NCBI RefSeq assembly: GCF_000371785.1
Contig: NZ_AQUI01000002.1
Coordinates: forward strand, 1,167,122-1,231,121
DNA: 64,000 nt
Source of the DNA: Actinopolyspora halophila DSM 43834
GTDB taxonomy: Bacteria; Actinomycetota; Actinomycetes; Mycobacteriales; Pseudonocardiaceae
Reading direction: 5' to 3'
Shown piece after piece: positions 1 through 64,000 of this stretch. The notes beneath the pieces were generated by a model. It did no database searches and had not been told where the DNA came from. It saw only the letters and a list, made by a program, of their open reading frames with translations. The stretch's first letter is position 1, and every line of letters starts with the position of its first letter. The translations under genes were made by a program, and so were the position numbers.

Positions 1-146
1 TGGCGGTCGCGGGAGGCATGACCGAGGAGGTGGTCGCCTCGCTGCGTCGTTCCGGCGCGGCGAGTCGGGCGATCGTGGGCTCGGCGATCACGAAGGCCGC
101 CGATCCGGCGGAGCAGGCGAGCCGGATGCGCGAGGTCGCGGGCTGA
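1..146 (+). CDS. hxlA: 3-hexulose-6-phosphate synthase, C-terminal fragment
   Basis: Only the last 47 codons are in the window, in the frame starting at base 3 and ending at TGA 144-146. The enzyme condenses formaldehyde with ribulose 5-phosphate in the RuMP pathway. The visible tail has the AVAGG phosphate-binding strand, then an IVGSAIT segment and a DPAEQASRMRE final helix, as expected for the end of an orotidine-decarboxylase-like TIM barrel. The call rests on this tail together with the 6-phospho-3-hexuloisomerase gene that starts 71 bp downstream, the usual partner. A related keto-gulonate-phosphate decarboxylase could end similarly, but the neighbour argues against that. Confidence 0.8.
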   Translation, partial: AVAGGMTEEVVASLRRSGAASRAIVGSAITKAADPAEQASRMREVAG

Positions 147-217
147 GGGCTTTCCGGAGCCGAGCGCCCGAGTCGAACCAACCTTTTTCTGAGAAGTCCT
201 GTGAGGAGAGCGAGGAC

Positions 218-769
218 ATGAATTCCGAGATCGAACTGATCCGTTCGGAGCTGGACACCGTCTGCCCGCGGATCACCGAGGAGGCCGTGGCGGGCTGCTG
301 CCGGGAGCTGGGCGCGGCCGCGCGGGTGTTCGTGGCCGGTGCGGGGCGCTCCGGCTTCATGGCCAGCGCCTTCGCGATGCGGCTCGTGCACCTGGGCTAC
401 GCGGTGCACGTGGTCGGCGAGGCCACCGCCCCGGCCTTCGCCGAGGGTGACGTGCTCGTCGGGGTCTCCGGTTCGGGGAACACGAGCGGGACGGTGCGGG
501 CCGCCGGGGAGGCGCGCCGCGCCGGTGGCCGGGTGGTCGCGGTGACCACGGATGTGGACTCCGAGCTGGCCGCTGCTGCCGACGCGGTGCTGCTGGTTCC
601 GGCGGCGACCAAGAACCGGGCCGAGGGCGAGACCGCGACCGCGCAGCCGCTGTCCAGCCTGTTCGATCAGGCCGTGCACCTGGCGCTGGACGCGGTGTGC
701 CTGCGGCTGGCCGCCGAGGCGGGCGTCGACAACGCCGCGGCGCGCGGCGCGCACGTCAAGACCGAGTGA
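218..769 (+). CDS. hxlB: 6-phospho-3-hexuloisomerase
   Basis: This 183-residue SIS-domain protein isomerises hexulose 6-phosphate to fructose 6-phosphate, the second RuMP step, in the cytoplasm. Family features visible are FVAGAGRSGFMASAFAMRL near residues 38-56, the VSGSGNTSGT sugar-phosphate loop near residues 84-93, and a VAVTTDVDSELA segment. The length matches the roughly 180-residue family norm. The ATG at 218 is preceded by a GAGGA-type ribosome site, and the gene follows hxlA after 71 bp, so the two are probably co-transcribed. In an actinobacterium the pair normally serves formaldehyde detoxification or pentose supply. Transcription runs toward the ABC operon on the other strand, and the gap between them holds two copies of a short repeat. 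Confidence 0.9.
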   Translation: MNSEIELIRSELDTVCPRITEEAVAGCCRELGAAARVFVAGAGRSGFMASAFAMRLVHLGYAVHVVGEATAPAFAEGDVLVGVSGSGNTSGTVRAAGEARRAGGRVVAVTTDVDSELAAAADAVLLVPAATKNRAEGETATAQPLSSLFDQAVHLALDAVCLRLAAEAGVDNAAARGAHVKTE

Positions 770-867
770 CCGCGAAACCGTCCGCTGTGGACCCAGGTGA
801 GCGGCCCCCGGCGTGGGCGCGGTCGGGGGCGTCCGCGCCGGGGGTCCGCTGGGGCTTGGGGGTTTGT

Positions 868-885
868 CAATTTTGCCTAAAATTG
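868..885. repeat. TTTTGCCTA inverted-repeat element, copy 1
   Basis: CAATTTTGCCTAAAATTG is an 18-bp inverted repeat with 7-bp arms. It is followed by a C-rich stretch (TCTCCCCAGCAGGAAAGCCC) that recurs, slightly changed, after copy 3. It lies in the convergent gap between hxlB and the ABC operon, a place where it could act as a bidirectional terminator. Function is inferred from position only. Confidence 0.6.
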
Positions 886-965
886 GGGGTTCTCCCCAGC
901 AGGAAAGCCCCTGTGGACGGGTCCGGATCGCTCCGCCGAGCCGCGAGCGCGCCGGGCCGTGCTCC

Positions 966-983
966 CAGTTTTGCCTACAACTG
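966..983. repeat. TTTTGCCTA inverted-repeat element, copy 2
   Basis: CAGTTTTGCCTACAACTG repeats copy 1 with changes in both arms that keep pairing at the ends (CAGTT with AACTG). It directly abuts the stop codon of the minus-strand membrane protein gene ending at 984, where a 3' terminator would sit. Confidence 0.6.
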
Positions 984-1811
984 TCAGCCGCCGGGGGACA
1001 GCAGCGCCGCGTTCCGCGGCGGCCGGCTCAGCAGCCACCAGCACAGCCCGCCCCACACCAGCAGGTTGAGCGACAGCTTTACCGTCAGGGTGAGGGCGCT
1101 CTGCGCGTAGAGCACGGGATACGCCGTGAGCACCAGGAACGGGTCGGCGAGCTCGACCCAGCGCAGCCCGATCCCGGTCGAGGTGAGCGGGACCTGGGCC
1201 AGCAGTGCCCCCGCGAGCAGCAGGCCGGCCGCTCGCTGGTTGCGCAGCCCGTTGACGATCGCCGCCGTGAGCAGCCCGGTCAGCACCAGCGCGGCCCAGT
1301 CGAGCAGCAGCGCCAGCAGCACGAAGCCGATTCCCGGCTGGATCACCGGGTCCAGTCCCTGCACGGCCGCCGCGGACAACAGCACGCTCTGCAGTCCGGC
1401 CCCGAACTGATAGCTCCTGTAGAGCAACAGCAGCAGCCAGAGCGCCAGGAAGGCCGTCGCGGTGAGCATCACGGAGCCGACCACGGAGGTGACCCAGCGC
1501 CGGAAACCGAGCACCAGCTGGGCGTGGGTGTGCAGCCCGTTCGTCCGGGCCAGGGACTGCATGGTGGCCAGCAGCAGCGCGTAGAAGACGACCAGTTCCA
1601 GCGCCAGGGTTCGCGGGGACAGCGAGGACAGCACGACCCAGTCGCCGTAGGTCGGGTTGTTCGGCAGCCCGGACGGTGCGGAGCTGGTGCCGACGAAGAA
1701 CCAGGCCAGCAGGATCGCCGGGGTGGACCAGCGCAGCGCGGGCAGCGTGGCGAGCATTGCCGCGAGACGGGCGGTGCCGCCGCGCCGTACCGGGTTCGGG
1801 TGTCGCGGCAT
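984..1811 (-). CDS. Integral membrane protein, third gene of an ABC operon
   Basis: I do not recognise a named family. The 275-residue product has about six hydrophobic segments, among them a first one near residues 15-40, LVVFYALLLATMQSL, VMLTATAFLALWLLLLLY, and a pair near the C terminus. It looks like an ABC-2-type permease subunit or an accessory membrane protein. The ATG at 1811 overlaps the TGA of the ATPase gene by one base (TGATG), so translation is coupled; a GTG lies one codon earlier. With the ATPase and the first permease it probably forms one exporter, with two dissimilar membrane subunits around one or two ATPases. The substrate is unknown. Confidence 0.65.
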   Translation of the reverse strand: MPRHPNPVRRGGTARLAAMLATLPALRWSTPAILLAWFFVGTSSAPSGLPNNPTYGDWVVLSSLSPRTLALELVVFYALLLATMQSLARTNGLHTHAQLVLGFRRWVTSVVGSVMLTATAFLALWLLLLLYRSYQFGAGLQSVLLSAAAVQGLDPVIQPGIGFVLLALLLDWAALVLTGLLTAAIVNGLRNQRAAGLLLAGALLAQVPLTSTGIGLRWVELADPFLVLTAYPVLYAQSALTLTVKLSLNLLVWGGLCWWLLSRPPRNAALLSPGG

Positions 1812-2722
1812 CACCAGCTGTCCAATCCGCGGAAGGGCTGTTCGATGTCGCGGCCGAGGTCGACCACGTTCGACAGCGGCAGTTCCGCTGCGGAGAGCAG
1901 GGCGAGCAGCTCGTGCAGCGGCGCGGACTGCGCCGCGATCAGGCCGATGTGCGGGTCGATCCAGTGCGCCCAGTCGTCCTCCTTCAGGGCGACCGAGGCC
2001 GCGTGCCGGGAGTTCTCCGGTTCCACGGCCTCACCCGCCAGGCGCAGCTTCCACCAGCGGGGACTGTCCTCGGCCCATCGGGTGACCACCTGGCCTTCGG
2101 AGATGTAGACGACCTCGTCACTCATCTCGTCGACGTCGGCGATCGAGTGACTGCTGAAGATCACTCCGGTCCCGGCGCGGGCCCGCTCGGCCACGAGTTC
2201 CTTGAGTCGGATGACCCCGGCGGGGTCGAGCCCGTTGCCGGGTTCGTCGAGCACCAGTATCTCCGGCTCGCCCAGCAGCGCCCGCGCCAGGCACAGCCGA
2301 CGGCGCATGCCCAGCGAGTAGGTTCCGACCCGCCGGTGCGCGGCGGCACGCATGCCGACCGCGTCGAGGCAGTCGTCGATCTCGCCGCTGGTGACGTTGC
2401 CCAGCATCCCGGCCCACTGGTCGAGGTTGCGGCGGCCGGAAACGCTGTTGATCAGCCCGTCCTGGTCGAGCACCGCGCCGAAGCGGGGACGTGCCGAGTT
2501 CGCGCCGCCGAGGCTCAGCTCGCCCGCGCTCGGTTCGATCAGGCCGAGCAGCGCGGCCAGCAGCGTTGTCTTGCCCGCCCCGTTGGGGCCGACGATGCCG
2601 ATGGTGCGACCACTGCGGACGGACAGGTCGACGTCGCGCACCGCCCAGTACTTGCCGAAGCGTTTGCCCAGCCGCGTGGCTTCGAGCAGTGCTCTGTTCG
2701 GGGATTCCATGTGCTCGTTCAA
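1811..2722 (-). CDS. ABC transporter ATP-binding protein
   Basis: This 303-residue ATPase shows Walker A GPNGAGKT (residues 45-52), signature YSLGM near 135-139, Walker B ILVLDEP (155-161) and the switch-region SSHS. About 85 extra residues follow the nucleotide-binding domain, as in exporters of the antibiotic and lantibiotic type. It sits between two membrane protein genes on the same strand: TTG 2722 begins one base after the permease stop, and its own stop overlaps the next start. An in-frame ATG at 2710 is an alternative start that gives a more usual N terminus. It probably energises export or membrane remodelling; the substrate cannot be read. Confidence 0.85.
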   Translation of the reverse strand: MNEHMESPNRALLEATRLGKRFGKYWAVRDVDLSVRSGRTIGIVGPNGAGKTTLLAALLGLIEPSAGELSLGGANSARPRFGAVLDQDGLINSVSGRRNLDQWAGMLGNVTSGEIDDCLDAVGMRAAAHRRVGTYSLGMRRRLCLARALLGEPEILVLDEPGNGLDPAGVIRLKELVAERARAGTGVIFSSHSIADVDEMSDEVVYISEGQVVTRWAEDSPRWWKLRLAGEAVEPENSRHAASVALKEDDWAHWIDPHIGLIAAQSAPLHELLALLSAAELPLSNVVDLGRDIEQPFRGLDSW

Positions 2723-2723
2723 C

Positions 2724-3479
2724 CTAGCGTTCGGCTCGGGGGGCGAGTGTCGCCAGCGCGACGGTCAGGGCAGTGTTCACGACCAGCAGCAGCGCGGGAC
2801 CGGCCGCCCAGTTCAGCGGGTTGTGCGGGAAGAGGTGGGCACCGTGTCCGGGGGTGATCATCAGGTACACGAGAGGAACCCCGAGCTCCTCGCCCGCGAA
2901 CGCGCCGAGCATCACCATCAGCGGTGCGCAGACCAGCGCGACCAGCCGGGGAGTGCGGTACACGGCGAGCAGGTGCGCCACCAGCAGCACGCTCGCCGAG
3001 AGCAGGCAGCACCACAGCAGCATGACCAGGTCCACGACCGGCCCCAGTCCGTGCAGCGCGGGCCACAGCACAATGCTCTCGTCGACGGTGCGCAGCGGGT
3101 GTACGAACAGCGCAAGCACGTCGACGAGGACGAGCAGCGCGGTGGTGATGAGTAGCGCTCGCATCGCGGCGACCCGCACCGAGCTGAGCACGTGCCTTCG
3201 CGGGCCCACCCCCGCGATCCGCAGGTACGGGGTGCGCCCGGTCTCCTGGTCGGTGAGGAAGACCGGCGCGGCGGCCAGCACACCGATGAACAGGGACAGA
3301 ATGATCGGTATGGGGTCCGAGTAGGCGAAGTAGCCGAGGGCCGCTTCCTTCAGCGAGATCCGGTGCTGGAGCTCCACCAGGAACAGGGCCGCTCCGAGCA
3401 GCAGCCCGGAACCGATGTCGACCAGGGGTTGGCCGGGCCAGTACCCGGCCAACCCGCTGCGTCTGGCGACGAGATTCAT
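2724..3479 (-). CDS. ABC-2-type permease-like membrane protein
   Basis: First gene of the three-gene ABC operon, 251 residues from ATG 3479. About six hydrophobic stretches are visible, including a long one at LLLGAALFLVELQH and others in the RALLITTALLVLVDVLALFV and VVDLVMLLWCCLLSASVLLVAHLLAV regions. The arrangement (permease, ATPase, second membrane protein, spacings of one base or overlapping) indicates a single transporter. No signal peptide or binding protein is encoded, which favours an exporter. No strong ribosome site precedes the ATG. The family assignment rests mainly on context. Confidence 0.7.
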   Translation of the reverse strand: MNLVARRSGLAGYWPGQPLVDIGSGLLLGAALFLVELQHRISLKEAALGYFAYSDPIPIILSLFIGVLAAAPVFLTDQETGRTPYLRIAGVGPRRHVLSSVRVAAMRALLITTALLVLVDVLALFVHPLRTVDESIVLWPALHGLGPVVDLVMLLWCCLLSASVLLVAHLLAVYRTPRLVALVCAPLMVMLGAFAGEELGVPLVYLMITPGHGAHLFPHNPLNWAAGPALLLVVNTALTVALATLAPRAER

Positions 3480-3568
3480 AGGACGGGAACGCTAACTGCC
3501 GTCTTCCGTGCTGCTGATACGCGGCCGGGCTCCGCCAAGACTGTGCACCAGCGGTGACCTGGGGTTCC

Positions 3569-3586
3569 CAATTTTGCCTATAACTG
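3569..3586. repeat. TTTTGCCTA inverted-repeat element, copy 3
   Basis: CAATTTTGCCTATAACTG matches copies 1 and 2 around the invariant TTTTGCCTA centre. It runs straight into the terminator hairpin at 3586, whose loop and arms resemble the sequence after copy 1 (CTCCCCAG then CAGGAA then CCCCTG). The conserved unit is therefore the inverted repeat plus this C-rich hairpin. Confidence 0.6.
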
Positions 3587-3626
3587 CGAGTGCTCCCCAG
3601 GCAGGAATCCCCTGGGGAGCACTCGC
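3586..3626 (-). terminator. Long perfect hairpin, 16-bp stem
   Basis: GCGAGTGCTCCCCAGG at 3586-3601 pairs perfectly with 3611-3626 around a 9-base loop. It lies 16 bp beyond the stop of the minus-strand espG-like gene and so is the likely terminator of that operon. No long U-run follows, as is common in high-GC actinobacteria. Confidence 0.75.
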
Positions 3627-3642
3627 TCGTGTCGGTCCTCCG

Positions 3643-4431
3643 TCACCCACCCTGCAGCGCGTTGAGCTGCTCGGTGAGGTAGGTGGTCAGCCGTTGCTTG
3701 TCGGCCCCGGCGAAGGTGTTCCACTCGGCGCCGTCGTTGTTGCGCCGGGTGGTGACGCTGTAGCGGCCGGTCTCGGTGTCGCGCCAGCCGATGGCGGGCA
3801 GGCGCGTGGTCTCGCCGCCGTGGCCTCGTCCGGTGACGAAGAAGTAGCCGATCCGGTGGGTGGGCTGTCCCAGGATCCGCTGGGCTGCCCGCAGCTGCGG
3901 CCCACCACTGCGGGCGGTGTTCTCGGGACGGGCCAGCCACGACGTGTCCTCGCCGCCGTCGTCGCTGCTGCCACGTGCCGGTTCCTGGGTGGCGTTGATG
4001 GTGGCCGCTTCCAAGCTGCCCGCCTTCTCCTCGGGCAGCGGGTCGGTGCACAGCCGGGCGAGCCCGCGTGGGTCGACGAATTCGAGCCGGACGTGCTCGG
4101 GCTGCTGGGTGGCGCGAACTCCGGTGCGCCCGGTCACCACCGTGCGCGCTCGGTGGACCTGTTCGGTGGAAGCTTCCAGGTAGGTCGTCGCGATCTCGAT
4201 CCGGGGCGTGTGCAGCAGGCGCAGGGCGGCTTCGACGTCCTGGTCGAGCTCGTCGTGGTCGAGCAGGCCACGGCGGGACAGTTCGTTCCACACCTCGGCG
4301 CGCAGCTCGGAGCGCTCCTCGGTGGTGGCGCCGTGGTGGTCCAGTTCGAACGGGAACCGCCGCAGGTTGATCCCGAGGTGTTCGCCGAGGACGTCGGCGG
4401 CCCGGGTGGACAGACTGAACGATCTCGGCAT
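3643..4431 (-). CDS. EspG-family ESX/type VII secretion chaperone
   Basis: This 262-residue protein fits the EspG family, cytosolic chaperones that bind PE/PPE-type substrates of mycobacterial-style ESX systems. Seen in the sequence are an N-terminal FSLSTRAADVLGEHLGINLRRFPFEL segment (start of the alpha/beta fold) and the C-terminal IGYFFVTGRGHGG ... IGWRDTETGRYSV block typical of the family. Length is close to the usual 260-290. Its ATG overlaps the stop of the WxG/PPE-like gene by one base (TGATG), the expected chaperone-substrate coupling. It is the last gene of the operon and is followed by a strong hairpin. No ESX ATPase or membrane core is in the window, so the partner secretion machine must be elsewhere. 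Confidence 0.8.
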   Translation of the reverse strand: MPRSFSLSTRAADVLGEHLGINLRRFPFELDHHGATTEERSELRAEVWNELSRRGLLDHDELDQDVEAALRLLHTPRIEIATTYLEASTEQVHRARTVVTGRTGVRATQQPEHVRLEFVDPRGLARLCTDPLPEEKAGSLEAATINATQEPARGSSDDGGEDTSWLARPENTARSGGPQLRAAQRILGQPTHRIGYFFVTGRGHGGETTRLPAIGWRDTETGRYSVTTRRNNDGAEWNTFAGADKQRLTTYLTEQLNALQGG

Positions 4432-6041
4432 CAGCGCCCGCTCTCCTCGTCGGGCCGGGCTCCGATGACCGGGGGTGCGACGGCGGGCAGGCCGAGCTCG
4501 TCCCCGATCTCGTCGGAGTCGAGGACGTACTTGCGCTCGTGCTCCTCTTCCTCGTCACCGCCCTGGTTGTTCCCTGCTCCGGCTCCCATGGGCGCGCGCC
4601 CGCCGCCGCGGCTCTGGGAGGAGGCGGTGGTACCGCCCGCTGCACCGGTGGAGGGGCTGGACGGTGTGCTGCCGACACCGGCGCGTCCGCCCGCTCCGAG
4701 CGTGTTCCCTCCCGCTCCGGTTCCGGATCCGGGGCCGAAACCGCCGGAGTAACCTCCCGCGCGGCCACCGCCGACGCCACCGGCGCCGCCCGCGCCCGCG
4801 TAGCCGCCACCGGCGCGGCCACCGCCGACGCTGCCGCCGGCACGCCCGCCACCGGGGACCTGCTGTCCGGGGGGAACAGGGGCCCAGCGACCGTTGGCGG
4901 AGTTCTGGCGCATCCACTGCCCGGTTTGGGGGTCCTTGCGGTAGAGGGTGCCGTCGGGGCCGCGCACCACGCCGGGTGGCAGACCGGAATTTCCGGTGTT
5001 GCCGCCGGAGTTCCACGCGGTACTGGTGGAGGAGGGCGGTGGCTGGCTCTGACCGGTGGCACCGGGCATGCTCGCCGTGCCCGAGCCCGCCGAAGCCGTT
5101 CCGGTGCCGGCTGAGTAGGTCCCGGCCGGGGCCGTTCCAGTGCCGATGGACGCGGTGCCACCGGTGCCACCGATGCCGCCCGTGCCTGTCCCGGTGCCGC
5201 CCGTGCCTGTCCCGGTGCCGCCCGTGCCTGTTCCGGACCGGCCGCCGCCGTCGCCGGGGTCTTCCGGGGGAGGGGTGAACAGCGGGGTGTTGTCGGCGGC
5301 CTGCCCGAAGTTCTGCTCCATCTTGCCCATCACCTGGGCGGCTTCCTGGTGGGCCTGCTCCGCCTGCTCGGCTTTCTGCTTGACCTCGTTGGCGCGCTGC
5401 ACGGCGGTGAACGGGTTCGGGTTGCTCATCAGCCCGGTCAGCTCGGCCTTCATGTCGAACCCGGGGTCCTCGGGCATGGAGTTGCGGGCCTGTTCACCGG
5501 ATTCGGCCTGCATGCCGATCTGGTTGGCCGTCAGCTGAGCTCCTTGCCCGGAATGGCCCATGTGCTCGGAGAGCGTCCTCATGTGCCCGCGCATCGCGTC
5601 CCCGGCGCGGCCGGTCCAGGTCTGTTCCGTCTTGGCCGCTGCCTTGTGGATGCGATCGGAGAAGTCGACCAATCCGTTTCCGATGTCGTTGTAGTAACGG
5701 CCCATGTCGTGCACATCGGAAGGATTGAACTTGTCGTTGACGAACCGAGCCAGCTCCTCGTGCGGGTAGGACTCGTAGCGCGTGGTCCCCAGCTCGGAGG
5801 GGCGGCCGCGCACCAGCTGCTCCTGGGAGAGCGTTTCGGCCTGCTGCTGGGAGTACTGCTGTGCGGCAGCGTCCGCCTCGGCCTGGGCCATCATCTTCCT
5901 GGCCAAACCGACCGGCATCGCCCCGAGCCCGCCGGATTCGATCTGTTGTTCGGCCTCGGTCCCGCCCTGCTCGCGGTACACCTCTTGTTCACGGTCGGCC
6001 ACGTACTCGTGGCTGCTGTAGTCCTGTTCCCCCTCGGACAC
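4431..6041 (-). CDS. WxG/PPE-like ESX substrate with Gly-rich repeat region
   Basis: The 536-residue protein starts with GTG 6041 after a GAGGGGG ribosome site. The N-terminal third is helical and contains W142-T-G144 followed by RAGDAMRGHM, the turn between two helices in WXG100/PPE proteins. Residues from about 262 to 490 are low-complexity Gly/Thr/Ala and Gly/Arg repeats (GTGTGG units near 5140-5230, and GGGRAGG units), with one embedded DGTLYRKDPQTGQWM segment. The tail (RKYVLDSDEIGDELG) is acidic. This is the layout of a secreted or surface ESX substrate with a flexible stalk. Gene coupling to the EspG-like chaperone supports this. The exact substrate class is inferred. Confidence 0.65.
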   Translation of the reverse strand: MSEGEQDYSSHEYVADREQEVYREQGGTEAEQQIESGGLGAMPVGLARKMMAQAEADAAAQQYSQQQAETLSQEQLVRGRPSELGTTRYESYPHEELARFVNDKFNPSDVHDMGRYYNDIGNGLVDFSDRIHKAAAKTEQTWTGRAGDAMRGHMRTLSEHMGHSGQGAQLTANQIGMQAESGEQARNSMPEDPGFDMKAELTGLMSNPNPFTAVQRANEVKQKAEQAEQAHQEAAQVMGKMEQNFGQAADNTPLFTPPPEDPGDGGGRSGTGTGGTGTGTGGTGTGTGGIGGTGGTASIGTGTAPAGTYSAGTGTASAGSGTASMPGATGQSQPPPSSTSTAWNSGGNTGNSGLPPGVVRGPDGTLYRKDPQTGQWMRQNSANGRWAPVPPGQQVPGGGRAGGSVGGGRAGGGYAGAGGAGGVGGGRAGGYSGGFGPGSGTGAGGNTLGAGGRAGVGSTPSSPSTGAAGGTTASSQSRGGGRAPMGAGAGNNQGGDEEEEHERKYVLDSDEIGDELGLPAVAPPVIGARPDEESGR

Positions 6042-6059
6042 GAAAACCCCCTCAGCGCC

Positions 6060-6584
6060 TCAGTTCTCCGGAATATTTCTCTCTACCATCAGGGCGACTT
6101 TATTGGCAAGATCGCAAGAATCGGTTCCACCGGAACCCTCGGCGTCGACGGAAATAGATTCCGAATCGTTGACCGATATGGCGACTATGCAGGTGTCGCT
6201 GTTCTTGGCTATGACGAGTCTTCCTCCGCTGTCGTTGATGGCGTGAGGTCTCTGGTACGCCTCCGGGAAATCTATTTCCCTCAAGGACTTTCGCGGGTGG
6301 AGCGATGTGCTGGTGCTTCCGTCGGCGAGCTGCCAGCTGCATGTCGATGGGCTGTCGACGTCGTCCGGGGTTCCTCCGCTCGCAGCGCCGAGGGACCGTT
6401 CTTGTTGCGGTTTCAGCGCGTCGCAGGGGGACAGCTGGCTGAGCACCGGATCACTGGCAACTGCCTTCGTCGGTGGTGGCGGTTCCTCGGAGGATGCCGC
6501 TGTGCAGGCGGAGGACACCGTCATGGCGGTGACGAGTCCGAATGCGCCGACCAAGCTGCGGCGCAACTTCACGGGAACGTGCAT
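6060..6584 (-). CDS. DUF3558-type lipoprotein
   Basis: I start the gene at ATG 6584, which has GGAG upstream; an open frame extends further but lacks support. The 174-residue product begins MHVPVKLRRSLVGAFG and has a lipobox VSSAC, so it should be exported and lipid-anchored. The mature part holds LSPCDALKPQQERSLGAA and STCSWQLADG, the pattern of actinobacterial DUF3558 lipoproteins, and ends in SCDLANKVALMVERNIPEN. It is paralogous to the next upstream gene, whose end is nearly the same (CDLVKKAAPMVEQNIPES). It lies 18 bp before the WxG/PPE-like gene. The role is unknown; members often sit beside ESX substrate genes. Confidence 0.8.
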   Translation of the reverse strand: MHVPVKLRRSLVGAFGLVTAMTVSSACTAASSEEPPPPTKAVASDPVLSQLSPCDALKPQQERSLGAASGGTPDDVDSPSTCSWQLADGSTSTSLHPRKSLREIDFPEAYQRPHAINDSGGRLVIAKNSDTCIVAISVNDSESISVDAEGSGGTDSCDLANKVALMVERNIPEN

Positions 6585-6701
6585 TGCGTGCTTTTCTCCA
6601 GGTCTGGGTGGCCTGCGTCGTCTGTTTCCTGGTACAGGACGATTACCGCTGCGTGTCTCGGTGGCCCGCACGGCGTCGCTCGGCTCGGTCTGCTCGTCGG
6701 A

Positions 6702-7235
6702 TCAGCTTTCCGGGATGTTCTGCTCGACCATCGGAGCCGCCTTCTTCACCAGGTCACAGGCGGTCGCCGTGTCCCCGGGCGTGTCGGCCATGCTGTTCAC
6801 CGAGACCGAGGAGCTGTCGGTCACCGCGAAGGCCAGCGAGCACGATGAGGCGGTGTTGCCCTTCACCAGAAGGGCTTCGCGCCCGTTGACTTGCGTGTTC
6901 TGCTTCTCTTCGCTGTCGGAGAAATCTATCTTCTCCAGGGGCATGTCCTCGTAGACAGAGATATCGAAATCGTTCCCCCCGGACATCCATACGCACGTCT
7001 GTTCATCGTACCTGCTTATTTTTCCCGATTCTGTGATGTCGAGTTGTTTCTTTTGCTGCTCGGTCAGAGTGGAGCAGGGTTCTAGGTTGGCCAGGGGTGT
7101 GCTGCTTGTGTCTTCCGTCTCCTCCTGGGGCTGCGATTGACCCGTTTCGGAGGTGCAGGAGGCGAGCAGGAGGGCGCAGGCGGCTGTCACCGTAACGGTG
7201 GCGGCGCGGAGTGGTTTTCCGGTGGGAAGTTTCAT
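6702..7235 (-). CDS. DUF3558-type lipoprotein, paralogue
   Basis: The 177-residue product has a signal sequence ATVTVTAACALLLASC, with the lipobox LASC at about residue 27, then a mature domain with LEPCSTLTEQQKKQL and QTCVWMSGGND. It ends CDLVKKAAPMVEQNIPES and clearly arose with the downstream gene by duplication. ATG 7235 overlaps the TGA of the preceding small gene (ATGA), which fixes the start. It probably works at the outer face of the membrane with the ESX-type proteins of this operon. The function of the family is not established. Confidence 0.8.
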   Translation of the reverse strand: MKLPTGKPLRAATVTVTAACALLLASCTSETGQSQPQEETEDTSSTPLANLEPCSTLTEQQKKQLDITESGKISRYDEQTCVWMSGGNDFDISVYEDMPLEKIDFSDSEEKQNTQVNGREALLVKGNTASSCSLAFAVTDSSSVSVNSMADTPGDTATACDLVKKAAPMVEQNIPES

Positions 7236-7630
7236 CGCTGGATGTTGTCCAAGTTCTGCTTGTTCTGTTCGTCGAGTTCCTGATAGGAGGCGATGCCCTG
7301 GCGGATGGCCTCGACCACCTTGGGGGTCTGCCGGCGCATCGAGGTGATCAGGTGTTCGAGGGACTTGTCGTCACCGCTGGCTACTTCCTTGTTGAACTTC
7401 GAGATCGCCTGACCGGCGGGACTGTCTCCCAGTGGAGTATCGCGCTTGACGATATCTATCCTGTTCAGCCTGCCCTGAAGCCAGTCCTCCAGTTCCTGAA
7501 AGATCTGAATGAGCTCGTCTCCGGCGTCGGGCGTGATGGTGAATTCGCCCTTGTCGGCGGCGGTGATGATGCCCTGCATGGCATCGTTGGTGGCCGACAG
7601 ATTACCGGTGAGGTCCTGTTTCTCGGGCAT
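7232..7630 (-). CDS. Small helical protein heading the ESX-type operon
   Basis: I place the start at ATG 7630, about 10 bases after a GGGGGA site; an in-frame TTG at 7648 would add six residues. The 132-residue product is largely helical and hydrophilic (LSATNDAMQGIITAADKGEF, then LIQIFQELEDWLQGRL), without signal peptide or membrane segment. That resembles the ESX-secreted or WXG100-associated proteins of Saccharopolyspora relatives, but there is no clear WxG motif (only DWLQG). It is coupled to the first lipoprotein gene by a 4-bp overlap. I call it a secretion-associated hypothetical protein. Confidence 0.6.
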   Translation of the reverse strand: MPEKQDLTGNLSATNDAMQGIITAADKGEFTITPDAGDELIQIFQELEDWLQGRLNRIDIVKRDTPLGDSPAGQAISKFNKEVASGDDKSLEHLITSMRRQTPKVVEAIRQGIASYQELDEQNKQNLDNIQR

Positions 7631-7682
7631 GAAGACGTGTTCCCCCAACGTTCGCGTACACGCTCAACCGCGAAAATTTTAC

Positions 7683-7715
7683 TGATCATGGACAGACGCG
7701 GTCAATGATCATGGA
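7683..7715. promoter_or_regulatory. Direct repeat TGATCATGGA, candidate operator
   Basis: TGATCATGGA occurs at 7683-7692 and again at 7706-7715, 23 bp apart (about two helical turns). Each copy contains the palindrome TGATCA. The pair lies just upstream of the secretion-associated operon in a locally AT-richer stretch. It may be a binding site for a dimeric regulator; no regulator is assigned. Confidence 0.4.
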
Positions 7716-7797
7716 GTAACACTACGATAACTATCCAACCTCATAGATTGGTGCGAATGGGTGAGTCGCATGCCTTTTCGCTGTTTCGGGGAAAGTG

Positions 7798-8001
7798 TTA
7801 CTGCTTCTGGTCGGATTCGAGCGGGGCGTTCTTGATGCCGTTCACGAAGTTCGTCCATGCCGCGGGAGTGACGGTGAGCATTCCCCGCGCGCGGTCCTTG
7901 GTGTCCCGCACGGAAACGGATGCGGAGGTGAAACCGACTTCGACGCAGTTACCTCCGCCAGTGCTGCGGGACGACTTACGCCAGTGGATGTTGCTGGTCA
8001 T
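7798..8001 (-). CDS. DUF397 protein
   Basis: The 67-residue product matches DUF397: IHWRKSSRSTGGGNCVEVG at the start, then a VSVRDTKD strand and LTVTPAAWTNFVNGIK at the end. Such proteins nearly always sit beside an HTH/DUF5753 regulator in actinobacteria, as here, where its start overlaps the regulator gene by 26 bp. From the characterised Streptomyces pairs, the small protein is thought to modulate or sequester the regulator. It probably acts in the cytoplasm. Confidence 0.9.
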   Translation of the reverse strand: MTSNIHWRKSSRSTGGGNCVEVGFTSASVSVRDTKDRARGMLTVTPAAWTNFVNGIKNAPLESDQKQ

Positions 8002-8851
8002 GCTCGGCTCGCTTCTCGGCTTGGGTGCGGAGTACCCGGATTGATTCTGCCGGATCGAGCGCGTGAGCGCGAAGGTGATTCATGACATGGTTGTACCGAG
8101 CTATCTGATGCGACTCCTCGAGGTAGTGTCCGCCCACTTGGGACTCCAGATACACCACGTCCGGGTGTTCCGCGCAGGGAAACCCCAAGATCGTGAACGC
8201 GCCCGTGGCGGGATGCTCTCCCGCTTCGAGCGGCATGACCTGCACGGTGACCTCGTTGCTCTCGGCGAGCTTGGCGATGTGCCAGAGCTGTTCTCGCATC
8301 ACCCGGTTGCCTCCGACGGGACGCCGGATGGCCGCTTCCCCGATCACCGCCCACAGTGCGAAGGGTGATTCGTCGCTGAAGCGGCGTTGCCGTTGCAGAC
8401 GTAGCTGAACTCGTTGCTCCAGGTTCTCCTCGCGCTCGTCGAGCACGGTGGCACGAGTGTCCGCTCGTGCGTACTCCTCGGTCTGGAGCAATCCGGGGAT
8501 CACGTCGACCTCGTAGGTGCTGATCGTGCTCGCTTCGGCTTCCAGTCCCACGTAGGTTTCGAACCAGCTCGGGAGTGCATCGGCGTAGGAGCGCCACCAT
8601 CCCCTGCGTTTGGCCTCTCTGGCCAGAGTGCTCAGTGCTTCGCGCGTCGGGGCGTCCGCCCCGTAGATCGTCAGCATGGCGAGCAGATCCGCCACGCGAA
8701 CTCCCTGGCTGCAGTCCTCGATACGGCTGATCTTGCTCTGCTTCCAGTCCAGCGAACGAGCTGTCTCCGTCTGCGTGAGTCCTGCCTGCTCACGCATGTC
8801 GCGCAACTTCCGGGCCAGGATTCGCCGCCGCACGGTTGGACTGATCGTCAT
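7976..8851 (-). CDS. HTH/DUF5753 transcriptional regulator
   Basis: I use ATG 8851 (MTISPTVRRRILARKLRDMRE); a longer frame to 8896 is possible but unlikely. The 291-residue protein has an XRE-type helix-turn-helix over roughly residues 9-60 (LRDMREQAGLTQTETARSLDWKQSKISRIE), then a DUF5753 domain with WFETYVGLEAEAS and YEVDVIPGLLQTEEYARA. This is the actinobacterial regulator class linked to DUF397 proteins and development. It is divergent from three small overlapping genes, and a perfect 15-bp palindrome lies between them, the likely operator. Confidence 0.88.
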   Translation of the reverse strand: MTISPTVRRRILARKLRDMREQAGLTQTETARSLDWKQSKISRIEDCSQGVRVADLLAMLTIYGADAPTREALSTLAREAKRRGWWRSYADALPSWFETYVGLEAEASTISTYEVDVIPGLLQTEEYARADTRATVLDEREENLEQRVQLRLQRQRRFSDESPFALWAVIGEAAIRRPVGGNRVMREQLWHIAKLAESNEVTVQVMPLEAGEHPATGAFTILGFPCAEHPDVVYLESQVGGHYLEESHQIARYNHVMNHLRAHALDPAESIRVLRTQAEKRAEHDQQHPLA

Positions 8852-8914
8852 GTGGCCAGTCTTTACGAGCGCATACCCGCTACTCAAGATCCTCACCTGA
8901 TTGTGTACTTCAAA

Positions 8915-8929
8915 ATCGCATTATGCGAT
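8915..8929. promoter_or_regulatory. 15-bp perfect palindrome, candidate operator
   Basis: ATCGCATTATGCGAT has 7-bp arms around a central T. It lies between the divergent HTH regulator and the small-gene operon, just before a TATACT -10-like hexamer at 8937-8942 for the plus-strand genes. Binding there would cover their -35 region, so autoregulation or repression by the neighbouring regulator is the simple reading. Confidence 0.55.
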
Positions 8930-8969
8930 GTAATCCTATACTCAATGATCTCTCGACGAGGAGGTGCAC

Positions 8970-9221
8970 ATGTCCTGGCTGTGGTTCCGGGTGCGGGAGG
9001 GCGGGGCAGTGGAGCGGCTGGTGCACGCGGTGGACGTGGCGGTCGGACGGAGCTACGTGATCACGCCGTGTGGGCGGCACTTCGGGCGTACGGAGGTTGA
9101 GTGGGTCTCCGAGCCCCGTCGGTGCTCGGGCTCGGATGCGTCCGGGGAGCCGTGCGCGGTGTGCGTGCTGCGGGTGCTGCTGACCGCGAATCGAGAGGTG
9201 TGGAGAGGAGACGAGAGATGA
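8970..9221 (+). CDS. Small Cys-containing protein, first of three overlapping genes
   Basis: ATG 8970 follows GAGGAGG by five bases, so this start is preferred to the GTG at 8964. The 83-residue product (MSWLWFRVREGG at the start) has ITPCGRHF, then RCSG and CAVCVLRVLL, a likely zinc ribbon built from four cysteines (C-G, R-C-S-G, C-A-V-C). No named family is recognised. Similar small zinc-binding proteins accompany HTH/DUF397 loci in actinobacteria. Its TGA overlaps the next ATG (ATGA). Confidence 0.65.
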   Translation: MSWLWFRVREGGAVERLVHAVDVAVGRSYVITPCGRHFGRTEVEWVSEPRRCSGSDASGEPCAVCVLRVLLTANREVWRGDER

Positions 9222-9499
9222 TCGGTCTGTCCTGGGAAGGCCCGGTGGTGTGGTGGAACCCGGTGGAGGGGTTCCGGCACGCGTTCACCCCGGAGCGGCG
9301 TCCGCGTCCCGAGCAGCGGCGCGAAACCCTGTGCGGGCTGCGGGTCACGCTGATCGAGCCCGACGAGGTGGACTGGCTGCTGCCCACCTGCGACGACTGC
9401 ATGAGCGCGGCGGTGGTCCGCGGGCGGGACAAGGAACACCGGCGGGAAGAGGCGGGCAGACAACTGCGCGAGCGGTTCGGCCCGGAGGTCGGCGGATGA
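9218..9499 (+). CDS. Small Cys-containing protein, second of three overlapping genes
   Basis: Start ATG 9218 is fixed by the 4-base overlap with the previous stop. The 93-residue protein starts MIGLSWEGPVVWWNPVEG and has TLCGLRV plus LPTCDDCM, three or four potential metal-binding cysteines. It then becomes charged (RGRDKEHRREEAGRQLRERFG). It resembles the first gene in its W-rich start and C-G element, so the two may be distant duplicates. Function is unknown; the operon and its palindrome suggest control by the adjacent HTH regulator. Confidence 0.6.
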   Translation: MIGLSWEGPVVWWNPVEGFRHAFTPERRPRPEQRRETLCGLRVTLIEPDEVDWLLPTCDDCMSAAVVRGRDKEHRREEAGRQLRERFGPEVGG

Positions 9500-9672
9500 G
9501 CCCGGAGGTGTTGCTGCACCGACCTCCGGGGCTGCTCGTGGTGCTCGGCGCCGTGACCGCGCTGGCCATCGGCAGCGCGCTGCTGCCGTTGCTGCCGCTG
9601 CGGCCGAGAAACGGGCGTCGCTCCGGCCCCGCTCCCGCGGGACGACGCGCCCGCGCGCTTCGACGATGTTGA
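9496..9672 (+). CDS. Single-pass small membrane protein, third overlapping gene
   Basis: ATG 9496 overlaps the previous TGA. The 58-residue product has one hydrophobic segment (LLVVLGAVTALAIGSALLPLLPL, given here by its position, about residues 13-35) and then a strongly basic tail. It is too short for domain recognition. Perfect stop-start overlaps across three genes argue that it is a real gene, made in step with the two cysteine-containing proteins. Confidence 0.5.
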   Translation: MSPEVLLHRPPGLLVVLGAVTALAIGSALLPLLPLRPRNGRRSGPAPAGRRARALRRC

Positions 9673-9682
9673 GGCCAGGGCG

Positions 9683-9732
9683 GGCACCGCGCTCTTCGGC
9701 CACGTGGCGGCGGAACCGAAGAGCGCGGTGCC
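9683..9732. terminator. Bidirectional hairpin between convergent genes
   Basis: GGCACCGCGCTCTTCGG (9683-9699) pairs perfectly over 17 bp with 9716-9732 around a 16-base loop. It sits between the end of the small-gene operon and the end of the ABC permease gene on the other strand, so it can stop transcription from both sides. Confidence 0.8.
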
Positions 9733-9749
9733 TTGCCCGGAGCTCTCCG

Positions 9750-10601
9750 TCAGGTGATGTCGCGCTTGCTGGAGACCAGCCAACCACCGGCGACGAACAC
9801 GGCCGTGTAGCCCGCGAAGATCAGCAGGCTCCCCCACCAGGGGAAGTCGTAGTTCCCGCCGAAGACGGAGTGCAGCAGCCTGTAGACGGTTTCCGAGACC
9901 ATCGGCTCGCGCGCACCGGCCACATCGGAGACGAACATCGGAACGGAGAGGTTGCTGACGATCCCGTTGGACGCCGCACCGGGAAGGTAGCTACTCACCC
10001 AGCCCATCGTGGAGCTGGACATCGCGGAGGAGACCAGGCTCTCGAACACGAGCACATAGCCGAGCAGCACCAGCACCGCCACCACGGAACTGGTGACCAT
10101 GGCTCCGAAACCGAGCCCGAGCAGCGTCCACAGCACTATCGACAGCAGCCCGGCGCCGCCGACCATGAGCCACTGCACGAACTCGCCGAACCCGTCGCTG
10201 CCCGCTCCGAGCAGTCCGCCGAGCGAGGCGAAGGCGGTGTTGGCAATCCCGTAGATCAGGGCGATGTTGGTGTAGGCGATCAGCTTCGCGCCGAGGACCG
10301 CACCTCTGGGGTTGGCGGTCAGGAAGGTCGTGGTCGCCGTCTTGTGCCGGTACTCGCCTGTCATCGCGAGCGCGCCGAGCAACGCGGCGAACACGGTCAC
10401 GTAGTTCGTCGACAGCGACATGGTCAGCAGCCCGGTCGGGAGATTCTGCCCACCGGTCGCCTGCCGGATGAGGTTCATCTGGCCGAATTCCGTTCCGCCC
10501 CATCCCGCGAGGAAGCTAAGCACCACCACCGGGATCAACAGCGCCCACCACAGGTTGGTGGTGAAAATCTTGCGGAACTCCGCCTTGATCAGACCGTTCA
10601 T
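9750..10601 (-). CDS. ABC-2-type permease
   Basis: The 283-residue protein begins MNGLIKAEFRKIFTTNLWWAL, the classic start of single-gene ABC-2 permeases partnered with a BcrA-like ATPase. It has about six membrane segments, with GEYRHKTATTTFL in the first cytoplasmic loop, also typical. Its ATG overlaps the ATPase stop by one base (TGATG). It probably forms the pore of an exporter for a peptide, lipid or drug. Substrate unknown. Confidence 0.85.
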   Translation of the reverse strand: MNGLIKAEFRKIFTTNLWWALLIPVVVLSFLAGWGGTEFGQMNLIRQATGGQNLPTGLLTMSLSTNYVTVFAALLGALAMTGEYRHKTATTTFLTANPRGAVLGAKLIAYTNIALIYGIANTAFASLGGLLGAGSDGFGEFVQWLMVGGAGLLSIVLWTLLGLGFGAMVTSSVVAVLVLLGYVLVFESLVSSAMSSSTMGWVSSYLPGAASNGIVSNLSVPMFVSDVAGAREPMVSETVYRLLHSVFGGNYDFPWWGSLLIFAGYTAVFVAGGWLVSSKRDIT

Positions 10602-11737
10602 CAGGCGTTACCCCCGTAACCGCCGTTGCCGCCCTGGTTGTTCTGGTCCTGCTGTGGATACACCTGCTGATAGCCCTGCCCCGCGTCGGGAGGGGGTGGT
10701 GTTCCCGGAGGCGGCGTCCCCGGCTGGGGTGGTTGTTGCGGTGCGCCCGGCCCCCACTGCGCGGCACCCTGCGGAGGCTGCGGCCCTCCCGGTTGGGGCC
10801 CGCCCGGCTGCGGGGGTCCCTGCGGCGCGCCCCCGGCGTACTGGCCGGTGGTCAGCTGGAAGAAGATCTGCTCGAGATCGAGGTTCTCCTCCTGCATCCC
10901 GTGCACGGCCACGCCCGCGCCCAGTGCCAGATCGGCGACGGTCTTCGAGTCCGTCCCCGGCACCGCGAGCGTTCCGTCCGGAAGGTACTCGGCGGTGATC
11001 CCGGACTGGCGCAGCGTCTCGACCAGGGTGGCGGGGTCCGCCGTCTGCACGAGCACGCGCGACTGCTGTGCCGCACGGAGCTGTTCCAGGTCGCCGTTGT
11101 AGACGCACTGGCCACGGCTGACGATCACGACGTTGTCGACGGTGTGCTCCATCTCGCGCAGCAGGTGGCTGGAAACCAGCGCCGTGCGTCCCGTGGAGGC
11201 GAAGGACTTCAGGAAACCGCGCAGCCAGGCTATGCCCTCCGGGTCCAGCCCGTTGGCGGGCTCGTCCAGGATCAGTATCTGCGGATTGCCGATCAACGCG
11301 GTCGCCAGCGCCAGCCGCTGGCGCATGCCGAGGGAGAAACCGCCGGTCTTGCGGGTGGCCGCGCTGCTGAGGCCGACCAGCTCCAGCACCTGGTCGGCCT
11401 GCTGGTCCGGCAGGTTCAGCGCCGCCGTGTAGCAGCGCAGATGGGTACGGGCGGTTTGACCGGGGTGGAAGCCCTGCGAATCCAGCACGGCTCCGACGAC
11501 CGTCGCCGGGTTGGGCAGCCGGGAGAACGGTTGCCCGTTGATGAAGGCCCCTCCGGCCGTGGGGTTGATCAGCCCCAGGATCATCCGCAGTGTGGTGGTC
11601 TTGCCCGATCCGTTCGGCCCGAGAAAGCCGGTAACCGAACCGGGTTCGACCGAGAAGTTGAGATTCTGGACCGCGTTGATCGGTCCGAAGCTCTTGTTCA
11701 GCCCCTGAACCAGTATGCGGCCGCTGCCGTCGTGCAC
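10601..11737 (-). CDS. ABC transporter ATPase with Pro/Gly-rich tail
   Basis: GTG 11737 follows GGAGGG. The first 220 residues form a BcrA-type ATPase: Walker A GPNGSGKT (40-47), signature FSLGM, Walker B ILILDEP followed by ANGLDPEG, and VSSHLLREME. A regulatory extension follows to about residue 290. Unusually, the last 80 or so residues are a repetitive tail of GGPQPGG and PPPGTPPP type ending in Gln/Asn/Gly-rich sequence. Such tails are disordered and could bind partners or the membrane. The gene is coupled to the ABC-2 permease. It presumably drives export; the tail has no known role. Confidence 0.85.
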   Translation of the reverse strand: MHDGSGRILVQGLNKSFGPINAVQNLNFSVEPGSVTGFLGPNGSGKTTTLRMILGLINPTAGGAFINGQPFSRLPNPATVVGAVLDSQGFHPGQTARTHLRCYTAALNLPDQQADQVLELVGLSSAATRKTGGFSLGMRQRLALATALIGNPQILILDEPANGLDPEGIAWLRGFLKSFASTGRTALVSSHLLREMEHTVDNVVIVSRGQCVYNGDLEQLRAAQQSRVLVQTADPATLVETLRQSGITAEYLPDGTLAVPGTDSKTVADLALGAGVAVHGMQEENLDLEQIFFQLTTGQYAGGAPQGPPQPGGPQPGGPQPPQGAAQWGPGAPQQPPQPGTPPPGTPPPPDAGQGYQQVYPQQDQNNQGGNGGYGGNA

Positions 11738-11945
11738 TCGTCCCTCCAGATCACGGAATACGTGGGCGTCTGAACGGCCGTTACGGTCGGGGATCGGCCG
11801 CCGAGCCGGACGCCATCCACATCCTGCCTCATGTGACTCGTCCCGCGGGCGGGTGCAGCGTCTTCCGTCCGGGCAGGAGGAGTTTCCGCCTGCGGACGCG
11901 TTCCGTCGAACCGGTGTTTCGCCACCGTTGTCCGGCAGCGGCGGG

Positions 11946-12761
11946 CTATCGGTGGCGGCCCCGTGTGTGATCGGCCACTCCGGCGCGGTGGATGCGGGTG
12001 TGATCCGTTTCCAGGTGACCGCCGAGCGGTGGCACGGAGGTCGACTCCGCGGTCGCGGTGTTGGTTGCCGCGCTGCCGGACGTTGTGCTCCCGGGAGCCG
12101 TCTCCCCGAACGCGTCCACGTCCGTGGCGTCCGCCGCGCTCATGGCCTCCGCTCGCGCGGTTTCCGCGGGAAGCGCCGCCAGCTCCCCGGTGTCCCAGTG
12201 CCCCGGATCGTGGGCGCCGTCGGAGACGATGGGTTCGCTCACGACCGGAATGCTCGGTCGGGAGCTTTCCGCGGCGGTTTCTCCGTCGTGGGAACCGCGC
12301 GGCGACCGCGGGCCCGCTCGTTCGGGAGTTCTCCGCGCGGTGTCGCCGAGCTGGTCCGGATCCTCCCCGACGAGTTCGGAGTAGACGGTGCGCCAGACCC
12401 CGCAAGGCCACCGGCGCGCCCGCAGTCCTGCCGGGCACGTCCGGCACTTGCCCTGCCCGTCCGGGCGGTGCTCGTCCAGCAGCGCGCGCAGGCCCTCGGT
12501 CAACCGGTGCAGTTCCGGCCTGGCGAGCGCCAGCAACTCGTCGGGCTCGCCGTGGTGCGCGAGCTCCTCGAGCCGATCCAGCCGGGCGGTGTCCGCGCGT
12601 GGGGAGGGGGCCTGTCCGGCGGATCGCTCCGGGGTGGTGCTCCGTTCCCCGGCCGTGTGCTCGGTGCTGCTCCGCGAGTTCTCGGGCAGCACCTCGGGGA
12701 GCTTTCCGCGGAACGTGGTCGTGCGATGCGGGCGGTTCGCCCGGGTGGAATCGAGCCGCAT
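11946..12761 (-). CDS. Actinobacterial hypothetical protein with Cys cluster
   Basis: ATG 12761 has AAGGA four bases upstream. The 271-residue product has no membrane segment. Its recognisable core, at about residues 85-130, is RLTEGLRALLDEH ... GKCRTCPAGLRARRWPCGVWRTVYSELVGE, a small three-cysteine element I have seen as a conserved actinobacterial hypothetical motif. N- and C-terminal parts are low-complexity Ser/Thr/Ala/Glu. It may be a small zinc-site protein with long flexible arms. It lies upstream of the ABC operon on the same strand, 209 bp away, with its own promoter likely in the AT-richer 12890-12960 stretch. Confidence 0.6.
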   Translation of the reverse strand: MRLDSTRANRPHRTTTFRGKLPEVLPENSRSSTEHTAGERSTTPERSAGQAPSPRADTARLDRLEELAHHGEPDELLALARPELHRLTEGLRALLDEHRPDGQGKCRTCPAGLRARRWPCGVWRTVYSELVGEDPDQLGDTARRTPERAGPRSPRGSHDGETAAESSRPSIPVVSEPIVSDGAHDPGHWDTGELAALPAETARAEAMSAADATDVDAFGETAPGSTTSGSAATNTATAESTSVPPLGGHLETDHTRIHRAGVADHTRGRHR

Positions 12762-12926
12762 GGGGGTCCTTCGGGGGACGGGTTCGACTGCCTGGTGCGG
12801 AAGCGCTGTTCCTCGCCTGAACGGACGAATCCTCGGGGTGTTCCACCGGCGGGAACGGCGATTCGGAGCACCTCCAAGCCCCCATCGGCACTAATGTGTA
12901 AGAACTTCAGGTTTCGCCTGTTTTTT

Positions 12927-12940
12927 CACTCTTAAGAGTG
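12927..12940. promoter_or_regulatory. 14-bp perfect palindrome in AT-rich upstream region
   Basis: CACTCTTAAGAGTG is perfectly self-complementary. It lies 166 bp upstream of the minus-strand hypothetical gene and about 90 bp upstream of the candidate small RNA, next to a T-run. It could be an operator; nothing ties it to a regulator. Confidence 0.3.
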
Positions 12941-13032
12941 ACTCGGGTGGTGTGAGTAGCGAATCACGCCGAAAATTTGGAGAACATGCGCCATTGGCTC
13001 TTCGGTAACCGGGACGTCATGCCTTATACTGA

Positions 13033-13124
13033 AAGTGGCGGCCAGCTCCCGGTGACCCCCAGGCTGGTTGAGCAGGCCGCCTTGAACGGGAAGCCCCTCG
13101 CCCGCCGGGCGAGGGGCTTTCTTG
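13033..13124 (+). ncRNA. Candidate small RNA with 5' hairpin and terminator
   Basis: A TATACT -10 at 13025-13030 with TTCGGT 18 bp upstream would start transcription near 13037. The next bases form GGCGGCC (13037-13043) pairing with GGCCGCC (13075-13081) around a C-rich loop (CTCCCGGTGACCCCC). A strong intrinsic terminator follows at 13091-13119 with a T-run. A transcript of about 85 bases with no convincing reading frame fits a trans-acting sRNA. The C-rich loop recalls actinobacterial 6C-type RNAs, but I cannot confirm family membership. Confidence 0.55.
13091..13120 (+). terminator. Intrinsic terminator of candidate sRNA
   Basis: AAGCCCCTCGCCC (13091-13103) pairs perfectly with 13107-13119 around a 3-base GCC loop, then CTTTCTT. 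This is a textbook rho-independent terminator on the plus strand, with no protein gene upstream on that strand. Confidence 0.8.
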
Positions 13125-13159
13125 TGGGGGGAGAGTTCGGTGGTAGCTGTTGCTCGGGT

Positions 13160-13345
13160 GGTTGCGTGGCGGAACCTCAGTCGGGGTCTCGCTCCGGGAT
13201 CCTCGACATCGGGTAGCCACCTACACAACGTCGAGGCCGTCCTCGCGAGACCCTCGACTGAGAACCCCCGGCGGTGCCTCCTGCGCAGGCTCAAAGCACC
13301 TGCGTTGGAGTGGAGACTTCTTCGGGGACTCGGTTTGCGTAGGTG
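13160..13345 (+). repeat. Palindromic convergent-gap repeat, copy A with tail
   Basis: The core (about 13164-13278) has an outer stem of CTCAGTCGGGGTCTCGC with GCGAGACCCTCGACTGAG, an inner stem CCTCGAC with GTCGAGG, and a loop containing GGGTAGCCACCTACAC. A tail starting GGCGGTGCC and containing GCAGGCTC, GCGTTGGAGTGGA and GGGGACTCGG follows to 13345. It sits between the candidate sRNA and the 3' end of ald. Confidence 0.85.
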
Positions 13346-13394
13346 GAATCGTGGCGGAATCGGGTGCTCGTCGAATCCCCGCCGACTCTCCTAG

Positions 13395-14510
13395 TCAGCC
13401 GAGCACGCTGTCCACCTCGTCGTAGGCCAGCCCGTGCGCCGCGGCGACCGGCTCGTTCACCAGCTTTCCGTCGTGCGTGTTCAGACCGGCGGCGAGAGCC
13501 TCGTCCTGCCCGCACGCCGCCCGCCAGCCCTGCTCGGCGATCCGCAACGCGTAGGGCAGGGTCACGTTGGTCAGCGCGTGCGTCGAGGTGTTCGGAACGG
13601 CCCCCGGCATGTTGGCCACGCAGTAGAAGACCGAGTCGTGCACCCGGTAGGTCGGTGCGTCGTGCGTGGTGGGATGCGAGTCGGCGAAGCAACCCCCCTG
13701 GTCGATCGCGATGTCCACCAGCACGCTGCCCGACTTCATCCGGCCCACCAGCTCGTTGGAGATGAGCTTGGGGGCCTTGGCTCCGGGAATCAGCACCGCG
13801 CCGATGACCAGGTCCGCGGTGCGCACCGCCTGCTCCACGCTGTAGCGGTTCGAGGTGACCGTGCGGATGCGGCCGCCGAAGTCCCTGTCGATCTCGCGGA
13901 GCTTGTCCACGTTCGTGTCCAGCAGCTCGACGTCGGCGCCCATGCCGAGCGCCACCCGCGCCGAGTTGAGTCCCGCGACCCCGCCGCCGATGACGACCAC
14001 GCGCGCGGGGTGGACACCGGGGACTCCGCCGGGCAACATGCCGCGACCCCCGCTCGGACGCATCAAAGAGTAGGTCCCGACCTGGGGAGCCAGCCTGCCC
14101 GCGACTTCGCTCATGGGGGCCAGCAGCGGCAGTGCCCCGTCGGTGGTCTGCACCGTTTCGTAGGCGATGCCGGTCACGCCCGAGTCGAGCAGCGCGTTGG
14201 TGAGCCCGGCGGATGCGGCCAGGTGCAGGTAGGTGAACAGCACCTGGTCCCGTCGCAGACGGGGATACTCCTCGGCGATCGGTTCCTTGACCTTGAGCAC
14301 CAGGTCGCCCTCGGCCCAGACCTCGTCCGCGTCGGAGAGCACCTTCGCGCCCGCTGCGAGGAACTCCTCGTCGGAGATGGACGAGCCCGCGCCCGCCTGC
14401 GTCTCCACGAACACCTCGTGCCCCCGACTGACGAACTCGTGCACTCCCGCCGGGGTGAGCGCGACGCGATACTCGTTGTTCTTGATTTCCCGGGGTACGG
14501 CGATCTGCAC
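13395..14510 (-). CDS. ald: Alanine dehydrogenase
   Basis: The 371-residue enzyme interconverts L-alanine and pyruvate plus ammonia with NAD. It starts MQIAVPREIKNNEYRVALTP, the family signature, with the substrate-binding Lys in LVLKVKEPIAEEY, then RGMLPGGVPGVHPARVVVIGGGVAGLNSA-type NAD site (GGGVAGLN) and the CVANMPGAVPNTST block near the C terminus. Length equals the family norm. GTG 14510 follows an AGGAAGGAAG site. The upstream gene on the same strand is a PucR regulator; in Bacillus subtilis the PucR-family protein AdeR activates ald, so the neighbour is the probable regulator. Confidence 0.96.
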   Translation of the reverse strand: MQIAVPREIKNNEYRVALTPAGVHEFVSRGHEVFVETQAGAGSSISDEEFLAAGAKVLSDADEVWAEGDLVLKVKEPIAEEYPRLRRDQVLFTYLHLAASAGLTNALLDSGVTGIAYETVQTTDGALPLLAPMSEVAGRLAPQVGTYSLMRPSGGRGMLPGGVPGVHPARVVVIGGGVAGLNSARVALGMGADVELLDTNVDKLREIDRDFGGRIRTVTSNRYSVEQAVRTADLVIGAVLIPGAKAPKLISNELVGRMKSGSVLVDIAIDQGGCFADSHPTTHDAPTYRVHDSVFYCVANMPGAVPNTSTHALTNVTLPYALRIAEQGWRAACGQDEALAAGLNTHDGKLVNEPVAAAHGLAYDEVDSVLG

Positions 14511-14899
14511 TGTGCTTCCTTCCTGCGTACCTTTTCGAACCTGCTTGAGTGATCACCGAACCGGCGGTCGTGCCGGAGGGCTCGCCGGCCTGCCTTCCGA
14601 GCGCGTGGCCCGGCGGACAGCGGAGTCGCGCGGCAGGATCGGAGTTTGTGCGCACCACGATGCGTTGTCAGCGACCCGGCCGCATCATTCTCACACGATG
14701 AGATTGTTCGGGGCTGCTCGTGCCATCGGCACAAACCTGCGAGTAACCCAACGGGAGGGGGCTTCGTGCGGTCCGAGTGAGCCGAAACATCCCGAGCGGT
14801 CGGCACCGCCGGTCGAGCCCGAACTTCGGCGCGGCGGCGCCGAAGATTCACCCCGGGCAGCTCGCACCGCCAAGCAGACCGAACGAGGAATTCCAACGA
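14511..14899. other. ald upstream region
   Basis: This 389-bp gap between pucR and ald holds no credible gene. Its one notable element is the imperfect 21-bp palindrome at 14686-14706. A promoter for ald should lie between that element and 14510, but I cannot choose hexamers with confidence. Confidence 0.5.
14686..14706. promoter_or_regulatory. Imperfect palindrome upstream of ald
   Basis: CATTCTCACACGATGAGATTG contains the arms TCTCA and TGAGA around CACGA, extended outward by CA/TG. It lies 176 bp upstream of ald and just after pucR. It is a candidate PucR/AdeR-type operator. Confidence 0.4.
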
Positions 14900-16480
14900 T
14901 CACCCGTGCGGGTTCCAGCGCTCGCTCAACAGCTGCACCAGCAGTGCCGACCGGATCTCCACGTCCTCCAGATCCACCTCGACGAGCAGGGAGATCCGCT
15001 TCATCCGGTAGCGGAAGGTGTTCGGATGGACCCGCAGTTCCGCGCCCGCGGCACGCGGATCACCGGGATGACGCAGCCAGGCGTACAGCGTGTCCAGGTA
15101 ATCGGTCCCCCGGTTGCGGTCGTGCTCGCGCAGCACGTGCAGCGGTCCGAGGGAGTTGACCCCCGCGTCGCCTGCGGCCCCGGCCATCCTGGTGAGCACG
15201 AGCAGGTGCCAGAGGTCCTCGTGAACCGCGACCTCCCTGTCCACCGTGCCGCCCCGAAGCAGGGTCAGCACCTCGTCGGCCCTGCGGCGGGAGGTCGGCA
15301 GTTCGGCCACCGGGACCGAGGCGCCCGTCGCCACCAGCGGACGCGGCGTGTCGGCGTCCAACTCGCGGATGTGCGTCAGCAGCGACTCCTTCAGCGCGGC
15401 CCAGCCCCCGGTCCCCGACCGGTCCGGAACGACCGCGTACAGCACCCCGCCCGACTCGGTCACCAACGGTCTGTGCCCGATCCCCCTGGTGATCCACTCC
15501 CACATCGCGAGCCGGTGTCCCTCGTCCGTGCCGTCACCCGCGCGCACGTCGATGGCCACCACCCGGTGCGGCTCGGCCCGCACCGCCAGCTCGTTCGCCG
15601 CGGCACGCCACCCCTCCGCGCCCTCCAGCACGAGACGCACCAGTCGCGCGGAGCGCTGCCGCTCGGAATCGGTGAGCATCCTCCTGCGTAGCAGCTGCAA
15701 CGCGACCAGCGCAGCGGTGTCGGCGAAAGCGGAGGCCCGCCGTTCGGAAACCTCCCCGGTGACCACGGCCCACATGGACCCGAGCAGCTCACCGCCCATG
15801 CGGATGGGAACGACCAGCCTGGGCAGCGTCCCGTCGGGCTGTTCCGGGACGTAGATCGCGGAGCTGCCCCTGGTCAGCTGCCGGAACGTTCCCCTGGCCC
15901 TGAACTTGGCCAGCACGTCCTCGGGCTGCCTGCGCCCCATGATCGTGGAAACCCGGGCGGGGTCGGTCAGCTCCTGCCGCGCCGAGTAGGCGAGCACCTG
16001 CGAGTGCGCGTCCTCGATGGTCACGGGGGCGTCGACCACCTCGGCCACGGCGTCGGCCAGGCGGAACAGGTCCCCCAGGCCGGCCGAACCGCCCCTGTCC
16101 GACGACTCCGCCGCGCCTTCACCGTCGGCGAGAGCGGCCCGCAACAGCCAGACCAGCTGTGCCCAGGCGGTGCCGTCCCGGACCTCGATCAGGGCCAGGT
16201 CGTGCCGCCGCGCCTCGGCGGCCACCGCGCTCGCGGTGGCGAGCGGGGGCTTGAGCAGCACGGCGGCCGCGGCGCGCTCCCCGCACTCCCGCAGCAGCTC
16301 AACGGCCTGCCGCTCGTGCGTGAGTCCCACCCCGAGCACCACGTCGGAGGTGGCCGCCCCGCAGCTCTCGTTCGGCTCGGCTATCACCACGTCCCCGACC
16401 CCGCCGGCGTCCTCCGGAGTCGACACCGGACGCAGCAGCGCGGGGCCCGCTCGTTCGACCAGCCCCTGGACGTCGACCAT
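14900..16480 (-). CDS. PucR/CdaR-family transcriptional regulator
   Basis: The 526-residue protein starts at ATG 16480, six bases after GAGGAG. It has an N-terminal PucR-type ligand domain (residues about 1-120), a middle GGDEF-like/GAF-type region with DAVAEVVDAPVTIEDAHSQVLAYSA, and a C-terminal helix-turn-helix of the HTH_30 type: GAELRVHPNTFRYRMKRISLLVEVDLED. This is the architecture of PucR and AdeR activators. The adjacent ald gene on the same strand is the likely target, with L-alanine or a related metabolite as ligand, by analogy with AdeR. The ligand is not visible in the sequence. Confidence 0.88.
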   Translation of the reverse strand: MVDVQGLVERAGPALLRPVSTPEDAGGVGDVVIAEPNESCGAATSDVVLGVGLTHERQAVELLRECGERAAAAVLLKPPLATASAVAAEARRHDLALIEVRDGTAWAQLVWLLRAALADGEGAAESSDRGGSAGLGDLFRLADAVAEVVDAPVTIEDAHSQVLAYSARQELTDPARVSTIMGRRQPEDVLAKFRARGTFRQLTRGSSAIYVPEQPDGTLPRLVVPIRMGGELLGSMWAVVTGEVSERRASAFADTAALVALQLLRRRMLTDSERQRSARLVRLVLEGAEGWRAAANELAVRAEPHRVVAIDVRAGDGTDEGHRLAMWEWITRGIGHRPLVTESGGVLYAVVPDRSGTGGWAALKESLLTHIRELDADTPRPLVATGASVPVAELPTSRRRADEVLTLLRGGTVDREVAVHEDLWHLLVLTRMAGAAGDAGVNSLGPLHVLREHDRNRGTDYLDTLYAWLRHPGDPRAAGAELRVHPNTFRYRMKRISLLVEVDLEDVEIRSALLVQLLSERWNPHG

Positions 16481-16673
16481 CACCGGCTCCTCGTAGTCGT
16501 GCCCGCGGCGGGGTCCGCATCGCGGATTCGGCGGAGAGGTCCCACCGGAGAGTGGATCGCCTCACACCGCTCGGTGTGGCGTGTCCCGCTGTGCGGGGTT
16601 GGGGTTGGACACCGTCATCCGCCGGGTTATCGTTGCCGAACACAGCGACAATCGCATACCGGCCTACGACATC

Positions 16674-16875
16674 GGGCGGGAGAGTCCGGCAGGGCAGCGA
16701 TCTCCGCGATCGCTTCGACCGGGCGCCGAAGGAGCAAAACTCCCCGCAAACTCTCAGGCAGCCGTACCGTCCGACCGAGGCAACTCTGGAAAGCGCCGCC
16801 CAGCTGGTCGGCGCACCCACGGTGCAAACCGCGACGCCGCGGTGAAGCTCTCAGGTTCCGCAACAGAGGGGGAGG
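16674..16875 (+). ncRNA. Tandem glycine riboswitch
   Basis: Two glycine aptamers follow each other. The first starts GGGCGGGAGAGTC and ends GGAGCAAAACTCCCC ... AAACTCTCAGGC (about 16674-16762). The second contains GGCAACTCTGGAAAGC, then GTGAAGCTCTCAGGTTCC and ends CAACAGAGGGGGA (about 16778-16875). These are the conserved core elements of gcvT-type riboswitches, linked by a short spacer that allows cooperative binding. It stands upstream of gcvH and sdaA and should switch them on when glycine is plentiful. A possible promoter is TTGCCG with CATACC near 16633-16661. Confidence 0.93.
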
Positions 16876-17008
16876 CCGCCAGGTACGCGGACACGGCATT
16901 CCCGGTGATCCTCGGAGAGGATGGGCGCCGGGCGCGACCGTGATCGCGACACGGCAGTCCTCCGGGCTGCCGGAGACCGTGTCCAAACGACAGTGATGGA
17001 GCCTCCCC

Positions 17009-17380
17009 ATGAGCCTGCCCACGGACCTCAAGTACACAGAGGAACACGAGTGGCTCGCCGAACGCGACGACATCGTGCGCGTCGGCGTCACACCGTATGC
17101 CGCCAACGCCCTCGGCGACATCGTCTATGTGGACCTCCCCGAGGTCGGCAAGCAGATCACGTCCGGTGAAGCCTGCGGTGAGCTGGAATCGACCAAGTCC
17201 GTCAGTGATCTCTACGCTCCGGCCACCGGCGAGGTCACGGCGGTCAACGAAGCCGTGATCGACGACCCGTCCCAGGTCAACGCCGATCCGTTCGGCGAGG
17301 GCTGGCTGCTGGAGATGCGCGTCAGCGAGTACGGCAAGCTGCTGGACTCGACGCAGTACGCCGAACTCACCGGTGAGTGA
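17009..17380 (+). CDS. gcvH: Glycine cleavage system H protein
   Basis: This 123-residue lipoyl carrier shuttles the aminomethyl group between the P and T proteins of the glycine cleavage complex. The lipoylated lysine is K63 in ELESTKSVSDLYAP, with the preceding GDIVYVDLPEVG hairpin. Length and ends are normal. The gene stands under a tandem glycine riboswitch and 94 bp before sdaA. No gcvT or gcvP is in the window, so H is separated from its partners here. Confidence 0.97.
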   Translation: MSLPTDLKYTEEHEWLAERDDIVRVGVTPYAANALGDIVYVDLPEVGKQITSGEACGELESTKSVSDLYAPATGEVTAVNEAVIDDPSQVNADPFGEGWLLEMRVSEYGKLLDSTQYAELTGE

Positions 17381-17474
17381 CGACCCGGTTCACGGCCTTC
17401 CCGGCGGGTCCCGGAGTTCCGAAGGGGCCCGCCACACCTGAACACCGACTCAACACGTGAAGAAGAGACGATCA

Positions 17475-18830
17475 ATGGCGATCAGTGTCTTCGATCTTTT
17501 CTCGGTGGGAATCGGTCCGTCCAGTTCGCACACCGTCGGCCCGATGCGTGCCGCCGCGCGCTTCGTGGCGCGGTTGCGCGCCGAGAGCCTGCTGACCCGC
17601 GTCGCGCACGTGCGGGCCGAACTGTTCGGTTCGCTCGGTGCGACCGGGCACGGGCACGGCAGTCCCAAGGCGGTACTGCTGGGTCTGGAGGGGCACCACC
17701 CGGAAGCGGTCGATCCGACCGCTGTTTCCGGGCGGGTCGACGAGATCCGCTCGACCGGACGGTTGCTGCTGGACGGTTCCCACGAGATTCGATTCGATTC
17801 CGACAGCGACCTCGTGATGTATCGCGGGGAGTCGCTTCCCGTGCATCCCAACGGGATGCGTTTCAGCGCCGCCGCGTCCGACGGGACCGCGCTGTGCACG
17901 GTGGTGTACTACTCGGTCGGCGGTGGTTTCGTCCTCGACGAGGAAGCCGCAGGCGCCGACAGGGTCAAGCAGGACACCACGGAAGTCGCCCACCCGTTCC
18001 GCACCGGGGCCGAGCTCCTGCGGCGGTGCGCCGAGACGGAAAAGACGGTCAGCGGGCTCATGCTGGCCAACGAGCTCTCCTGGCGCGACGAGCGGCAGGT
18101 CTCCGACGAGCTGCTCGACATCTGGCACGTCATGCGCGAGTGCGTGCACAACGGGTGCAACAGCACGGGCAGTCTGCCCGGTGGGCTGCGCGTCGACCGC
18201 CGTGCCGCCGAGCTCCGCTCCAAACTCGTCGACTCCGATGACCCGATGGAGTGGGTGACGGTGTACGCGCTCGCCGTCAACGAGGAGAACGCGGCCGGTG
18301 GGCGAGTGGTCACGGCCCCGACCAACGGTGCGGCGGGCATCGTTCCCGCCGTGCTGCACTACTACGTGCGGTTCCTTCCCGGGGCCGACGACGCCGGGGT
18401 GGTTCGTTTCCTGCTCGCGGCCGGGGCCGTGGGTGCGCTCTTCAAGGAGAACGCATCGATCTCCGGTGCCGAGGTGGGCTGTCAGGGCGAGGTCGGCTCG
18501 GCGTGCTCGATGGCGGCGGCCGGATTGGCCGAGGTGATGGGCGGCACTCCGGAACAGGTGGAGAACGCCGCCGAGATCGCGATGGAGCACAATCTCGGAC
18601 TGACCTGCGACCCGATCGGCGGCCTGGTGCAGATCCCGTGCATCGAACGCAACGCCGTCGCCTCGGTCAAGGCCATCACGGCCGCGCGGATGGCGCTGCG
18701 CGACGACGGCAGTCACTTCGTCTCGCTGGACAAGGTCATCAAGACGATGCGCGACACCGGTGACGACATGAAGGACAAGTACAAGGAGACGGCGCGGGGC
18801 GGTCTGGCCGTCAACGTCATCGAGTGCTGA
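17475..18830 (+). CDS. sdaA: L-serine ammonia-lyase (iron-sulfur type)
   Basis: I take ATG 17475 ([20 protein letters not shown]) with AAGAGA upstream; an in-frame GTG lies six codons earlier. The 451-residue single-chain enzyme deaminates serine to pyruvate. It has the beta domain [12 protein letters not shown] at the start, then the alpha domain with cysteines in [29 protein letters not shown] and the CIERNA segment near the C terminus that hold the [4Fe-4S] cluster. Sitting behind gcvH and the glycine riboswitch, it likely drains the serine made from excess glycine. Confidence 0.95.
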
Positions 18831-18871
18831 CCCGGTAACGGCCGCCGTGCTGGTGCCGGACGTGCGGTGTC

Positions 18872-18904
18872 GGGCTCCCGCTCCGCGGAAAGGGGCGGGA
18901 GCCC
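18872..18904. terminator. Hairpin between sdaA and the MFS gene, first
   Basis: GGGCTCCCGC pairs with GCGGGAGCCC in the 108-bp convergent gap. It probably ends sdaA transcription. Confidence 0.75.
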
Positions 18905-18908
18905 TCGC

Positions 18909-18930
18909 CCCCGGCACCGAGGTGCCGGGG
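18909..18930. terminator. Hairpin between sdaA and the MFS gene, second
   Basis: CCCCGGCACC (18909-18918) pairs perfectly with GGTGCCGGGG (18921-18930) around GA. It is next to the MFS stop and probably ends transcription from the minus strand. Confidence 0.7.
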
Positions 18931-18938
18931 TGACGGGG

Positions 18939-20120
18939 TCACACTCCCGCCGGGGGCTTCGCGCCGCGACGGGAACGGTCGAGCAACCCGGACAGCACCG
19001 CGAGCGCCAGGCCGATCAGCACCAGCACGCCTCCGGCCCAGTTGGTCGAGGTGAGCCCGTAACCGGCGGCGATGACCTGTCCACCGATGAGCGCGCCGAG
19101 AGCGTTGGCCGTGTTGAAGGCGGACTGGTTGGTCGCCGAGACCAGCGTGGGGGCGCTGCCGGCGAGGTCCAGGAGACGTTTCTGCACGGGGGGCTCGGCG
19201 GCGAACGAGGACATCCCGACCAGGAACAGGTTGATCGCGGCCGCGGCCTTGTTGTCCGCGCTGAAGGGGAAGGCGAACAGGGCGGCGGCCAACAACGTCA
19301 GGAATCCGTACAGAGTGGGCAGCACGGCTCGGTCGGTGAGCCACCCACCGAGCAGGTTCCCGACGGTGAAACCCGCTCCGAAGATCGCCAGCAGCCAGGT
19401 CATCGCCCCGGCCGGGTACCCGGCCACCTCGGTCATCATCGGAGTGATGTAGGTGAAGCAGGAGAACAGCCCGCTGAACCCGATCGTGACGACCGCGATC
19501 ACCAGCAGCACCTTCGGGTCCTTGAACGCCCGGAGCTCGGCGCGCAGGTTGGAGGGTGCGTCGGCACCTCCGACGGCGGGAACCCAGCGGAGGACGGCGG
19601 CCAGCGCGAGTGCGCCGATCACGGCCACGAGCAGGAAGGTGGCGCGCCACCCGAACCGCTGGCCGACGGCGGTACCGGCGGGGACCCCGACGATGTTGGC
19701 GACGGTGAGTCCGAGCAGGACCAGGGCGATCGCACGGCCCTGGCGGTGGGCGGGGACGAGTTTGGCCCCGACCACCGAAGCGACACCGAAGTAGGCTCCG
19801 TGGGGCAGGCCGCACGCGAAACGCAGCACCAGCACCCACGGGTAGCTGTCGACGACGACGAGCAGCACGTGACCGGCCACGAAAACCGTCAGGAGCGTGA
19901 GGAGCACCCGCTTGCGGGGGACGTTCGCGAACGCGGCTACCAGCAGTGGCGCGCCGACCACCACGCCGAACGCGTAGGCCGAGACCACGGACCCCGCCGA
20001 GCTCAGCGAAACGTCGAGATCACCGGCGAGTTCGGGCAGGATGCCCATCACGACGAACTCGGTGGTGCCGATCGCGAACGTCCCCAGGGTGAGCGCCAGC
20101 AGAGCCAGCCGAGGGCGCAT
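18939..20120 (-). CDS. MFS exporter of the AraJ/Cmx type
   Basis: The 393-residue protein starts at ATG 20120 after GGGAG. It has 12 hydrophobic segments and the family opening LALLALTLGTFAIGTTEFV-MGILPELAGDL, where the TxxxVxG element follows. The RxGRAIALVLLGLTVANIVGVP motif lies in the middle of helices 4-5. This DHA1 subgroup includes chloramphenicol/arabinose exporters and the purine exporter PbuE; which substrate is used cannot be read. It stands alone between the sdaA operon and the inhibitor gene. Confidence 0.88.
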   Translation of the reverse strand: MRPRLALLALTLGTFAIGTTEFVVMGILPELAGDLDVSLSSAGSVVSAYAFGVVVGAPLLVAAFANVPRKRVLLTLLTVFVAGHVLLVVVDSYPWVLVLRFACGLPHGAYFGVASVVGAKLVPAHRQGRAIALVLLGLTVANIVGVPAGTAVGQRFGWRATFLLVAVIGALALAAVLRWVPAVGGADAPSNLRAELRAFKDPKVLLVIAVVTIGFSGLFSCFTYITPMMTEVAGYPAGAMTWLLAIFGAGFTVGNLLGGWLTDRAVLPTLYGFLTLLAAALFAFPFSADNKAAAAINLFLVGMSSFAAEPPVQKRLLDLAGSAPTLVSATNQSAFNTANALGALIGGQVIAAGYGLTSTNWAGGVLVLIGLALAVLSGLLDRSRRGAKPPAGV

Positions 20121-20392
20121 CTCACTCCCTCTGGTCGTGACCCCGGAAACGTCGTTTCCGGGTGGGACGAAAGCCCGAGTGAATTCCTGAAGGGCGAATT
20201 GTTCGCCGACAGGAGATTCTAGCTCCGGGATTCGTTCACGATTTAAGCGGGGGAAGTTCCAGCGGAATCGTCCGAACGGACGTGTGATCGTTCTTCCGTT
20301 CGGAGGTTCGGGACACGAAGAATCGGATCGTTCTCGTCGGCGCCGCCGAAACACACCGCCCCCGGGTGAGCCGGGCCGTGCCACGGTTTCCT

Positions 20393-20854
20393 TCAGAAGT
20401 CGAACACTGCTCCGGTGTAGGCCTTCATCTCACAGGCGTTGGAGTACCGCTGGCTGTGCTGAACGGGGGAGCTCTTCCACGTGCCGGTGGCCGTCACGGT
20501 CACGGGCCGGTACACCAGCGGGCACATCGGTTTTTCCTTGCCCGTGCGCAGGGATCCGAGTCTGCCCTGCACGGCGTCGAGCTGTTCGCAGGCCGCGGTT
20601 GCCTCGGGGTGCGTTCCTCCCGCGGGGTCACAGTGCAGCACGGCCGCCTTCGAGTCCTCCGTGCGGGTTCCAGGGGTCACGCGCAGTTCGAGCACGCTGA
20701 CCTCCCGGTTCGCCTGCTCGGATCCGGTGGTGGTTCGTTCGGCCTGGACGGCCGGTTCGGTCGCGGACGCGTGTGGAACGAGCGGGAGCAGCGCGGTGGC
20801 CGCGACGGTTCCGACCGCCAGCAGGGACCGGCTGATGAACCGAGAGACGCCCAT
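20393..20854 (-). CDS. Subtilisin-inhibitor-like secreted protein (SSI family)
   Basis: ATG 20854 follows GGAGG by nine bases. The 153-residue protein has a signal peptide (MGVSRFISRSLLAVGTVAAT to VPHASA) and a mature domain with HCDPAGGTHPEATAACEQL, the SSI hallmark. The four cysteines (75, 89, 111, 141) form the two family disulfides. The reactive loop reads MCPLVYRPV, so by alignment with SSI the P1 residue is Leu113 and P1' Val114; Streptomyces SSI has Met. That predicts inhibition of subtilisin- or chymotrypsin-like serine proteases outside the cell. Length after processing is about 120 residues, near the family norm. Confidence 0.92.
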   Translation of the reverse strand: MGVSRFISRSLLAVGTVAATALLPLVPHASATEPAVQAERTTTGSEQANREVSVLELRVTPGTRTEDSKAAVLHCDPAGGTHPEATAACEQLDAVQGRLGSLRTGKEKPMCPLVYRPVTVTATGTWKSSPVQHSQRYSNACEMKAYTGAVFDF

Positions 20855-21060
20855 GTCGGGTTTCCTCCATACGAAATCGGCGGTTTGACGCCCAACATGA
20901 TTACCGGGAAGAGGGACTCGAACGCTGCAACCGAGCCACAGGATCACTACATCGAGTTTCCCTCGTTGGTGGGCTTGCTACACAGTGAGTTCGCATGCTG
21001 TGCAACAGAATCCCGCTGGCCACTCGATCCGAATCAGCTCACTCTTTCGAGGATGATTGA

Positions 21061-21786
21061 TCACGTGTGGTTGCGGATCACTTCATTGACCGCGCGCTGG
21101 AAGCCGTTGACCAGCACCTGGATGGTCAGCGGGCGCAGTTGGTCGGCTGTCGCACGCACCCGTTCGCGCTCCGCCTCCGGGCGTCCCCGCTCCACGTACG
21201 GGCGCAGCACGTTGGCCGCGAAGAGCTCGCGGAGTTCCCCGGCCATCTGGGCGGTGTGCTGTTCGACGATGTCCTTGGCCCGCAACAGCATGTCGGAGGG
21301 CAGTTCGAGCTCTGTTATCCGCAGACCGACGTTCAGCATGGAGGTGTTGGTCAGGAGGAACTCCTCGGTTCCCTCCCCGGTGCCGCGCTCGAGGACGCCG
21401 AGCGTGAGCAGCTGCTCGAGCTCCTGGTCGCTCAACGTGCGGCCGGCGCGGCGGTCCAGCTCGTGCCGGTCGATCCGCTCCGCCTGGTCGCTGGTCCACG
21501 GGGCCAGCAGCGCCCGCTGCAGCGCCAGCTCCTCGGGAGGGGCGTCCTCCGGGATGCGCTCGAGGTGTCGCTCTATCGCGTTCAGCGTGAAGCCGAGGTT
21601 CTGCAACTCGCGGATGAGGTCCAGCCGCGCCAGGTGATCAGCTCCGTACAGCCCCACCCGGCCGCGCAGTCGTGGCGGGGGGAGCAGACCGCGTGACGCG
21701 TAGAAGCGAACCGTTCGCACGGTTACTCCCGATCTGGAGGCCAGCTCGTCGATCGTGAGTTCTTCGTCGTCTGCTGTTCGGAGCAT
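21061..21786 (-). CDS. MerR-family transcriptional regulator
   Basis: I use ATG 21786; a frame to 21825 is open. The 241-residue protein has a MerR helix-turn-helix at the N terminus (LTIDELASRSGVTVRTVRFYASRGLLPPPRLRGRVGLYG), two wings and a coiled dimer helix ending around residue 90, followed by a long effector part without recognisable metal cysteines. It is divergent from a racemase/acyl-CoA dehydrogenase operon; the shared 95-bp gap holds TTGACC (21804-21809) and TAACAC (21828-21833) with an 18-bp spacer. It probably controls that operon and responds to an organic ligand. Confidence 0.88.
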   Translation of the reverse strand: MLRTADDEELTIDELASRSGVTVRTVRFYASRGLLPPPRLRGRVGLYGADHLARLDLIRELQNLGFTLNAIERHLERIPEDAPPEELALQRALLAPWTSDQAERIDRHELDRRAGRTLSDQELEQLLTLGVLERGTGEGTEEFLLTNTSMLNVGLRITELELPSDMLLRAKDIVEQHTAQMAGELRELFAANVLRPYVERGRPEAERERVRATADQLRPLTIQVLVNGFQRAVNEVIRNHT

Positions 21787-21881
21787 GTCCCGCAGGGTAC
21801 TACTTGACCAATATGACACCAGCAATGTAACACTAGCTCCGTCAAAATAAGGGCGGTCACTGGCGAGCGGAGGAAGGTGTC

Positions 21882-23081
21882 GTGGTGCAGCGCTCGGATG
21901 ACGGATCCCCCGGCGAGCCGGGGGAGCGGAGCGGGGGGCCCGGCCCCCTCGCCGGGGTGCGGGTCGTCGAAATCGCGGGAATGGGACCCGCTCCGTTCTG
22001 CGCCATGCTGCTGGCCGACCTGGGGGCCGATGTCGTCCGGGTGGAACGTCCGACGAGCCCCGGCGGCAAGCAGGACCTGCTCAACCGGGGCAAGCGCTCG
22101 GTGCTCGTCGACCTCAAGCACGAGCGTGGCCCGGAAGCACTGCTCGCGCTGGCCGAACGAGCCGACGTCCTGCTGGAGGGGTTCCGCCCCGGGGTGGCGG
22201 AACGACTGGGTGTCGGTCCAGAGGAGTGCTTCGAGCGCAATCCCGAGCTGATCTACGGCCGGATGACCGGCTGGGGCCAGGACGGACCGCTGGCGGAGAC
22301 GGCGGGCCACGACGTGGACTACATCGCGCTCAGCGGCGCCCTGCACGCGAGCGGAGAGGCGGGCGGACCGCCGCGGTTCCCGGTGAACCTGCTGGGCGAC
22401 TTCGGCGGCGGGGCGATGTACCTGGCCGTGGGGGTGCTCGCGGCGCTGCTGCGAGGGCGGGCCGGTGGTGGTGGACAGGTCGTGGACGCTTCCATAGTGG
22501 ATGGTGCGACGCATCTGAGCACCATGCTCTACGGCATGTTCGCCAGTGGGGGCTGGAACACCGAACGCGGAACCAACCTGCTGGACGGCGGGGCCCCCTT
22601 CTACGACGTCTACGCCACCTCCGACGGGGAGCACATGGCCGTCGGAGCCCTGGAACCGCAGTTCTACGCGGAGCTGCTCGAAGGCCTCGGGCTGTCGGGG
22701 ACGCTTCCCGACCGGGACGACCCGGCCAACTGGCCCGAGATCCGCCGCCGACTCGCCGAGGCCTTCGCGGGAGGAACGAAGCGGCACTGGACCGAGGTCT
22801 TCGACGGTTCCGACGCGTGCGTCACCCCGGTCCTGTCGATGGCCGAAGCACCCGAGCACCCGCACGTGCGTGCGCGGCGGACGCTCGTGGACAGCGACGG
22901 GGTGGTGCAACCCGCCGCCGCGCCGCGGTTCTCCGGAACACCCGGTCCCGACCCCCGACCCGTACCGGACGCGGGAGCGCACACCGCCGAGGTGCTCGGT
23001 GAGTGGCGTGTCGCCGAGCGCGACGGCCTGCTGCGATCCGGTGCCCTACACGGCGAGCTTGTCCGGCGAGAGGACGTGTGA
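21882..23081 (+). CDS. Alpha-methylacyl-CoA racemase-like CoA-transferase family protein
   Basis: GTG 21882 follows GGAGGAAGG. The 399-residue protein belongs to the family III CoA-transferases and is closest to alpha-methylacyl-CoA racemase: GVRVVEIAGMGPAPFCAMLLADLGADVVRVERP at the start, then YGRMTGWGQDGPLAETAGHDVDYIALSG, where the racemase catalytic His and Asp lie (H of AGHD, D of the later DGGAPFYDVY-type region). The enzyme epimerises 2-methylacyl-CoA esters so that beta-oxidation of branched acids or sterol side chains can proceed. It is followed after 5 bp by an acyl-CoA dehydrogenase, which supports the role. Confidence 0.87.
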   Translation: MVQRSDDGSPGEPGERSGGPGPLAGVRVVEIAGMGPAPFCAMLLADLGADVVRVERPTSPGGKQDLLNRGKRSVLVDLKHERGPEALLALAERADVLLEGFRPGVAERLGVGPEECFERNPELIYGRMTGWGQDGPLAETAGHDVDYIALSGALHASGEAGGPPRFPVNLLGDFGGGAMYLAVGVLAALLRGRAGGGGQVVDASIVDGATHLSTMLYGMFASGGWNTERGTNLLDGGAPFYDVYATSDGEHMAVGALEPQFYAELLEGLGLSGTLPDRDDPANWPEIRRRLAEAFAGGTKRHWTEVFDGSDACVTPVLSMAEAPEHPHVRARRTLVDSDGVVQPAAAPRFSGTPGPDPRPVPDAGAHTAEVLGEWRVAERDGLLRSGALHGELVRREDV

Positions 23082-23086
23082 GACAG

Positions 23087-24235
23087 ATGCGCAGGGAAAT
23101 ATTCGACGAGGACCACGAGGCCTTCCGGCAGACCTGCCGGACCTTCATAACCAGGGAGCTGGTTCCGCACCTGCAGGAGTGGGAGGAAGCGGGCGTGGTC
23201 AGCAAGGACGCCTGGCGCAAGGCAGGCGCGCAGGGGCTGCTCGGCACCGCGATCGAGGAGCGCTTCGGCGGTGGCGGCGTCGACGACTTCCGGTTCAACG
23301 TCGTGCTGGACGAGGAGCTGATCGCGGCCGGGGTGACCGGTTTCGGGGCGCCGGTGCACAACGACATCAACGTTCCGTACCTGACGAAGTTGGCGACCGA
23401 GGAGCAGAAGCAGCGCTGGCTGCCGCGCTTCTGCACCGGCGAGACCGTCACGGCCATCGCGATGACCGAGCCGGAGGCGGGCAGCGACCTGCAGGGGATC
23501 CGGACCACCGCCGTGCGCGACGGTGACGAGTACGTGATCAACGGTCAGAAGACGTTCATCAGCAACGGGATCAACGCCGACCTGGTCATCGTGGTGGCCC
23601 GGACCGATCCGGATCCGTCCTCCGGGCACGAGGGCATCAGCCTGCTGGTGGTCGAAAGCGACGCGCCCGGTTTCGAACGCGGGCGCAACCTGGAGAAGAT
23701 CGGGCAGAAGTCGCAGGACACCGCCGAGTTGTTCTTCAACGACGTCCGCGTTCCCGCGCGGAACCTTCTCGGTGAGGAGGGGCAGGGCTTCGTCTACCTG
23801 ATGCAGAACCTGCCGCAGGAGCGCCTGTCCATCGCGGTCGCCTCCGCGGCCGGGGCCGCCAAGGCGCTGGAGCTGACCAAGGATTACTGCAAGGAACGCA
23901 CCGCCTTCGGCAGGCCGATCGGCAAGTTCCAGAACACCAGGTTCGAGCTCGCCGAGATCGCCACCGAGGTCGAGATCGGGCAGGTTTTCGTCGATCGTTG
24001 CATCACCGAGCACGCTCGCGGTGAACTGAGTATCGAACACGCGGCCATGGCCAAGTGGTGGCTGACCGAGATGAACAAGCGCGTGGTGGACAGGTGCCTC
24101 CAGCTGCACGGAGGATACGGTTACATGCTCGAGTACCCGATTGCGAAGGCTTTCCTGGACACGCGGGTACAGACCATCTACGGCGGCACCACGGAGATAA
24201 TGAAGGAGATCGTGGGGAGGCAGCTGGGCTTCTAG
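23087..24235 (+). CDS. Acyl-CoA dehydrogenase
   Basis: The 382-residue flavoenzyme starts at ATG 23087. Seen are TAIAMTEPEAGSDLQGI (the FAD-binding MTEPxAGSD signature), INGQKTFISNG, and the C-terminal signature QLHGGYGYMLEYPIAKAFLDTRVQTIYGGT. The catalytic Glu corresponds to the E in GGTTEIMKEI, as in short/long-chain family members. Length is standard. It is in one operon with the racemase, so the substrate is probably a branched or 2-methyl acyl-CoA. Chain length cannot be read. Confidence 0.93.
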   Translation: MRREIFDEDHEAFRQTCRTFITRELVPHLQEWEEAGVVSKDAWRKAGAQGLLGTAIEERFGGGGVDDFRFNVVLDEELIAAGVTGFGAPVHNDINVPYLTKLATEEQKQRWLPRFCTGETVTAIAMTEPEAGSDLQGIRTTAVRDGDEYVINGQKTFISNGINADLVIVVARTDPDPSSGHEGISLLVVESDAPGFERGRNLEKIGQKSQDTAELFFNDVRVPARNLLGEEGQGFVYLMQNLPQERLSIAVASAAGAAKALELTKDYCKERTAFGRPIGKFQNTRFELAEIATEVEIGQVFVDRCITEHARGELSIEHAAMAKWWLTEMNKRVVDRCLQLHGGYGYMLEYPIAKAFLDTRVQTIYGGTTEIMKEIVGRQLGF

Positions 24236-24366
24236 CGAAGGGGTGTGTTGACTCGGTTCGCGCAGGAGCTCGGGTGGTTTTCTCGGCGCCACCGCGCCGA
24301 AGGACGAGCTCGGCACAACCGAATGAACACACCCGGCGAAGTATCATCCACCAGGAGGTTCGCGAG

Positions 24367-25518
24367 ATGGACTGGATCGTCGCCCCCGGCGATGCCGAAT
24401 GGCGCTTGTCCGAGGTGCTTCCCTCGGCTCTGGGGGCGATGGGAGTCGCGGGCTTCACCGACACGGTCGGGCTTCCCGAGTGCTCGAGTGCGGCGGTGCT
24501 GCTGGTGGACGGTCTCGGCCGGCGATTGCTGCGCGAACACGCCTCGGATGCGCCCCTGCTGAACTCGCTGGACACGGGCATCCCCGGGGCCGCGGGCTTT
24601 CCCACCACCACGGCCACGAGCATCAGCTCGTTGGGGACGGGAACCTGCTCCGGGGAGCACGGTGTGGTCGGCTATTCCTTCGTCGAACCCGGCGGCGGTC
24701 TGTTCCGCCCGCTGTCCTGGTCCAAAAAGGATGCAGCGGGGCGCGGGCAGAGCATGTTGGAGGAGTGGCCCCCGGAACAGGCCCAACCGGACGACCCCGT
24801 GCTGGAGCGCGCCAGTGCTTCCGGTGTGGATGCGCGGCTGGTCGTGCCGGCCGAGTTCGAGGGAACCGGCCTGACCCGGGCAGCGCTGCGTGGCGGCTCG
24901 TTCAGGGGAATCCGCGCGGTGGGGGACCTGGTGGCCGAGATGGGTGAGTCCCTCGGCAGGAAGTCCCCGGTGCTGTGCTACGGCTATCACGGACAGCTGG
25001 ACATGCTGGGGCACGTGCACGGTCCCGGTTCGCTGCCCTGGAGGATGCAGCTGCGCCAGGTGGACACGCTGGTGCGTTCGATCGTCGAAGGCCTGCCCCG
25101 CGATACCGTGCTGCTCGTCGTCGCCGATCACGGCATGGTCGGGGTGGATCCGGAGCTGTCCCCCGACATCGACTCCGACCCGGTCCTGCGGGAGGGCGTG
25201 CGGCTGATCGGCGGGGAAGCCCGCGCCAGGCACGTCTACACCGAGCCGGGAGCCGCCGAGGACGTGCTCGCCGCGTGGCGGGAGCGGCTGGGCACGGACG
25301 CGCTCGTGGTCAGCGCCGCGGAGGCCGTCGAGGCGGGCTGGTTCGGGAACACGTTGAGCGACGCGGCGCGGGAACGGATGGGTGACGTCATCGCGCTCGC
25401 GCGGAACAACGGGATAATCCGTTCGGTCGCGGAGCCGAACGAGTCCGCCCTGCGGGGACAGCACGGTTCGTTGACGGCGGAGGAGCAGTACATTCCCATG
25501 TTGCTGGCACAGGGGTGA
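24367..25518 (+). CDS. Nucleotide pyrophosphatase/phosphodiesterase-family protein
   Basis: ATG 24367 is eight bases after AGGAGG. The 383-residue protein belongs to the alkaline-phosphatase superfamily: AAVLLVDGLGRRLL holds the first metal Asp, GFPTTTATSISSLGTG the nucleophile Thr, and YGYHGQLDMLGHVHG plus VVADHGMVGV the remaining metal His/Asp ligands. This is the actinobacterial cytoplasmic type I phosphodiesterase group. The substrate is unknown. It begins 131 bp after the acyl-CoA dehydrogenase and is coupled to the next gene by a GTGA overlap. Confidence 0.85.
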   Translation: MDWIVAPGDAEWRLSEVLPSALGAMGVAGFTDTVGLPECSSAAVLLVDGLGRRLLREHASDAPLLNSLDTGIPGAAGFPTTTATSISSLGTGTCSGEHGVVGYSFVEPGGGLFRPLSWSKKDAAGRGQSMLEEWPPEQAQPDDPVLERASASGVDARLVVPAEFEGTGLTRAALRGGSFRGIRAVGDLVAEMGESLGRKSPVLCYGYHGQLDMLGHVHGPGSLPWRMQLRQVDTLVRSIVEGLPRDTVLLVVADHGMVGVDPELSPDIDSDPVLREGVRLIGGEARARHVYTEPGAAEDVLAAWRERLGTDALVVSAAEAVEAGWFGNTLSDAARERMGDVIALARNNGIIRSVAEPNESALRGQHGSLTAEEQYIPMLLAQG

Positions 25519-26402
25519 GAGCGTTGTCCGAGTCCGATGTCGTGGAACCGTGGTTCGACCCGCTGGCGAGATACTCTCGGCTGCGGCTGATCCGCAGGCT
25601 GGATCCGGAGCGTGAGCACACGCTGATCTACCGGATATCGGCGGGCATGGAGTTTCCCTGGGACTACACGCGGGCGTTGGAGCTGGCGCTGTTCCGGACC
25701 TTCTGCGTGCCGAGCATCTCGGAGCTGCTGCAGCACACCGGGGAGTTCGCCCACAGGACTCAGAAGCGCTACGACGACACCTCGGTACTGATGGAGGAGA
25801 TCGGCAGGCACGGTTACGACTCGCAGCGCGGCAAGCAGGCGCTGCGCAAGATGAACCGGATGCACGGGCGTTACGACATCGGCAACGACGACATGCTCTA
25901 CGTGCTGTCCACTTTCGTCTACGAGCCGATCCGCTGGATCGACGCCTACGGTTGGCGGCGGCTGAGCGAGCACGAGCGCATCGCGGCCTACAACCACTAC
26001 CGGCGGATCGGGGCGCGGATGGGAATCCACTCGATTCCCGGTTACGCGGAGTTCGAGCGTTTCAACCGGGAGTACGAGGCCGAGCACTTCGTGTTCGCCG
26101 AGAGCAACCGGGAGGTCGGGCAGGACAACCTGGACCTGGTGTGCGGGTGGTTCCCGCGTCCACTGCGTCGCGTGGTCTCCCGTGGTGTCATCGCCGGACT
26201 GGAACCGGAGATGCGCAGGGCATTCGGATTCGCGGAACCTCGGAACTGGGAGACGCGGGCCGTTTCCACCGCTCTCCGGCTGCGCGGTGGGATCGAGCGG
26301 TTGCTGCCCGCGCGCCGGGTCAGCAGGCTCGGACGCGGCAAGAAGCGCAGTTACCCGAACGGGTACCACCTGGACGAGCTGGGAGTGCTCAACAGCGGGT
26401 GA
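25515..26402 (+). CDS. MpaB/rubber-oxygenase-type (DUF2236) protein
   Basis: GTG 25515 overlaps the previous TGA. The 295-residue protein carries the DUF2236 pattern: RKMNRMHGRYDIGNDDMLYVLSTFVYEPIRW over residues about 111-141, with a conserved His/Arg set that binds heme b in latex-clearing and MpaB-type oxygenases. No signal peptide is visible, so it is probably cytoplasmic or membrane-associated. The co-transcribed phosphodiesterase and the beta-oxidation genes upstream suggest a part in lipid or isoprenoid breakdown; this is inference. Confidence 0.75.
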   Translation: MRALSESDVVEPWFDPLARYSRLRLIRRLDPEREHTLIYRISAGMEFPWDYTRALELALFRTFCVPSISELLQHTGEFAHRTQKRYDDTSVLMEEIGRHGYDSQRGKQALRKMNRMHGRYDIGNDDMLYVLSTFVYEPIRWIDAYGWRRLSEHERIAAYNHYRRIGARMGIHSIPGYAEFERFNREYEAEHFVFAESNREVGQDNLDLVCGWFPRPLRRVVSRGVIAGLEPEMRRAFGFAEPRNWETRAVSTALRLRGGIERLLPARRVSRLGRGKKRSYPNGYHLDELGVLNSG

Positions 26403-26414
26403 CCCCAGCCGAGC

Positions 26415-26768
26415 TCAGCTCGCGAGGAGATTGAGCGGTGTGGTGATCAAAAACGCCGCACCGAGCACGACGAGCACGGTCCTGCCCGTTGCCCTGACCG
26501 CCGCTGTCAACCGGGTGCGGGGGCGCGTGCGGTGTTTGCGGGCGAAGAACAGGCTGATCAGGAACAGCACGTCGGAAACCCAGGTGACCACGATCAGGGC
26601 TTTGAACACCGGTTTCCAGGTCGCGCTGCCCTCCCCGTAGGGCAGGTCCAGCTCCAACATCGTCGCCCCGGCCACCACGCAGAGCGCGAAGACGGTTCCC
26701 GTGATGACACTGATCGGTGCGGAGGGCCCGGAACGTCTTCTCGGTCCGTTCGTCGTGGGCGTTGCCAT
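26415..26768 (-). CDS. Small membrane protein with three hydrophobic segments
   Basis: The 117-residue product begins MATPTTNGPRRRSGP after an AGGAGG site and has hydrophobic stretches near residues 20-40, 58-75 and 95-115. A basic RKHRTRPRTRL loop separates the second and third. I do not recognise the family. It converges on the MpaB-like gene with only 12 bp between stops, and its promoter region is shared with the divergent glcDEF operon. Confidence 0.6.
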   Translation of the reverse strand: MATPTTNGPRRRSGPSAPISVITGTVFALCVVAGATMLELDLPYGEGSATWKPVFKALIVVTWVSDVLFLISLFFARKHRTRPRTRLTAAVRATGRTVLVVLGAAFLITTPLNLLAS

Positions 26769-27150
26769 TCCTGCCTCCTCGTCCGGGGCCCCGTTGCTCG
26801 GGAGGGGGAACCACGGCGGGAGTCCGCGGGATCCCGGGAGAGCGTTTCGCCGACCGAGTCGGCGAAGTCCGGACGGGAGCCGCTCGCGCGATCGGTGCAG
26901 CGGAAAACGCTCGGCCGGGGCCGCGCTTCCCGAAGGTCCGCGACTCGAAGCCGTTCAGCACGCACCGGAGCGCTTCCGTGGAGCTCACCGGAACCCCGAT
27001 GGTGATCTTGGTCGGACTTGATCGTACTCGGTGCGGAGCTGTCGCACGGCTGAATTCGACGATCTCTTGTATCCAAGTTGTATCCAACTTATGATCCACG
27101 TTACATCACCGGGCTCGTTCAGCGGTGAAGGCGAGGTGAGGAGCCGGACC
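26769..27150. other. Divergent promoter region before glcDEF
   Basis: This 382-bp stretch between the small membrane protein gene and glcD has no credible gene. The 3' half has a direct repeat TTGTATCCAA (27068-27077 and 27079-27088) overlapping a perfect palindrome. The rest shows nothing I can name. Confidence 0.5.
27075..27090. promoter_or_regulatory. Perfect palindrome upstream of glcDEF
   Basis: AAGTTGTATCCAACTT has 6-bp arms AAGTTG/CAACTT around TATC, 61 bp before glcD. It is a likely operator for a local or distant regulator of glycolate or lactate use. No regulator gene is adjacent. Confidence 0.5.
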
Positions 27151-28653
27151 ATGGAGTCCACCGAACCGGCGCCGCCCACGCGGGAGGGCACGGGCGCCGA
27201 CCTCGACGGATGCGTCGAACTGCTGCGAAAGCTGCTTCCCGAGGAATCGCTGATCACGGATCGACAACGCGTGCGGACCTACGAATGCGACGGGTTGGCC
27301 AGCTACCGCACGGTGCCCGCGGCCGTGGTGCTGCCGGAGAGCACCGAACAGGTTCGCTCCGCGGTGGCGGCCTGCTCCGAGCACGGGGTGCCCTTCGTCG
27401 CACGCGGTTCGGGAACCGGACTGTCCGCCGGAGCGCTTCCCCGTGCGGACGGCGTGCTCATCGTGATCTCGAAGATGCGCCGGATCCTGGAACTGGACAT
27501 CGCCAACGAACGCGCCGTCGTGGAACCGGGGGTGATCAACCTCGACGTCACGAAGGCCGCCGAGCCCTACGGCTACTACTTCGCTCCCGATCCCTCCAGC
27601 CAGCAGGTCTGCTCGGTGGGAGGAAACGTCGCCGAGAACTCGGGAGGGGCGCACTGCCTGAAGTACGGGTTCACCACCAACCACGTCCTGGCCGTGCAGG
27701 TGGTCACCGCCGACGGCGAGCTCGTCGAACTGGGCGGAGCGGTCCACGAGGCACCCGGTTACGACCTGCTCGGCTCGTTCATCGGCAGCGAGGGGACCCT
27801 CGGTGTGGTCACATCGATCACCGTGCGGCTGCTCCGCTCCCCGGAGAGCGTGCGCACCCTGCTCGCAGGCTTCCCCTCCACGGACGAGGCGGGCGCGGCC
27901 GTCTCGGCGATCATAGCCGCCGGAGTCACCCCGGCCGCCGTCGAGATGATGGACGCACTGTCCATCACCGCGGCCGAACAGGCCGTGCGGTGCGGATACC
28001 CGGAAGGCGCCGGTGCCGTGCTCATCGTCGAGCTGGACGGGCCGCATCCCGAGGTGGAGCGGACGTTCACCGAGGTGTGGCAGCACTGCGACGGACACGG
28101 CGCGTTCGAGATCAGAACGGCCGCCGACGAGACCGAACGAGCGCTGATCTGGAAGGGACGCAAGTCCGCCTTCGCCGCGGTCGGACGCATCAGCCGCGAC
28201 TACATCGTCCAGGACGGCGTGATCCCCCGTACAGCGCTGCCCGAGGTGTTGCGGCGCATCGCGGAACTGTCCGCGGAGTCGGGGGTGCGGGTCGCCAACG
28301 TCTTCCACGCGGGCGACGGAAATCTGCACCCGCTGGTGCTGTTCGACGGTTCGGAACCCGGCGCTGCCGAGCGCGCCGAAGAGGTCTCCGGGGCGATCCT
28401 GGAGCTGTGCGTGGAACAGGGCGGGTCGATCACGGGCGAACACGGGGTCGGAGCCGACAAGGTCCGCTACATGGGCCGGATGTTCACCGCTGAGGACCTG
28501 GACGTCATGCAGTGCGTGCGCTGCGCTTTCGACCCCGGCGGGTTGTGCAACCCGGGCAAGGTCTTCCCCACGCCGCGACTGTGCGGCGAGACCCCGGGGC
28601 GGCGGCGAGGGGTGCATCCACTGACCGAAGCGGGATTGGCCGAGCAGTTCTGA
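27151..28653 (+). CDS. glcD: Glycolate oxidase subunit GlcD (FAD-linked)
   Basis: ATG 27151 follows GAGGTGAGGAG. The 500-residue flavoprotein oxidises glycolate (or D-lactate) and passes electrons to the GlcE/GlcF partners at the membrane. The FAD PCMH fold is clear: PFVARGSGTGLSAGALP, then SVGGNVAENSGGAHCLKYGFTTNHVL, FIGSEGTLGVVT. The C-terminal substrate cap has FHAGDGNLHPLVLFD and GGSITGEHGVGADKV, both of the GlcD/D-lactate dehydrogenase family. The stop overlaps the glcE start by one base. Confidence 0.93.
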   Translation: MESTEPAPPTREGTGADLDGCVELLRKLLPEESLITDRQRVRTYECDGLASYRTVPAAVVLPESTEQVRSAVAACSEHGVPFVARGSGTGLSAGALPRADGVLIVISKMRRILELDIANERAVVEPGVINLDVTKAAEPYGYYFAPDPSSQQVCSVGGNVAENSGGAHCLKYGFTTNHVLAVQVVTADGELVELGGAVHEAPGYDLLGSFIGSEGTLGVVTSITVRLLRSPESVRTLLAGFPSTDEAGAAVSAIIAAGVTPAAVEMMDALSITAAEQAVRCGYPEGAGAVLIVELDGPHPEVERTFTEVWQHCDGHGAFEIRTAADETERALIWKGRKSAFAAVGRISRDYIVQDGVIPRTALPEVLRRIAELSAESGVRVANVFHAGDGNLHPLVLFDGSEPGAAERAEEVSGAILELCVEQGGSITGEHGVGADKVRYMGRMFTAEDLDVMQCVRCAFDPGGLCNPGKVFPTPRLCGETPGRRRGVHPLTEAGLAEQF

Positions 28654-29939
28654 TGAGTACAGCCACTGAGGAAACCGCCCTGAACGCCCTGCGCGGGGCC
28701 CTCGGGGACGAGTGGGTCACCGAGGCCTCCGCGACCGACCGGGTCGGCGCGAGTCGTCCGAAGTGGGTGGTCCACGCGGACGGCACCGAACGGGCCTCGA
28801 CCGCGCTGCGCATCGCCGCCGAGCACGGGATGAGCGTGGTGCCGCGGGGCGGCGGCAGCAAACTCGACCGTGGCGAATCGCCCGAACGAGTGGACCTGTT
28901 GCTCGACCTCTCCGCGGCCGACGAGGTCGTCGAACACGCCGCGGGGGACCTCGTGGTGCGTGCCGAGGCGGGAACACCGCTGCGGGAGGTGCAGCGCACC
29001 GTCGCCGAGGCCGGGCAGCAGCTCTCCCTCGAGGACCCGCACCCCACGGCGACCCTCGGAGGGGTGATCGCCACCCGCTCAGCGGGGCCGTGCCGCTACC
29101 TGCACGGCGGTGTGCGCGACCTGATCATCGGGATCACCGTGGTCTGCGCCGACGGAACGGTGGCGAGCTCGGGCGGAAAGGTCGTCAAGAACGTGGCAGG
29201 CTACGACCTGGGCAAGCTGTTCACCGGGTCCTACGGGACGCTCGGCGTGGTCACCGAGGCGATATTCCGGCTGCACCCCCTGGCGGAAGAGCGCCGCTGG
29301 GTCGCGGTGACCCTTCCCGACCCGAGGGCCGCGGCCGAGGCCGCTCGGCTGTTCCGCGTCTCCAGGGCGATGCCCACCGCCGTCGAGCTGGACCGTCCCG
29401 CGGGGCGGGCCCCGATCACCGTGTGCGCCGAGCTGGAGGGGCGTTCCGGGGTCACCGGGGAGCGGGCCGCGGAGCTGGCGCGCTCGCTGGGTGAGGAGCT
29501 CGGACGGACGTGCGAGGTGAGCGGAACCGCCCCCGAGTGGTGGGGGCGACTCCCCGGGGAGCCGGGTGCGAGCGCGGGGATCCGGATGGCGAGCAGACCG
29601 TCCGAGCTCGTGGAGCTGCTGGAAGGAGCGGGGCGGGTCGAGGACGAGACCGGCGTGGCACTCCCGCTCCGGGGTTCGGCCGGACTCGGAGTGCTCGACG
29701 GCGGAGTCCCCGCAGGCTCGTCCGACGAGTCCGTGGCCGCGCTCGTCGAGGGGGTTCGCGCACGGGCGGCGGCACTCGACGGCTACACGACCGTGTCCTG
29801 GGCCCCGGAAAGCGTGAAACGGCTCGTCGACGTGTGGGGACCGGTTCCGTCCGGGGCGCTCACGCTGATGCGCCGCACCAAGGACCAGTTCGACCCCGAG
29901 CGCCGTCTCGCACCGGGACGGTTCGTTGGAGGGCTGTGA
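28653..29939 (+). CDS. glcE: Glycolate oxidase subunit GlcE (FAD-binding)
   Basis: The 428-residue second flavin subunit starts at ATG 28653 in a TGATG overlap. It shares the FAD-binding domain with GlcD (MSVVPRGGGSKLDRG, ATLGGVIATRSAGPCRYLHGGVRDLIIGITVV, GKVVKNVAGYDLGKLFTGSYGTLGVVTEA) but lacks the cap residues and is shorter, as usual for GlcE. It pairs with GlcD and GlcF. The stop again overlaps the next ATG by one base, so the three subunits are made in equal amount. Confidence 0.9.
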   Translation: MSTATEETALNALRGALGDEWVTEASATDRVGASRPKWVVHADGTERASTALRIAAEHGMSVVPRGGGSKLDRGESPERVDLLLDLSAADEVVEHAAGDLVVRAEAGTPLREVQRTVAEAGQQLSLEDPHPTATLGGVIATRSAGPCRYLHGGVRDLIIGITVVCADGTVASSGGKVVKNVAGYDLGKLFTGSYGTLGVVTEAIFRLHPLAEERRWVAVTLPDPRAAAEAARLFRVSRAMPTAVELDRPAGRAPITVCAELEGRSGVTGERAAELARSLGEELGRTCEVSGTAPEWWGRLPGEPGASAGIRMASRPSELVELLEGAGRVEDETGVALPLRGSAGLGVLDGGVPAGSSDESVAALVEGVRARAAALDGYTTVSWAPESVKRLVDVWGPVPSGALTLMRRTKDQFDPERRLAPGRFVGGL

Positions 29940-31318
29940 TGACCGACCGAACACCCGAGCCGGGATCCGCTCGGCAGGAACGACAACCGGTTACCCCCAC
30001 GGAGGCCGCGGCGAACCCGAACGGGGCCTTCGACGCGTTCAACCCGCCGCAGCAGGAGCTGATCGACGACTGCGTGCACTGTGGATTCTGCCTTCCCTCC
30101 TGCCCCACGTACGAACTCTGGGGCGAGGAGATGGACTCGCCGCGCGGGCGTATCCACCTGATGGAGTCCGGCCTGGACGGTGAACCACTCTCGGGGAGCA
30201 TGGTCGAGCACTTCGACAACTGCCTCGGCTGCATGGCCTGCGTGACGGCCTGTCCGTCCGGGGTGCAGTACGGATCGCTGATCAACAGGACCAGGGCGCA
30301 GGTCGAGCGCAATCACCGCCGCGAACCGGGGCAGCGCTGGCTGCGCCGGCTGATCTTCGGACTGTTCCCCTACAAGCGGAGGCTGAGCGCGCTGCGGCTG
30401 CCGCTCGCGCTGTACCAGCGGCTCCGGATCGACGCGCTGCTGCGCCGGTCCGGGGTGTTCGCCAAGCTGCCCGCCCACCTGCGGGCCATGGAGTCGTTGG
30501 TCCCGCCCGTGCGGCGCGCTTCCCGGTTGCCCACCCGCGTCCCCGCCAAGGGGAGGCGCAGGGCCGTGGTCGGCATGCTCACCGGATGCGTGCAGCACGC
30601 TTTCTTCCCCGACGTCAACAACGCCACCGCGCGAGTCCTGGCCGCCGAGGGGTGCGAGGTGGTGATCCCGGAGAAGCAGGGCTGCTGCGGAGCGCTCAGC
30701 GAGCACTCCGGCCGCGAGCGGGAGGCCACGGAGTTCGCGAAGAGGACGGTGGAGGCCTTCGAATCCGCCGGGGTCGACTACGTGGTGATCAATTCGGCCG
30801 GATGCGGATCCACGCTGAAGGAGTACCCGCGACTGCTGGCCGACGAACCGCGGTACGCCGCTGCCGCCGAACGGCTGTCCGCCAGGGTGCGCGACGTCGC
30901 GGAGCTGCTGGTAGAACTCGGACCGTCCGCGCGACTCAACCCGCTGAATCTGACGATCGCCTACCACGACGCCTGCCACCTGAGTCACGGTCAGGGAATA
31001 CGGGCACAACCGCGCGAGCTGCTGCGCGGGGTTCCCGGGCTGGAACTGCGCGAGATCAACCGCGGGGAGATCTGCTGCGGTTCTGCCGGGGTCTACAACC
31101 TGCTGCAACCGAAGGCCGCGGCCGAGCTGGGTGACATGAAGGCGCGGAACGTGCGGGAGACCGGGGCCGATCTGCTCGTGACGGCCAACCCGGGGTGCTC
31201 GATGCAGATTCGCACCGCGTTGCGACGGGAAGGAACGGACCTGCCCATCGCCCACACCGTTCAGATTCTCGACGCCGCTGTGAGCGGAAATTCCGCGGAA
31301 TCCCTGTTGAATCGCTGA
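29939..31318 (+). CDS. glcF: Glycolate oxidase iron-sulfur subunit GlcF
   Basis: The 459-residue protein has two [4Fe-4S] ferredoxin motifs, CVHCGFCLPSCP (C45, C48, C51, C55) and CLGCMACVTACP (C95, C98, C101, C105), and then two CCG domains (GCCGALSEHSG; HDACHLSHGQG and ICCGSAG), which characterise GlcF and heterodisulfide-type subunits. It carries electrons from GlcD/E to the membrane quinone pool. The start ATG overlaps the glcE stop. Length is normal. A hairpin at 31355-31377 follows. Confidence 0.93.
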   Translation: MTDRTPEPGSARQERQPVTPTEAAANPNGAFDAFNPPQQELIDDCVHCGFCLPSCPTYELWGEEMDSPRGRIHLMESGLDGEPLSGSMVEHFDNCLGCMACVTACPSGVQYGSLINRTRAQVERNHRREPGQRWLRRLIFGLFPYKRRLSALRLPLALYQRLRIDALLRRSGVFAKLPAHLRAMESLVPPVRRASRLPTRVPAKGRRRAVVGMLTGCVQHAFFPDVNNATARVLAAEGCEVVIPEKQGCCGALSEHSGREREATEFAKRTVEAFESAGVDYVVINSAGCGSTLKEYPRLLADEPRYAAAAERLSARVRDVAELLVELGPSARLNPLNLTIAYHDACHLSHGQGIRAQPRELLRGVPGLELREINRGEICCGSAGVYNLLQPKAAAELGDMKARNVRETGADLLVTANPGCSMQIRTALRREGTDLPIAHTVQILDAAVSGNSAESLLNR

Positions 31319-31354
31319 TTGAGGATTCCCTTCTCGGTTGTCGTGGGGTTTTCC

Positions 31355-31377
31355 TTTCGGCGCCGCGGGCGCCGAAA
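31355..31377 (+). terminator. Hairpin after glcF
   Basis: TTTCGGCGCC (31355-31364) pairs perfectly with GGCGCCGAAA (31368-31377) around GCG. Lying between glcF and the permease gene, it may partly terminate and so lower permease expression. Confidence 0.65.
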
Positions 31378-31460
31378 TCATCATGCTGTCCGTCGGCACC
31401 GCTATGTGAACCGAGCCGGGAATCACCAGTAAAATCATCCCCGGATCCTTGGAGGGATTC

Positions 31461-33071
31461 GTGTACCAGCAAACCCTCGATCCGCTTCTCGGATCGCTCG
31501 GTTGGAGCGCGTTGGTCGCGGCCTTACCGCTCGTCGTCCTGTTCGCGCTGCTGGGAATTTTCCGCATGACGGCGTGGAAGGCCTCGTTGATCGCCCTCGC
31601 GGTGGCACTGGCTGTCTCGGTCGGAGCGTACGGAATGCCGCCGGGGCAGGCGCTGATGTCCGTTTCGCTCGGTGCGGCCTTCGGCTTCTTCCCGATCCTG
31701 TGGATCGTCATAAACGCCATCTGGATCTACAACATGACCGTGGTCACCGGAGACTTCGAGGTGTTGCAGCGGTCCTTCGCCAGGGTCAGCGCCGACAGGC
31801 GGATCCAGGCCGTGATCATCGCCTTCTGCTTCGGGGCGCTGCTGGAGGCGTTGGCCGGTTTCGGAACCCCGGTGGCGATCACCACGGTCATGCTGCTCTC
31901 GCTGGGCTTCCGGGCGTTGACGGCGGCCGTGGTCGCGCTGGTCGCCAACACGGCGCCGGTGGCCTACGGCGCCCTCGCGGCCCCGATCGTGACTTTGTCC
32001 AGCGTGACCGGACTTCCGGTGTCCGAACTCGGGGCCGTGACGGGAAGGCAGACCCCGTTGCTGGCCGTGGTCGTGCCACTGGTCCTGGTCGGGATCATCG
32101 ACGGGTGGCGCGGAATGCGCCAGACCCTGCCTGCCACGCTGGTCTGCGGCAGCACCTTCGCGCTCGCGCAGTTCCTGTCCGCGAACTTCGTCTCGGTGCC
32201 GTTGACCGACATAATCGCCGCCCTGGTCTCGGCAGGGGCCACCGTGCTGCTGCTGCGCTGGTGGTCACCCGTGCACAGCGCGGACGAGCGCGAGGTGGCC
32301 GAGGCCCCCGGAGCGGCGCGCACGGTCGACGGGGGAAGCACCGTGCTGCGGGCCTACGCGCCGTACTTGATCATAATCGCGGTTTTCGTCCTCGCGCAGC
32401 TGCGCCCGATCGCCGATGTCCTGGACGCGGTGACCCTCTCCTTCCGCTGGCCGGGGCTGGAAGTGCTCGACCCCTCGGGGCAGTCCCTGGCGCTCGTCGA
32501 GTACGACTTCGCCTGGCTTTCCGGGGCGGGCTCGCTGTTGCTGATCGCGGGAGCGCTCACGATCCCGGTGCTGGGGATCGGTCTCCGCGCGGCTGTCACC
32601 CGGTACCTGTCCACTTACGCGCAGCTCAAGTGGCCGATCGTGACGGTGATGTCGGTGCTGGCCATCGCCTACGTCATGAACACTTCGGGGCAGACGGCCA
32701 CGCTGGGCAACTGGATGGCGGCCGCTGGAGGCCTGTTCGCGCTGATCTCGCCGGTGCTCGGTTGGCTGGGCGTCGCGGTGACGGGCTCGGACACCTCCTC
32801 CAACTCGCTGTTCGGCGCCCTGCAGGTGACGGCGGCGAACAAGACGGGGATCGAACCGGTGCTCGCCGCGGCCGCCAACGGCTCCGGAGGGGTGCTCGGC
32901 AAGATGATCTCGCCGCAGAACCTGGCCATCGCCGCGGGAGCGGTGGGGATGACCGGCAGGGAAGGCGACATCTTCCGCAGGGTGCTGCCGTGGAGTCTCG
33001 GATTCCTGGTCGTGATGTGCCTGCTGGTTTATCTGCAGTCGACCCCGGTGCTGAGCTGGATGCTGTTGTGA
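31461..33071 (+). CDS. L-lactate/glycolate permease (LctP family)
   Basis: GTG 31461 lies five bases after GGAGG, better than the in-frame TTG at 31449. The 536-residue protein has 12 or more membrane helices and family motifs such as AFCFGALLEALAGFGTPVAIT, NTAPVAYGALAAPI, and near the C terminus TGSDTSSNSLFGALQV with GVLGKMISPQNLAIA. LctP/GlcA proteins import lactate or glycolate with protons. Placement behind glcDEF favours glycolate or D-lactate as substrate. Length is typical. Confidence 0.92.
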   Translation: MYQQTLDPLLGSLGWSALVAALPLVVLFALLGIFRMTAWKASLIALAVALAVSVGAYGMPPGQALMSVSLGAAFGFFPILWIVINAIWIYNMTVVTGDFEVLQRSFARVSADRRIQAVIIAFCFGALLEALAGFGTPVAITTVMLLSLGFRALTAAVVALVANTAPVAYGALAAPIVTLSSVTGLPVSELGAVTGRQTPLLAVVVPLVLVGIIDGWRGMRQTLPATLVCGSTFALAQFLSANFVSVPLTDIIAALVSAGATVLLLRWWSPVHSADEREVAEAPGAARTVDGGSTVLRAYAPYLIIIAVFVLAQLRPIADVLDAVTLSFRWPGLEVLDPSGQSLALVEYDFAWLSGAGSLLLIAGALTIPVLGIGLRAAVTRYLSTYAQLKWPIVTVMSVLAIAYVMNTSGQTATLGNWMAAAGGLFALISPVLGWLGVAVTGSDTSSNSLFGALQVTAANKTGIEPVLAAAANGSGGVLGKMISPQNLAIAAGAVGMTGREGDIFRRVLPWSLGFLVVMCLLVYLQSTPVLSWMLL

Positions 33072-33077
33072 ACCTTC

Positions 33078-33116
33078 GGCGGCGCCGACTGCGTAGGTGG
33101 TGGTTTCGGCGCCGCC
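33078..33116 (+). terminator. Hairpin after the lactate/glycolate permease
   Basis: GGCGGCGCC (33078-33086) pairs perfectly with GGCGCCGCC (33108-33116). It starts 7 bp after the permease stop and is the likely operon terminator. The loop contains GACTGCGTAGGTGG, which resembles the tail of the palindromic repeat family. Confidence 0.7.
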
Positions 33117-33187
33117 GGGGCCGGGGAGTCGGGCTTGCCGCTTCGGGCGGGGAAGGCCGTGGGCGACACCCTCACGAACGTTCTCCA

Positions 33188-33213
33188 TTGACTGTGACAG
33201 TCTTGGTGTCACA
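33188..33213 (+). promoter_or_regulatory. Thiolase promoter with overlapping inverted repeat
   Basis: TTGACT at 33188-33193 is a good -35. An inverted repeat TGTGACA (33193-33199) and TGTCACA (33207-33213) covers the spacer and the probable -10, so a repressor bound there would block transcription. The arms are perfect, 7-base spacer. A fatty-acid-responsive regulator is a plausible binder; none is adjacent. Confidence 0.5.
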
Positions 33214-33254
33214 CTCTTCATGGAGGACCGCCGCAACGAGGAGGCACCCCACAC

Positions 33255-34472
33255 ATGTCCGAGGCGTTTGTCTACGATGCGATCCGCACACCGCGCGGTC
33301 GCGGCAAGAAAACCGGTGCGCTGTACGGGACGAAACCCATCAGTCTCGTGGTCGGGCTCGTGGAGGAGCTGCGCCGCCGTCATCCGAGCATGGACCCGGA
33401 GGTGCTCGACGATCTGGTACTCGGAGTCGTCACCCCGGTGGGCGACCAGGGCGGTGACATAGCCAAATCGGCCGCGCTCGCCGCGGGGCTGCCGGAAACG
33501 GTGAGCGGTGTCCAGCTCAACCGCTTCTGCGCCTCCGGGCTGGAAGCCGTGAACACCGCCGCCCAGAAGGTGCGGTCCGGCTGGGAGGACGCCGTGCTGG
33601 CGGGCGGAGTGGAGTCCATGTCCCGCATCCCGCTGGGCACCGACGGCGGAGCCTGGGCCATGGACCCCGAGACCAATCTCGACACCTCCTTCGTCCCACA
33701 GGGGATCGGGGCCGACCTGATCGCGACCCTCGAAGGCTTCGACAGGGAGAAGGTGGACGCCTTCGCCGCGGAGTCCCAGACCCGTGCCGCCAAGGCCTGG
33801 GCGGACGGCCGCTTCTCCGAATCGGTCGTGCCGGTCACCGACCGCAACGGGATGACGGTGCTGGACCGCGACGAGCACGTGCGCCCGAGCACGACGGCCG
33901 AAGGGCTCGCCGGGCTGGAGCCCTCCTTCGCCGGAATCGGCGACATGGGCGGCTTCGACGCGGTCACGCTGCAGAAGTACCACTGGGTGGAGCGGATCGA
34001 CCACGTGCACACCCCGGGCAACTCCTCGGGCATCGTCGACGGTGCAGCGCTCACGCTGATCGGGGGCAGGCAGTTCGGCGAACGGAGCGGAATGCGCCCA
34101 CGGGCGCGGATCGTCTCCGCCGCGCTGAGCGGGTCGGATCCGACGATCATGCTGACCGGTCCGGGGCCTGCCGTGCGCAAGGCGTTGGGCAAGGCCGAAA
34201 TGGACATCGGCGACATCGACCTCGTCGAGATCAACGAGGCATTCGCTGCGGTGCCGCTGAAGTTCATGAAGGACTTCGGAGTCCCGCACGAAAAGGTCAA
34301 CGTCAACGGCGGGGCGATCGCGATGGGACACCCGCTCGGCGCCACGGGAGCGATGATCCTCGGCACGCTGGTCGACGAGCTCGAACGTCGCGGTCAGCGC
34401 TACGGACTGGCCACCCTGTGCATCGGGGGCGGCATGGGAATAGCCACGATCGTCGAACGCGTCGCCGAATGA
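33255..34472 (+). CDS. Acetyl-CoA acyltransferase (thiolase)
   Basis: The 405-residue thiolase has the nucleophile Cys92 in [12 protein letters not shown], the VEINEAFA segment, the [15 protein letters not shown] His site and the second Cys in [10 protein letters not shown]. It performs the last beta-oxidation step, cleaving 3-ketoacyl-CoA. It precedes a fadB-like trifunctional gene in the same direction by 218 bp. Together they resemble the FadA/FadB pair of the mycobacterial beta-oxidation complex. GAGGAGG precedes the ATG. Confidence 0.93.
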
Positions 34473-34690
34473 ATTTCCTGTTCCCTGACGGGGTGCTCGC
34501 TGAGCGGAGCCTCTCGCGAGGAAAGTAGCACCGAGTCGCGCCCTGCTCCGGTGATCCCGCGGTCACCGCAGCCCCGTCACGAGCACCAGCAGCCCCGCCC
34601 GATTCGCGCGCCGATCCCCGCACCCCGGTGCGGAGTCGAGACCGCGCTCGGCGCGGACCAGCCAACTCCGAGTCTTCGAAGGACGGACCG

Positions 34691-36913
34691 ATGAGCGAAC
34701 AGAGCACCATTCGCTGGGACGAGCCCGAGGCCGACGGCATCGTCGTACTCACCCTCGACGATCCCGAACAACAGGCCAACACCATGAACGAGCGCTACCT
34801 GCGCTCGATGGAGACGACGGTGCAGCGCCTGGAGGACGAACGCGACCGCATCTCCGGTGTCGTGATCACCTCGGCGAAGAGCACGTTCTTCGCCGGAGGG
34901 GACCTGCGCGAGCTGATCAAGGCGCGCCCGGAGAACGTGGACAGAACGGTCGAGACGAGCAACACGGCCAAACAACAGCTGCGCAGGCTGGAAACGCTCG
35001 GGATCCCCGTTGTCGCCGCCCTCAACGGCACCGCGCTCGGCGGAGGCCTGGAGATCGCGCTCGGCTGCCACCACCGGATAGCCCTGGACGCCCCGAAGGC
35101 CCGCTTCGGGTTCCCCGAGGTGAGTCTCGGACTGCTTCCGGGAGCCGGTGGTGTCGTCCGCACCGTGCGCATGATCGGAATAGCCGACGCCCTGCTCGGG
35201 GTGCTCACCCAGGGACAGCGGCTGCGCCCCGGCAAGGCCCGCGACCTCGGTTTGATCGACGAGCTCGTCGAGGACACCGACACGCTGATGCGGCGTGCCA
35301 AGGAGTGGATCCGGGAGAACCCGGAGGCAGCCCAACCCTGGGACCGGAAGGGCTTCAAGATACCCGGCGGGACCCCCTCCGACCCGAAGTTCGCCGCGAA
35401 CCTGCCCGCCTTCCCGGCCAACCTGCGCAAGCAGCTCAAGGGAGCGGACCTGCCCGCCCCGAAGAACATCCTCTGCGCCGCGGTGGAGGGTGCCCAGGTG
35501 GACGTGGACACCGCGCTCACGATCGAGGGGCGCTACTTCGTCGAGCTGCTCTGCGGGCAGACCTCCAAGAACATGAGCAAGGCGTTCTTCTTCGATCTCG
35601 ACCACGTCAACTCGGGCGGGAGCAGGCCGGGACAACAGCCCGAGTGGTCGGCGCGGAAGGTGGCCGTGCTGGGTGGCGGCATGATGGGCGCCGGAATCGC
35701 CTACGTCTGCGCCAAGGCGGGCATGGAGGTCGTGCTCAAGGACGTGTCCGTGGACTCGGCCGCGAAGGGCAAGGAGTACTCGACCGGAGTGCTCGAGAAG
35801 GACCTCGGGAAGGGCCGGATCACCGAGCGGGAGCGCGACGAGGTGCTCGACAGGATCACCCCGACCGAAAGCGGTGACCAGCTGGCCGGGTGTGATGCGG
35901 TGATCGAGGCGGTCTTCGAGGACCCCGAGGTCAAGCACCGGGTTTACGCCGAGGCGGAGCAGTGGATCCCGGACGGCGCGCTGATCGCGTCCAACACCTC
36001 CACGCTGCCGATCACCGACCTCGCGGAGGGAGTGAGCAGGCGGGAGGACTTCATCGGCCTGCACTTCTTCTCCCCGGTGGACAAGATGCCGCTGGTCGAG
36101 ATCATCCGGGGTGAGCGGACCGGGGACGAGGCCCTGGCCAAGGCCTTCGACGTCGTCCGCCAGATCAACAAGACCCCGATAGTGGTCCAGGACAGCAGGG
36201 GGTTCTTCACCAGCCGGGTGATCGGCACCTTCCTGAACGAGGGAGTCGCGATGCTGGGTGAGGGGGTGTCTGCTGCTTCGGTCGAGCAGGCTTCCGCTCA
36301 GGCGGGCTTCCCCGCGCCGGTGCTGCAGCTTTTCGACGAGCTCACCCTGACGCTGCCACGCAAGATCAGGGACGAGTCGAAGCGGGCGGTCGAGTCCGCA
36401 GGCGGCACGTGGACCGGACACCCGGCCGATTCGGTGCTGGACAGGATGGTCGACGAGTTCGACCGCAGGGGGCGTTCCTCCGGGGCCGGGTTCTACGAGT
36501 ACTCCGCGGACGGCGAGCGCCTCGGCCTGTGGAACGGGCTCGCCGAGCACTTCGGCGCGGGCAGCGCGGAGCCGTCCGAGATCGCCTTCACCGATCTGAA
36601 GGAACGCATGCTGTTCGTTCAGGCACTGGAGACCGTGAGGTGTCTGGACGAGGGAGTGCTCAACTCCGTGCCGGACGCCAACATCGGCTCGATCTTCGGG
36701 ATCGGTTTTCCGCCCGCGACCGGGGGAGTCGTGCAGTACATGAACGGGTATCCGGGAGGACTGCGCGGTTTCGTGGAGCGCTGTCGGCAACTCGCCGCGC
36801 GTTACGGCACCAGGTTCGAGCCCCCGGCCTCGCTGGTCTCCAAGGCGGACTCCGGTGAGGTCTTCGACATCGGGGAGCCCGATGGGGAAGTTGTTTCGGC
36901 CACTGCTGCCTAA
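34691..36913 (+). CDS. fadB: Enoyl-CoA hydratase/3-hydroxyacyl-CoA dehydrogenase (FadB)
   Basis: The 740-residue bifunctional protein has an N-terminal crotonase domain (about residues 1-200) with NGTALGGGLEIALG and GFPEVSLGLLPGAGG carrying the two catalytic glutamates. A dehydrogenase domain starts near residue 320 with VAVLGGGMMGAGIAYV (NAD site), SNTSTLPI and GLHFFSPVDKMPLVEII (catalytic His). A C-terminal HCDH domain follows with GFYEYSADGERLGLW. Length agrees with the 715-740 norm. It works with the upstream thiolase as the alpha subunit of a beta-oxidation complex. Confidence 0.94.
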   Translation: MSEQSTIRWDEPEADGIVVLTLDDPEQQANTMNERYLRSMETTVQRLEDERDRISGVVITSAKSTFFAGGDLRELIKARPENVDRTVETSNTAKQQLRRLETLGIPVVAALNGTALGGGLEIALGCHHRIALDAPKARFGFPEVSLGLLPGAGGVVRTVRMIGIADALLGVLTQGQRLRPGKARDLGLIDELVEDTDTLMRRAKEWIRENPEAAQPWDRKGFKIPGGTPSDPKFAANLPAFPANLRKQLKGADLPAPKNILCAAVEGAQVDVDTALTIEGRYFVELLCGQTSKNMSKAFFFDLDHVNSGGSRPGQQPEWSARKVAVLGGGMMGAGIAYVCAKAGMEVVLKDVSVDSAAKGKEYSTGVLEKDLGKGRITERERDEVLDRITPTESGDQLAGCDAVIEAVFEDPEVKHRVYAEAEQWIPDGALIASNTSTLPITDLAEGVSRREDFIGLHFFSPVDKMPLVEIIRGERTGDEALAKAFDVVRQINKTPIVVQDSRGFFTSRVIGTFLNEGVAMLGEGVSAASVEQASAQAGFPAPVLQLFDELTLTLPRKIRDESKRAVESAGGTWTGHPADSVLDRMVDEFDRRGRSSGAGFYEYSADGERLGLWNGLAEHFGAGSAEPSEIAFTDLKERMLFVQALETVRCLDEGVLNSVPDANIGSIFGIGFPPATGGVVQYMNGYPGGLRGFVERCRQLAARYGTRFEPPASLVSKADSGEVFDIGEPDGEVVSATAA

Positions 36914-36940
36914 CGGATGGTCGGCGGGTCCTCTTGCTTG

Positions 36941-37268
36941 GCGGGTTGCGTGGCGGAACCTCTCGCGGGCTCTCGCTCCGGCCAGGCCCGACATCGGGTA
37001 GCCACCTACACAACGTCGGGCCTTGCCTGCGAGAGCACCCCGAGAGAATCCGCGGCGGTGCCGACTGCTCAGGCTCAGAGCCCTGGGGTGGAGCGGAGCT
37101 CTTGGTCGGGAGTTCCTGCCTGGGAGCGCGGCGGTGCTGGTTGCGCAGGCTCGTAAGCGCTTGCGTTGGAGTGGACCGTTTGACCGGGAGTTCCTGCCTG
37201 GGAGTCGGCGGTGCCGGCTGCGTAGGCTGAAGCGCTCGCGTCGGATGGAGCCCTTCGGTGGGAAGTTT
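36941..37268 (+). repeat. Palindromic convergent-gap repeat, copy B with three tail units
   Basis: The core (about 36947-37055) has an outer stem CTCTCGCGGGCTCTCGC with GCGAGAGCACCCCGAGAG and an inner stem AGGCCCGAC with GTCGGGCCT, and the constant loop GGGTAGCCACCTACAC. Three tail units starting CGGCGGTG follow at 37053, 37129 and 37206, so the period is 76-77 bp. Each has GGAGTTCCTGCCTGGGAG or a decayed form. It fills most of the 457-bp gap between fadB and the convergent secreted-protein gene. Confidence 0.88.
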
Positions 37269-37370
37269 CGGCGTCGAAAGGGGCGAAACTCCGGACATCC
37301 GTTGCGAGGGCGGACGAGCGGCTCGGGCGCGGACTTCGTCGTCCGCGCCCGAGCGTTTCGCTCGGGTACT

Positions 37371-38237
37371 TCAGTTCAGCGTTCCGGCGGAACGCAGCAC
37401 GTCGCCCACGGGCAGCGTGCGATCGCCGAGGCTGGTGCCTTCACCCATGGAAAGGGTTTCGGAAGGGTTCTTGGCCAGACCGGTGACCGCGTCCCGCACG
37501 GCCTCGGAAGGGTTGTCGTCCAGCTCGCGAACAGCGGGTGCCTGCTTCGCTGCCGGAACCACGTGCCCGACCTCGGGCAGCTCGACCGGCTTCTGCGAGG
37601 TGCTCAGCGGGGACTCGCCCGCTGCCCGGGTGACGGTGCCCACCGGGTTGGTCAGCGGTTTGGCCTCGTAGCCCTGAGCGATGGTGGCGTCCACGGCGGT
37701 GTCGGCGGCGGACACACCCTCGTGGCTCGAACCACGCGGACCGACCTCGGCGTTGAGCAGCTCGCCCTCGTCGCTCTTGCTCTGCAGGACACCGGTGTTC
37801 TCGGGGCGCACGTTGACCCCGACCTCGGGCCGAGTCCTGCTCAGCTGGTCGACCTTCTTGGCGGTGGTCCCGACCTGGCCGAGCAACCTGCTCGCCTCGC
37901 CGGACTCCAACGCGGGCTCCTCGTCGCGCACCTCGTTGGCCAGGCCGTGGCTCGCCCTGGTTATCTCCTTGCCGACCTCCTTGAAGAGGTTCGGCGCGTT
38001 CGCGTGCAGTGTGGTGTCCGCACAGGGAACCTTCTCCTGTCCGGCAACACCGGCCTGCTGGCAGGTGTCGACCGGGGCGGTGAACCCGATCTCGTCGGGC
38101 ACCTGCGAGAGGTCCGGCTTGGTGAGGTCCGGCGTCGTGGACTCCGGGGAGTCGGCCGTGGCCGTCCCCGCTCCGACTGCGGCGAACCCCGCGGCCACCA
38201 CAACAGCGTTCAACGTGCGCGTGGTCCAGGGGCGCAA
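37371..38237 (-). CDS. Secreted protein of unknown function
   Basis: I choose TTG 38237, seven bases after AGGAG; other in-frame starts extend to 38327 but lack a ribosome site. The 288-residue product starts with a signal peptide (TLNAVVVAAGFAAVGAGTATA). The mature chain is polar, with a possible disulfide pair (C of DTCQQAG and VPCADTT), then SRLLGQVGTTAKKVDQLSRTRPEVG and Gly/Ser/Pro-rich sequence. No domain is recognised. It resembles actinobacterial secreted hypotheticals of this size. It faces fadB across a repeat-filled gap. Confidence 0.65.
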   Translation of the reverse strand: MRPWTTRTLNAVVVAAGFAAVGAGTATADSPESTTPDLTKPDLSQVPDEIGFTAPVDTCQQAGVAGQEKVPCADTTLHANAPNLFKEVGKEITRASHGLANEVRDEEPALESGEASRLLGQVGTTAKKVDQLSRTRPEVGVNVRPENTGVLQSKSDEGELLNAEVGPRGSSHEGVSAADTAVDATIAQGYEAKPLTNPVGTVTRAAGESPLSTSQKPVELPEVGHVVPAAKQAPAVRELDDNPSEAVRDAVTGLAKNPSETLSMGEGTSLGDRTLPVGDVLRSAGTLN

Positions 38238-38385
38238 GATCAGTACTCCTTGAAATCCGAGGTAACGGGCTTGGCCGTCGACACGCCGAGACCACGTCGA
38301 CCGGAAGGACGTGTTCGGGCGTGACAATCGGCCTACGCGCTCGGATCGGAAGTACCGTTGCCGATCTTGAGCTGTTGTTGACCTC

Positions 38386-39048
38386 TTACCCCTGATCGTG
38401 TGACCCCGAAGCGGGGTCTTTCTTCTGGGCCAGTTCCCCCGAGAGGCTCGGCCAGATCAACGCCATCAGGTGGTCGGTGACCGTTTCGGGAGTGATCTCC
38501 GGGCGGTTCTCCCGCCACAGCGCCATTCGTTCGCAGGCACCTATGATCGCTTCGGCGAAGGCCTCCAGGCGCGACTCCTCGGTCTCCGGTAGCGAGCTGC
38601 GCAGCATGTTCGCCGTGAAGTCGACCTGCTGTCTGCGGATGGCCTCCAGCTCGGTGTCCAGTCCCGTGCCGGGAACGGCCGACTCGTTGCGGAGCAGTGC
38701 CCAGGACTGCGCGTGCTCCTCGCCGAAGCGGAAGAAGGCGAGCAGACCGTCGTGCAGCAGTTGCTCCGGATCGCTCGCGCCTGCGGCCGCGGCCGAGGTG
38801 CACTCCAGCAGTTCCCGTTTGGCCCGCTCCAGGCAGGCCAGCAGCAGTCCCTCCTTGGAGCCGAAGTACTCGTAGAGCATCGGTTTGGACAGTCCGACCC
38901 GCTGTGCGATGTCGTCCATCGACGCAACCTGGTACCCGCGGGTGGCGAACACCTCCTCGGCGGTTTCCAGGATCTGCTGTTCCCGCTCGGCTCTGGACAT
39001 TCGTTTGCGACCGGAAGTGGGTTGCTGGGCGGTCTCCACGAAATTCAC
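38386..39048 (-). CDS. TetR-family transcriptional regulator
   Basis: The 220-residue protein begins with GTG 39048 and has a TetR helix-turn-helix (REQQILETAEEVFATRGYQVASMDDIAQRVGLSKPMLYEYFGSKEGLLLACL) near residues 22-70. The ligand domain shows no recognised motif. It is divergent from a flavin monooxygenase gene 77 bp away and probably represses it. Two related palindromic sites, CTACT-CGT-AGTAG and CTACT-GGT-TAGTA, lie between them. Confidence 0.92.
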   Translation of the reverse strand: MNFVETAQQPTSGRKRMSRAEREQQILETAEEVFATRGYQVASMDDIAQRVGLSKPMLYEYFGSKEGLLLACLERAKRELLECTSAAAAGASDPEQLLHDGLLAFFRFGEEHAQSWALLRNESAVPGTGLDTELEAIRRQQVDFTANMLRSSLPETEESRLEAFAEAIIGACERMALWRENRPEITPETVTDHLMALIWPSLSGELAQKKDPASGSHDQG

Positions 39049-39064
39049 CCTACCGCAAGTAACC

Positions 39065-39091
39065 CTACTCGTAGTAGCCTACTGGTTAGTA
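39065..39091. promoter_or_regulatory. Paired palindromic sites between TetR gene and monooxygenase
   Basis: CTACTCGTAGTAG (39065-39077) is a perfect palindrome except for its 3-base centre, and CTACTGGTTAGTA (39079-39091) repeats its pattern, giving two half-overlapping TetR-type sites with one spacer base. They sit immediately upstream of both genes. Confidence 0.6.
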
Positions 39092-39125
39092 AGATCACTC
39101 CGCTCGACTCGGGAGGTATCGGGGG

Positions 39126-40622
39126 ATGGGTAAGCAACAGCGGGAACAGCACCGACACGACACCTCCGTCGTCATCGTCGGAAGCGGCTTCTCCGGGCTC
39201 GGAACCGCGATCCGGTTGAAGAAGGAAGGCGTTCACGACTTCGTCCTGCTGGAGAAATCGGACGACCTCGGCGGGACCTGGCGGGACAACACGTATCCGG
39301 GCTGCGCCTGTGACGTCCCCTCGCTGATGTACTCCTTCTCCTTCGAGCAGAACCCCGACTGGTCGAGGATGTTCGCCGAGCAGGGCGAGATCGAGGAATA
39401 CCTGCGGCGCTGCGTCGACAAGCACGGGGTGCACGAGCACATCCACTACGGCGTCGAGTTCACCGGCGCCGAGTGGGACGAGGACAGGCACGAGTGGCAC
39501 GTGTCCACGGCCGACGGGACCGAATACGTCGCCAGGGCCCTGGTTTCCGGGCTCGGTGCGCTGCACATCCCGAACTACCCCGAGCTGCCCGGCCTGGAGA
39601 GGTTCCAGGGGGAGAGCTTCCACTCCGCGGACTGGAACCACGACTACGACCTCGCGGACAAGCGCGTCGCGGTGGTGGGCACCGGTGCGAGCGCCATCCA
39701 GTTCGTCCCCAAGGTCGCCGAGAAGGTCTCGAAGCTGAACCTGTTCCAGCGGACCCCGCCGTGGATCCAGCCCAAACCCGACCGCCCGCTGTCCGAGCGG
39801 GTGCAGCGTGCCTTCCGCAGGGTGCCCCTGCTGCAGCGCGCGGTGCGGTTCGCCATCTACATGACCCTCGAGTTCCGCTCGGTCGCGGTGCTGCGGGAGC
39901 CACGGCTGCAGCGGATATCGCAGTGGATGGCCAAACGGTTCATCCGCAAGCAGGTGCACGACGGGAAGACGCGTGAAGCCGTCACCCCCGACTACGCCAT
40001 GGGATGCAAGCGCATCCTGCTGTCCAGCGACTTCTATCCCGCGCTCAACCAGTCCAACGTGGATCTCAACACCAGCGGGGTGACCGAGGTCCGCGAGAAC
40101 TCGGTGGTCGACGGCGACGGGGTCGAGCACCCGGTGGACGCGATCATCTTCGGTACCGGATTCCACGTCACCGACGCGTTCGACGACCTGTCGATCGTGG
40201 GCCGTGGCGGGCGCAAGCTGCAGGACGCGTGGAAGGACGGCATGGAGGCGCACAAGGGGATAACCGTCTCCGGCTTCCCCAACCTGTACTTCCTGCTCGG
40301 GCCGAACACGGGACTCGGGCACAACTCGGTCGTGTTCATGATCGAGTGCCAGATCAACTACGTGCTCAGCATCCTCCGTCCCATGCTGCGCGGCGAGTTC
40401 ACCCAGGCCGACGTGCGGCAGTCGGCGCAGAACGAGTTCAACTCGCGGATCCAGTCGCGTCTCAAGGGGGCGGTGTGGTCCGCGGGAGGCTGCCAGAGCT
40501 GGTACCTGGACGAGAACGGCGTGAACCGGACCCTGTGGCCGGGCTTCACCTGGAACTACTGGTGGCAGACGCGCAAGGCCGACCCCAAGGACTACGAGAT
40601 TCAGCGCGCGGGGGCACGTTGA
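39126..40622 (+). CDS. Type I Baeyer-Villiger monooxygenase-like flavoprotein
   Basis: The 498-residue FAD/NADPH enzyme has GSGFSG (residues 19-24) and GTGASA (185-190) Rossmann motifs and the Baeyer-Villiger fingerprint F160-x-G-x3-H166-x3-W170. GGTWRDNTYPGCACDVPS at 49-66 is also typical. It may insert oxygen into a ketone to make an ester, or oxidise an N or S atom. The divergent TetR gene likely controls it. The physiological substrate is not visible, but steroid or cyclic ketone use would suit the beta-oxidation neighbours. Confidence 0.88.
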   Translation: MGKQQREQHRHDTSVVIVGSGFSGLGTAIRLKKEGVHDFVLLEKSDDLGGTWRDNTYPGCACDVPSLMYSFSFEQNPDWSRMFAEQGEIEEYLRRCVDKHGVHEHIHYGVEFTGAEWDEDRHEWHVSTADGTEYVARALVSGLGALHIPNYPELPGLERFQGESFHSADWNHDYDLADKRVAVVGTGASAIQFVPKVAEKVSKLNLFQRTPPWIQPKPDRPLSERVQRAFRRVPLLQRAVRFAIYMTLEFRSVAVLREPRLQRISQWMAKRFIRKQVHDGKTREAVTPDYAMGCKRILLSSDFYPALNQSNVDLNTSGVTEVRENSVVDGDGVEHPVDAIIFGTGFHVTDAFDDLSIVGRGGRKLQDAWKDGMEAHKGITVSGFPNLYFLLGPNTGLGHNSVVFMIECQINYVLSILRPMLRGEFTQADVRQSAQNEFNSRIQSRLKGAVWSAGGCQSWYLDENGVNRTLWPGFTWNYWWQTRKADPKDYEIQRAGAR

Positions 40623-40648
40623 GCATTCGCACGGACGTTCGATAAACT
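40619..40648 (+). promoter_or_regulatory. Possible promoter TTGAGC/TAAACT
   Basis: TTGAGC (40619-40624) and TAAACT (40643-40648) are 18 bp apart, overlapping the end of the monooxygenase gene. They could start transcription of the DUF6319-like gene 156 bp downstream. Confidence 0.35.
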
Positions 40649-40803
40649 TTCATCGTCAGTTCGTGTGAGCCCATTCCGGCAAACTCGCACGCCGCCGCCC
40701 GGCGGAGTGGATTCCGTGAGTCGCCGTGCTCCGGGATCTACCGGCGTTCGGAGGTTCCGGCGGCCGTCGCGGGCGAATGCCGTTGTCCACTCGGGGGAAG
40801 CCG

Positions 40804-41694
40804 ATGTCCGAGGTCCGTGCACTGTCGTCCGAACAGATTCACGGTCTCCGTGAGGAACTGGATAACGGGACCACGCCGACCGTCTGGTTCACCGCTTCGG
40901 CCGTCGGCGTGGACGCCGAGCGCTCCGGCAAGGTCGTGTCCATGGACGAACCGGCCGAGGGCGAGTTCCTGCAGGTGCGTCCCGCCGGTTCCAAGGACGT
41001 GCTCTCGTTCTCGGCGGCCGAGGTGACCCTGGACAAGCCCGCGCGCAAGCGCAGGGACAAGAGTTCCGGACAGGCCAAGGACTCCGAGCAGCCCGCGGCG
41101 AAGAGCTCGAGGGGTTCGACGCGGAAGAACTCCGGAAGCGCGGGGGGCGGTGCTGCGTCGGCCGCCTCCACGAGCGGCGACTCCACGACCTCCACGACGG
41201 CAAAGTCCGCGACGGCCGGTTCCGCGTCGGAGGGGGCCTCGGCGGCCGGGTCCTCGACCGAATCGGGCGGTTCCACCGGCTCCGCGAGCGGACGGGGCAG
41301 TGGTTCGACCGGAACGGGGCGGAACACCGCGAGCGCTTCCTCCGAGGGCGCAGGCGGGAAGGAAGCGGCAGGAACCAAGCGTTCGAGCACTTCCCGGAGT
41401 GGTGGCGCGTCGTCCAGGAATGGATCCAGCCGCACCACGGGAGCCTCGGTGACCATGATCGCGGGCTCGAACGGGCAGTGGATGGTCGAGGTGAGCAACG
41501 GCAAGAAGCGGGTGCTGCGCCCCACCGAGATCCCCGCCTCGGCGGTGGGGCAGGCCGCGAAGGCCTTGCACGAGGACGTGGCCGCGGCGGTGGAACCCCT
41601 GCTCGAAGCGGAACGGGAGCACCAGCGGGCCCGGGTCGAGCAACTACAGCGCGAGCTCGAGGAAGCCCAGCGCAAGTTGAACGAACTCACTTGA
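40804..41694 (+). CDS. DUF6319-like protein with low-complexity centre
   Basis: The 296-residue protein starts at ATG 40804 after GGGGAAG. Residues 1-75 (LSSEQIHGLREELDNGTTPTVWFTASAVGVDAERSGKVVSM ... GSKDVLSFSAAEVTL) match an uncharacterised actinobacterial family I know as DUF6319. Residues about 80-215 are a Ser/Gly/Thr/Ala-rich linker. The end has a compact strand (VTMIAGSNGQWMVEVSNGKKRVLRP) and a long coiled helix (LLEAEREHQRARVEQLQRELEEAQRKLNELT). No signal peptide. A nucleic-acid or cell-division scaffold role is possible but not shown. Confidence 0.7.
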   Translation: MSEVRALSSEQIHGLREELDNGTTPTVWFTASAVGVDAERSGKVVSMDEPAEGEFLQVRPAGSKDVLSFSAAEVTLDKPARKRRDKSSGQAKDSEQPAAKSSRGSTRKNSGSAGGGAASAASTSGDSTTSTTAKSATAGSASEGASAAGSSTESGGSTGSASGRGSGSTGTGRNTASASSEGAGGKEAAGTKRSSTSRSGGASSRNGSSRTTGASVTMIAGSNGQWMVEVSNGKKRVLRPTEIPASAVGQAAKALHEDVAAAVEPLLEAEREHQRARVEQLQRELEEAQRKLNELT

Positions 41695-41717
41695 CGGAGG
41701 GTGCTCGGCTCGGTGTG

Positions 41718-41848
41718 GATCTCTTGGTCGGGAGTTCCTGTCCGAGGGTTTCGCGTCGGCTCGGTTTGCTCGCGGCGGTGCCGGTGGCGCAGGCTCAGAG
41801 CACCTGCGTTGGAGTGGAGACTTTTTCGGGGACTCGGTCTGCGTGGCT
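41718..41848 (+). repeat. Convergent-gap repeat, copy C (tail only)
   Basis: The palindromic core is missing. TCTTGGTCGGGAGTTCCTG, GCGGCGGTGCCGG, GCAGGCTCAGAGCACCTGCG and GTTGGAGTGGAGAC match the tails of copies A and B; the last 60 bases are almost identical to copy A's tail. It lies in the convergent gap between the DUF6319-like gene and pxpC. Confidence 0.75.
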
Positions 41849-41914
41849 GACCGGGTAGCCGGCACGTGAGTCGGCGCCTCGGGAGTGCTGGGCCGCTGGC
41901 GAGTAGCGACCGAG

Positions 41915-42775
41915 TTACCGAGCCGGGCGGAAGCGCAGGCGCTGTCCGGGGCGAGCCTGGGCGGCCCTGTCCACGTCGGCGGAACGAACCACCGCGATGA
42001 CGGGATAACCCCCGGTGACCGGGTGGTCGGCCAGAAACAGCGTCGGTTCGCCCGAAGGCGGGACCTGTAGTGCTCCGGGAACCATGCCCTCGCTGGGCAG
42101 CTCCCCGGTACGGGCACGCTCCAACAGCGGGCCGTCGAGCCGCATCCCGACCCGGTCGCTCCGCGGAGTCACCCGATACGTCCCACCGAGCAGCGTGGAC
42201 AGCGCGTCGTCCGTGAACCAGTCGGCCCGCGGTCCCGGCACCACGGTCAGCACGAGATCCCCTGCGGGCGGCTCCGCGACCGGGGCGGCGTCCACGGTCG
42301 GGAAGCCCTCGGGAGGAGTTCCCACCGGCAACAGGTCCCCGGTGCGCAGCGGATCCGGTCCCAGACCGGACAGCGTGTCCGTGGAGCGCGAACCGAGCAC
42401 CGGTTCCACGTCGACACCGCCTCGCACGGCCAGATAAGCACGCGAACCGCGTTCCGGCGTCCCCGTGGTCAGCTCCGAACCGGCGGGCACGCGCAGCACC
42501 GTGTTCACGGCGGCTTCCCGCCCGTCCACCGCGACCGGACAGTCGGCTCCGGTCACGGCCACGGTGATGCCCCGCCGAGCGCACAGCGCCAGGCCGCCGA
42601 GGGTGATCTCGATTCCCGCCGCCTCCTCCCGATTGCCGACGAGCCGGTTGCCCAGTCGAAGGGAGCGCCGGTCGGCCGCGCCGGAAACCCCCACACCGAT
42701 GTCGCCCATACCGGTGCGTCCCAGGTCCTGCACGGTCGCCAGCGGTCCGGTGGCGAGCACTCGCAAATCGTTCAA
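41915..42775 (-). CDS. pxpC: 5-oxoprolinase subunit C
   Basis: TTG 42775 lies four bases after GGAGG and overlaps the pxpB stop. The 286-residue protein is of the biotin-dependent-carboxyltransferase-like (DUF183) family: LRVLATGPLATVQDLGRTGMGDIGVGVSGAADRRSLRLGNRLVGN at the start, PRSDRVGMRLDGPLL, and LADHPVTGGYPVIAVV. With PxpA and PxpB it hydrolyses 5-oxoproline to glutamate using ATP. Size and order C-B-A (downstream to upstream) are normal. Confidence 0.92.
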   Translation of the reverse strand: MNDLRVLATGPLATVQDLGRTGMGDIGVGVSGAADRRSLRLGNRLVGNREEAAGIEITLGGLALCARRGITVAVTGADCPVAVDGREAAVNTVLRVPAGSELTTGTPERGSRAYLAVRGGVDVEPVLGSRSTDTLSGLGPDPLRTGDLLPVGTPPEGFPTVDAAPVAEPPAGDLVLTVVPGPRADWFTDDALSTLLGGTYRVTPRSDRVGMRLDGPLLERARTGELPSEGMVPGALQVPPSGEPTLFLADHPVTGGYPVIAVVRSADVDRAAQARPGQRLRFRPAR

Positions 42776-43383
42776 CGGGCCTCCTCGAACCGCACGCGGA
42801 CCCCGGGGCGGAGCAGGGCCGGTGGTTGCCGGTCCGTGCGCCAGATCTCCAACTCGGTCCGCCCGATCAGCCGCCATCCTCCGGGGGAGGAACGTGGATA
42901 GATCCCGCTGAACTTACCCGCCAGTCCGACCGCGCCCCGGGGAACCCGGGTGCGCGATTCCGAGCGCCGCGGGACCTCGAGCCTGGGGGACCCCCCGGCG
43001 AGGTATCCGAACCCGGGGGCGAAACCGCCGAAGGCCACCGTCCAGTCGGTGCCGGTGTGCTCGGTGATCACCCCGCGTTCGGTCAGCCCGGTCAGCTCGG
43101 CCACTTCGCCCAGGTCGGCCCCGTCGTAGACGACCGGAACCCGTACCAGCTCCTTCTCGGGAACCCCTTCCGGATCGGGGCGGGTCTCGCGCACCACGCG
43201 CTCGAGCTCGGCCGGGTCGGCGTGCCGCGGATCCAGCTGCAGCAGCAGGGTCCGCGCCGCGGGGACGAGGTTCGTCACCCCGGGCAGGTGGGAGCGGGAC
43301 AACGCGGCGTAGAGCGCGTGCACGCTTTCCAGGTCGTCCAGTTCGACGAGCAGGCCCGCGTCGGCCAGGGGAAGGATTCGCAC
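42772..43383 (-). CDS. pxpB: 5-oxoprolinase subunit B (KipI-like)
   Basis: GTG 43383 follows GGAGGTGATCCC. The 203-residue protein is of the KipI/DUF213 family: start MRILPLADAGLLVELDD, then VRVPVVYDGADLGEVAELTGLT and the signature AFGGFAPGFGYLAGGSPRLEVPR. It acts with PxpC as the ATP-using half of the oxoprolinase. Its stop overlaps the pxpC start. Confidence 0.92.
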   Translation of the reverse strand: MRILPLADAGLLVELDDLESVHALYAALSRSHLPGVTNLVPAARTLLLQLDPRHADPAELERVVRETRPDPEGVPEKELVRVPVVYDGADLGEVAELTGLTERGVITEHTGTDWTVAFGGFAPGFGYLAGGSPRLEVPRRSESRTRVPRGAVGLAGKFSGIYPRSSPGGWRLIGRTELEIWRTDRQPPALLRPGVRVRFEEAR

Positions 43384-43387
43384 GGGA

Positions 43388-44143
43388 TCACCTCCGGGAC
43401 ATCGGTGTCGGGGTGATGCCCGCCGAGACCAGTCGGTCCCGCACCGCTCGCGCGATGGTCACGGCCTCCGGGGTGTCACCGTGCAGGCAGATCGACTCCG
43501 CCGCGACCTCGAGTTCGCCGCCGTCGACGGCCTCGATCGGTTCCGCACGCGCCAGCCGCAGGCAGCGTGCGGCGATGGCGTCCGGGTCGGTCAGCACTGC
43601 GTTCGGCTCGCCGCGGGGGACCAGCGTGCCATCGGGGGTGTAGGCACGATCGGCGAAGGCCTCCCGGAAGGTGCGCAGTCCGCGCTCCTCGGCGAGCCGC
43701 AGCCACAGCGAACCGGGCAGCCCCAGCGCCGCGAGGTCGCGGCCGTAGCCGTGCACCGCCTCGACCACGGCGGAGGCCTGCTCACGATGACTCACGATCG
43801 CGTTGTAGAGCGCGCCGTGCGGTTTCACGTAGGAGACCTCGGCTCCCTCCGCTCCGGCGAGCGCCTCCAGGGCGCCGATCTGGTAGAGGACCTCGTCGGT
43901 GAGCTCGGCGGGGGCGATGTCGACGAAGCGCCGCCCGAAACCCAGCAGGTCCCGGTACCCGACCTGGGCGCCGATCGTGACGCCCTCCCGGGCCGCCCAC
44001 GCGCACGCCCGCCGGATCACCCCCGGATCGCCCGCGTGGAATCCGCACGCCACGTTCGCGCTCGTGACGATGCGCAGCAGCGCCTCGTCGTCACCCAGTT
44101 CCCAGCGGCCGAAGCTTTCGGCGAGGTCGGCGTTGAGATCCAT
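43388..44143 (-). CDS. pxpA: 5-oxoprolinase subunit A (LamB/YcsF family)
   Basis: I use ATG 44143, eight bases after AGGA; TTG 44149 is the alternative. The 251-residue protein begins [23 protein letters not shown], the LamB/YcsF signature, with [12 protein letters not shown] and [10 protein letters not shown], whose His and Asp residues line the active site. It is the substrate-cleaving subunit of 5-oxoprolinase. It is the first pxp gene, 197 bp after the NRAMP gene on the same strand and 4 bp before pxpB. Confidence 0.94.
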
Positions 44144-44339
44144 GGCCAAGGTCCTTTCAACGGGAGTCCGCCCGGATGATCGGGGCCGTCATTCGTCTTC
44201 GCTCCTCGGCGGCAGTTCCCGACCGTGTTCTCCGGAAGTTCTGGCAAGGGGTTCGTTCGGTGCCGGGGATTCAGTCCGAGCAGCTCATGGGGCCCGTGCC
44301 GGAACCCCGGACACCCCCGCGAAGCTCTGCTGCGAGTTC

Positions 44340-45557
44340 TCAACTCCAGAGGGCCGCGATACCACTGAGGGAGCTCACTCCGAGGTACAGCGTCAGCAGC
44401 CACGCGAGCACACCGATCGTCAGCAACCAGCGCGGGTGCCGGTAGCCGCCGAGCAGGTCCCGGCGACGGGCCGCCACCCACAGCAGCACCCCGAAGCCGA
44501 CCGGCAGGATCAGCCCGTTGAGGGCCCCGGCCAGCACGAGCAGCGTGGTCGGTGCCTGCTCCAGCACCAGGAATATCGCCGTGGACAGCGCGATGAAGCC
44601 CGCCACCAGCCAGGAACGGGCCCGCTCCAGGGAGGGCGACAGCGTGGACAGGAACGATATCGAGGTGTACGCGGCGCCGATCACGGAGGTGATCCCGGCG
44701 GACCAGAGGATCACCCCGAACAGGCGCGTTCCCACGGCTCCGGCGGCGTGTCCGAAGGCCTCCGCGGTGGGGTTGTCCGTCGTGAGCGTGGCCCCTCCGG
44801 CGACCACGCCGAGCAACGCCAGGAACAGCACGATGCGCATCACGCCCGTGACCAGCAGCGAGGTGACCGAGCTGCGCGTTATCTCCCCGACGCGCTCGGG
44901 CCCGCTGATTCCGGCGTCGACCAGCCGGTGCGCTCCGGCGTAGGTGATGTAGCCGCCGACCGTGCCGCCGATCAGCGTGGTGATCGACAGGAAGTCGACC
45001 TGCTCCGGCAGCGCGGTCTGCCGCAACGCCTGCCCGACGGGAGGGGAGGAGGAGACCGCCACGTATCCGGTCAGCACGATCATCAGCACGCCGAGCACCA
45101 GCACGAGGCGGTCCATGGCGACCCCAGCGCGTCTGCTCGCGAAGACACCGACAGCGATCAGCGCCGAGACGGCGCCGCCGATCTTCACGTTCAATCCGAG
45201 CAACGCGTCCAGCCCGAGTGACGCTCCGGCGATGTTGCCCACGTTGAACACCAGCCCGCCGAACACGACCAGCACGGCCATGACCGAACCGAGTCCGGGC
45301 AGCACCCGGTTGCCCAGGTCCTGCGCGCGTGTTCCCGAGACGCCGATGACCCGCCACACGTTGAGCTGCACCGCGATGTCCAGCAGGATCGACAGCACTA
45401 TCGCGAAGGCGAAGGCTGATCCGAGCCGCACGGTGAACTCGGTGGTCTGGGTGATGAACCCCGGACCGATGGCGCTGGTCGCCATCAGGAACACCGCACC
45501 GAGCAGTGTCCCCCGTTTGGCCGCCGCTCTCGGCGGGCTCGTGCTCTCCTCGGCCAC
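44340..45557 (-). CDS. NRAMP-family transporter linked to pxpABC
   Basis: GTG 45557 is four bases after GGGAG. The 405-residue protein has 11 or so helices, with MATSAIGPGFITQTTEFTV (helix 1 with the metal-site region; the usual DPGN is replaced by a GPGF form) and an invariant-loop ITSVIGAAYTSISFL. The replaced DPGN motif suggests an NRAMP-related carrier that may not use transition metals. Transporters of this subgroup often accompany pxp genes and may import 5-oxoproline or another organic substrate. It is divergent from the GntR gene across a 17-bp palindrome. Confidence 0.8.
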   Translation of the reverse strand: MAEESTSPPRAAAKRGTLLGAVFLMATSAIGPGFITQTTEFTVRLGSAFAFAIVLSILLDIAVQLNVWRVIGVSGTRAQDLGNRVLPGLGSVMAVLVVFGGLVFNVGNIAGASLGLDALLGLNVKIGGAVSALIAVGVFASRRAGVAMDRLVLVLGVLMIVLTGYVAVSSSPPVGQALRQTALPEQVDFLSITTLIGGTVGGYITYAGAHRLVDAGISGPERVGEITRSSVTSLLVTGVMRIVLFLALLGVVAGGATLTTDNPTAEAFGHAAGAVGTRLFGVILWSAGITSVIGAAYTSISFLSTLSPSLERARSWLVAGFIALSTAIFLVLEQAPTTLLVLAGALNGLILPVGFGVLLWVAARRRDLLGGYRHPRWLLTIGVLAWLLTLYLGVSSLSGIAALWS

Positions 45558-45605
45558 GGCGCTCCCATCTTCGCGTCGTCCGAAAGCGATTACAGCTGAA
45601 CGAGT

Positions 45606-45622
45606 GAATTGTTGAACAATTC
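45606..45622. promoter_or_regulatory. 17-bp perfect palindrome between NRAMP and GntR genes
   Basis: GAATTGTTGAACAATTC has perfect 8-bp arms around a central G. It lies 49 bp upstream of the NRAMP start and 113 bp upstream of the GntR gene and is the probable GntR operator. A TTG-TTGAACAA core is common in FCD/GntR sites. Confidence 0.75.
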
Positions 45623-45734
45623 TGCTGTATGTCAAGAGATCACTCCGGTAAACTCCACTCGGACCGTCGAGTGCCGCCCGGCCGCGCACGTGACGGCGCA
45701 CCGAGGAGAACCACCACATCCGCTTGGGGGCACG

Positions 45735-46445
45735 ATGGGCACCGCCGAGGACTGGGTGGAGCTGCTCGCCTCCGATCGGGAGTCGCTCGACCGCACGAGC
45801 ACCGCCGAACGGGTGGCGGACCTGCTGCGTCAACGCGTTCTCGAAGGAGGGCTGGCCCCGGGAACCCGGCTGTCCGAGGAAAGCGCGGGCCGCGCGCTCG
45901 CGGTCTCCCGGAACACGCTGCGCGAGGCGTTCCGGTTGCTGGTGCACGAGCGGCTGCTGGTGCACGAGTTCCACCGGGGAGTGTTCGTGCGGGTGCTGTC
46001 CGTCGACGAGGTCGTCGACCTGTACCGCGTCCGACGGCTGCTCGAAACCGGTGCGCTGCGGAACTCGGAGGAGCCGGCTCCCGAACGGGTCGCCGACCTC
46101 GGACGCGCCGTCGACGAGGGGGAACGAGCGGCACGCGACCGCGAGTGGCACGAGGTGGGAACGGCGAACATGCGTTTTCACCAGTCCGTGGCCGCCCTGG
46201 CCGGGAGCCCGCGGGTCGACGAGACCATGCGCCAGCTGCTGGCCGAGCTGCGACTCGCCTTCCACGTGATGCCGGGGCTGCGGGAGTTCCACGAGCCCTA
46301 CCTGGAGAACAACCGCCGGATCGCCGAACTGGTCGGTGCGGGACACCGCGTCGAGGCGGCGAGCAGGCTCGACGAGTACCTGGACGCGGCCGAAACGCAA
46401 CTGCTCGCGGAATACCGCCGTTTTCCCGGGGAAGCGCACCGTTGA
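45735..46445 (+). CDS. GntR-family (FCD) transcriptional regulator
   Basis: The 236-residue protein has an N-terminal GntR winged helix (TSTAERVADLLRQRVLEGGLAPGTRLSEESAGRALAVSRNTLREAFRLLVHERLL) and an FCD-type all-helical ligand domain with metal-site His residues (RFHQSVAALAGSPRVDETM and the LENNRRIAELVGAGHRVEAAS block). It is divergent from the NRAMP-pxpABC operon with a palindrome between, so it most likely represses that operon and responds to 5-oxoproline or glutamate. The next gene, an MFS transporter, overlaps it by four bases. Confidence 0.93.
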   Translation: MGTAEDWVELLASDRESLDRTSTAERVADLLRQRVLEGGLAPGTRLSEESAGRALAVSRNTLREAFRLLVHERLLVHEFHRGVFVRVLSVDEVVDLYRVRRLLETGALRNSEEPAPERVADLGRAVDEGERAARDREWHEVGTANMRFHQSVAALAGSPRVDETMRQLLAELRLAFHVMPGLREFHEPYLENNRRIAELVGAGHRVEAASRLDEYLDAAETQLLAEYRRFPGEAHR

Positions 46446-47605
46446 GCACTCCGGCACCGAGCACGGCCGGGACGGGGTACGGACGCCCGTTCGGGATGCT
46501 GCTCATCGTCACCCTGGGGGCGTTCACCGGCTATGTGCTGCTGCTGCCGGTGGTGCCGCTGTGGGCAGTGCGCGCGGGGGAGAACGAGACGGGCGCCGGG
46601 CTGACCAACGGCGTTTTCATGCTGGTCACGGTGCTGACACAGCTTTCCATGCCCTGGTTGCTGCGCAGACGCGACCCGCGGGTTCTCCTGGCCTGCGGAA
46701 CACTGCTGCTCGGACTGGGGGCGCCGCTGTTCGGGCTGTTCACGCGATTGCCCGGTTTGCTGGCGGTCTCCGGGCTGCGCGGGATCGGTTTCGGACTGCT
46801 CACCGTGACCGGCAGCGCGCTGGTGGCCGAGCTGGTGCCCGCGCACCACCGCGGACGGGCTTCGGGACTCTACGGGCTGGCAGTGGGAGCTCCCCACGCG
46901 TTGATGCTGCCGGTCGGGGTCTGGCTGGCCGAGACGCTGGGATTCGTTCCGCTCTTCTGGATCGCGGCTTCGGTGCCCACCGTGGCCGCGGTGGCCGCGC
47001 TGTGGATCGGCAGGGTCGACATGTCGACGGGCTCGGCGGACAGCGCGGTGCGCGGCTTCCCGCTGCGTGGTCTCGCGGCGCCCTGGCTGGCGATGGCCCC
47101 GGTCTCGGTGGCCGCGGGCGGTCTCGTGGCCTTCCTGCCGCTCGCCACGGGCTCCGCGACGGGGTCGGCCGGGCTGCTCGCCTTCGGAATCGCCACCGTC
47201 GGGTTCCGGTGGGTCGCGGGTCACGTCGGGGACCGCCTCGGTTCCGGGCACATACCGCTGCCCGCGATGTCGCTGGCCGCTGCCGGGCTGGCCCTGCTCG
47301 CGCTGGGAAGCGCGGGTCCGGGCTGGCTCGCGGTGCTCGGGGCGCTGGGGCTGGGCGCCGGATTCGGCGGGTTGCAGAACGCGGCGCTGGTGTTGATGTT
47401 CGAACGCGCCGAGCCCGGTGCGGCCAGCACCGCGTGGAACATCGCCTACGACGCGGGCAACGGAGTGGGTTCGGTGGGCCTGGGGGCCGTTGTGGCCGCG
47501 AGCGGTTACCCCGTGGGATTCGTGGGCTGCGCCGTGCTGGTCGCAGCCGCCTTCCCCGCGGCTGTCGCTGCTCGAAGAGGGGGACCGCGACGCGATCCGG
47601 TGTGA
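46442..47605 (+). CDS. MFS transporter
   Basis: TTG 46442 overlaps the TGA of the GntR gene, so its production is coupled to the regulator. The 387-residue protein has 12 hydrophobic segments, the helix 1 opening FGMLLIVTLGAFTGYVLLLPVVPLWAV, and LVPAHHRGRASGLYGLAVGAPHALMLPVGVWLAE in the helix 4-5 region. It belongs with drug:proton exporters; the substrate is unknown. Because it is on the regulator's side of the divergent pair, it may respond to the same signal. Confidence 0.85.
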   Translation: MSTPAPSTAGTGYGRPFGMLLIVTLGAFTGYVLLLPVVPLWAVRAGENETGAGLTNGVFMLVTVLTQLSMPWLLRRRDPRVLLACGTLLLGLGAPLFGLFTRLPGLLAVSGLRGIGFGLLTVTGSALVAELVPAHHRGRASGLYGLAVGAPHALMLPVGVWLAETLGFVPLFWIAASVPTVAAVAALWIGRVDMSTGSADSAVRGFPLRGLAAPWLAMAPVSVAAGGLVAFLPLATGSATGSAGLLAFGIATVGFRWVAGHVGDRLGSGHIPLPAMSLAAAGLALLALGSAGPGWLAVLGALGLGAGFGGLQNAALVLMFERAEPGAASTAWNIAYDAGNGVGSVGLGAVVAASGYPVGFVGCAVLVAAAFPAAVAARRGGPRRDPV

Positions 47606-47684
47606 GGTTGCCTCGAGCGGACCGGCTCGACGACCTCCGAGGAGCGGCTGAGCTGGGACCTCGCCGCGGTCCTACAATGACGGT

Positions 47685-48095
47685 GTGAAGGGCAGGCTGG
47701 TTTCGCCGAGCTGGGTGCTGCTGCACCTGGTTTTCCTGGCCGCGGTCGTGGCCGCGGGCTGGTTGGGCTGGTGGCAGTGGGAACGCGCCCACGATGCGGG
47801 CGGCAGTTTCCAGAACCTCGGGTACGCGTTGCAGTGGCCGCTGTTCGGCGGTTTCGCCCTGTTCCTGTGGTACCAGGTGGTTCGAACGCTCAACGGCACC
47901 GAGTCGCACGAGGAGGCCGAGTCGGTCGCGGAATCGGCAACCTCCGCGGGAACCGACTCCTCCGCGCCGGAGGAGGCTCGCCCACGGCGTTCTCCGATCC
48001 CTTCCCCGGCACCTCCGGTGACCGAGGACGAGGACCCCCAGCTCGCCGAGTACAACCGCTACCTGGCAGAGCTCAACGCCTCTCGTAGTGAGTGA
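47685..48095 (+). CDS. Conserved actinobacterial two-helix membrane protein
   Basis: GTG 47685 starts a 136-residue product with MKGRLVSPSWVLLHLVFLAAVVAAGWLGWWQWERAHD and a second helix NLGYALQWPLFGGFALFLWYQVVRTL. This pattern is a conserved small membrane protein of mycobacteria and relatives with a SURF1-like start. A long acidic and proline-rich tail follows, ending DPQLAEYNRYLAELN. The function is not known. It begins 79 bp after the MFS gene; a palindromic repeat lies after it. Confidence 0.8.
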   Translation: MKGRLVSPSWVLLHLVFLAAVVAAGWLGWWQWERAHDAGGSFQNLGYALQWPLFGGFALFLWYQVVRTLNGTESHEEAESVAESATSAGTDSSAPEEARPRRSPIPSPAPPVTEDEDPQLAEYNRYLAELNASRSE

Positions 48096-48120
48096 AGTTT
48101 TCCGTCCACCCCTTGGCGTA

Positions 48121-48303
48121 GGTGGTTCCGTGGCGGAACCTCAGTCGGCGCCCGGCTGCGGGTGCCCCGACATCGGGTAGCGACCTACACAACGTCGGGG
48201 CCGTCCTCGCGAGAGCACCACGAGAGAACCCGCAGTCGATCGGGCTGCGTAGGCTCGTAAGCGCTCGCGTTGGACAGAAGCCTTCCGCTGGGAGTGCCTG
48301 TCC
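48121..48303 (+). repeat. Palindromic convergent-gap repeat, copy D (mosaic)
   Basis: The inner stem CCCCGAC with GTCGGGG and loop GGGTAGCGACCTACAC are intact. The outer left arm (CTCAGTCGGCGCCCGGC) belongs to the E type while the right arm (GCGAGAGCACCACGAGAG) belongs to the B/F type, so they do not pair well. A short tail with GCGTAGGCTCGTAAGCGC follows. This copy looks like a recombinant or a decaying one. It lies between two convergent genes. Confidence 0.82.
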
Positions 48304-48416
48304 GGGGCTCGAGTGGCTCGGGTTGCTCGGTGGGTTTCGTAGCGGACCAACCGCTTCGAACGACGTGTCCGGGGCGCACTCGTGCGAGGATCCGATCCCG
48401 GAGCGGGGTCGGGGCG

Positions 48417-48800
48417 TCAGCTGTTGAACTCGATCCTGCCGAACTGGTTCCCCTGCACGACGTTGTTGGCGGTTCCGGAGAACTGGTTGTTGACCGCCTG
48501 GCTTCCGGAGGTCGTAAGCTCCTGGTGGATCGGAGCGCCCTCCGAGCGCAGCTTCTCGGAGAACTCGCCGTCGTCGGACTCCAGCCGATCCAGCCGGCGC
48601 GCCAGTGCGGCGACCTTCGGGTGGTCGGCGGGACGGTCCTCGGCCGACTCCAACGCCGCGGCGGTTTCCGGGTCCTCTTCGGACTTTCCGCGCAACAGTT
48701 CACGTACCTTGGTCAACGCGGCGGAACCGGCGCTGCCGAGTGCCGCGGCCGCCTGTCCGGCGAGCGCGGCTGCGACGGATTCGAGGAACGGGTCGGTCAT
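48417..48800 (-). CDS. Small protein with helical start and amyloid-like C-terminal motif
   Basis: ATG 48800 is a few bases after GGAGG. The 127-residue product opens with MTDPFLESVAAALAGQAAAALGSAGSAALTKVRELL, an alanine/glycine-rich amphipathic region. A charged helical middle follows (SEEDPETAAALESAEDRPADHPKVAALARRLDRLES). The C terminus is NNQFSGTANNVVQGNQFGRIEF, given here in parts: NNQFSG, then NNVVQG, then GRIEF. It has the N-x-F-S-G and V-V-Q-G spacing of bacterial RHIM/PP-type amyloid signalling motifs. Similar small actinobacterial proteins pair an N-terminal effector domain with such motifs. Function is inferred from the motif alone. Confidence 0.55.
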   Translation of the reverse strand: MTDPFLESVAAALAGQAAAALGSAGSAALTKVRELLRGKSEEDPETAAALESAEDRPADHPKVAALARRLDRLESDDGEFSEKLRSEGAPIHQELTTSGSQAVNNQFSGTANNVVQGNQFGRIEFNS

Positions 48801-49151
48801 GCTGCCTCCGACGGGGTGCGCGTACCGGTTGTTCGCCGCCAACCGGTCCGTTGCGGACGGTGTTGACTCGCTCAGTGTAGCCGTGCGTGTGTCCAACGTG
48901 TTCCGTGAAGTGATCACTCCGCACCGTTGACCAGCGCTCGTCGCGAGGTGATTTCGGTCACCGGTTCGTCACCGGCCGGTGGTTTTTCCCGGCGTACGGA
49001 CTCGTGATCGGTGCACAGCGGAGTTGTGGCCGGGGCGGATGTGATATCAAAGTGGCTGAGCGACGACGGGGAATCGGGACGGTGCCCGATCCGACCCGGC
49101 GCCACGATCCCTCGTGGGTTCCAGGGCCCTCGCCGGTTTTGAGGGCGCGGT
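48801..49151. other. Divergent region between amyloid-motif gene and PBP gene
   Basis: This 351-bp stretch carries no credible gene. One perfect 10-bp palindrome AGTGATCACT is at 48909-48918. I see no clear -35/-10 for either gene. Confidence 0.4.
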
Positions 49152-51299
49152 TTGTTCCGGAACCCGATGTCGATGCTCTGCTCCGTGGACACGAGTGTGA
49201 TTGGGGCTGGCGTGCGGCGCGGTGGCGTGCTGTTGAAACTGTTCGGACTTTGCGTGCTCGCCGGGGTACTGGTGGCCAGCCTGATGCTGCCCGCCGCTCT
49301 CGGCGCCGGGGCGGCGGTGAACGAGACCACCTCGGCCATGTCGCGAATGTCCAAATCGCTCCAAAAGGCGCGAATGCCGTTGACCACCAAGGTGTTGGAC
49401 AGGAACGGCGACCCGATCGCCTACTTCTACGACGACTACCGGGTTCCGACTCCCGAGAACGAGATCTCGAAGACCATGAAGTCCGCGATCACCGCGATCG
49501 AGGACAAGCGGTTCTGGGAGCACAACGGTGTCGACTGGCAGGGCACCATGCGCGCGCTCGCCACCAACGTCAGCAGCGGTTCGGTCGAGGAGGGCGCCTC
49601 CACCCTGACCCAGCAGTACGTGAAGAACTACCTGGTGCACGTGGTCGCGGACAGCAAGATGGAGCGGCACGACGCGAAGGAGACCACCGTCGCGCGCAAG
49701 CTCCGTGAGGCGCGGCTCGCGGTGGAACTGGAGCGCACCATGTCCAAGGAGGAGATCCTGACCTCCTATCTCAACGTGGTGCCCTTCGGTAATCAGACCT
49801 TCGGGATCGGAGCGGCCGCGCAGACCTACTTCGGGACCACACCGGAGAAGTTGACGGTTTCGCAGTCGGCGCTGCTGGCCGCGCTGGTCAACGCTCCGGG
49901 GGCGCTCAACCCGAATGTGAACCCAGACGACGCCAAGGACCGGCGCAACATGGTGATCGACCGGATGGCCAGCCCGGACAACGGGATCCGCATCACCGAG
50001 GAGGACGCCGAGCGCGCCAAGGAGAAACCGCTCGGGGTGTCGGATCCGCTCGGACGTCCGCCGAGCAGTTGCATCGGTGCGGGGGGCAGCGCCACCAACG
50101 GTTTCTTCTGCACCTACCTGCGGGACTACCTCAACCGGGCGGGCTTCAGCGACAAGGAACTGGATCAGGGCGGCTACACCATCCACAGCACGCTGGATCC
50201 GGAGGCGACCAAGCAGGCCAAGAAGGCGGCCGAGGCGCAGGTGCCCAAGCGAAGCGAGAACATCGCCAATCCGATGGCGATCGTCGAACCCGGCAAGGAC
50301 AAGCACGAGGTCCGCGCGCTGGTGGCGAACCGGGACTTCGGCAACGACGCCAGCAAGGGGCAGACGGCCTACGACATCGTCAGCAAGGTTCAGACCAGAG
50401 GCGCGGGGTCGGTGTTCAAGATCTTCACGGCGGCCGCCGCCGTCCAGCAGGGCATGAGCCCGTACGACGAGATCCCGGTGCCCGCCGAGTACACCTCGCA
50501 CCAGTTCGGCGGTGGAAAGCCGTGGACGGTGCACAACGCCGAGGGCGTGAGTCCGGGATCCAGAACCCTGCAGGAGGCGCTGGCGACCTCGCCCAACACC
50601 GGGTTCGTGATGCTGCTGGAAAAGGTCGGGCTGGACAACGCCGTGGACATGGCGACCAAGCTCGGGCTGCGCCGCAGCATGACCGAGGTGGACAAGGACG
50701 GCCGCTCGTTGGAGGAAGGCGAGCTGACCCAGGCGGAGGCGATCAAGCAGCACGACAAGGGATCGTTCACGCTGGGTGTGGACTCGGTGAGCGTACTGGA
50801 GCTGTCCAACGTGATGGCCACCATCGCCAGCGACGGCAAGTGGTGTCCGCCCACCCCGGTGACCTCGATGAGCGATCGCAACGGTGATCCGGTAGGGATC
50901 AAGGGGCAGTCCTGCGAGCAGGTGGTCTCACCGCACACCGCTCATGCCTTGGCGCAGGGACTGGGCGACGACCACAAGCCGGGCGGTACCTCGCACGCGG
51001 CCGCCGAGTCCGCGGGGTGGAACCGCCCGCTGATGGCCAAGACGGGAACCACCCAGTTCTACCGCTCGGCGGTGCTGGTCGGAGCCACCCCGCAGATGGC
51101 CGGAGCGGTGATGACTCTCGTGGACGGCTCTCCATGGGAGGGGATCTGCGTCAACGGCAGCGCCCCGCCGTACCAGTGCGGGGACTCGGCGGGCGACCTC
51201 TACGGCGGCACGATCCCGGCCCGGACCTTCTACCCCGCGATGAAGAAGATCCACGAGGGGAAGCCGGTGAAGCAGCTGCCGAAGGTGGGCGGGAACTGA
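49152..51299 (+). CDS. Class A penicillin-binding protein (bifunctional)
   Basis: The start is uncertain: TTG 49152 has GAGGG upstream; ATG at 49167 is possible. The 715-residue protein has one membrane anchor (LLKLFGLCVLAGVLVASLML, near residues 28-47). The glycosyltransferase domain (about 80-270) has catalytic E117 in EDKRFWEHNGVDW, GASTLTQQYVKN and ARKLREARLAVELERTMSKEEILTSYLNVVPFG. The transpeptidase domain has Ser420-x-x-Lys (SVFK), SPN at 480 and KTGT at 630. Paired cysteines (CVNG..QCG) near the end resemble PonA1-type enzymes. It polymerises and cross-links peptidoglycan. Confidence 0.94.
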   Translation: MFRNPMSMLCSVDTSVIGAGVRRGGVLLKLFGLCVLAGVLVASLMLPAALGAGAAVNETTSAMSRMSKSLQKARMPLTTKVLDRNGDPIAYFYDDYRVPTPENEISKTMKSAITAIEDKRFWEHNGVDWQGTMRALATNVSSGSVEEGASTLTQQYVKNYLVHVVADSKMERHDAKETTVARKLREARLAVELERTMSKEEILTSYLNVVPFGNQTFGIGAAAQTYFGTTPEKLTVSQSALLAALVNAPGALNPNVNPDDAKDRRNMVIDRMASPDNGIRITEEDAERAKEKPLGVSDPLGRPPSSCIGAGGSATNGFFCTYLRDYLNRAGFSDKELDQGGYTIHSTLDPEATKQAKKAAEAQVPKRSENIANPMAIVEPGKDKHEVRALVANRDFGNDASKGQTAYDIVSKVQTRGAGSVFKIFTAAAAVQQGMSPYDEIPVPAEYTSHQFGGGKPWTVHNAEGVSPGSRTLQEALATSPNTGFVMLLEKVGLDNAVDMATKLGLRRSMTEVDKDGRSLEEGELTQAEAIKQHDKGSFTLGVDSVSVLELSNVMATIASDGKWCPPTPVTSMSDRNGDPVGIKGQSCEQVVSPHTAHALAQGLGDDHKPGGTSHAAAESAGWNRPLMAKTGTTQFYRSAVLVGATPQMAGAVMTLVDGSPWEGICVNGSAPPYQCGDSAGDLYGGTIPARTFYPAMKKIHEGKPVKQLPKVGGN

Positions 51300-51360
51300 C
51301 AGCTCCGCGGGCCGCTCCGGATTCGGTACGGCCCGCGACCCACCGAACTCCCGTCCGGAA

Positions 51361-51541
51361 CTCCCAACGCAGGGGACCGTGCAGCACAAGCGCTTACGAG
51401 CCTGAGCAGTCGGCACCGCCGCGGGTTCTCTCGTGGTGCTCTCGCAGGCAAGGCCCGACGTTGTGTAGGTGTGGCTACCCGATGTCGGGCCTGGCCGGAG
51501 CGAGAGCCCGCGAGAGGTTCCGCCACGTAACCACCTACGAC
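51361..51541 (-). repeat. Palindromic convergent-gap repeat, copy F (reverse)
   Basis: In reverse orientation the core has outer stem CTCTCGCGGGCTCTCGC with GCGAGAGCACCACGAGAG and inner stem AGGCCCGAC with GTCGGGCCT. The loop reads GTAGCCACACCTACAC, with two extra bases compared with other copies. A tail with GCTCGTAAGCGC follows. It lies between the PBP gene and the convergent CPBP gene. Confidence 0.85.
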
Positions 51542-51563
51542 AAAGGCGAACAGAACACTTCGA

Positions 51564-52538
51564 TCAGCGGTGGTGGAAGCGGGGGACACCGCGACTGAGC
51601 CCCGGCTCGTCCGCCTCGCGTGCGGGGAACCGGACCGGAAGTTTCTGCAGCGCGATCAGCAGCAGGATCAGCAGGCCCAGCACGATCCAGCCGGTCCACC
51701 CGAGCAGCCCCACCGAGACGTTGGAAACCGGTTCGCCCGGTGCGTTGAACACCTGGGGCAGGATCGCCGCGGCGTTGAGGAAGCCGTGCGCGATCGCGGC
51801 GGGCCAGACACTGCCGGAGGCCAGCCGCAGCCAGCCCAGCAGCGTGCCGACCAGCACGCAGAAGACGATCATCAGCAGGAAGGCGGCCACGCTGGGCACG
51901 GCGGGGTAGTTGTAGCCGAGCAGCAGCAGCGGGGCGTGCCACAGTCCCCACAGCACTCCGGTGACCAGGAACGCGCCCGGTTGTCCCAACGGAAGCAGCG
52001 CCCTGTTCAGGTAACCGCGCCATCCCAGTTCCTCACCGGCAGCGGGAACGACGTTGAGCCACCCGAACACGAACACGTTCACCAGCAGGAGCAGCAGACT
52101 CGTGATCGAGGAGTCCGGGGTCTGGTCGGTCAGGGCGAACTGCAACTGCCCCGGCAGGTCCGTGAAGTCCAGCCAGTGCGCGTCGTAGACGGTCAGCGCC
52201 CATCCGACGACCAGCGTCAGCATCATCGCCAGCGGTGCGCCGAACCACCCGAGCAGCCCGTGCTTCCACCAACCGCGTAATCCACGTGGGTGGGTGATGC
52301 CGATTTCGCGCAGTACGCGCCTGCCCGGACTGATCCACCTGCTCGTCACCAGGGCGGCGACACTGGGCATGAACATCATGGCGATCAACAGGGGTGGGTA
52401 CCAGGTCGAATTCAGCCCCTGCCCGGAAAGCCACAGCGGCAGGGTCAGCAACCACGCCGGGATGTAGGCGATCAGAACGAAGCCGACCGCACCGCGAACG
52501 TCCACTCGGTCGTACTCGGAGTTCATCCGCTCAATCAT
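51564..52538 (-). CDS. CPBP family intramembrane metalloprotease
   Basis: I use ATG 52538 after GGGGAG; ATG 52526 is four codons later. The 324-residue protein has eight or so membrane helices and the CPBP/CAAX signature: EELGWRGYL (EExxxR), LWHAPLLL (second motif with His), and AHGFLNAAAI (third His). These residues bind zinc in Rce1-like proteases. Its substrate is unknown; homologues serve in bacteriocin immunity or membrane protein processing. Gene is convergent with the PBP gene. Confidence 0.88.
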   Translation of the reverse strand: MIERMNSEYDRVDVRGAVGFVLIAYIPAWLLTLPLWLSGQGLNSTWYPPLLIAMMFMPSVAALVTSRWISPGRRVLREIGITHPRGLRGWWKHGLLGWFGAPLAMMLTLVVGWALTVYDAHWLDFTDLPGQLQFALTDQTPDSSITSLLLLLVNVFVFGWLNVVPAAGEELGWRGYLNRALLPLGQPGAFLVTGVLWGLWHAPLLLLGYNYPAVPSVAAFLLMIVFCVLVGTLLGWLRLASGSVWPAAIAHGFLNAAAILPQVFNAPGEPVSNVSVGLLGWTGWIVLGLLILLLIALQKLPVRFPAREADEPGLSRGVPRFHHR

Positions 52539-52635
52539 GCCAACTCCCCGACGACGTGGGTAGCACAACCCTCCGCTTCCGTCCCGTGCCCGCTCGTGAA
52601 CGTGGGAGCGGGCACGGGACCGGCGGAGCGCGGAA

Positions 52636-54927
52636 TCAGGTGTTCGGCGAGTCACGCACCCGCCGCGCCGCGGCGCGCATGTTGACCAGCGCCGCTCTCA
52701 CCTCCTCGTAGCCGCGGGTCTTGAGCCCGCAGTCCGGGTTGACCCAGAGGCGTTCGACCGGGACGGCCTCCAGAGCCGCGCGCAGCAGCTTCTCGATCTC
52801 GTTCACCTCGGGAACCCGCGGGGAGTGGATGTCGTAGACCCCCGGGCCCACTCCGTTGGCGAAACCGACGGAGTTGAGATCGTCCAGCACCTCCATCCTG
52901 GAGCGCGCGGCTTCCAGACTGGTCACGTCCGCGTCGAGGTCCACGATCGCGTTGATGACCTCGCCGAACTCCGAGTAGCACAGATGGGTGTGAATCTGGG
53001 TGGCGTCGGAGACCCCCGAGGTGGCCAGCCGGAAGGAGCGCACCGCCCAGTCCAGGTACTGCCCGTGCTGCTCGGAACGCAGCGGCAGCAGTTCGCGCAG
53101 CGCTGGCTCGTCGACCTGCACCACGCCGACACCCGCCGACTCGAGATCGCCCACCTCGTCGCGGATGGCCATGGCCACCTGGTTCGCGGTCTCGCCGAAC
53201 GGCTGGTCGTTCCGGACGAAGGACCAGGCGAGAATGGTGACGGGACCGGTGAGCATTCCCTTCACCGGTTTGTCGGTCATGCTCCGAGCCTTTTCCGCCC
53301 ACCCGACGGTGATCGGTTCGGGGCGCGAGACGTCGCCGAACAGGATCGGCGGCCGCACGCACCGTGAACCGTAGGACTGCACCCAGCCGTGCTCGGTGCT
53401 GACGAAACCCTCCATGTGCTCGGCGAAGTACTGCACCATGTCGTTGCGCTCGGGTTCGCCGTGCACGAGCACGTCGAGCCCGAGATCCTCCTGGAGCTCG
53501 ATCACACGCCGGATCTCGTCGGTCATCGCGGACTCGTAGGCGGCCCGGTCGATCCGCCCGTTGTTGAACCGCGCGCGTGCCTTGCGCACCTCGGAGGTCT
53601 GCGGGAAGGAGCCGATCGTGGTGGTGGGCAGCGGTGGCAGCCCTAGCACCCGCTGCTGATCCGCACGCCGTTTCGCGGGATCGCCACGTCGCGCGTGCTC
53701 GGGACGCAGCTCCGAGGTGCGCGAACGCACCCGTTCGTCGCGCAACCTGGCCGCGGCACGGCGATCCTCGACCGCGGCACGCCCCCTGTCGAGCTGCTCG
53801 CGAACGACCTCGCGCCCCTCGTGCAGCGCGCGGTCGAGCAGCACGACCTCCTCGACCTTCTGCTCGGCGAAGGCCAACCACGACTTGACCTGCGGGTCGA
53901 TGTCCCGTTCGGCCGAGACGTCGTGGGGGACGTGCAGCAGCGAGCAGGAGGTCCCGATCGAGACCTCGCCCGCGATGCCGAGCAGGGTGGCCGCGGTGGA
54001 AAGGGCCCCGTCGAGGTCGCAGCGCCAGATGTTGCGGCCGTCGACGAGCCCGGCGACCAGTGTCTTGTCCCGCAGCCCGGTCAACCCGGAGAGCACGTTC
54101 GTCGTGGTCGAGCCCGCGACGAGGTCCACCCCGACGGCCTCGATCGGAGCCGAGGCGAGCACGCCGAGGGACTCGCCGGGGTCGCCGAAGTAGGTCGGTA
54201 CGAACAGCTTCGGCCTGGCGGACAGTCCTCCCAGCTCCGCGTAGGCGGTGCGCAGTTTCTCCAGTTCGGCCGGACGACGGTCCGCGGCGAAGGCGGGTTC
54301 GTCCAGCTGCACCCATTCGGCGCCCGCGCGGTGCAGCTCCTCCAGCAGTTCGGCGTAGACCGGCAGCAGGTCGTCCAGCCGGTCCGTGGGGGAGAAGGAC
54401 GCGGGTGCCCCCTCGGCGCTCTTGGCCAGCAGCAGGAACGTCAGCGGCCCGATGATCACCGGCCGGGTGGTGATTCCCAGCTCACCGGCTTCCCGGAACC
54501 GCTCGACCGGGGTGCGGTCGGCCAGGCCGAACCGGGTGTCGGGGCCGACCTCGGGGACGAGGTAGTGGTAGTTGGTGTCGAACCACTTCGTCATCTCCAG
54601 CGGAGGCGTGGACTCCACGCCCCGGGCCATCGCGAAGTAGGTGTCCAGCGGGTCGAGACCGAGGTCGCGGTAGCGCTCGGGGATCGCCCCGAGGGTCACG
54701 GCGGTGTCCAGCACCTGGTCGTAGTAGGAGAACGTGTTGCTCGGGACGGATCCGAGTCCGGCCTCGTGCAGCCTCCGCCAGGTTCGTGCGCGCAGCTCCC
54801 CGGCCGTTTCACGCAACCGGGCTCGGTCGGTCTCACCGGACCAGTAGCTCTCCAGCGCCCGTTTGAGCTCACGGCGCGGCCCGATGCGGGGGTAGCCGAG
54901 TACGGTGGATCCGATTTGGCTGGTCAA
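52636..54927 (-). CDS. metE: Cobalamin-independent methionine synthase
   Basis: TTG 54927 follows GAGGAGAG. The 763-residue enzyme transfers the methyl group of methyltetrahydropteroyl-glutamate to homocysteine. It starts [22 protein letters not shown], and the zinc site is visible in [11 protein letters not shown] and the late [10 protein letters not shown], with the [10 protein letters not shown] and [14 protein letters not shown] segments. Length is normal for MetE. It is preceded by a cobalamin riboswitch on the same strand, so it should be made only when B12 is scarce and MetH cannot work. Confidence 0.97.
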
Positions 54928-55069
54928 AGCTCTCTCCTCGCGAGCTCGACGGCATGGTCGGCCGGCGGCCCCGAGGAAAGTGGCACAGGTGTCGTGGTCG
55001 CGTGGGAGCGTGCGACCCGCCGTCCTGCCGGCCTTCCCGCGAGGCCCCGGACTCGCGCACCGGAGTGCG

Positions 55070-55275
55070 CACCGATGGCAGGTCTTCGGACTCGTGGGCA
55101 TTACCGGCCCGGCCGGTTCTCCTACTCGCCGTCGGCTTCCCGGGCGGTTTCCCGCCCAGTGCCGTGCTCCGAACGCGGTCTTCGTCGGCCGCGTGGGGAC
55201 GGCGTTCGTTCCCACTCACCGCTGCGGGGCAGTCCCGGACTCGCACCGGGTTCCCTCTTGCCTCACCGGACCGGA
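55070..55275 (-). ncRNA. Cobalamin riboswitch
   Basis: On the minus strand the RNA starts near GGTGAGGCAAGAGGGAACCCGG and shows TGCGAGTCCGGGACTGCCCC, GCAGCGGTGA, a CACTGGG to GGGAAGCCGACGGCG middle, and the B12 box (GAGTCCGAAGACCTGCC, 55077-55093). These are the conserved elements of the AdoCbl/cobalamin class. It ends 140 bp before metE, and the intervening sequence has GC-rich hairpins that may be the switching element. B12 binding should turn metE off. Confidence 0.93.
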
Positions 55276-55547
55276 CGTTTTTCGTCGCCGCCGGTGAACC
55301 ATCGGCGCACGCATGGTTGCGTGCTCGACGCGGTTTGGCAAGCCCCTCGTGGTTCCGCCCCGCCCCGCGGCCGGGTCCCGCGGGGCGGTTGGCAGCGGTT
55401 TCGACGCTCGGTGTATTTCCGGTCACAGTGCGCCGTGGCGAGACTCCGCCCGGCAGGGGTGACATTCCGCGCTCCGAGCGGAACCCTTTCAGGGAGGACT
55501 CGCGAACGAACTTGCGAACGTGAGTTCCCGCGCGGAAACATGTCCTC

Positions 55548-56897
55548 ATGCCGAGCGAACTGCTGCCCACGACCCGACGTGCCCTGTTGCGGCGACTGGC
55601 CGTCGAACAGTCCCACAACCGTGTCCCCTCGTTGATCGCCGGACTGGTCCGCGACGGCGAGACCCTCTGGGTGGACAGCCGGGGATCGGTACGCACCGAA
55701 CCACCCACCGCGAACACGCAGTACCGCATCGGTTCCATCACCAAGACGTTCGTGGCCGTGCTGGTGCTGCGACTGCGCGACGAGGGGCGGTTGGAGCTGT
55801 CCGACCGCTTCGGCGATCACGTCCCGGGGACCGCTGTGGACGATCGCCCGATCTGGCAGTTGCTGGCGCACAACAGCGGACTGAGCTCCGAACCGGCGGG
55901 GCAGTGGTGGGAACGTGTTCCCGGCGAGACCCCGGAGAGGTTCGTCGCCGCGGTGGACGGCGCGCAGCTGCGCGAGGAGCCCAGGCACGTCCTCCACTAC
56001 TCCAACACGGCTTTCGGACTGCTGGGCGAGCTGATCGCGCGGCTGCGCGGTGAGGACTTCGCCGATGTGCTTCGCGGGGAGATCCTCGATCCCCTCGGCA
56101 TGCGGCGCACGACGATGGCGCCCGCGGAGCCCTACGCCCCCGGGCTGGCCGTGCATCCGTGGGCCGACGTGCTTCAGCCGGAGCCCGCCGAGGACGCGGC
56201 CGCGATGGCTCCTGCCGGGCAGCTTTGGTCCACTGTGGACGACATGGTTCGCTGGCTGCGCTTCCTCGTCGGCGAGACCGGCGAGGTGCTGCACCCCGAC
56301 ACGCTGACGGAGATGTGCCGGCCGGCCAGTGTGGACGACGGTTCCGAGTGGAACCGGGGGTTCGGCCTCGGTCTGCAGCTGGCGCGTCACCGGGGGCGCA
56401 GGTTGGTCGGGCACGGTGGATCGATGCCGGGGTTCCTCGCGAACGTACTGGCCGATCCGGCGGAGGCGACCGGGGTGGTGTTCCTGGCCAACACAACGTC
56501 CGGAGTGGGCGCGCTGGCCACCGATCTGCTGGACATTCTCGCCGAGCACGAGCCGCGCATCCCACCGGAGTGGCATCCGAGCACCGAGGTCTCGGAGGAA
56601 ACGCTGGAACTGACCGGGCTGTGGTACTGGGGGCCGACCCCGCACCTGATGCGGGTGTTGCCGGACGGGCTGCTCGAGTTGTCGGCCTGGAAGGGGCCGG
56701 GGCGGACCTCGAGGTTCCGCTACGCGGGGGAGGAGACCTGGATCGGCCTGGACGGTTACCACCGCGGAGAACCGCTGCGTGTCGTCCGCTCCGCGGACGG
56801 GAGCCCCGCCCACATCGACCTGAACACCTTCGTGTTCACCAGGGCGCCGTACGACCCGAGCGCGCCCGTCCCGGGCGGGACGCTTCCGTGGAAGTGA
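55548..56897 (+). CDS. Beta-lactamase-related serine hydrolase
   Basis: The 449-residue protein has the class C beta-lactamase/DD-peptidase fold: nucleophile S-I-T-K in RIGSITKTFVAV, the Tyr motif YSNTAFGLLGE, and HGGSMPGF as the third element. There is no obvious signal peptide, so it may act in the cytoplasm, as esterase-like members do. The C-terminal 120 residues form a lipocalin-like domain (LTGLWYWGPTPHLMRVLPDGLLEL). Such proteins hydrolyse peptides or esters; activity cannot be predicted further. It is the only gene on this strand between metE and the sugar-acid cluster. Confidence 0.88.
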   Translation: MPSELLPTTRRALLRRLAVEQSHNRVPSLIAGLVRDGETLWVDSRGSVRTEPPTANTQYRIGSITKTFVAVLVLRLRDEGRLELSDRFGDHVPGTAVDDRPIWQLLAHNSGLSSEPAGQWWERVPGETPERFVAAVDGAQLREEPRHVLHYSNTAFGLLGELIARLRGEDFADVLRGEILDPLGMRRTTMAPAEPYAPGLAVHPWADVLQPEPAEDAAAMAPAGQLWSTVDDMVRWLRFLVGETGEVLHPDTLTEMCRPASVDDGSEWNRGFGLGLQLARHRGRRLVGHGGSMPGFLANVLADPAEATGVVFLANTTSGVGALATDLLDILAEHEPRIPPEWHPSTEVSEETLELTGLWYWGPTPHLMRVLPDGLLELSAWKGPGRTSRFRYAGEETWIGLDGYHRGEPLRVVRSADGSPAHIDLNTFVFTRAPYDPSAPVPGGTLPWK

Positions 56898-57034
56898 CCG
56901 GCTGATCCGACCGAAGGGCCGGAACCGCTCCGGTCCGTTCACGGCGGTCCCGACGCGGGGCCGCCGTGAATCTTCCACCGGACAGGTGGGACGGACTCAC
57001 TCGCTCGGGGCCCAGTCGACCGGCCGGGCGAGCT

Positions 57035-57442
57035 TCAACCGACTGTTCGGTCCGGAAGACTCGCGAACAGGTCGACGTGGTTGCCATCGGGGTCGAGCAC
57101 GGTCGCGTAGCGCTGTCCCCACGGGGCGTCCCAGGGGGCGTGGTGCCCCCGGTGATCGGCCGCGATGACCTCCGCGTACTTGCCGTCGACTCCCCCCGGC
57201 GAACCGCAGTCGAAGGCGAGGGCGATGCGGTGCCCGCCGGAGGGAGGCGTCCACGCGGGGTCCATCGACCGCACCGCCTCCGCCCTGTCCCACATCAGGC
57301 GGGTCCCCGCGGGCAGGGTCGTCTCCACGTGCGACTCCGCGTCGGCGGAGGCGGGGATGTCCAGGCCGAGCAGCCGGTAGAACGCGAGCGTTTTCGCCAT
57401 GTCGTCGGCGACCATGCCGACGGCGCTGAATTCGATGGTCAT
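57035..57442 (-). CDS. VOC-family (glyoxalase-like) protein
   Basis: ATG 57442 starts a 135-residue protein. It has MTIEFSAVGMVADDMAKTLAFYRLLGLDIP at the start and YATVLDPDGNHVDLFA at the end, the two halves of a vicinal-oxygen-chelate fold. HRIALAFDC and the late E/D positions could bind metal, but the metal set is incomplete. It may be a glyoxalase, a resistance protein or a dioxygenase relative. The gene is convergent with the hydrolase gene. Confidence 0.85.
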   Translation of the reverse strand: MTIEFSAVGMVADDMAKTLAFYRLLGLDIPASADAESHVETTLPAGTRLMWDRAEAVRSMDPAWTPPSGGHRIALAFDCGSPGGVDGKYAEVIAADHRGHHAPWDAPWGQRYATVLDPDGNHVDLFASLPDRTVG

Positions 57443-57620
57443 GACGGCAAAGTAGCCGGTCGACGGCATCCACGGGTTGAACGAATCGGACGAGCCGTCG
57501 TGATTTCGCTGAGTAGTCGGCCATATCGGCCGTGTTCCCTGCCTCGACGGTCGCATCACCTCCGTTTTCCCTCGTCCGAGGGCGGGTGTGTGGCTCGGGA
57601 AGTCGAGCACCGGTCATGTG

Positions 57621-57676
57621 TTGACCATCACCCGATCGTGTCGTAGGTTGTCCGAACAACGTTCGGCATACCGAAC
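57621..57676 (+). promoter_or_regulatory. Promoter and IclR-type operator of the symporter gene
   Basis: TTGACC (57621-57626) and TAGGTT (57644-57649) are 17 bp apart. Immediately downstream is CCGAACAACGTTCGG (57652-57666), a perfect palindrome, and GTTCGGCATACCGAAC (57661-57676), a second overlapping inverted repeat. The start site falls within this operator, so a bound IclR-type protein would repress. The same pattern is found before the gene at 61040. Confidence 0.75.
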
Positions 57677-57723
57677 ATGCGATTGGAGAGCCAACTCGCG
57701 GACGGCGACAGGATCGGACGACG

Positions 57724-59391
57724 ATGCACACTCTGGCCGATGGGCTACGGCTGTCGATGAACTGGATGGACAGCCTCATTCTTGTCATCTATTTCGCGGT
57801 CGTTCTCGGGATCGCGTTTGCCGCAAAACGAAGCGTGCACACCACGCTGGACTTTTTCCTGTCCGGGCGCTCGTTGCCGGCTTGGGTCACCGGACTCGCG
57901 TTCGTCTCGGCGAATCTGGGGGCGACCGAGATACTCGGGATGGCCGCGAACGGGGCGCAATACGGTGCCTACACGATTCACTGGTACCTGATCGGCGCCA
58001 TCCCCGCCATGGTCTTTCTCGGCCTGGTGATGATGCCGTTCTACTACAACTCCAAAGTGCGCAGTGTTCCCGAATTCCTGCTGCTGCGGTTCAGTCGTTC
58101 CTCGCACCTGCTGAGCTCGATCCTCTTCGCGGTGGCCTCGGTGCTCATAGCGGGTGTGAACCTCTACGCCCTGGCCATCGTTCTGCAGGCCCTGCTCGGT
58201 TGGCCGATTCCGGTCTCGATCGTGGTGGCGGGGCTCTTCGTGCTCGCCTACATCATCATCGGAGGACTCACCTCGGCCATTTACAACGAGGTGCTGCAGT
58301 TCTTCGTCATCATCGCGGCACTGGTGCCGCTCACCGTGCTCGGACTGGTCCGCGTCGGTGGTGTCGGAGGCCTGCTGGACAAGGTGACCGCCTCGGAAGG
58401 GGCGCAGTTCCTGAGCGCCTGGGGCGGAACCGGTTTCGGCCAGGACAATCCCCTGGGGGCGAACTGGCTGACCATCACCCTGGGACTCGGTTTCGCCATC
58501 TCGTTCGGCTACTGGACGACGAATTTCGCCGAGGTGCAGCGGTCCCTCTCGGCGAAGAACCTCTCCGCCGCGCGGCGCACCCCGTTGATCGCGGCGTTCC
58601 CCAAGATGTTCATCCCGCTGATCGTGGTGCTTCCCGGGGTGATCGCGCTGCTCGTGCAGCCGAACATCGGCCAGCCCGGAAGCGAGTACGACTACAATTC
58701 GGCGATACCACTGCTCATGGCCGAGTTGTTGCCGAACGGTGTTCTCGGATTGGCCGTCACCGGGCTGATGGCCTCCTTCATGGCGGGTATGGCGGCCAAC
58801 GTGTCCAGTTTCAACACGGTTTTCACCACCGATATCTGGCAGGCCTACATCAAGCCGGCGATGTCGGACGCGCACTATCTGATGACAGGCCGCGTCGTCA
58901 CCGCCGTGGGAGTGCTGATCGGGATCGGGACGGCGTTCATCGCGTCGTCGTTCAGCAACATCATGAACTACATGCAGACGTTGTTCTCCTTCTTCAACGT
59001 CCCGCTGTTCGCCACTTTCATACTCGCCCTGTTCTGGAAGCGGATGACCGCCCAGGCCGGTTTCTGGGGTCTGTTGCTCGGAACGCTGGCCCCGGTCGGT
59101 TTCTACAGCCTCTACCGAGTGGGCATCGTGGAAATGGGCAGCGATCAGGCGGTCAACATGACCTCCTCGATCATCGCCTTCGCGGTCGACGTCGCGGTGA
59201 GCGTGCCCGTCGCCCTGGCCACCAGGCCGAAACCGGCCGCGGAACTGGCCGGACTGGTCTACACGAAGGCCGATGCCAACACGCGGGGAGAACTGCAGAA
59301 GGGCGACGACGCCTGGTACCGCAAACCGGCCCTGCTCGGTTGGGGAGCGATCGTGCTCGCGGTGTTGTGCTACATCCCGTTCTCCCTATGA
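57724..59391 (+). CDS. Sodium:solute symporter (SSS family)
   Basis: The 555-residue protein has about 13-14 hydrophobic segments and SSS motifs: FFLSGRSLPAWVTGLAFVSANLGATEILGMAANGAQYG in helix 1-2 and the sodium-site MASFMAGMAANVSSFNTVFTTDIW. The subgroup is close to sugar/sugar-acid carriers such as SglT-like proteins. An operator shared with the sugar-acid genes and an IclR gene make a sugar acid or oligosaccharide the likely substrate. A 95-residue membrane protein follows and may be its partner. Confidence 0.9.
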   Translation: MHTLADGLRLSMNWMDSLILVIYFAVVLGIAFAAKRSVHTTLDFFLSGRSLPAWVTGLAFVSANLGATEILGMAANGAQYGAYTIHWYLIGAIPAMVFLGLVMMPFYYNSKVRSVPEFLLLRFSRSSHLLSSILFAVASVLIAGVNLYALAIVLQALLGWPIPVSIVVAGLFVLAYIIIGGLTSAIYNEVLQFFVIIAALVPLTVLGLVRVGGVGGLLDKVTASEGAQFLSAWGGTGFGQDNPLGANWLTITLGLGFAISFGYWTTNFAEVQRSLSAKNLSAARRTPLIAAFPKMFIPLIVVLPGVIALLVQPNIGQPGSEYDYNSAIPLLMAELLPNGVLGLAVTGLMASFMAGMAANVSSFNTVFTTDIWQAYIKPAMSDAHYLMTGRVVTAVGVLIGIGTAFIASSFSNIMNYMQTLFSFFNVPLFATFILALFWKRMTAQAGFWGLLLGTLAPVGFYSLYRVGIVEMGSDQAVNMTSSIIAFAVDVAVSVPVALATRPKPAAELAGLVYTKADANTRGELQKGDDAWYRKPALLGWGAIVLAVLCYIPFSL

Positions 59392-59468
59392 GGTTTCGTC
59401 GCTAGTTCGGCGCGGCCGGGTGCTGCTCACCCGGCCGCGTGTCGGAGTTCCAAGTTTGGAGGTAACCG

Positions 59469-59756
59469 TTGTCCGAGCAAACGGATTCCGGAGAGGACCG
59501 GCGCGAAACCGGAAACTCGTCCGCGTCGACGAAGCTGTTCGACATCCGCACGATCATCGGCGGACTCTTCGTCGTGTACGGCGTGCTGGTGGGGCTCGCC
59601 GGAATGTTTCCCACGGAGGAGGGGCTGGCCAAGTCCCAGGGGATCAACATCAACCTGTGGACGGGCCTGTCGATGCTGGTACTCGGTGGGCTCTTCCTGC
59701 TCTGGGTCAGGCTTCGCCCGCTCGAAACGCCGGAGATGCCCTCGGAGGAGGGCTGA
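59469..59756 (+). CDS. Two-helix membrane protein, probable partner of the symporter
   Basis: TTG 59469 is six bases after GGAGG. The 95-residue product has a polar start, then DIRTIIGGLFVVYGVLVGLAGM and a second helix LWTGLSMLVLGGLFLLWVRL. Small two-helix proteins following SSS carrier genes are known as auxiliary subunits in some families; here it is 77 bp behind the symporter. No motif beyond the helices is seen. Confidence 0.65.
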   Translation: MSEQTDSGEDRRETGNSSASTKLFDIRTIIGGLFVVYGVLVGLAGMFPTEEGLAKSQGININLWTGLSMLVLGGLFLLWVRLRPLETPEMPSEEG

Positions 59757-59792
59757 CCTTCAGAGGTCGGCGGGGCCGGTTGCGTAGCGGTG

Positions 59793-60030
59793 CGGGTGGC
59801 GGAACCTCAGTCGGCGCCCGGCTGCGGGTGCCTCGACATCGGGTAGGCACCTACACAACGTCGAGGCCGTCCTCGCCGGGCACTCGACTGAGAACCCGCG
59901 GTTGGTCGGTCTGCGTAGGCTCAAAGCGCTCGTGTTGGTGTGACGGATTTCCCGGGGACCCGGCCCGCCTGGTGGGGCGCTCGGCGGTGCCGGTGGCTCG
60001 GGCTCGTAAGCGCCTGCGGTGACGTCCGGG
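59793..60030 (+). repeat. Palindromic convergent-gap repeat, copy E with tail
   Basis: The outer stem is CTCAGTCGGCGCCCGGC with GCCGGGCACTCGACTGAG, the inner stem CCTCGAC with GTCGAGG, and the loop is GGGTAGGCACCTACAC. The tail contains GCGTAGGCTCAAAGCGCTCG, then GGCGGTGCCGGTGGC and GGCTCGTAAGCGCCTGCG. It lies between the small membrane protein and the convergent IclR gene. Confidence 0.85.
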
Positions 60031-60069
60031 AGAAGGTCCCCGAGTGGCCAGCCAACCGCAGCGGAATCT

Positions 60070-60915
60070 CTATCCTCCGGCGCGGTGCCCCAACCTTTCG
60101 GACAGGTTCGCGGCACCGCGCACCACCGTCCCGGCGAGTTCCCGCTCGACTCGTTCGTCCCACCTGAGGATGGGGACCGCGATGCTCATCGCGGCCACCA
60201 CCTCGGACGAGTGGTCGTACACGGGCGCCGCGACGCAGGCGACCGAGTCGTTGGACTCACAGTGCTCCCGTGCCTGTCCGGAACGGGCACGCACCTCGGC
60301 GAGCTCCGCGAGCAGGCTCCGGTGGTCGGTGATGCTGTTGGCGGTCATCGGTGACAGCGTGCTCGCGTCGTAGAGCTCGTCGAGCTTTTCCGCGGGAAGT
60401 GGTGCCAGCAGAGCCTTGCCCACCGCCGTGCAGTGGGCGGGGAGACGCCTTCCCACGGCCGAGACCATGCGTACCGGGTGCCCGCTGTCCACCTTGGCTA
60501 TGTAGAGCACTTCGGTGCCCTCGCGGATTCCGATGTGCACGGTCTCGTTGCACTCCCGCGAGGTCTCCTCGGCCGCGAGTTGTCCCTCACGGGCGAGATC
60601 CAGCCGGTCGGCGTAGGCGGACCCCAGTTGGAAGCTCCGGACGCCCAGTCTGTACCTGGAACCGCTGCCCCCCGCGTGGGTGAGGTATCCGCGCTCCACG
60701 AGCGTGCCGAGCAGCTCGTGCACCGTCGTGCGGGGGAGTTCCAGCTTGGTGGTGATCTCCGGGGCGCTCAGTTCCGCTTCGTCCAGGAACAGTTCCAGTA
60801 TGTCGAAAGCCCGCTGCAAAGCGGGTACTGCTCGTGCCACAGCGGTCGCCCCCTCGGTTCTTCGACGGATGAGCTCCGATCGCACCGGATTCGTGAACGA
60901 GTCCTTGGCCGACAC
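60070..60915 (-). CDS. IclR-family transcriptional regulator
   Basis: GTG 60915 starts a 281-residue protein. The N-terminal winged helix (LQRAFDILELFLDEAELSAPEITTKLELPRTTVHELLGTLVERGYLTH) and the C-terminal effector domain (MVSAVGRRLPAHCTAVGKALLAPLP, and later ESNDSVACVAAPVYDHS) are classic IclR. It is divergent from the sugar-acid operon by 124 bp. The matching palindromic sites before the symporter gene and before 61040 make it the likely regulator of both. The ligand may be a sugar acid or its pathway product. Confidence 0.93.
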   Translation of the reverse strand: MSAKDSFTNPVRSELIRRRTEGATAVARAVPALQRAFDILELFLDEAELSAPEITTKLELPRTTVHELLGTLVERGYLTHAGGSGSRYRLGVRSFQLGSAYADRLDLAREGQLAAEETSRECNETVHIGIREGTEVLYIAKVDSGHPVRMVSAVGRRLPAHCTAVGKALLAPLPAEKLDELYDASTLSPMTANSITDHRSLLAELAEVRARSGQAREHCESNDSVACVAAPVYDHSSEVVAAMSIAVPILRWDERVERELAGTVVRGAANLSERLGHRAGG

Positions 60916-60976
60916 GTGACCGGTATTTCGAACAGCTTACCGGAAATCGGAAGGGGCGGTTCGAGGGACTCGCCTA

Positions 60977-61032
60977 TTGACCTGGTGAGGCATGTAAGGC
61001 TACGTTGTCGAACAACGTCCGATATTTCGAAC
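60977..61032 (+). promoter_or_regulatory. Promoter and IclR-type operator before the sugar-acid operon
   Basis: TTGACC (60977-60982) and TACGTT (61001-61006) are 18 bp apart. The region 61009-61032 starts CGAACAACGT and ends TTTCGAAC, matching the symporter operator at nearly all positions. It covers the start site, so the pair is probably co-regulated. Confidence 0.7.
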
Positions 61033-61039
61033 GGAGTGG

Positions 61040-62005
61040 GTGTTGGAAGCACGAACGTTCTTGCGATCCCAGGGGTTGCCCGCCGAGGACGCCGAAGAAC
61101 CCCCCGCGAGCCCCCGACGTTTTCCGGACGGGGCGCAGTACCGCGTGGAGATCCCGAGCACCGAGGGGCCCGAGGTGCTCGACGCCGTCCTGTCCGAAGC
61201 CGCGGACCGGGACGTTCCCGTGCACCGGGTTTCCCAGGGCAGCGGGGCCATGATGCTCACGGACACCGAGCTCGCCGAGATGGCCGCCACAGCGGGGCGG
61301 AACCACGCGGAGTTGAGCCTGTTCGCCCGTCCGCAGGCGGGCTGGCACACCGGGGCGATGGTGGGATCCCGGGTGGGTGCTTCCATAGCGGCCCAGGCCC
61401 GTGGCACCGATCAACTCGCGCACGTGCTGGAGGACGTGCGCCGAGCCGCCGACGCGGGTGTGCGGAGTGTACTGATCACGGACCTCGGGGTGCTCTCGAT
61501 CGCGGCGCGGATGCGCGAGGACGGGAAGTTGCCCGCGGACATGTGCTTCAAGTGCAGTGTCCAAATGGCTCTGTCCAATCCGGTTTCCATCGCGATCGCG
61601 GAGAGGCTCGGCGCCGACACCTACAACGTGCCGACGGACCTCTCCATCGGTCAGCTGGCCTCCATACGCGCGGCCACCGACCTGCCGCTCGACATCTACA
61701 TCGAGTCCCCGGACGATCTGGGCGGATTCGTCCGGCACTACGAGATAGCGGAGATAGTCCGGGTCGCCGCACCCGTCTACGTCAAGTTCGGACTGCGCAA
61801 CGCCCCCGACATCTATCCCAGCGGTGGTCACCTGATCTCCACGGCCGTCGCGCTCGGTCGGGAACGCGTGCGTCGTGCCCGTATCGGCCTGGACATGCTG
61901 CATCGCTACATGCCGGAGGCCACGACCTCGGAGCTGCCTGCCCCAGGGCTCGCCGTCCCGCGCGGCGAGTCCGCGACGAGCGAGAAGGCGAGTGATCTCA
62001 GGTGA
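61040..62005 (+). CDS. U32-peptidase-like TIM-barrel protein in a sugar-acid cluster
   Basis: GTG 61040 or TTG 61043 starts a 321-residue product. The C-terminal half has DTYNVPTDLSIGQLASIRAATDLPLDIYIESPDDLGGFVRHYEIAEIVRVAAPVYVKFGLRNAPDIYPSGGH, given here by its position (residues about 193-265). That pattern is found in proteins annotated as U32 peptidase family, but the usual catalytic Cys signature is missing. It is coupled to the dehydratase by a GTGA overlap. It may be an enzyme of sugar-acid cleavage or modification rather than a peptidase. Confidence 0.6.
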   Translation: MLEARTFLRSQGLPAEDAEEPPASPRRFPDGAQYRVEIPSTEGPEVLDAVLSEAADRDVPVHRVSQGSGAMMLTDTELAEMAATAGRNHAELSLFARPQAGWHTGAMVGSRVGASIAAQARGTDQLAHVLEDVRRAADAGVRSVLITDLGVLSIAARMREDGKLPADMCFKCSVQMALSNPVSIAIAERLGADTYNVPTDLSIGQLASIRAATDLPLDIYIESPDDLGGFVRHYEIAEIVRVAAPVYVKFGLRNAPDIYPSGGHLISTAVALGRERVRRARIGLDMLHRYMPEATTSELPAPGLAVPRGESATSEKASDLR

Positions 62006-63162
62006 AAATCACGAAGATCGAACCCCTGGTCCTCGGGACTCCCTGGAGGGATCTGACCTACGTCCGCCTGCACACCGACGACGGATTCGTCGGGGTGGGG
62101 GAGACGCGGATGCTCGGACACACCGAGGCGTTGCTCGGCTACCTCAACGAGGCCGCGCGCAACCACGTCGTCGGCGCCGATCCGTTCAACATCGAAGCGC
62201 TGGTGTGGCGGATGAAGCGCGGTGACTACGGCCGAGCGGGCGAGGTCGTGATGTCCGGTATCGCCTGCGTGGAGATGGCGTGCTGGGACATCGTCGGCAA
62301 GGCGCTGGGCGAACCGGTGTGGCGACTGCTCGGCGGCAACGTCCGGGACCGGGTCAAGGCCTACGCCAACGGCTGGTACACGGTGGAACGTACTCCGGAG
62401 CAGTTCCACGAGGCGGCCCGTTCGGTGGTGGACGGCGGTTATCGAGCGCTGAAGTTCGACCCGTTCGGTCCGGGACGGTGGGAACTGGAGCCCGCGGAGT
62501 CGCGCCGCTCGGTCGAACTGGTGGAAGCCGTCCGGGACGCGGTGGGCCCCGACGTCGAGATCCTCGTCGAGATGCACGGGCGGTTCACCCCGGCCGAGGC
62601 GACCCGGATAGCCGGTGAGCTGGCCCGTTTCTCGCCCAGCTGGATCGAGGAGCCGGTCCCGCCGGAGAACATCGAGGCGCTGAGCAAGGTCTCCGCGGCG
62701 ACTCCGCTGGCGGTGGCGACCGGGGAGCGCATCCACGACCGCTTCGAGTACCGGGAAGTGTTCTCCCGGCAGGCGGCCGACGTGATCCAGCCCGACATAG
62801 GGCACTTCGGAGGCATCTCGGAGACCCGCAAGGTGGCCGCCACCGCGGAGACCCACTACGTGCTGCTCGCCCCGCACAACGTCGGCGGGCCGGTGCTCAC
62901 GGCCGCGAACCTGCATCTCGCCGCGGTGACCGAGAACTTCAAGATCCAGGAGCACTTCAACGACTTCGCGGACGCGCACGTGAAGCAGGCGGCACCCGGG
63001 CTGCCCGAGGTCGAGGACGGTTACTTCGCGCTGCCCTCCGGCCCCGGACTCGGGGTGGAACTCGACGTGGACTTCGTGCGCGAACATCCGGCGGGCGGAG
63101 CACGTTTCGACCTTTACGCCGAGGACTGGCAGTTCCGCGGCACGAAGGAGAAGACCTCATGA
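62002..63162 (+). CDS. Acid-sugar dehydratase (mandelate racemase/enolase superfamily)
   Basis: GTG 62002 overlaps the previous stop. The 386-residue protein is of the MR subgroup of the enolase superfamily, similar to galactonate/mannonate dehydratases. Metal ligands are expected in VEMHGRF, IEEPVPPEN and ATGERIH, and the acid-base His in the HNVGGP element. It should remove water from a sugar acid such as a hexonate to give a 2-keto-3-deoxy product. The substrate cannot be deduced from motifs, but the neighbours fit sugar acids. Confidence 0.85.
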   Translation: MKITKIEPLVLGTPWRDLTYVRLHTDDGFVGVGETRMLGHTEALLGYLNEAARNHVVGADPFNIEALVWRMKRGDYGRAGEVVMSGIACVEMACWDIVGKALGEPVWRLLGGNVRDRVKAYANGWYTVERTPEQFHEAARSVVDGGYRALKFDPFGPGRWELEPAESRRSVELVEAVRDAVGPDVEILVEMHGRFTPAEATRIAGELARFSPSWIEEPVPPENIEALSKVSAATPLAVATGERIHDRFEYREVFSRQAADVIQPDIGHFGGISETRKVAATAETHYVLLAPHNVGGPVLTAANLHLAAVTENFKIQEHFNDFADAHVKQAAPGLPEVEDGYFALPSGPGLGVELDVDFVREHPAGGARFDLYAEDWQFRGTKEKTS

Positions 63163-64000
63163 GCGATTCCGCCCGAGAGGTGCGGATCGAGCGGCCGGAA
63201 AGCCTGCGGGTCGTTCCGAGCGAACCCACACCCCCGGGGCCGCGCGAGACCGTGGTCGAGGTCGTCCGCAGCGGGATCTGCGGATCGGACCGGGAGGTGT
63301 TCACCGGAGGCAGGCCGCCCGAGTTCGTGCGCTACCCGGTGGTCCCCGGGCACGAGTGGTCCGGAAGGGTCGTGGCCGTCGGCGCGGAGGTGGACGCGGG
63401 ACTGAACGGCCGCCTCGTCGTGGGTGAGGGCTTCCGGGGCTGCGGCGTGTGCCCGGCGTGCAGGCGCGGGGACAACAACCTCTGCGCCGACCAGTACGAC
63501 GAGACCGGGTTCACCAGCCCGGGGGGCTGGGCCACCTATCTCACCCTGCCCGCGCGGTTGTTGCACGTGCTCCCCGACGACGCGGACGCGCGCAGCGCCG
63601 CGGCACTGGAACCGGCGGCCTGCGCCGCGGCGGCGACCCTCAAACTCGCGGCTGTGCCGGGGGAACGGATGGCCGTCGTCGGGGGCGGGAGTCTGGGGCT
63701 GCTCGCGACGCAGCTCATCGCCTCGACCTCGCCCGCGGAGCTGACCCTGGTCGAACCGAACGCGGCCCGCGCGGAGATCGCGGAGGCGTGCGGAGCGGGC
63801 AGGGTGTGCTCGCCCGAGGAGGCGAAGGGGCGGCTCGCGAGCTACGACGCCGTCGTGGAGGCCGCGGGAGCCTCGGGAACGGCGGACCTGGCCACGCGCC
63901 TGTCCCGTCCCGGCGGACGCGTCGTGCTCACCGGGGTGGCCGCGGCGGACTCCGGACCGCCCGATCCGGCCCACCTGGTCCTTTCCCAGATCACGGTGCA
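63159..64000 (+). CDS. Zinc-dependent alcohol/polyol dehydrogenase, cut by window end
   Basis: ATG 63159 overlaps the previous TGA. The visible 280 residues form a medium-chain dehydrogenase: catalytic zinc ligands in SGICGSDREVF and PGHEWSG, the structural zinc cluster CGVCPACRRGDNNLC, and the nucleotide-binding VVGGGSLGLLATQLIA. The C terminus lies outside the window. With the upstream dehydratase and symporter it probably oxidises a sugar or sugar acid, as in L-galactonate- or L-idonate-type routes. Confidence 0.88.
   Translation, partial: MSDSAREVRIERPESLRVVPSEPTPPGPRETVVEVVRSGICGSDREVFTGGRPPEFVRYPVVPGHEWSGRVVAVGAEVDAGLNGRLVVGEGFRGCGVCPACRRGDNNLCADQYDETGFTSPGGWATYLTLPARLLHVLPDDADARSAAALEPAACAAAATLKLAAVPGERMAVVGGGSLGLLATQLIASTSPAELTLVEPNAARAEIAEACGAGRVCSPEEAKGRLASYDAVVEAAGASGTADLATRLSRPGGRVVLTGVAAADSGPPDPAHLVLSQITV

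What the first reader, a model, noticed from the sequence alone, without database searches (positions are those of the whole stretch)
13160..60030. Dispersed palindromic element with covarying stems, found only in convergent gene gaps
Five cores of about 100 bp (13164-13278, 36947-37055, 48130-48232, 59795-59900, and reversed at 51418-51525) share a loop with GGGTAGCCACCTACAC. They differ in their stems in a paired way: inner stems CCTCGAC/GTCGAGG (A, E), CCCCGAC/GTCGGGG (D) and AGGCCCGAC/GTCGGGCCT (B, F); outer stems CTCAGTCG/CGACTGAG (A, E) versus CTCTCG/CGAGAG (B, F). Compensatory changes mean that folding is selected or recently copied. Five copies and one tail-only relative all lie between 3' ends of facing genes, or between a candidate sRNA and ald. 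I know of no named actinobacterial element like this. It may be a REP-like mobile element, a two-way terminator or a structured 3' RNA.
Basis: partly seen in the sequence, partly recalled or inferred. Interest (0 to 1): 0.85.

Follow-up and report, generated by a model that had tools for sequence, protein, structure and literature searches.

The report
Mobile hairpin element behind stop codons
The five repeats belong to a family of small mobile DNA pieces, found across one family of actinobacteria, that sit just behind genes and carry a long hairpin kept by evolution; in one species their ends match those of a known kind of jumping gene.

Summary
Five copies are in the window and about 148 in the home genome. 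The same folded core matches in 79 of 297 genomes sampled from the family (15 of 46 genera); in a class-wide sample of 394 genomes the only 2 matches lie in that family. Across 15 genera 24 of 40 stem pairs change on both sides, far above both controls. "Only in convergent gaps" is wrong: 33 tandem, 18 convergent, 4 divergent of 55. The better rule is position: most copies lie in sense orientation shortly behind a stop codon. Best explanation: a MITE-like mobile element. In Saccharopolyspora rosea it is a 232-bp unit with terminal inverted repeats (TIRs) and TNA flanks, and two IS copies coding an IS5-family transposase carry nearly the same TIR. In the window's genus two orthologous copies have 15-16 bp TIRs, and a close relative has an empty site in a hairpin behind the stop. 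No RAYT and no partner IS were found in the home genome. Against a simple RNA reading: 14 of 48 home copies have broken stems, and A.C mismatches outnumber G.U. What the core does is open.

The parts
13143..13284 (+). type-1 core, copy A; between an intrinsic-terminator-like hairpin (about 13097-13122) and the 3' end of ald (stop end 13395)
36927..37068 (+). type-1 core, copy B; starts 13 nt behind the stop of the 3HCDH/ECH gene (ends 36913)
48107..48248 (+). type-1 core, copy D; chimeric arms, outer and middle stems not paired; starts 11 nt behind the stop of a short, low-score gene call (ends 48095) that has relatives in congeners
51406..51549 (-). type-1 core on the minus strand; starts 14 nt behind the stop of the CAAX-protease-like gene (51564-52655, minus)
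59773..59914 (+). type-1 core; starts 16 nt behind the stop of a short, low-score gene call (ends 59756) that has relatives in congeners
37069..37266 (+). tail units (about 77 bp, repeated) of copy B
   Evidence: families D3, D7, D10, D11; 35 of 38 tail hits lie within 400 nt of a core, all 35 on its strand
13285..13345 (+). tail unit of copy A
   Evidence: family D4
48249..48311 (+). tail unit of copy D
   Evidence: families D10, D11
59915..60021 (+). tail units of the 59773 copy
   Evidence: families D3, D4 and I7
41836..41913 (+). left half of a type-2 core, truncated at the facing gene
   Evidence: (50.7 bits, profile 21-98)

Best explanation
The repeats are members of a family of non-autonomous, MITE-like transposable elements, about 205-285 bp when complete. 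Anatomy in sense orientation: 5' TIR; a roughly 105-nt hairpin core (basal stem, AAC/AAC internal loop, variable paired stems, small apical hairpin); often a second short GC hairpin (AAGCGGC..GCCGCTT); 3' TIR. A DDE transposase of the IS5 family, supplied in trans by an IS with the same ends, inserts them at TNA- or YTAR-like sites. In GC-rich genomes tolerated sites of that kind would largely be stop codons and loops of hairpins just behind them, so the elements end up shortly behind a stop codon, where the duplicated target can restore the stop and the element's own hairpins take the place of the old 3' end. Shown by sequence: TIRs, TNA flanks and the IS5 partner in S. rosea; TIRs of two orthologous copies, an empty site and turnover in the window's genus; position behind stops; cross-genus covariation. 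Inferred: that an IS5-type enzyme also moved the window's copies; the YTAR-type target; that insertion preference rather than selection alone explains the position; any terminator-like effect.
For: S. rosea (G224; its contig length equals that of NZ_CP102826.1): the TIR word occurs 280 times with up to 2 mismatches, against 0 for the reversed control. In 23 TIR-bounded rows from 17 loci (some loci counted with more than one pairing) the flanking trinucleotides are TNA in 20 (left) and 21 (right) and identical in 15; 15 of 23 rows are 231-234 bp long, most often 232. Loci L211 and L236 hold an IS of about 966 bp with TIR GTGCCTGTCTTTGATCTTGG (19 of 20 bases equal to the element's 3' TIR) and a 277-aa transposase: PF13340, PF01609, NF033580 at 197 bits against cut-off 110. 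Window's genus: a copy with a perfect 16-bp inverted repeat, five further copies with weaker end similarity by eye; at that place G008 carries a copy with matching ends, and G002 (96% identical flank) has a 40-nt palindrome 7 nt behind the same stop, z -8.6. Turnover: cores at window loci A and B absent in G002, two G002 cores absent from the window, E and F without a core in several congeners, locus D filled in the opposite orientation in G003, G009 and G007. Position: 32 of 55 home copies have a coding stop within 100 nt upstream in sense, 29 of these at 22-34 nt from the core profile start, against 70 of 600 random intergenic points; among 53 copies from G006 and 14 other genera 42 have an upstream stop, 37 of them within 39 nt. 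Structure: covariation score 0.333 against 0.085 shuffled and at most 0.076 slid; on a structure-blind alignment 152 double-change cells against at most 68 in 300 shuffles.
Against: TIRs are visible in a minority: 15 of 105 copies above the 95th percentile of shuffles, 7 of 74 above the 99th percentile of mismatched pairs in named Saccharopolyspora, Amycolatopsis and Halopolyspora copies. In S. rosea, shifting the flank comparison by one base leaves 14 and 12 identical rows, because the neighbouring C and G are shared too; by two bases or more 0-2. No partner IS was found in the home genome: its IS5-like loci that I fetched have other ends, and the TIR word gave no IS-spaced pair among the listed hits, a capped list of 156. 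The target duplication is unresolved in the window's genus; the left arm of the G002 palindrome is missing at both filled sites, and G002 need not be ancestral. TIRs differ between lineages, and the IS5 link is shown in one species only. A DDE transposase as known needs only the ends and does not explain the conserved inner hairpin. 23 of 55 home copies and 11 of 53 others show no upstream stop by my caller. In S. rosea orientation bias is weak: 6 loci with an upstream stop within 5 nt of the border, 2 with a facing stop at 0 nt and 2 more at 6 and 9 nt.
Confidence: 0.72

Rival explanations
1. A structured 3'-UTR RNA (mRNA stabiliser, terminator or source of small RNA) kept by selection on the host; its spread is secondary.
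For: Mostly sense orientation behind stop codons; 24 of 40 pairs change on both sides across 15 genera; unpaired AAC/AAC motif kept, by eye; two conserved wobble positions, U-G in 47 of 48 and 34 of 36, G-U in 35 of 48 and 34 of 36; a second hairpin often follows.
Against: Among well-supported pairs G.U departures (14 and 10) are fewer than A.C (23 and 24), the opposite of what selection on the sense RNA predicts; 14 of 48 home copies are broken; orthologous genes differ in having a copy; G006 of the same genus has only 3 copies and five chosen genomes of the family none; no Rfam match to the core.
Confidence: 0.3
2. REP-type element moved by a RAYT (Y1 tyrosine transposase).
For: Palindromic, over 100 copies, intergenic, mosaic.
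Against: Y1_Tnp hits in the home genome: five of seven have a TnpB-like ORF beside them, one is a fragment, one is below the cut-off; TIRs and TNA flanks in S. rosea; complete units of about 205-285 bp.
Confidence: 0.04
3. Covariation is a by-product: hairpin-templated repair and recombination between copies keep the palindromes matched without selection.
For: Chimeric copies; in the home genome the outer, middle and inner paired arms (normalised linkage 0.39, 0.57, 0.52) are not more linked than three of four neighbouring unpaired arms (0.60-0.70; the fourth 0.28); departures not biased to G.U.
Against: The basal paired arms are linked at 0.82, and distant unpaired arms only at 0.30-0.37; internal loops, by eye, and two wobbles stay unmatched across 15 genera, which automatic matching would tend to erase.
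Confidence: 0.3
4. The core is an insertion hot spot (landing pad) for IS5-type elements, and the shared TIR in S. rosea only reflects nested insertions.
For: IS copies sit in the core's CTCAG in S. rosea (L211, L236, with a repeated TGA) and in G021 (L238, L249, L260) (by eye); about six of 23 rows are elements nested in another copy's core.
Against: TIRs bound units without any transposase at 231-234 bp, also behind ordinary gene ends.
Confidence: 0.12

Closest known systems
Bacterial MITEs mobilised in trans by IS elements (for example RUP with IS630-Spn1, Correia/NEMIS elements; recalled, not compared)
   Same: short, TIR-bounded, target duplication, many copies, hairpin-forming, partner IS with the same ends (S. 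rosea)
   Different: long conserved inner hairpin with cross-genus covariation; ends differ between lineages while the core stays; position behind stop codons
IS5 family (NF033580 type; TNA or YTAR target duplications, recalled)
   Same: nearly the same ends and TNA flanks in S. rosea
   Different: the 232-bp units hold no transposase; no likeness to the IS beyond the ends was seen by eye
REP/BIME elements with RAYT (recalled)
   Same: intergenic, palindromic, mosaic, high copy number, behind genes
   Different: no RAYT found in the home genome; TIRs; much longer unit
MIRU of mycobacteria (inserted at overlapping stop/start codons, recalled)
   Same: actinobacterial intergenic repeat tied to stop codons; repeated units of about 77 bp in the tail
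   Different: MIRUs as recalled have no such hairpin core or TIRs; no sequence comparison was made
BOX elements of Streptococcus pneumoniae (recalled)
   Same: modular, structured, between genes
   Different: other phylum; no sequence comparison was made

Membership tests
MITE | terminal inverted repeats | tested here: met
   S. rosea; one perfect 16-bp pair and weaker ones in the home genome; only a minority of copies overall
MITE | target site duplication | tested here: met
   S. rosea: identical flanking trinucleotides in 15 of 23 rows; not resolved in the window's genus
MITE | autonomous partner with the same ends | tested here: met
   S. rosea L211, L236; not found in the home genome
MITE | no coding capacity | not tested
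   short length and stem divergence make it likely; no formal test
MITE | insertion polymorphism between relatives | tested here: met
REP/RAYT | RAYT gene in the genome | tested here: not met
   (home genome only)
REP/RAYT | 20-40 nt unit with a conserved GTAG-type foot (recalled) | tested here: not met
   unit about 105 nt with foot GGCGGAAC, by eye
Known RNA family (Rfam 15) | match to a covariance model | tested here: not met
   window, gathering; 10 loci, E up to 1
Intrinsic terminator | stops transcription at the element | not testable with these tools
   hairpin strong in two of three window copies folded, no transcript data
IS5 element | encodes the transposase | tested here: not met
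   units of 231-234 bp are too short for one; the linked 966-bp IS has it

The most novel reading that the evidence does not exclude
A conserved hairpin cassette that changes its mobile ends: one structured core has been carried by several unlike sets of terminal repeats (GTGCCTGTCTTTGAACT in S. rosea, ATTTCAATGAGGTTTTTCC in S. hirsuta, AGAGTGCACGGCTCG in the window's genus), inserting at stop codons and terminator loops, and so acts as a mobile, exchangeable 3' end of genes across a whole bacterial family.
Probability: 0.3. Interest if true: 0.78.

Novelty: new variant of a known kind. Interest (0 to 1): 0.6.

Why it matters
It may be a mobile element that gains safe sites by using stop codons and terminator loops as targets, and that may rewrite the 3' ends of many genes in antibiotic-producing actinobacteria (Saccharopolyspora, Amycolatopsis). 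A covarying core inside a DDE-type MITE is not explained by transposition chemistry and makes a clear question testable: is the fold kept for RNA, for DNA or by repair? Unannotated copies would also confuse terminator and small-RNA annotation.

Tried and rejected
Loop-to-flank pseudoknot (GTAGGTGG with CCACCTAC): seen in some copies, but upstream flanks vary; dropped by inspection, no formal test. RAYT. Integron attC-like site: considered from memory only, no test. Sense-RNA selection by wobble asymmetry: tested, the result points the other way. Partner IS in the home genome by transposase ends (14 matches, of which four loci in this genus were looked at: L245, L255, L264 of the home genome and L246 of G008) and by TIR word: none seen. 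Partner IS for the S. hirsuta type ends in the fetched loci of up to 8 kb: none, 7 short pairs only. Plasmid and phage collections: two queries against plasmids and one against phages, no match. Papers: eight searches listed no paper whose title or abstract start describes this element; only listings were seen, except PMC3610266, of which the outline, abstract and four passages were seen: it reports 190 putative intergenic ncRNAs in S. erythraea and holds the words hairpin and motif nowhere in its main text. Subscription journals and preprints are not covered.

Limits: gene calls come from my own hexamer gene finder, coverage 0.79-0.83, so some upstream 'start' cases are probably miscalls. Copy counts are lower bounds or near them, because only 150, 146, 10 or 8 candidates were scored per genome. 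The 148 rows include at least one pair of overlapping opposite-strand hits. Four home copies of the 52 extracted were left out of A2 before the pair counts: divergent ones near the bottom of the list. Alignment A4 was fitted to the model; the structure-blind check is.

Full report
Observation. The five cores are real. A covariance model built from 48 home-genome copies (R1, alignment A2) finds 148 matches in the home genome, all on the large contig C2 (150 candidates scored). In the 1.264 Mb that I read directly, a profile finds 55 cores of 40 bits or more: 54 lie in three blocks (864 kb) between 0 and 1.23 Mb and one in the 400-kb block at 2.4-2.8 Mb. A second, related core type (loop GAGTAGCCACCTACGC, other stems) adds 20 hits of 80 bits or more. 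Tail units of about 77 bp accompany the cores: 35 of 38 tail hits lie within 400 nt of a core, all 35 on its strand.

Fold. In 48 home-genome copies the named structure forms 85.5% of cells against 79.3% after shuffling, with 15 of 40 pairs changed on both sides against 11.1 shuffled. Across 36 copies from 15 genera the figures are 89.5% against 75.5%, 24 pairs against 15.8, and a covariation score of 0.333 against 0.085 shuffled and at most 0.076 when slid (alignment A4). A structure-blind alignment gives the same picture: 88.7% against at most 78.5%, 24 pairs against at most 20, and 152 double-change cells against at most 68. Within the home genome, however, copies are mosaics: 14 of 48 have a broken outer or middle stem. 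Normalised linkage is 0.39, 0.57, 0.52 and 0.82 for outer, middle, inner and basal paired arms, 0.60-0.70 for three of four neighbouring unpaired arms (the fourth 0.28) and 0.30-0.37 for two distant unpaired ones. The window copy at 48130 is a chimera and does not fold better than shuffles. Departures from Watson-Crick pairs are A.C more often than G.U (23 against 14, and 24 against 10), which speaks against selection on the sense RNA alone; two conserved wobble positions speak for it.

Position. Convergent gaps are not the rule: 33 tandem, 18 convergent, 4 divergent of 55, where the called gaps of 150 bp or more are 302, 92 and 161. The better rule is the 5' border. The window's copies B, D, the minus-strand one and the last start 13, 11, 14 and 16 nt behind a called stop codon. 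In the home genome 32 of 55 copies have a coding stop within 100 nt upstream in sense, 29 of these at 22-34 nt from the start of the core profile, against 70 of 600 random intergenic points; 23 of 55 have none by this test, several of them second copies in arrays or beside a gene start. Of 53 copies from G006 and 14 other genera 42 have an upstream stop, 37 of them within 39 nt; 11 face a called gene start. Given a stop, the next gene is facing in 16 of 32, which fits the expectation of 39% (p=0.28).

Spread. All 10 genomes of the genus that were searched carry it, nine with 124-148 matches and G006 with 3. In the family 79 of 297 genomes and 15 of 46 genera match, the home genus included (10 candidates scored per genome, strict filters). 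Follow-up counts in 17 positive genomes range from 126 (G022), 92 and 90 (G224, G283) down to 1 (G132, G258), and five chosen negatives stay at 0. In 394 genomes of the class the only 2 matches are in the same family (8 candidates scored per genome).

Mobility. At window loci, the core is missing at A and B in G002, two cores of G002 are missing in the window, E and F have no core in several congeners, and at D the congeners G003, G009 and G007 carry an element in the opposite orientation beside the other gene's stop. In S. rosea the element is a unit of 231-234 bp in 15 of 23 rows, with TIR GTGCCTGTCTTTGAACT; the flanking trinucleotides are TNA in 20 and 21 of 23 rows and identical in 15. The TIR word occurs 280 times against 0 in the control. 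Two loci hold an IS of about 966 bp with nearly the same TIR and a 277-aa IS5-family transposase; each sits in the CTCAG of another element's core with a repeated TGA. In G021 three IS copies sit in the same core site, and their ends do not match that genome's elements by eye. In S. hirsuta the ends are different again. In the window's genus one copy (home C2:709109-709390) has a perfect 16-bp inverted repeat. At its orthologous site G008 has a copy with the same ends, G003 and G009 have relic-like hairpins, and G002, G006, G001, G004, G005 and G007 show no core hit; G002 has a 40-nt palindrome behind the stop, and the insertion appears to lie in its loop region, its left arm being absent from both filled sites.

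Reading. These facts fit a MITE-like element moved by IS5-type enzymes, with targets that coincide with stop codons and terminator loops. The IS5 link is shown by sequence in one species and inferred for the window. The conserved core is not needed for such transposition as far as I know, so a second role or a repair effect must keep it; the evidence does not decide which. No RAYT in the home genome, no Rfam family, no plasmid or phage match for the queries tried and no description in the listings of eight paper searches were found.

Noticed in passing
window 55060-55318 (-) and 16667-16779 (+): Cobalamin riboswitch and glycine riboswitch by Rfam.
   Followed up: no
window 860-917 and 3561-3618: A second dispersed repeat pair (76% over 58 nt).
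   Followed up: no
window 5170-5253: Tandem 21-bp repeat inside a long minus-strand ORF.
   Followed up: no
home C2 about 339970-340013 and 82638-82676: Left half of an element followed by an inverted left half; together they form a new hairpin.
   Followed up: partly
G001, G004, G005, G007 at the orthologue of window 48095-48417: Another short palindromic repeat, GTCGATTTCTCGCGAAATCGAC-like, in the same gap.
   Followed up: no
G003, G009, G007, G005, G001, G004 orthologous region at about 27.8-28.6 kb: These congeners carry a core shortly before the orthologue of the 59469-59756 gene, where the window has none.
   Followed up: no
L031-L035 (home C2): IS200/IS605-type elements with TnpA- and TnpB-like ORFs, some with in-frame stops.
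   Followed up: no
home chromosome C2: Cores are dense at 0-1.23 Mb and rare at 2.4-2.8 Mb; none of 148 matches is on contig C1.
   Followed up: partly
window 13097-13122: Strong intrinsic-terminator-like hairpin upstream of copy A, also present in G002 and G008; the upstream transcript is unidentified.
   Followed up: no
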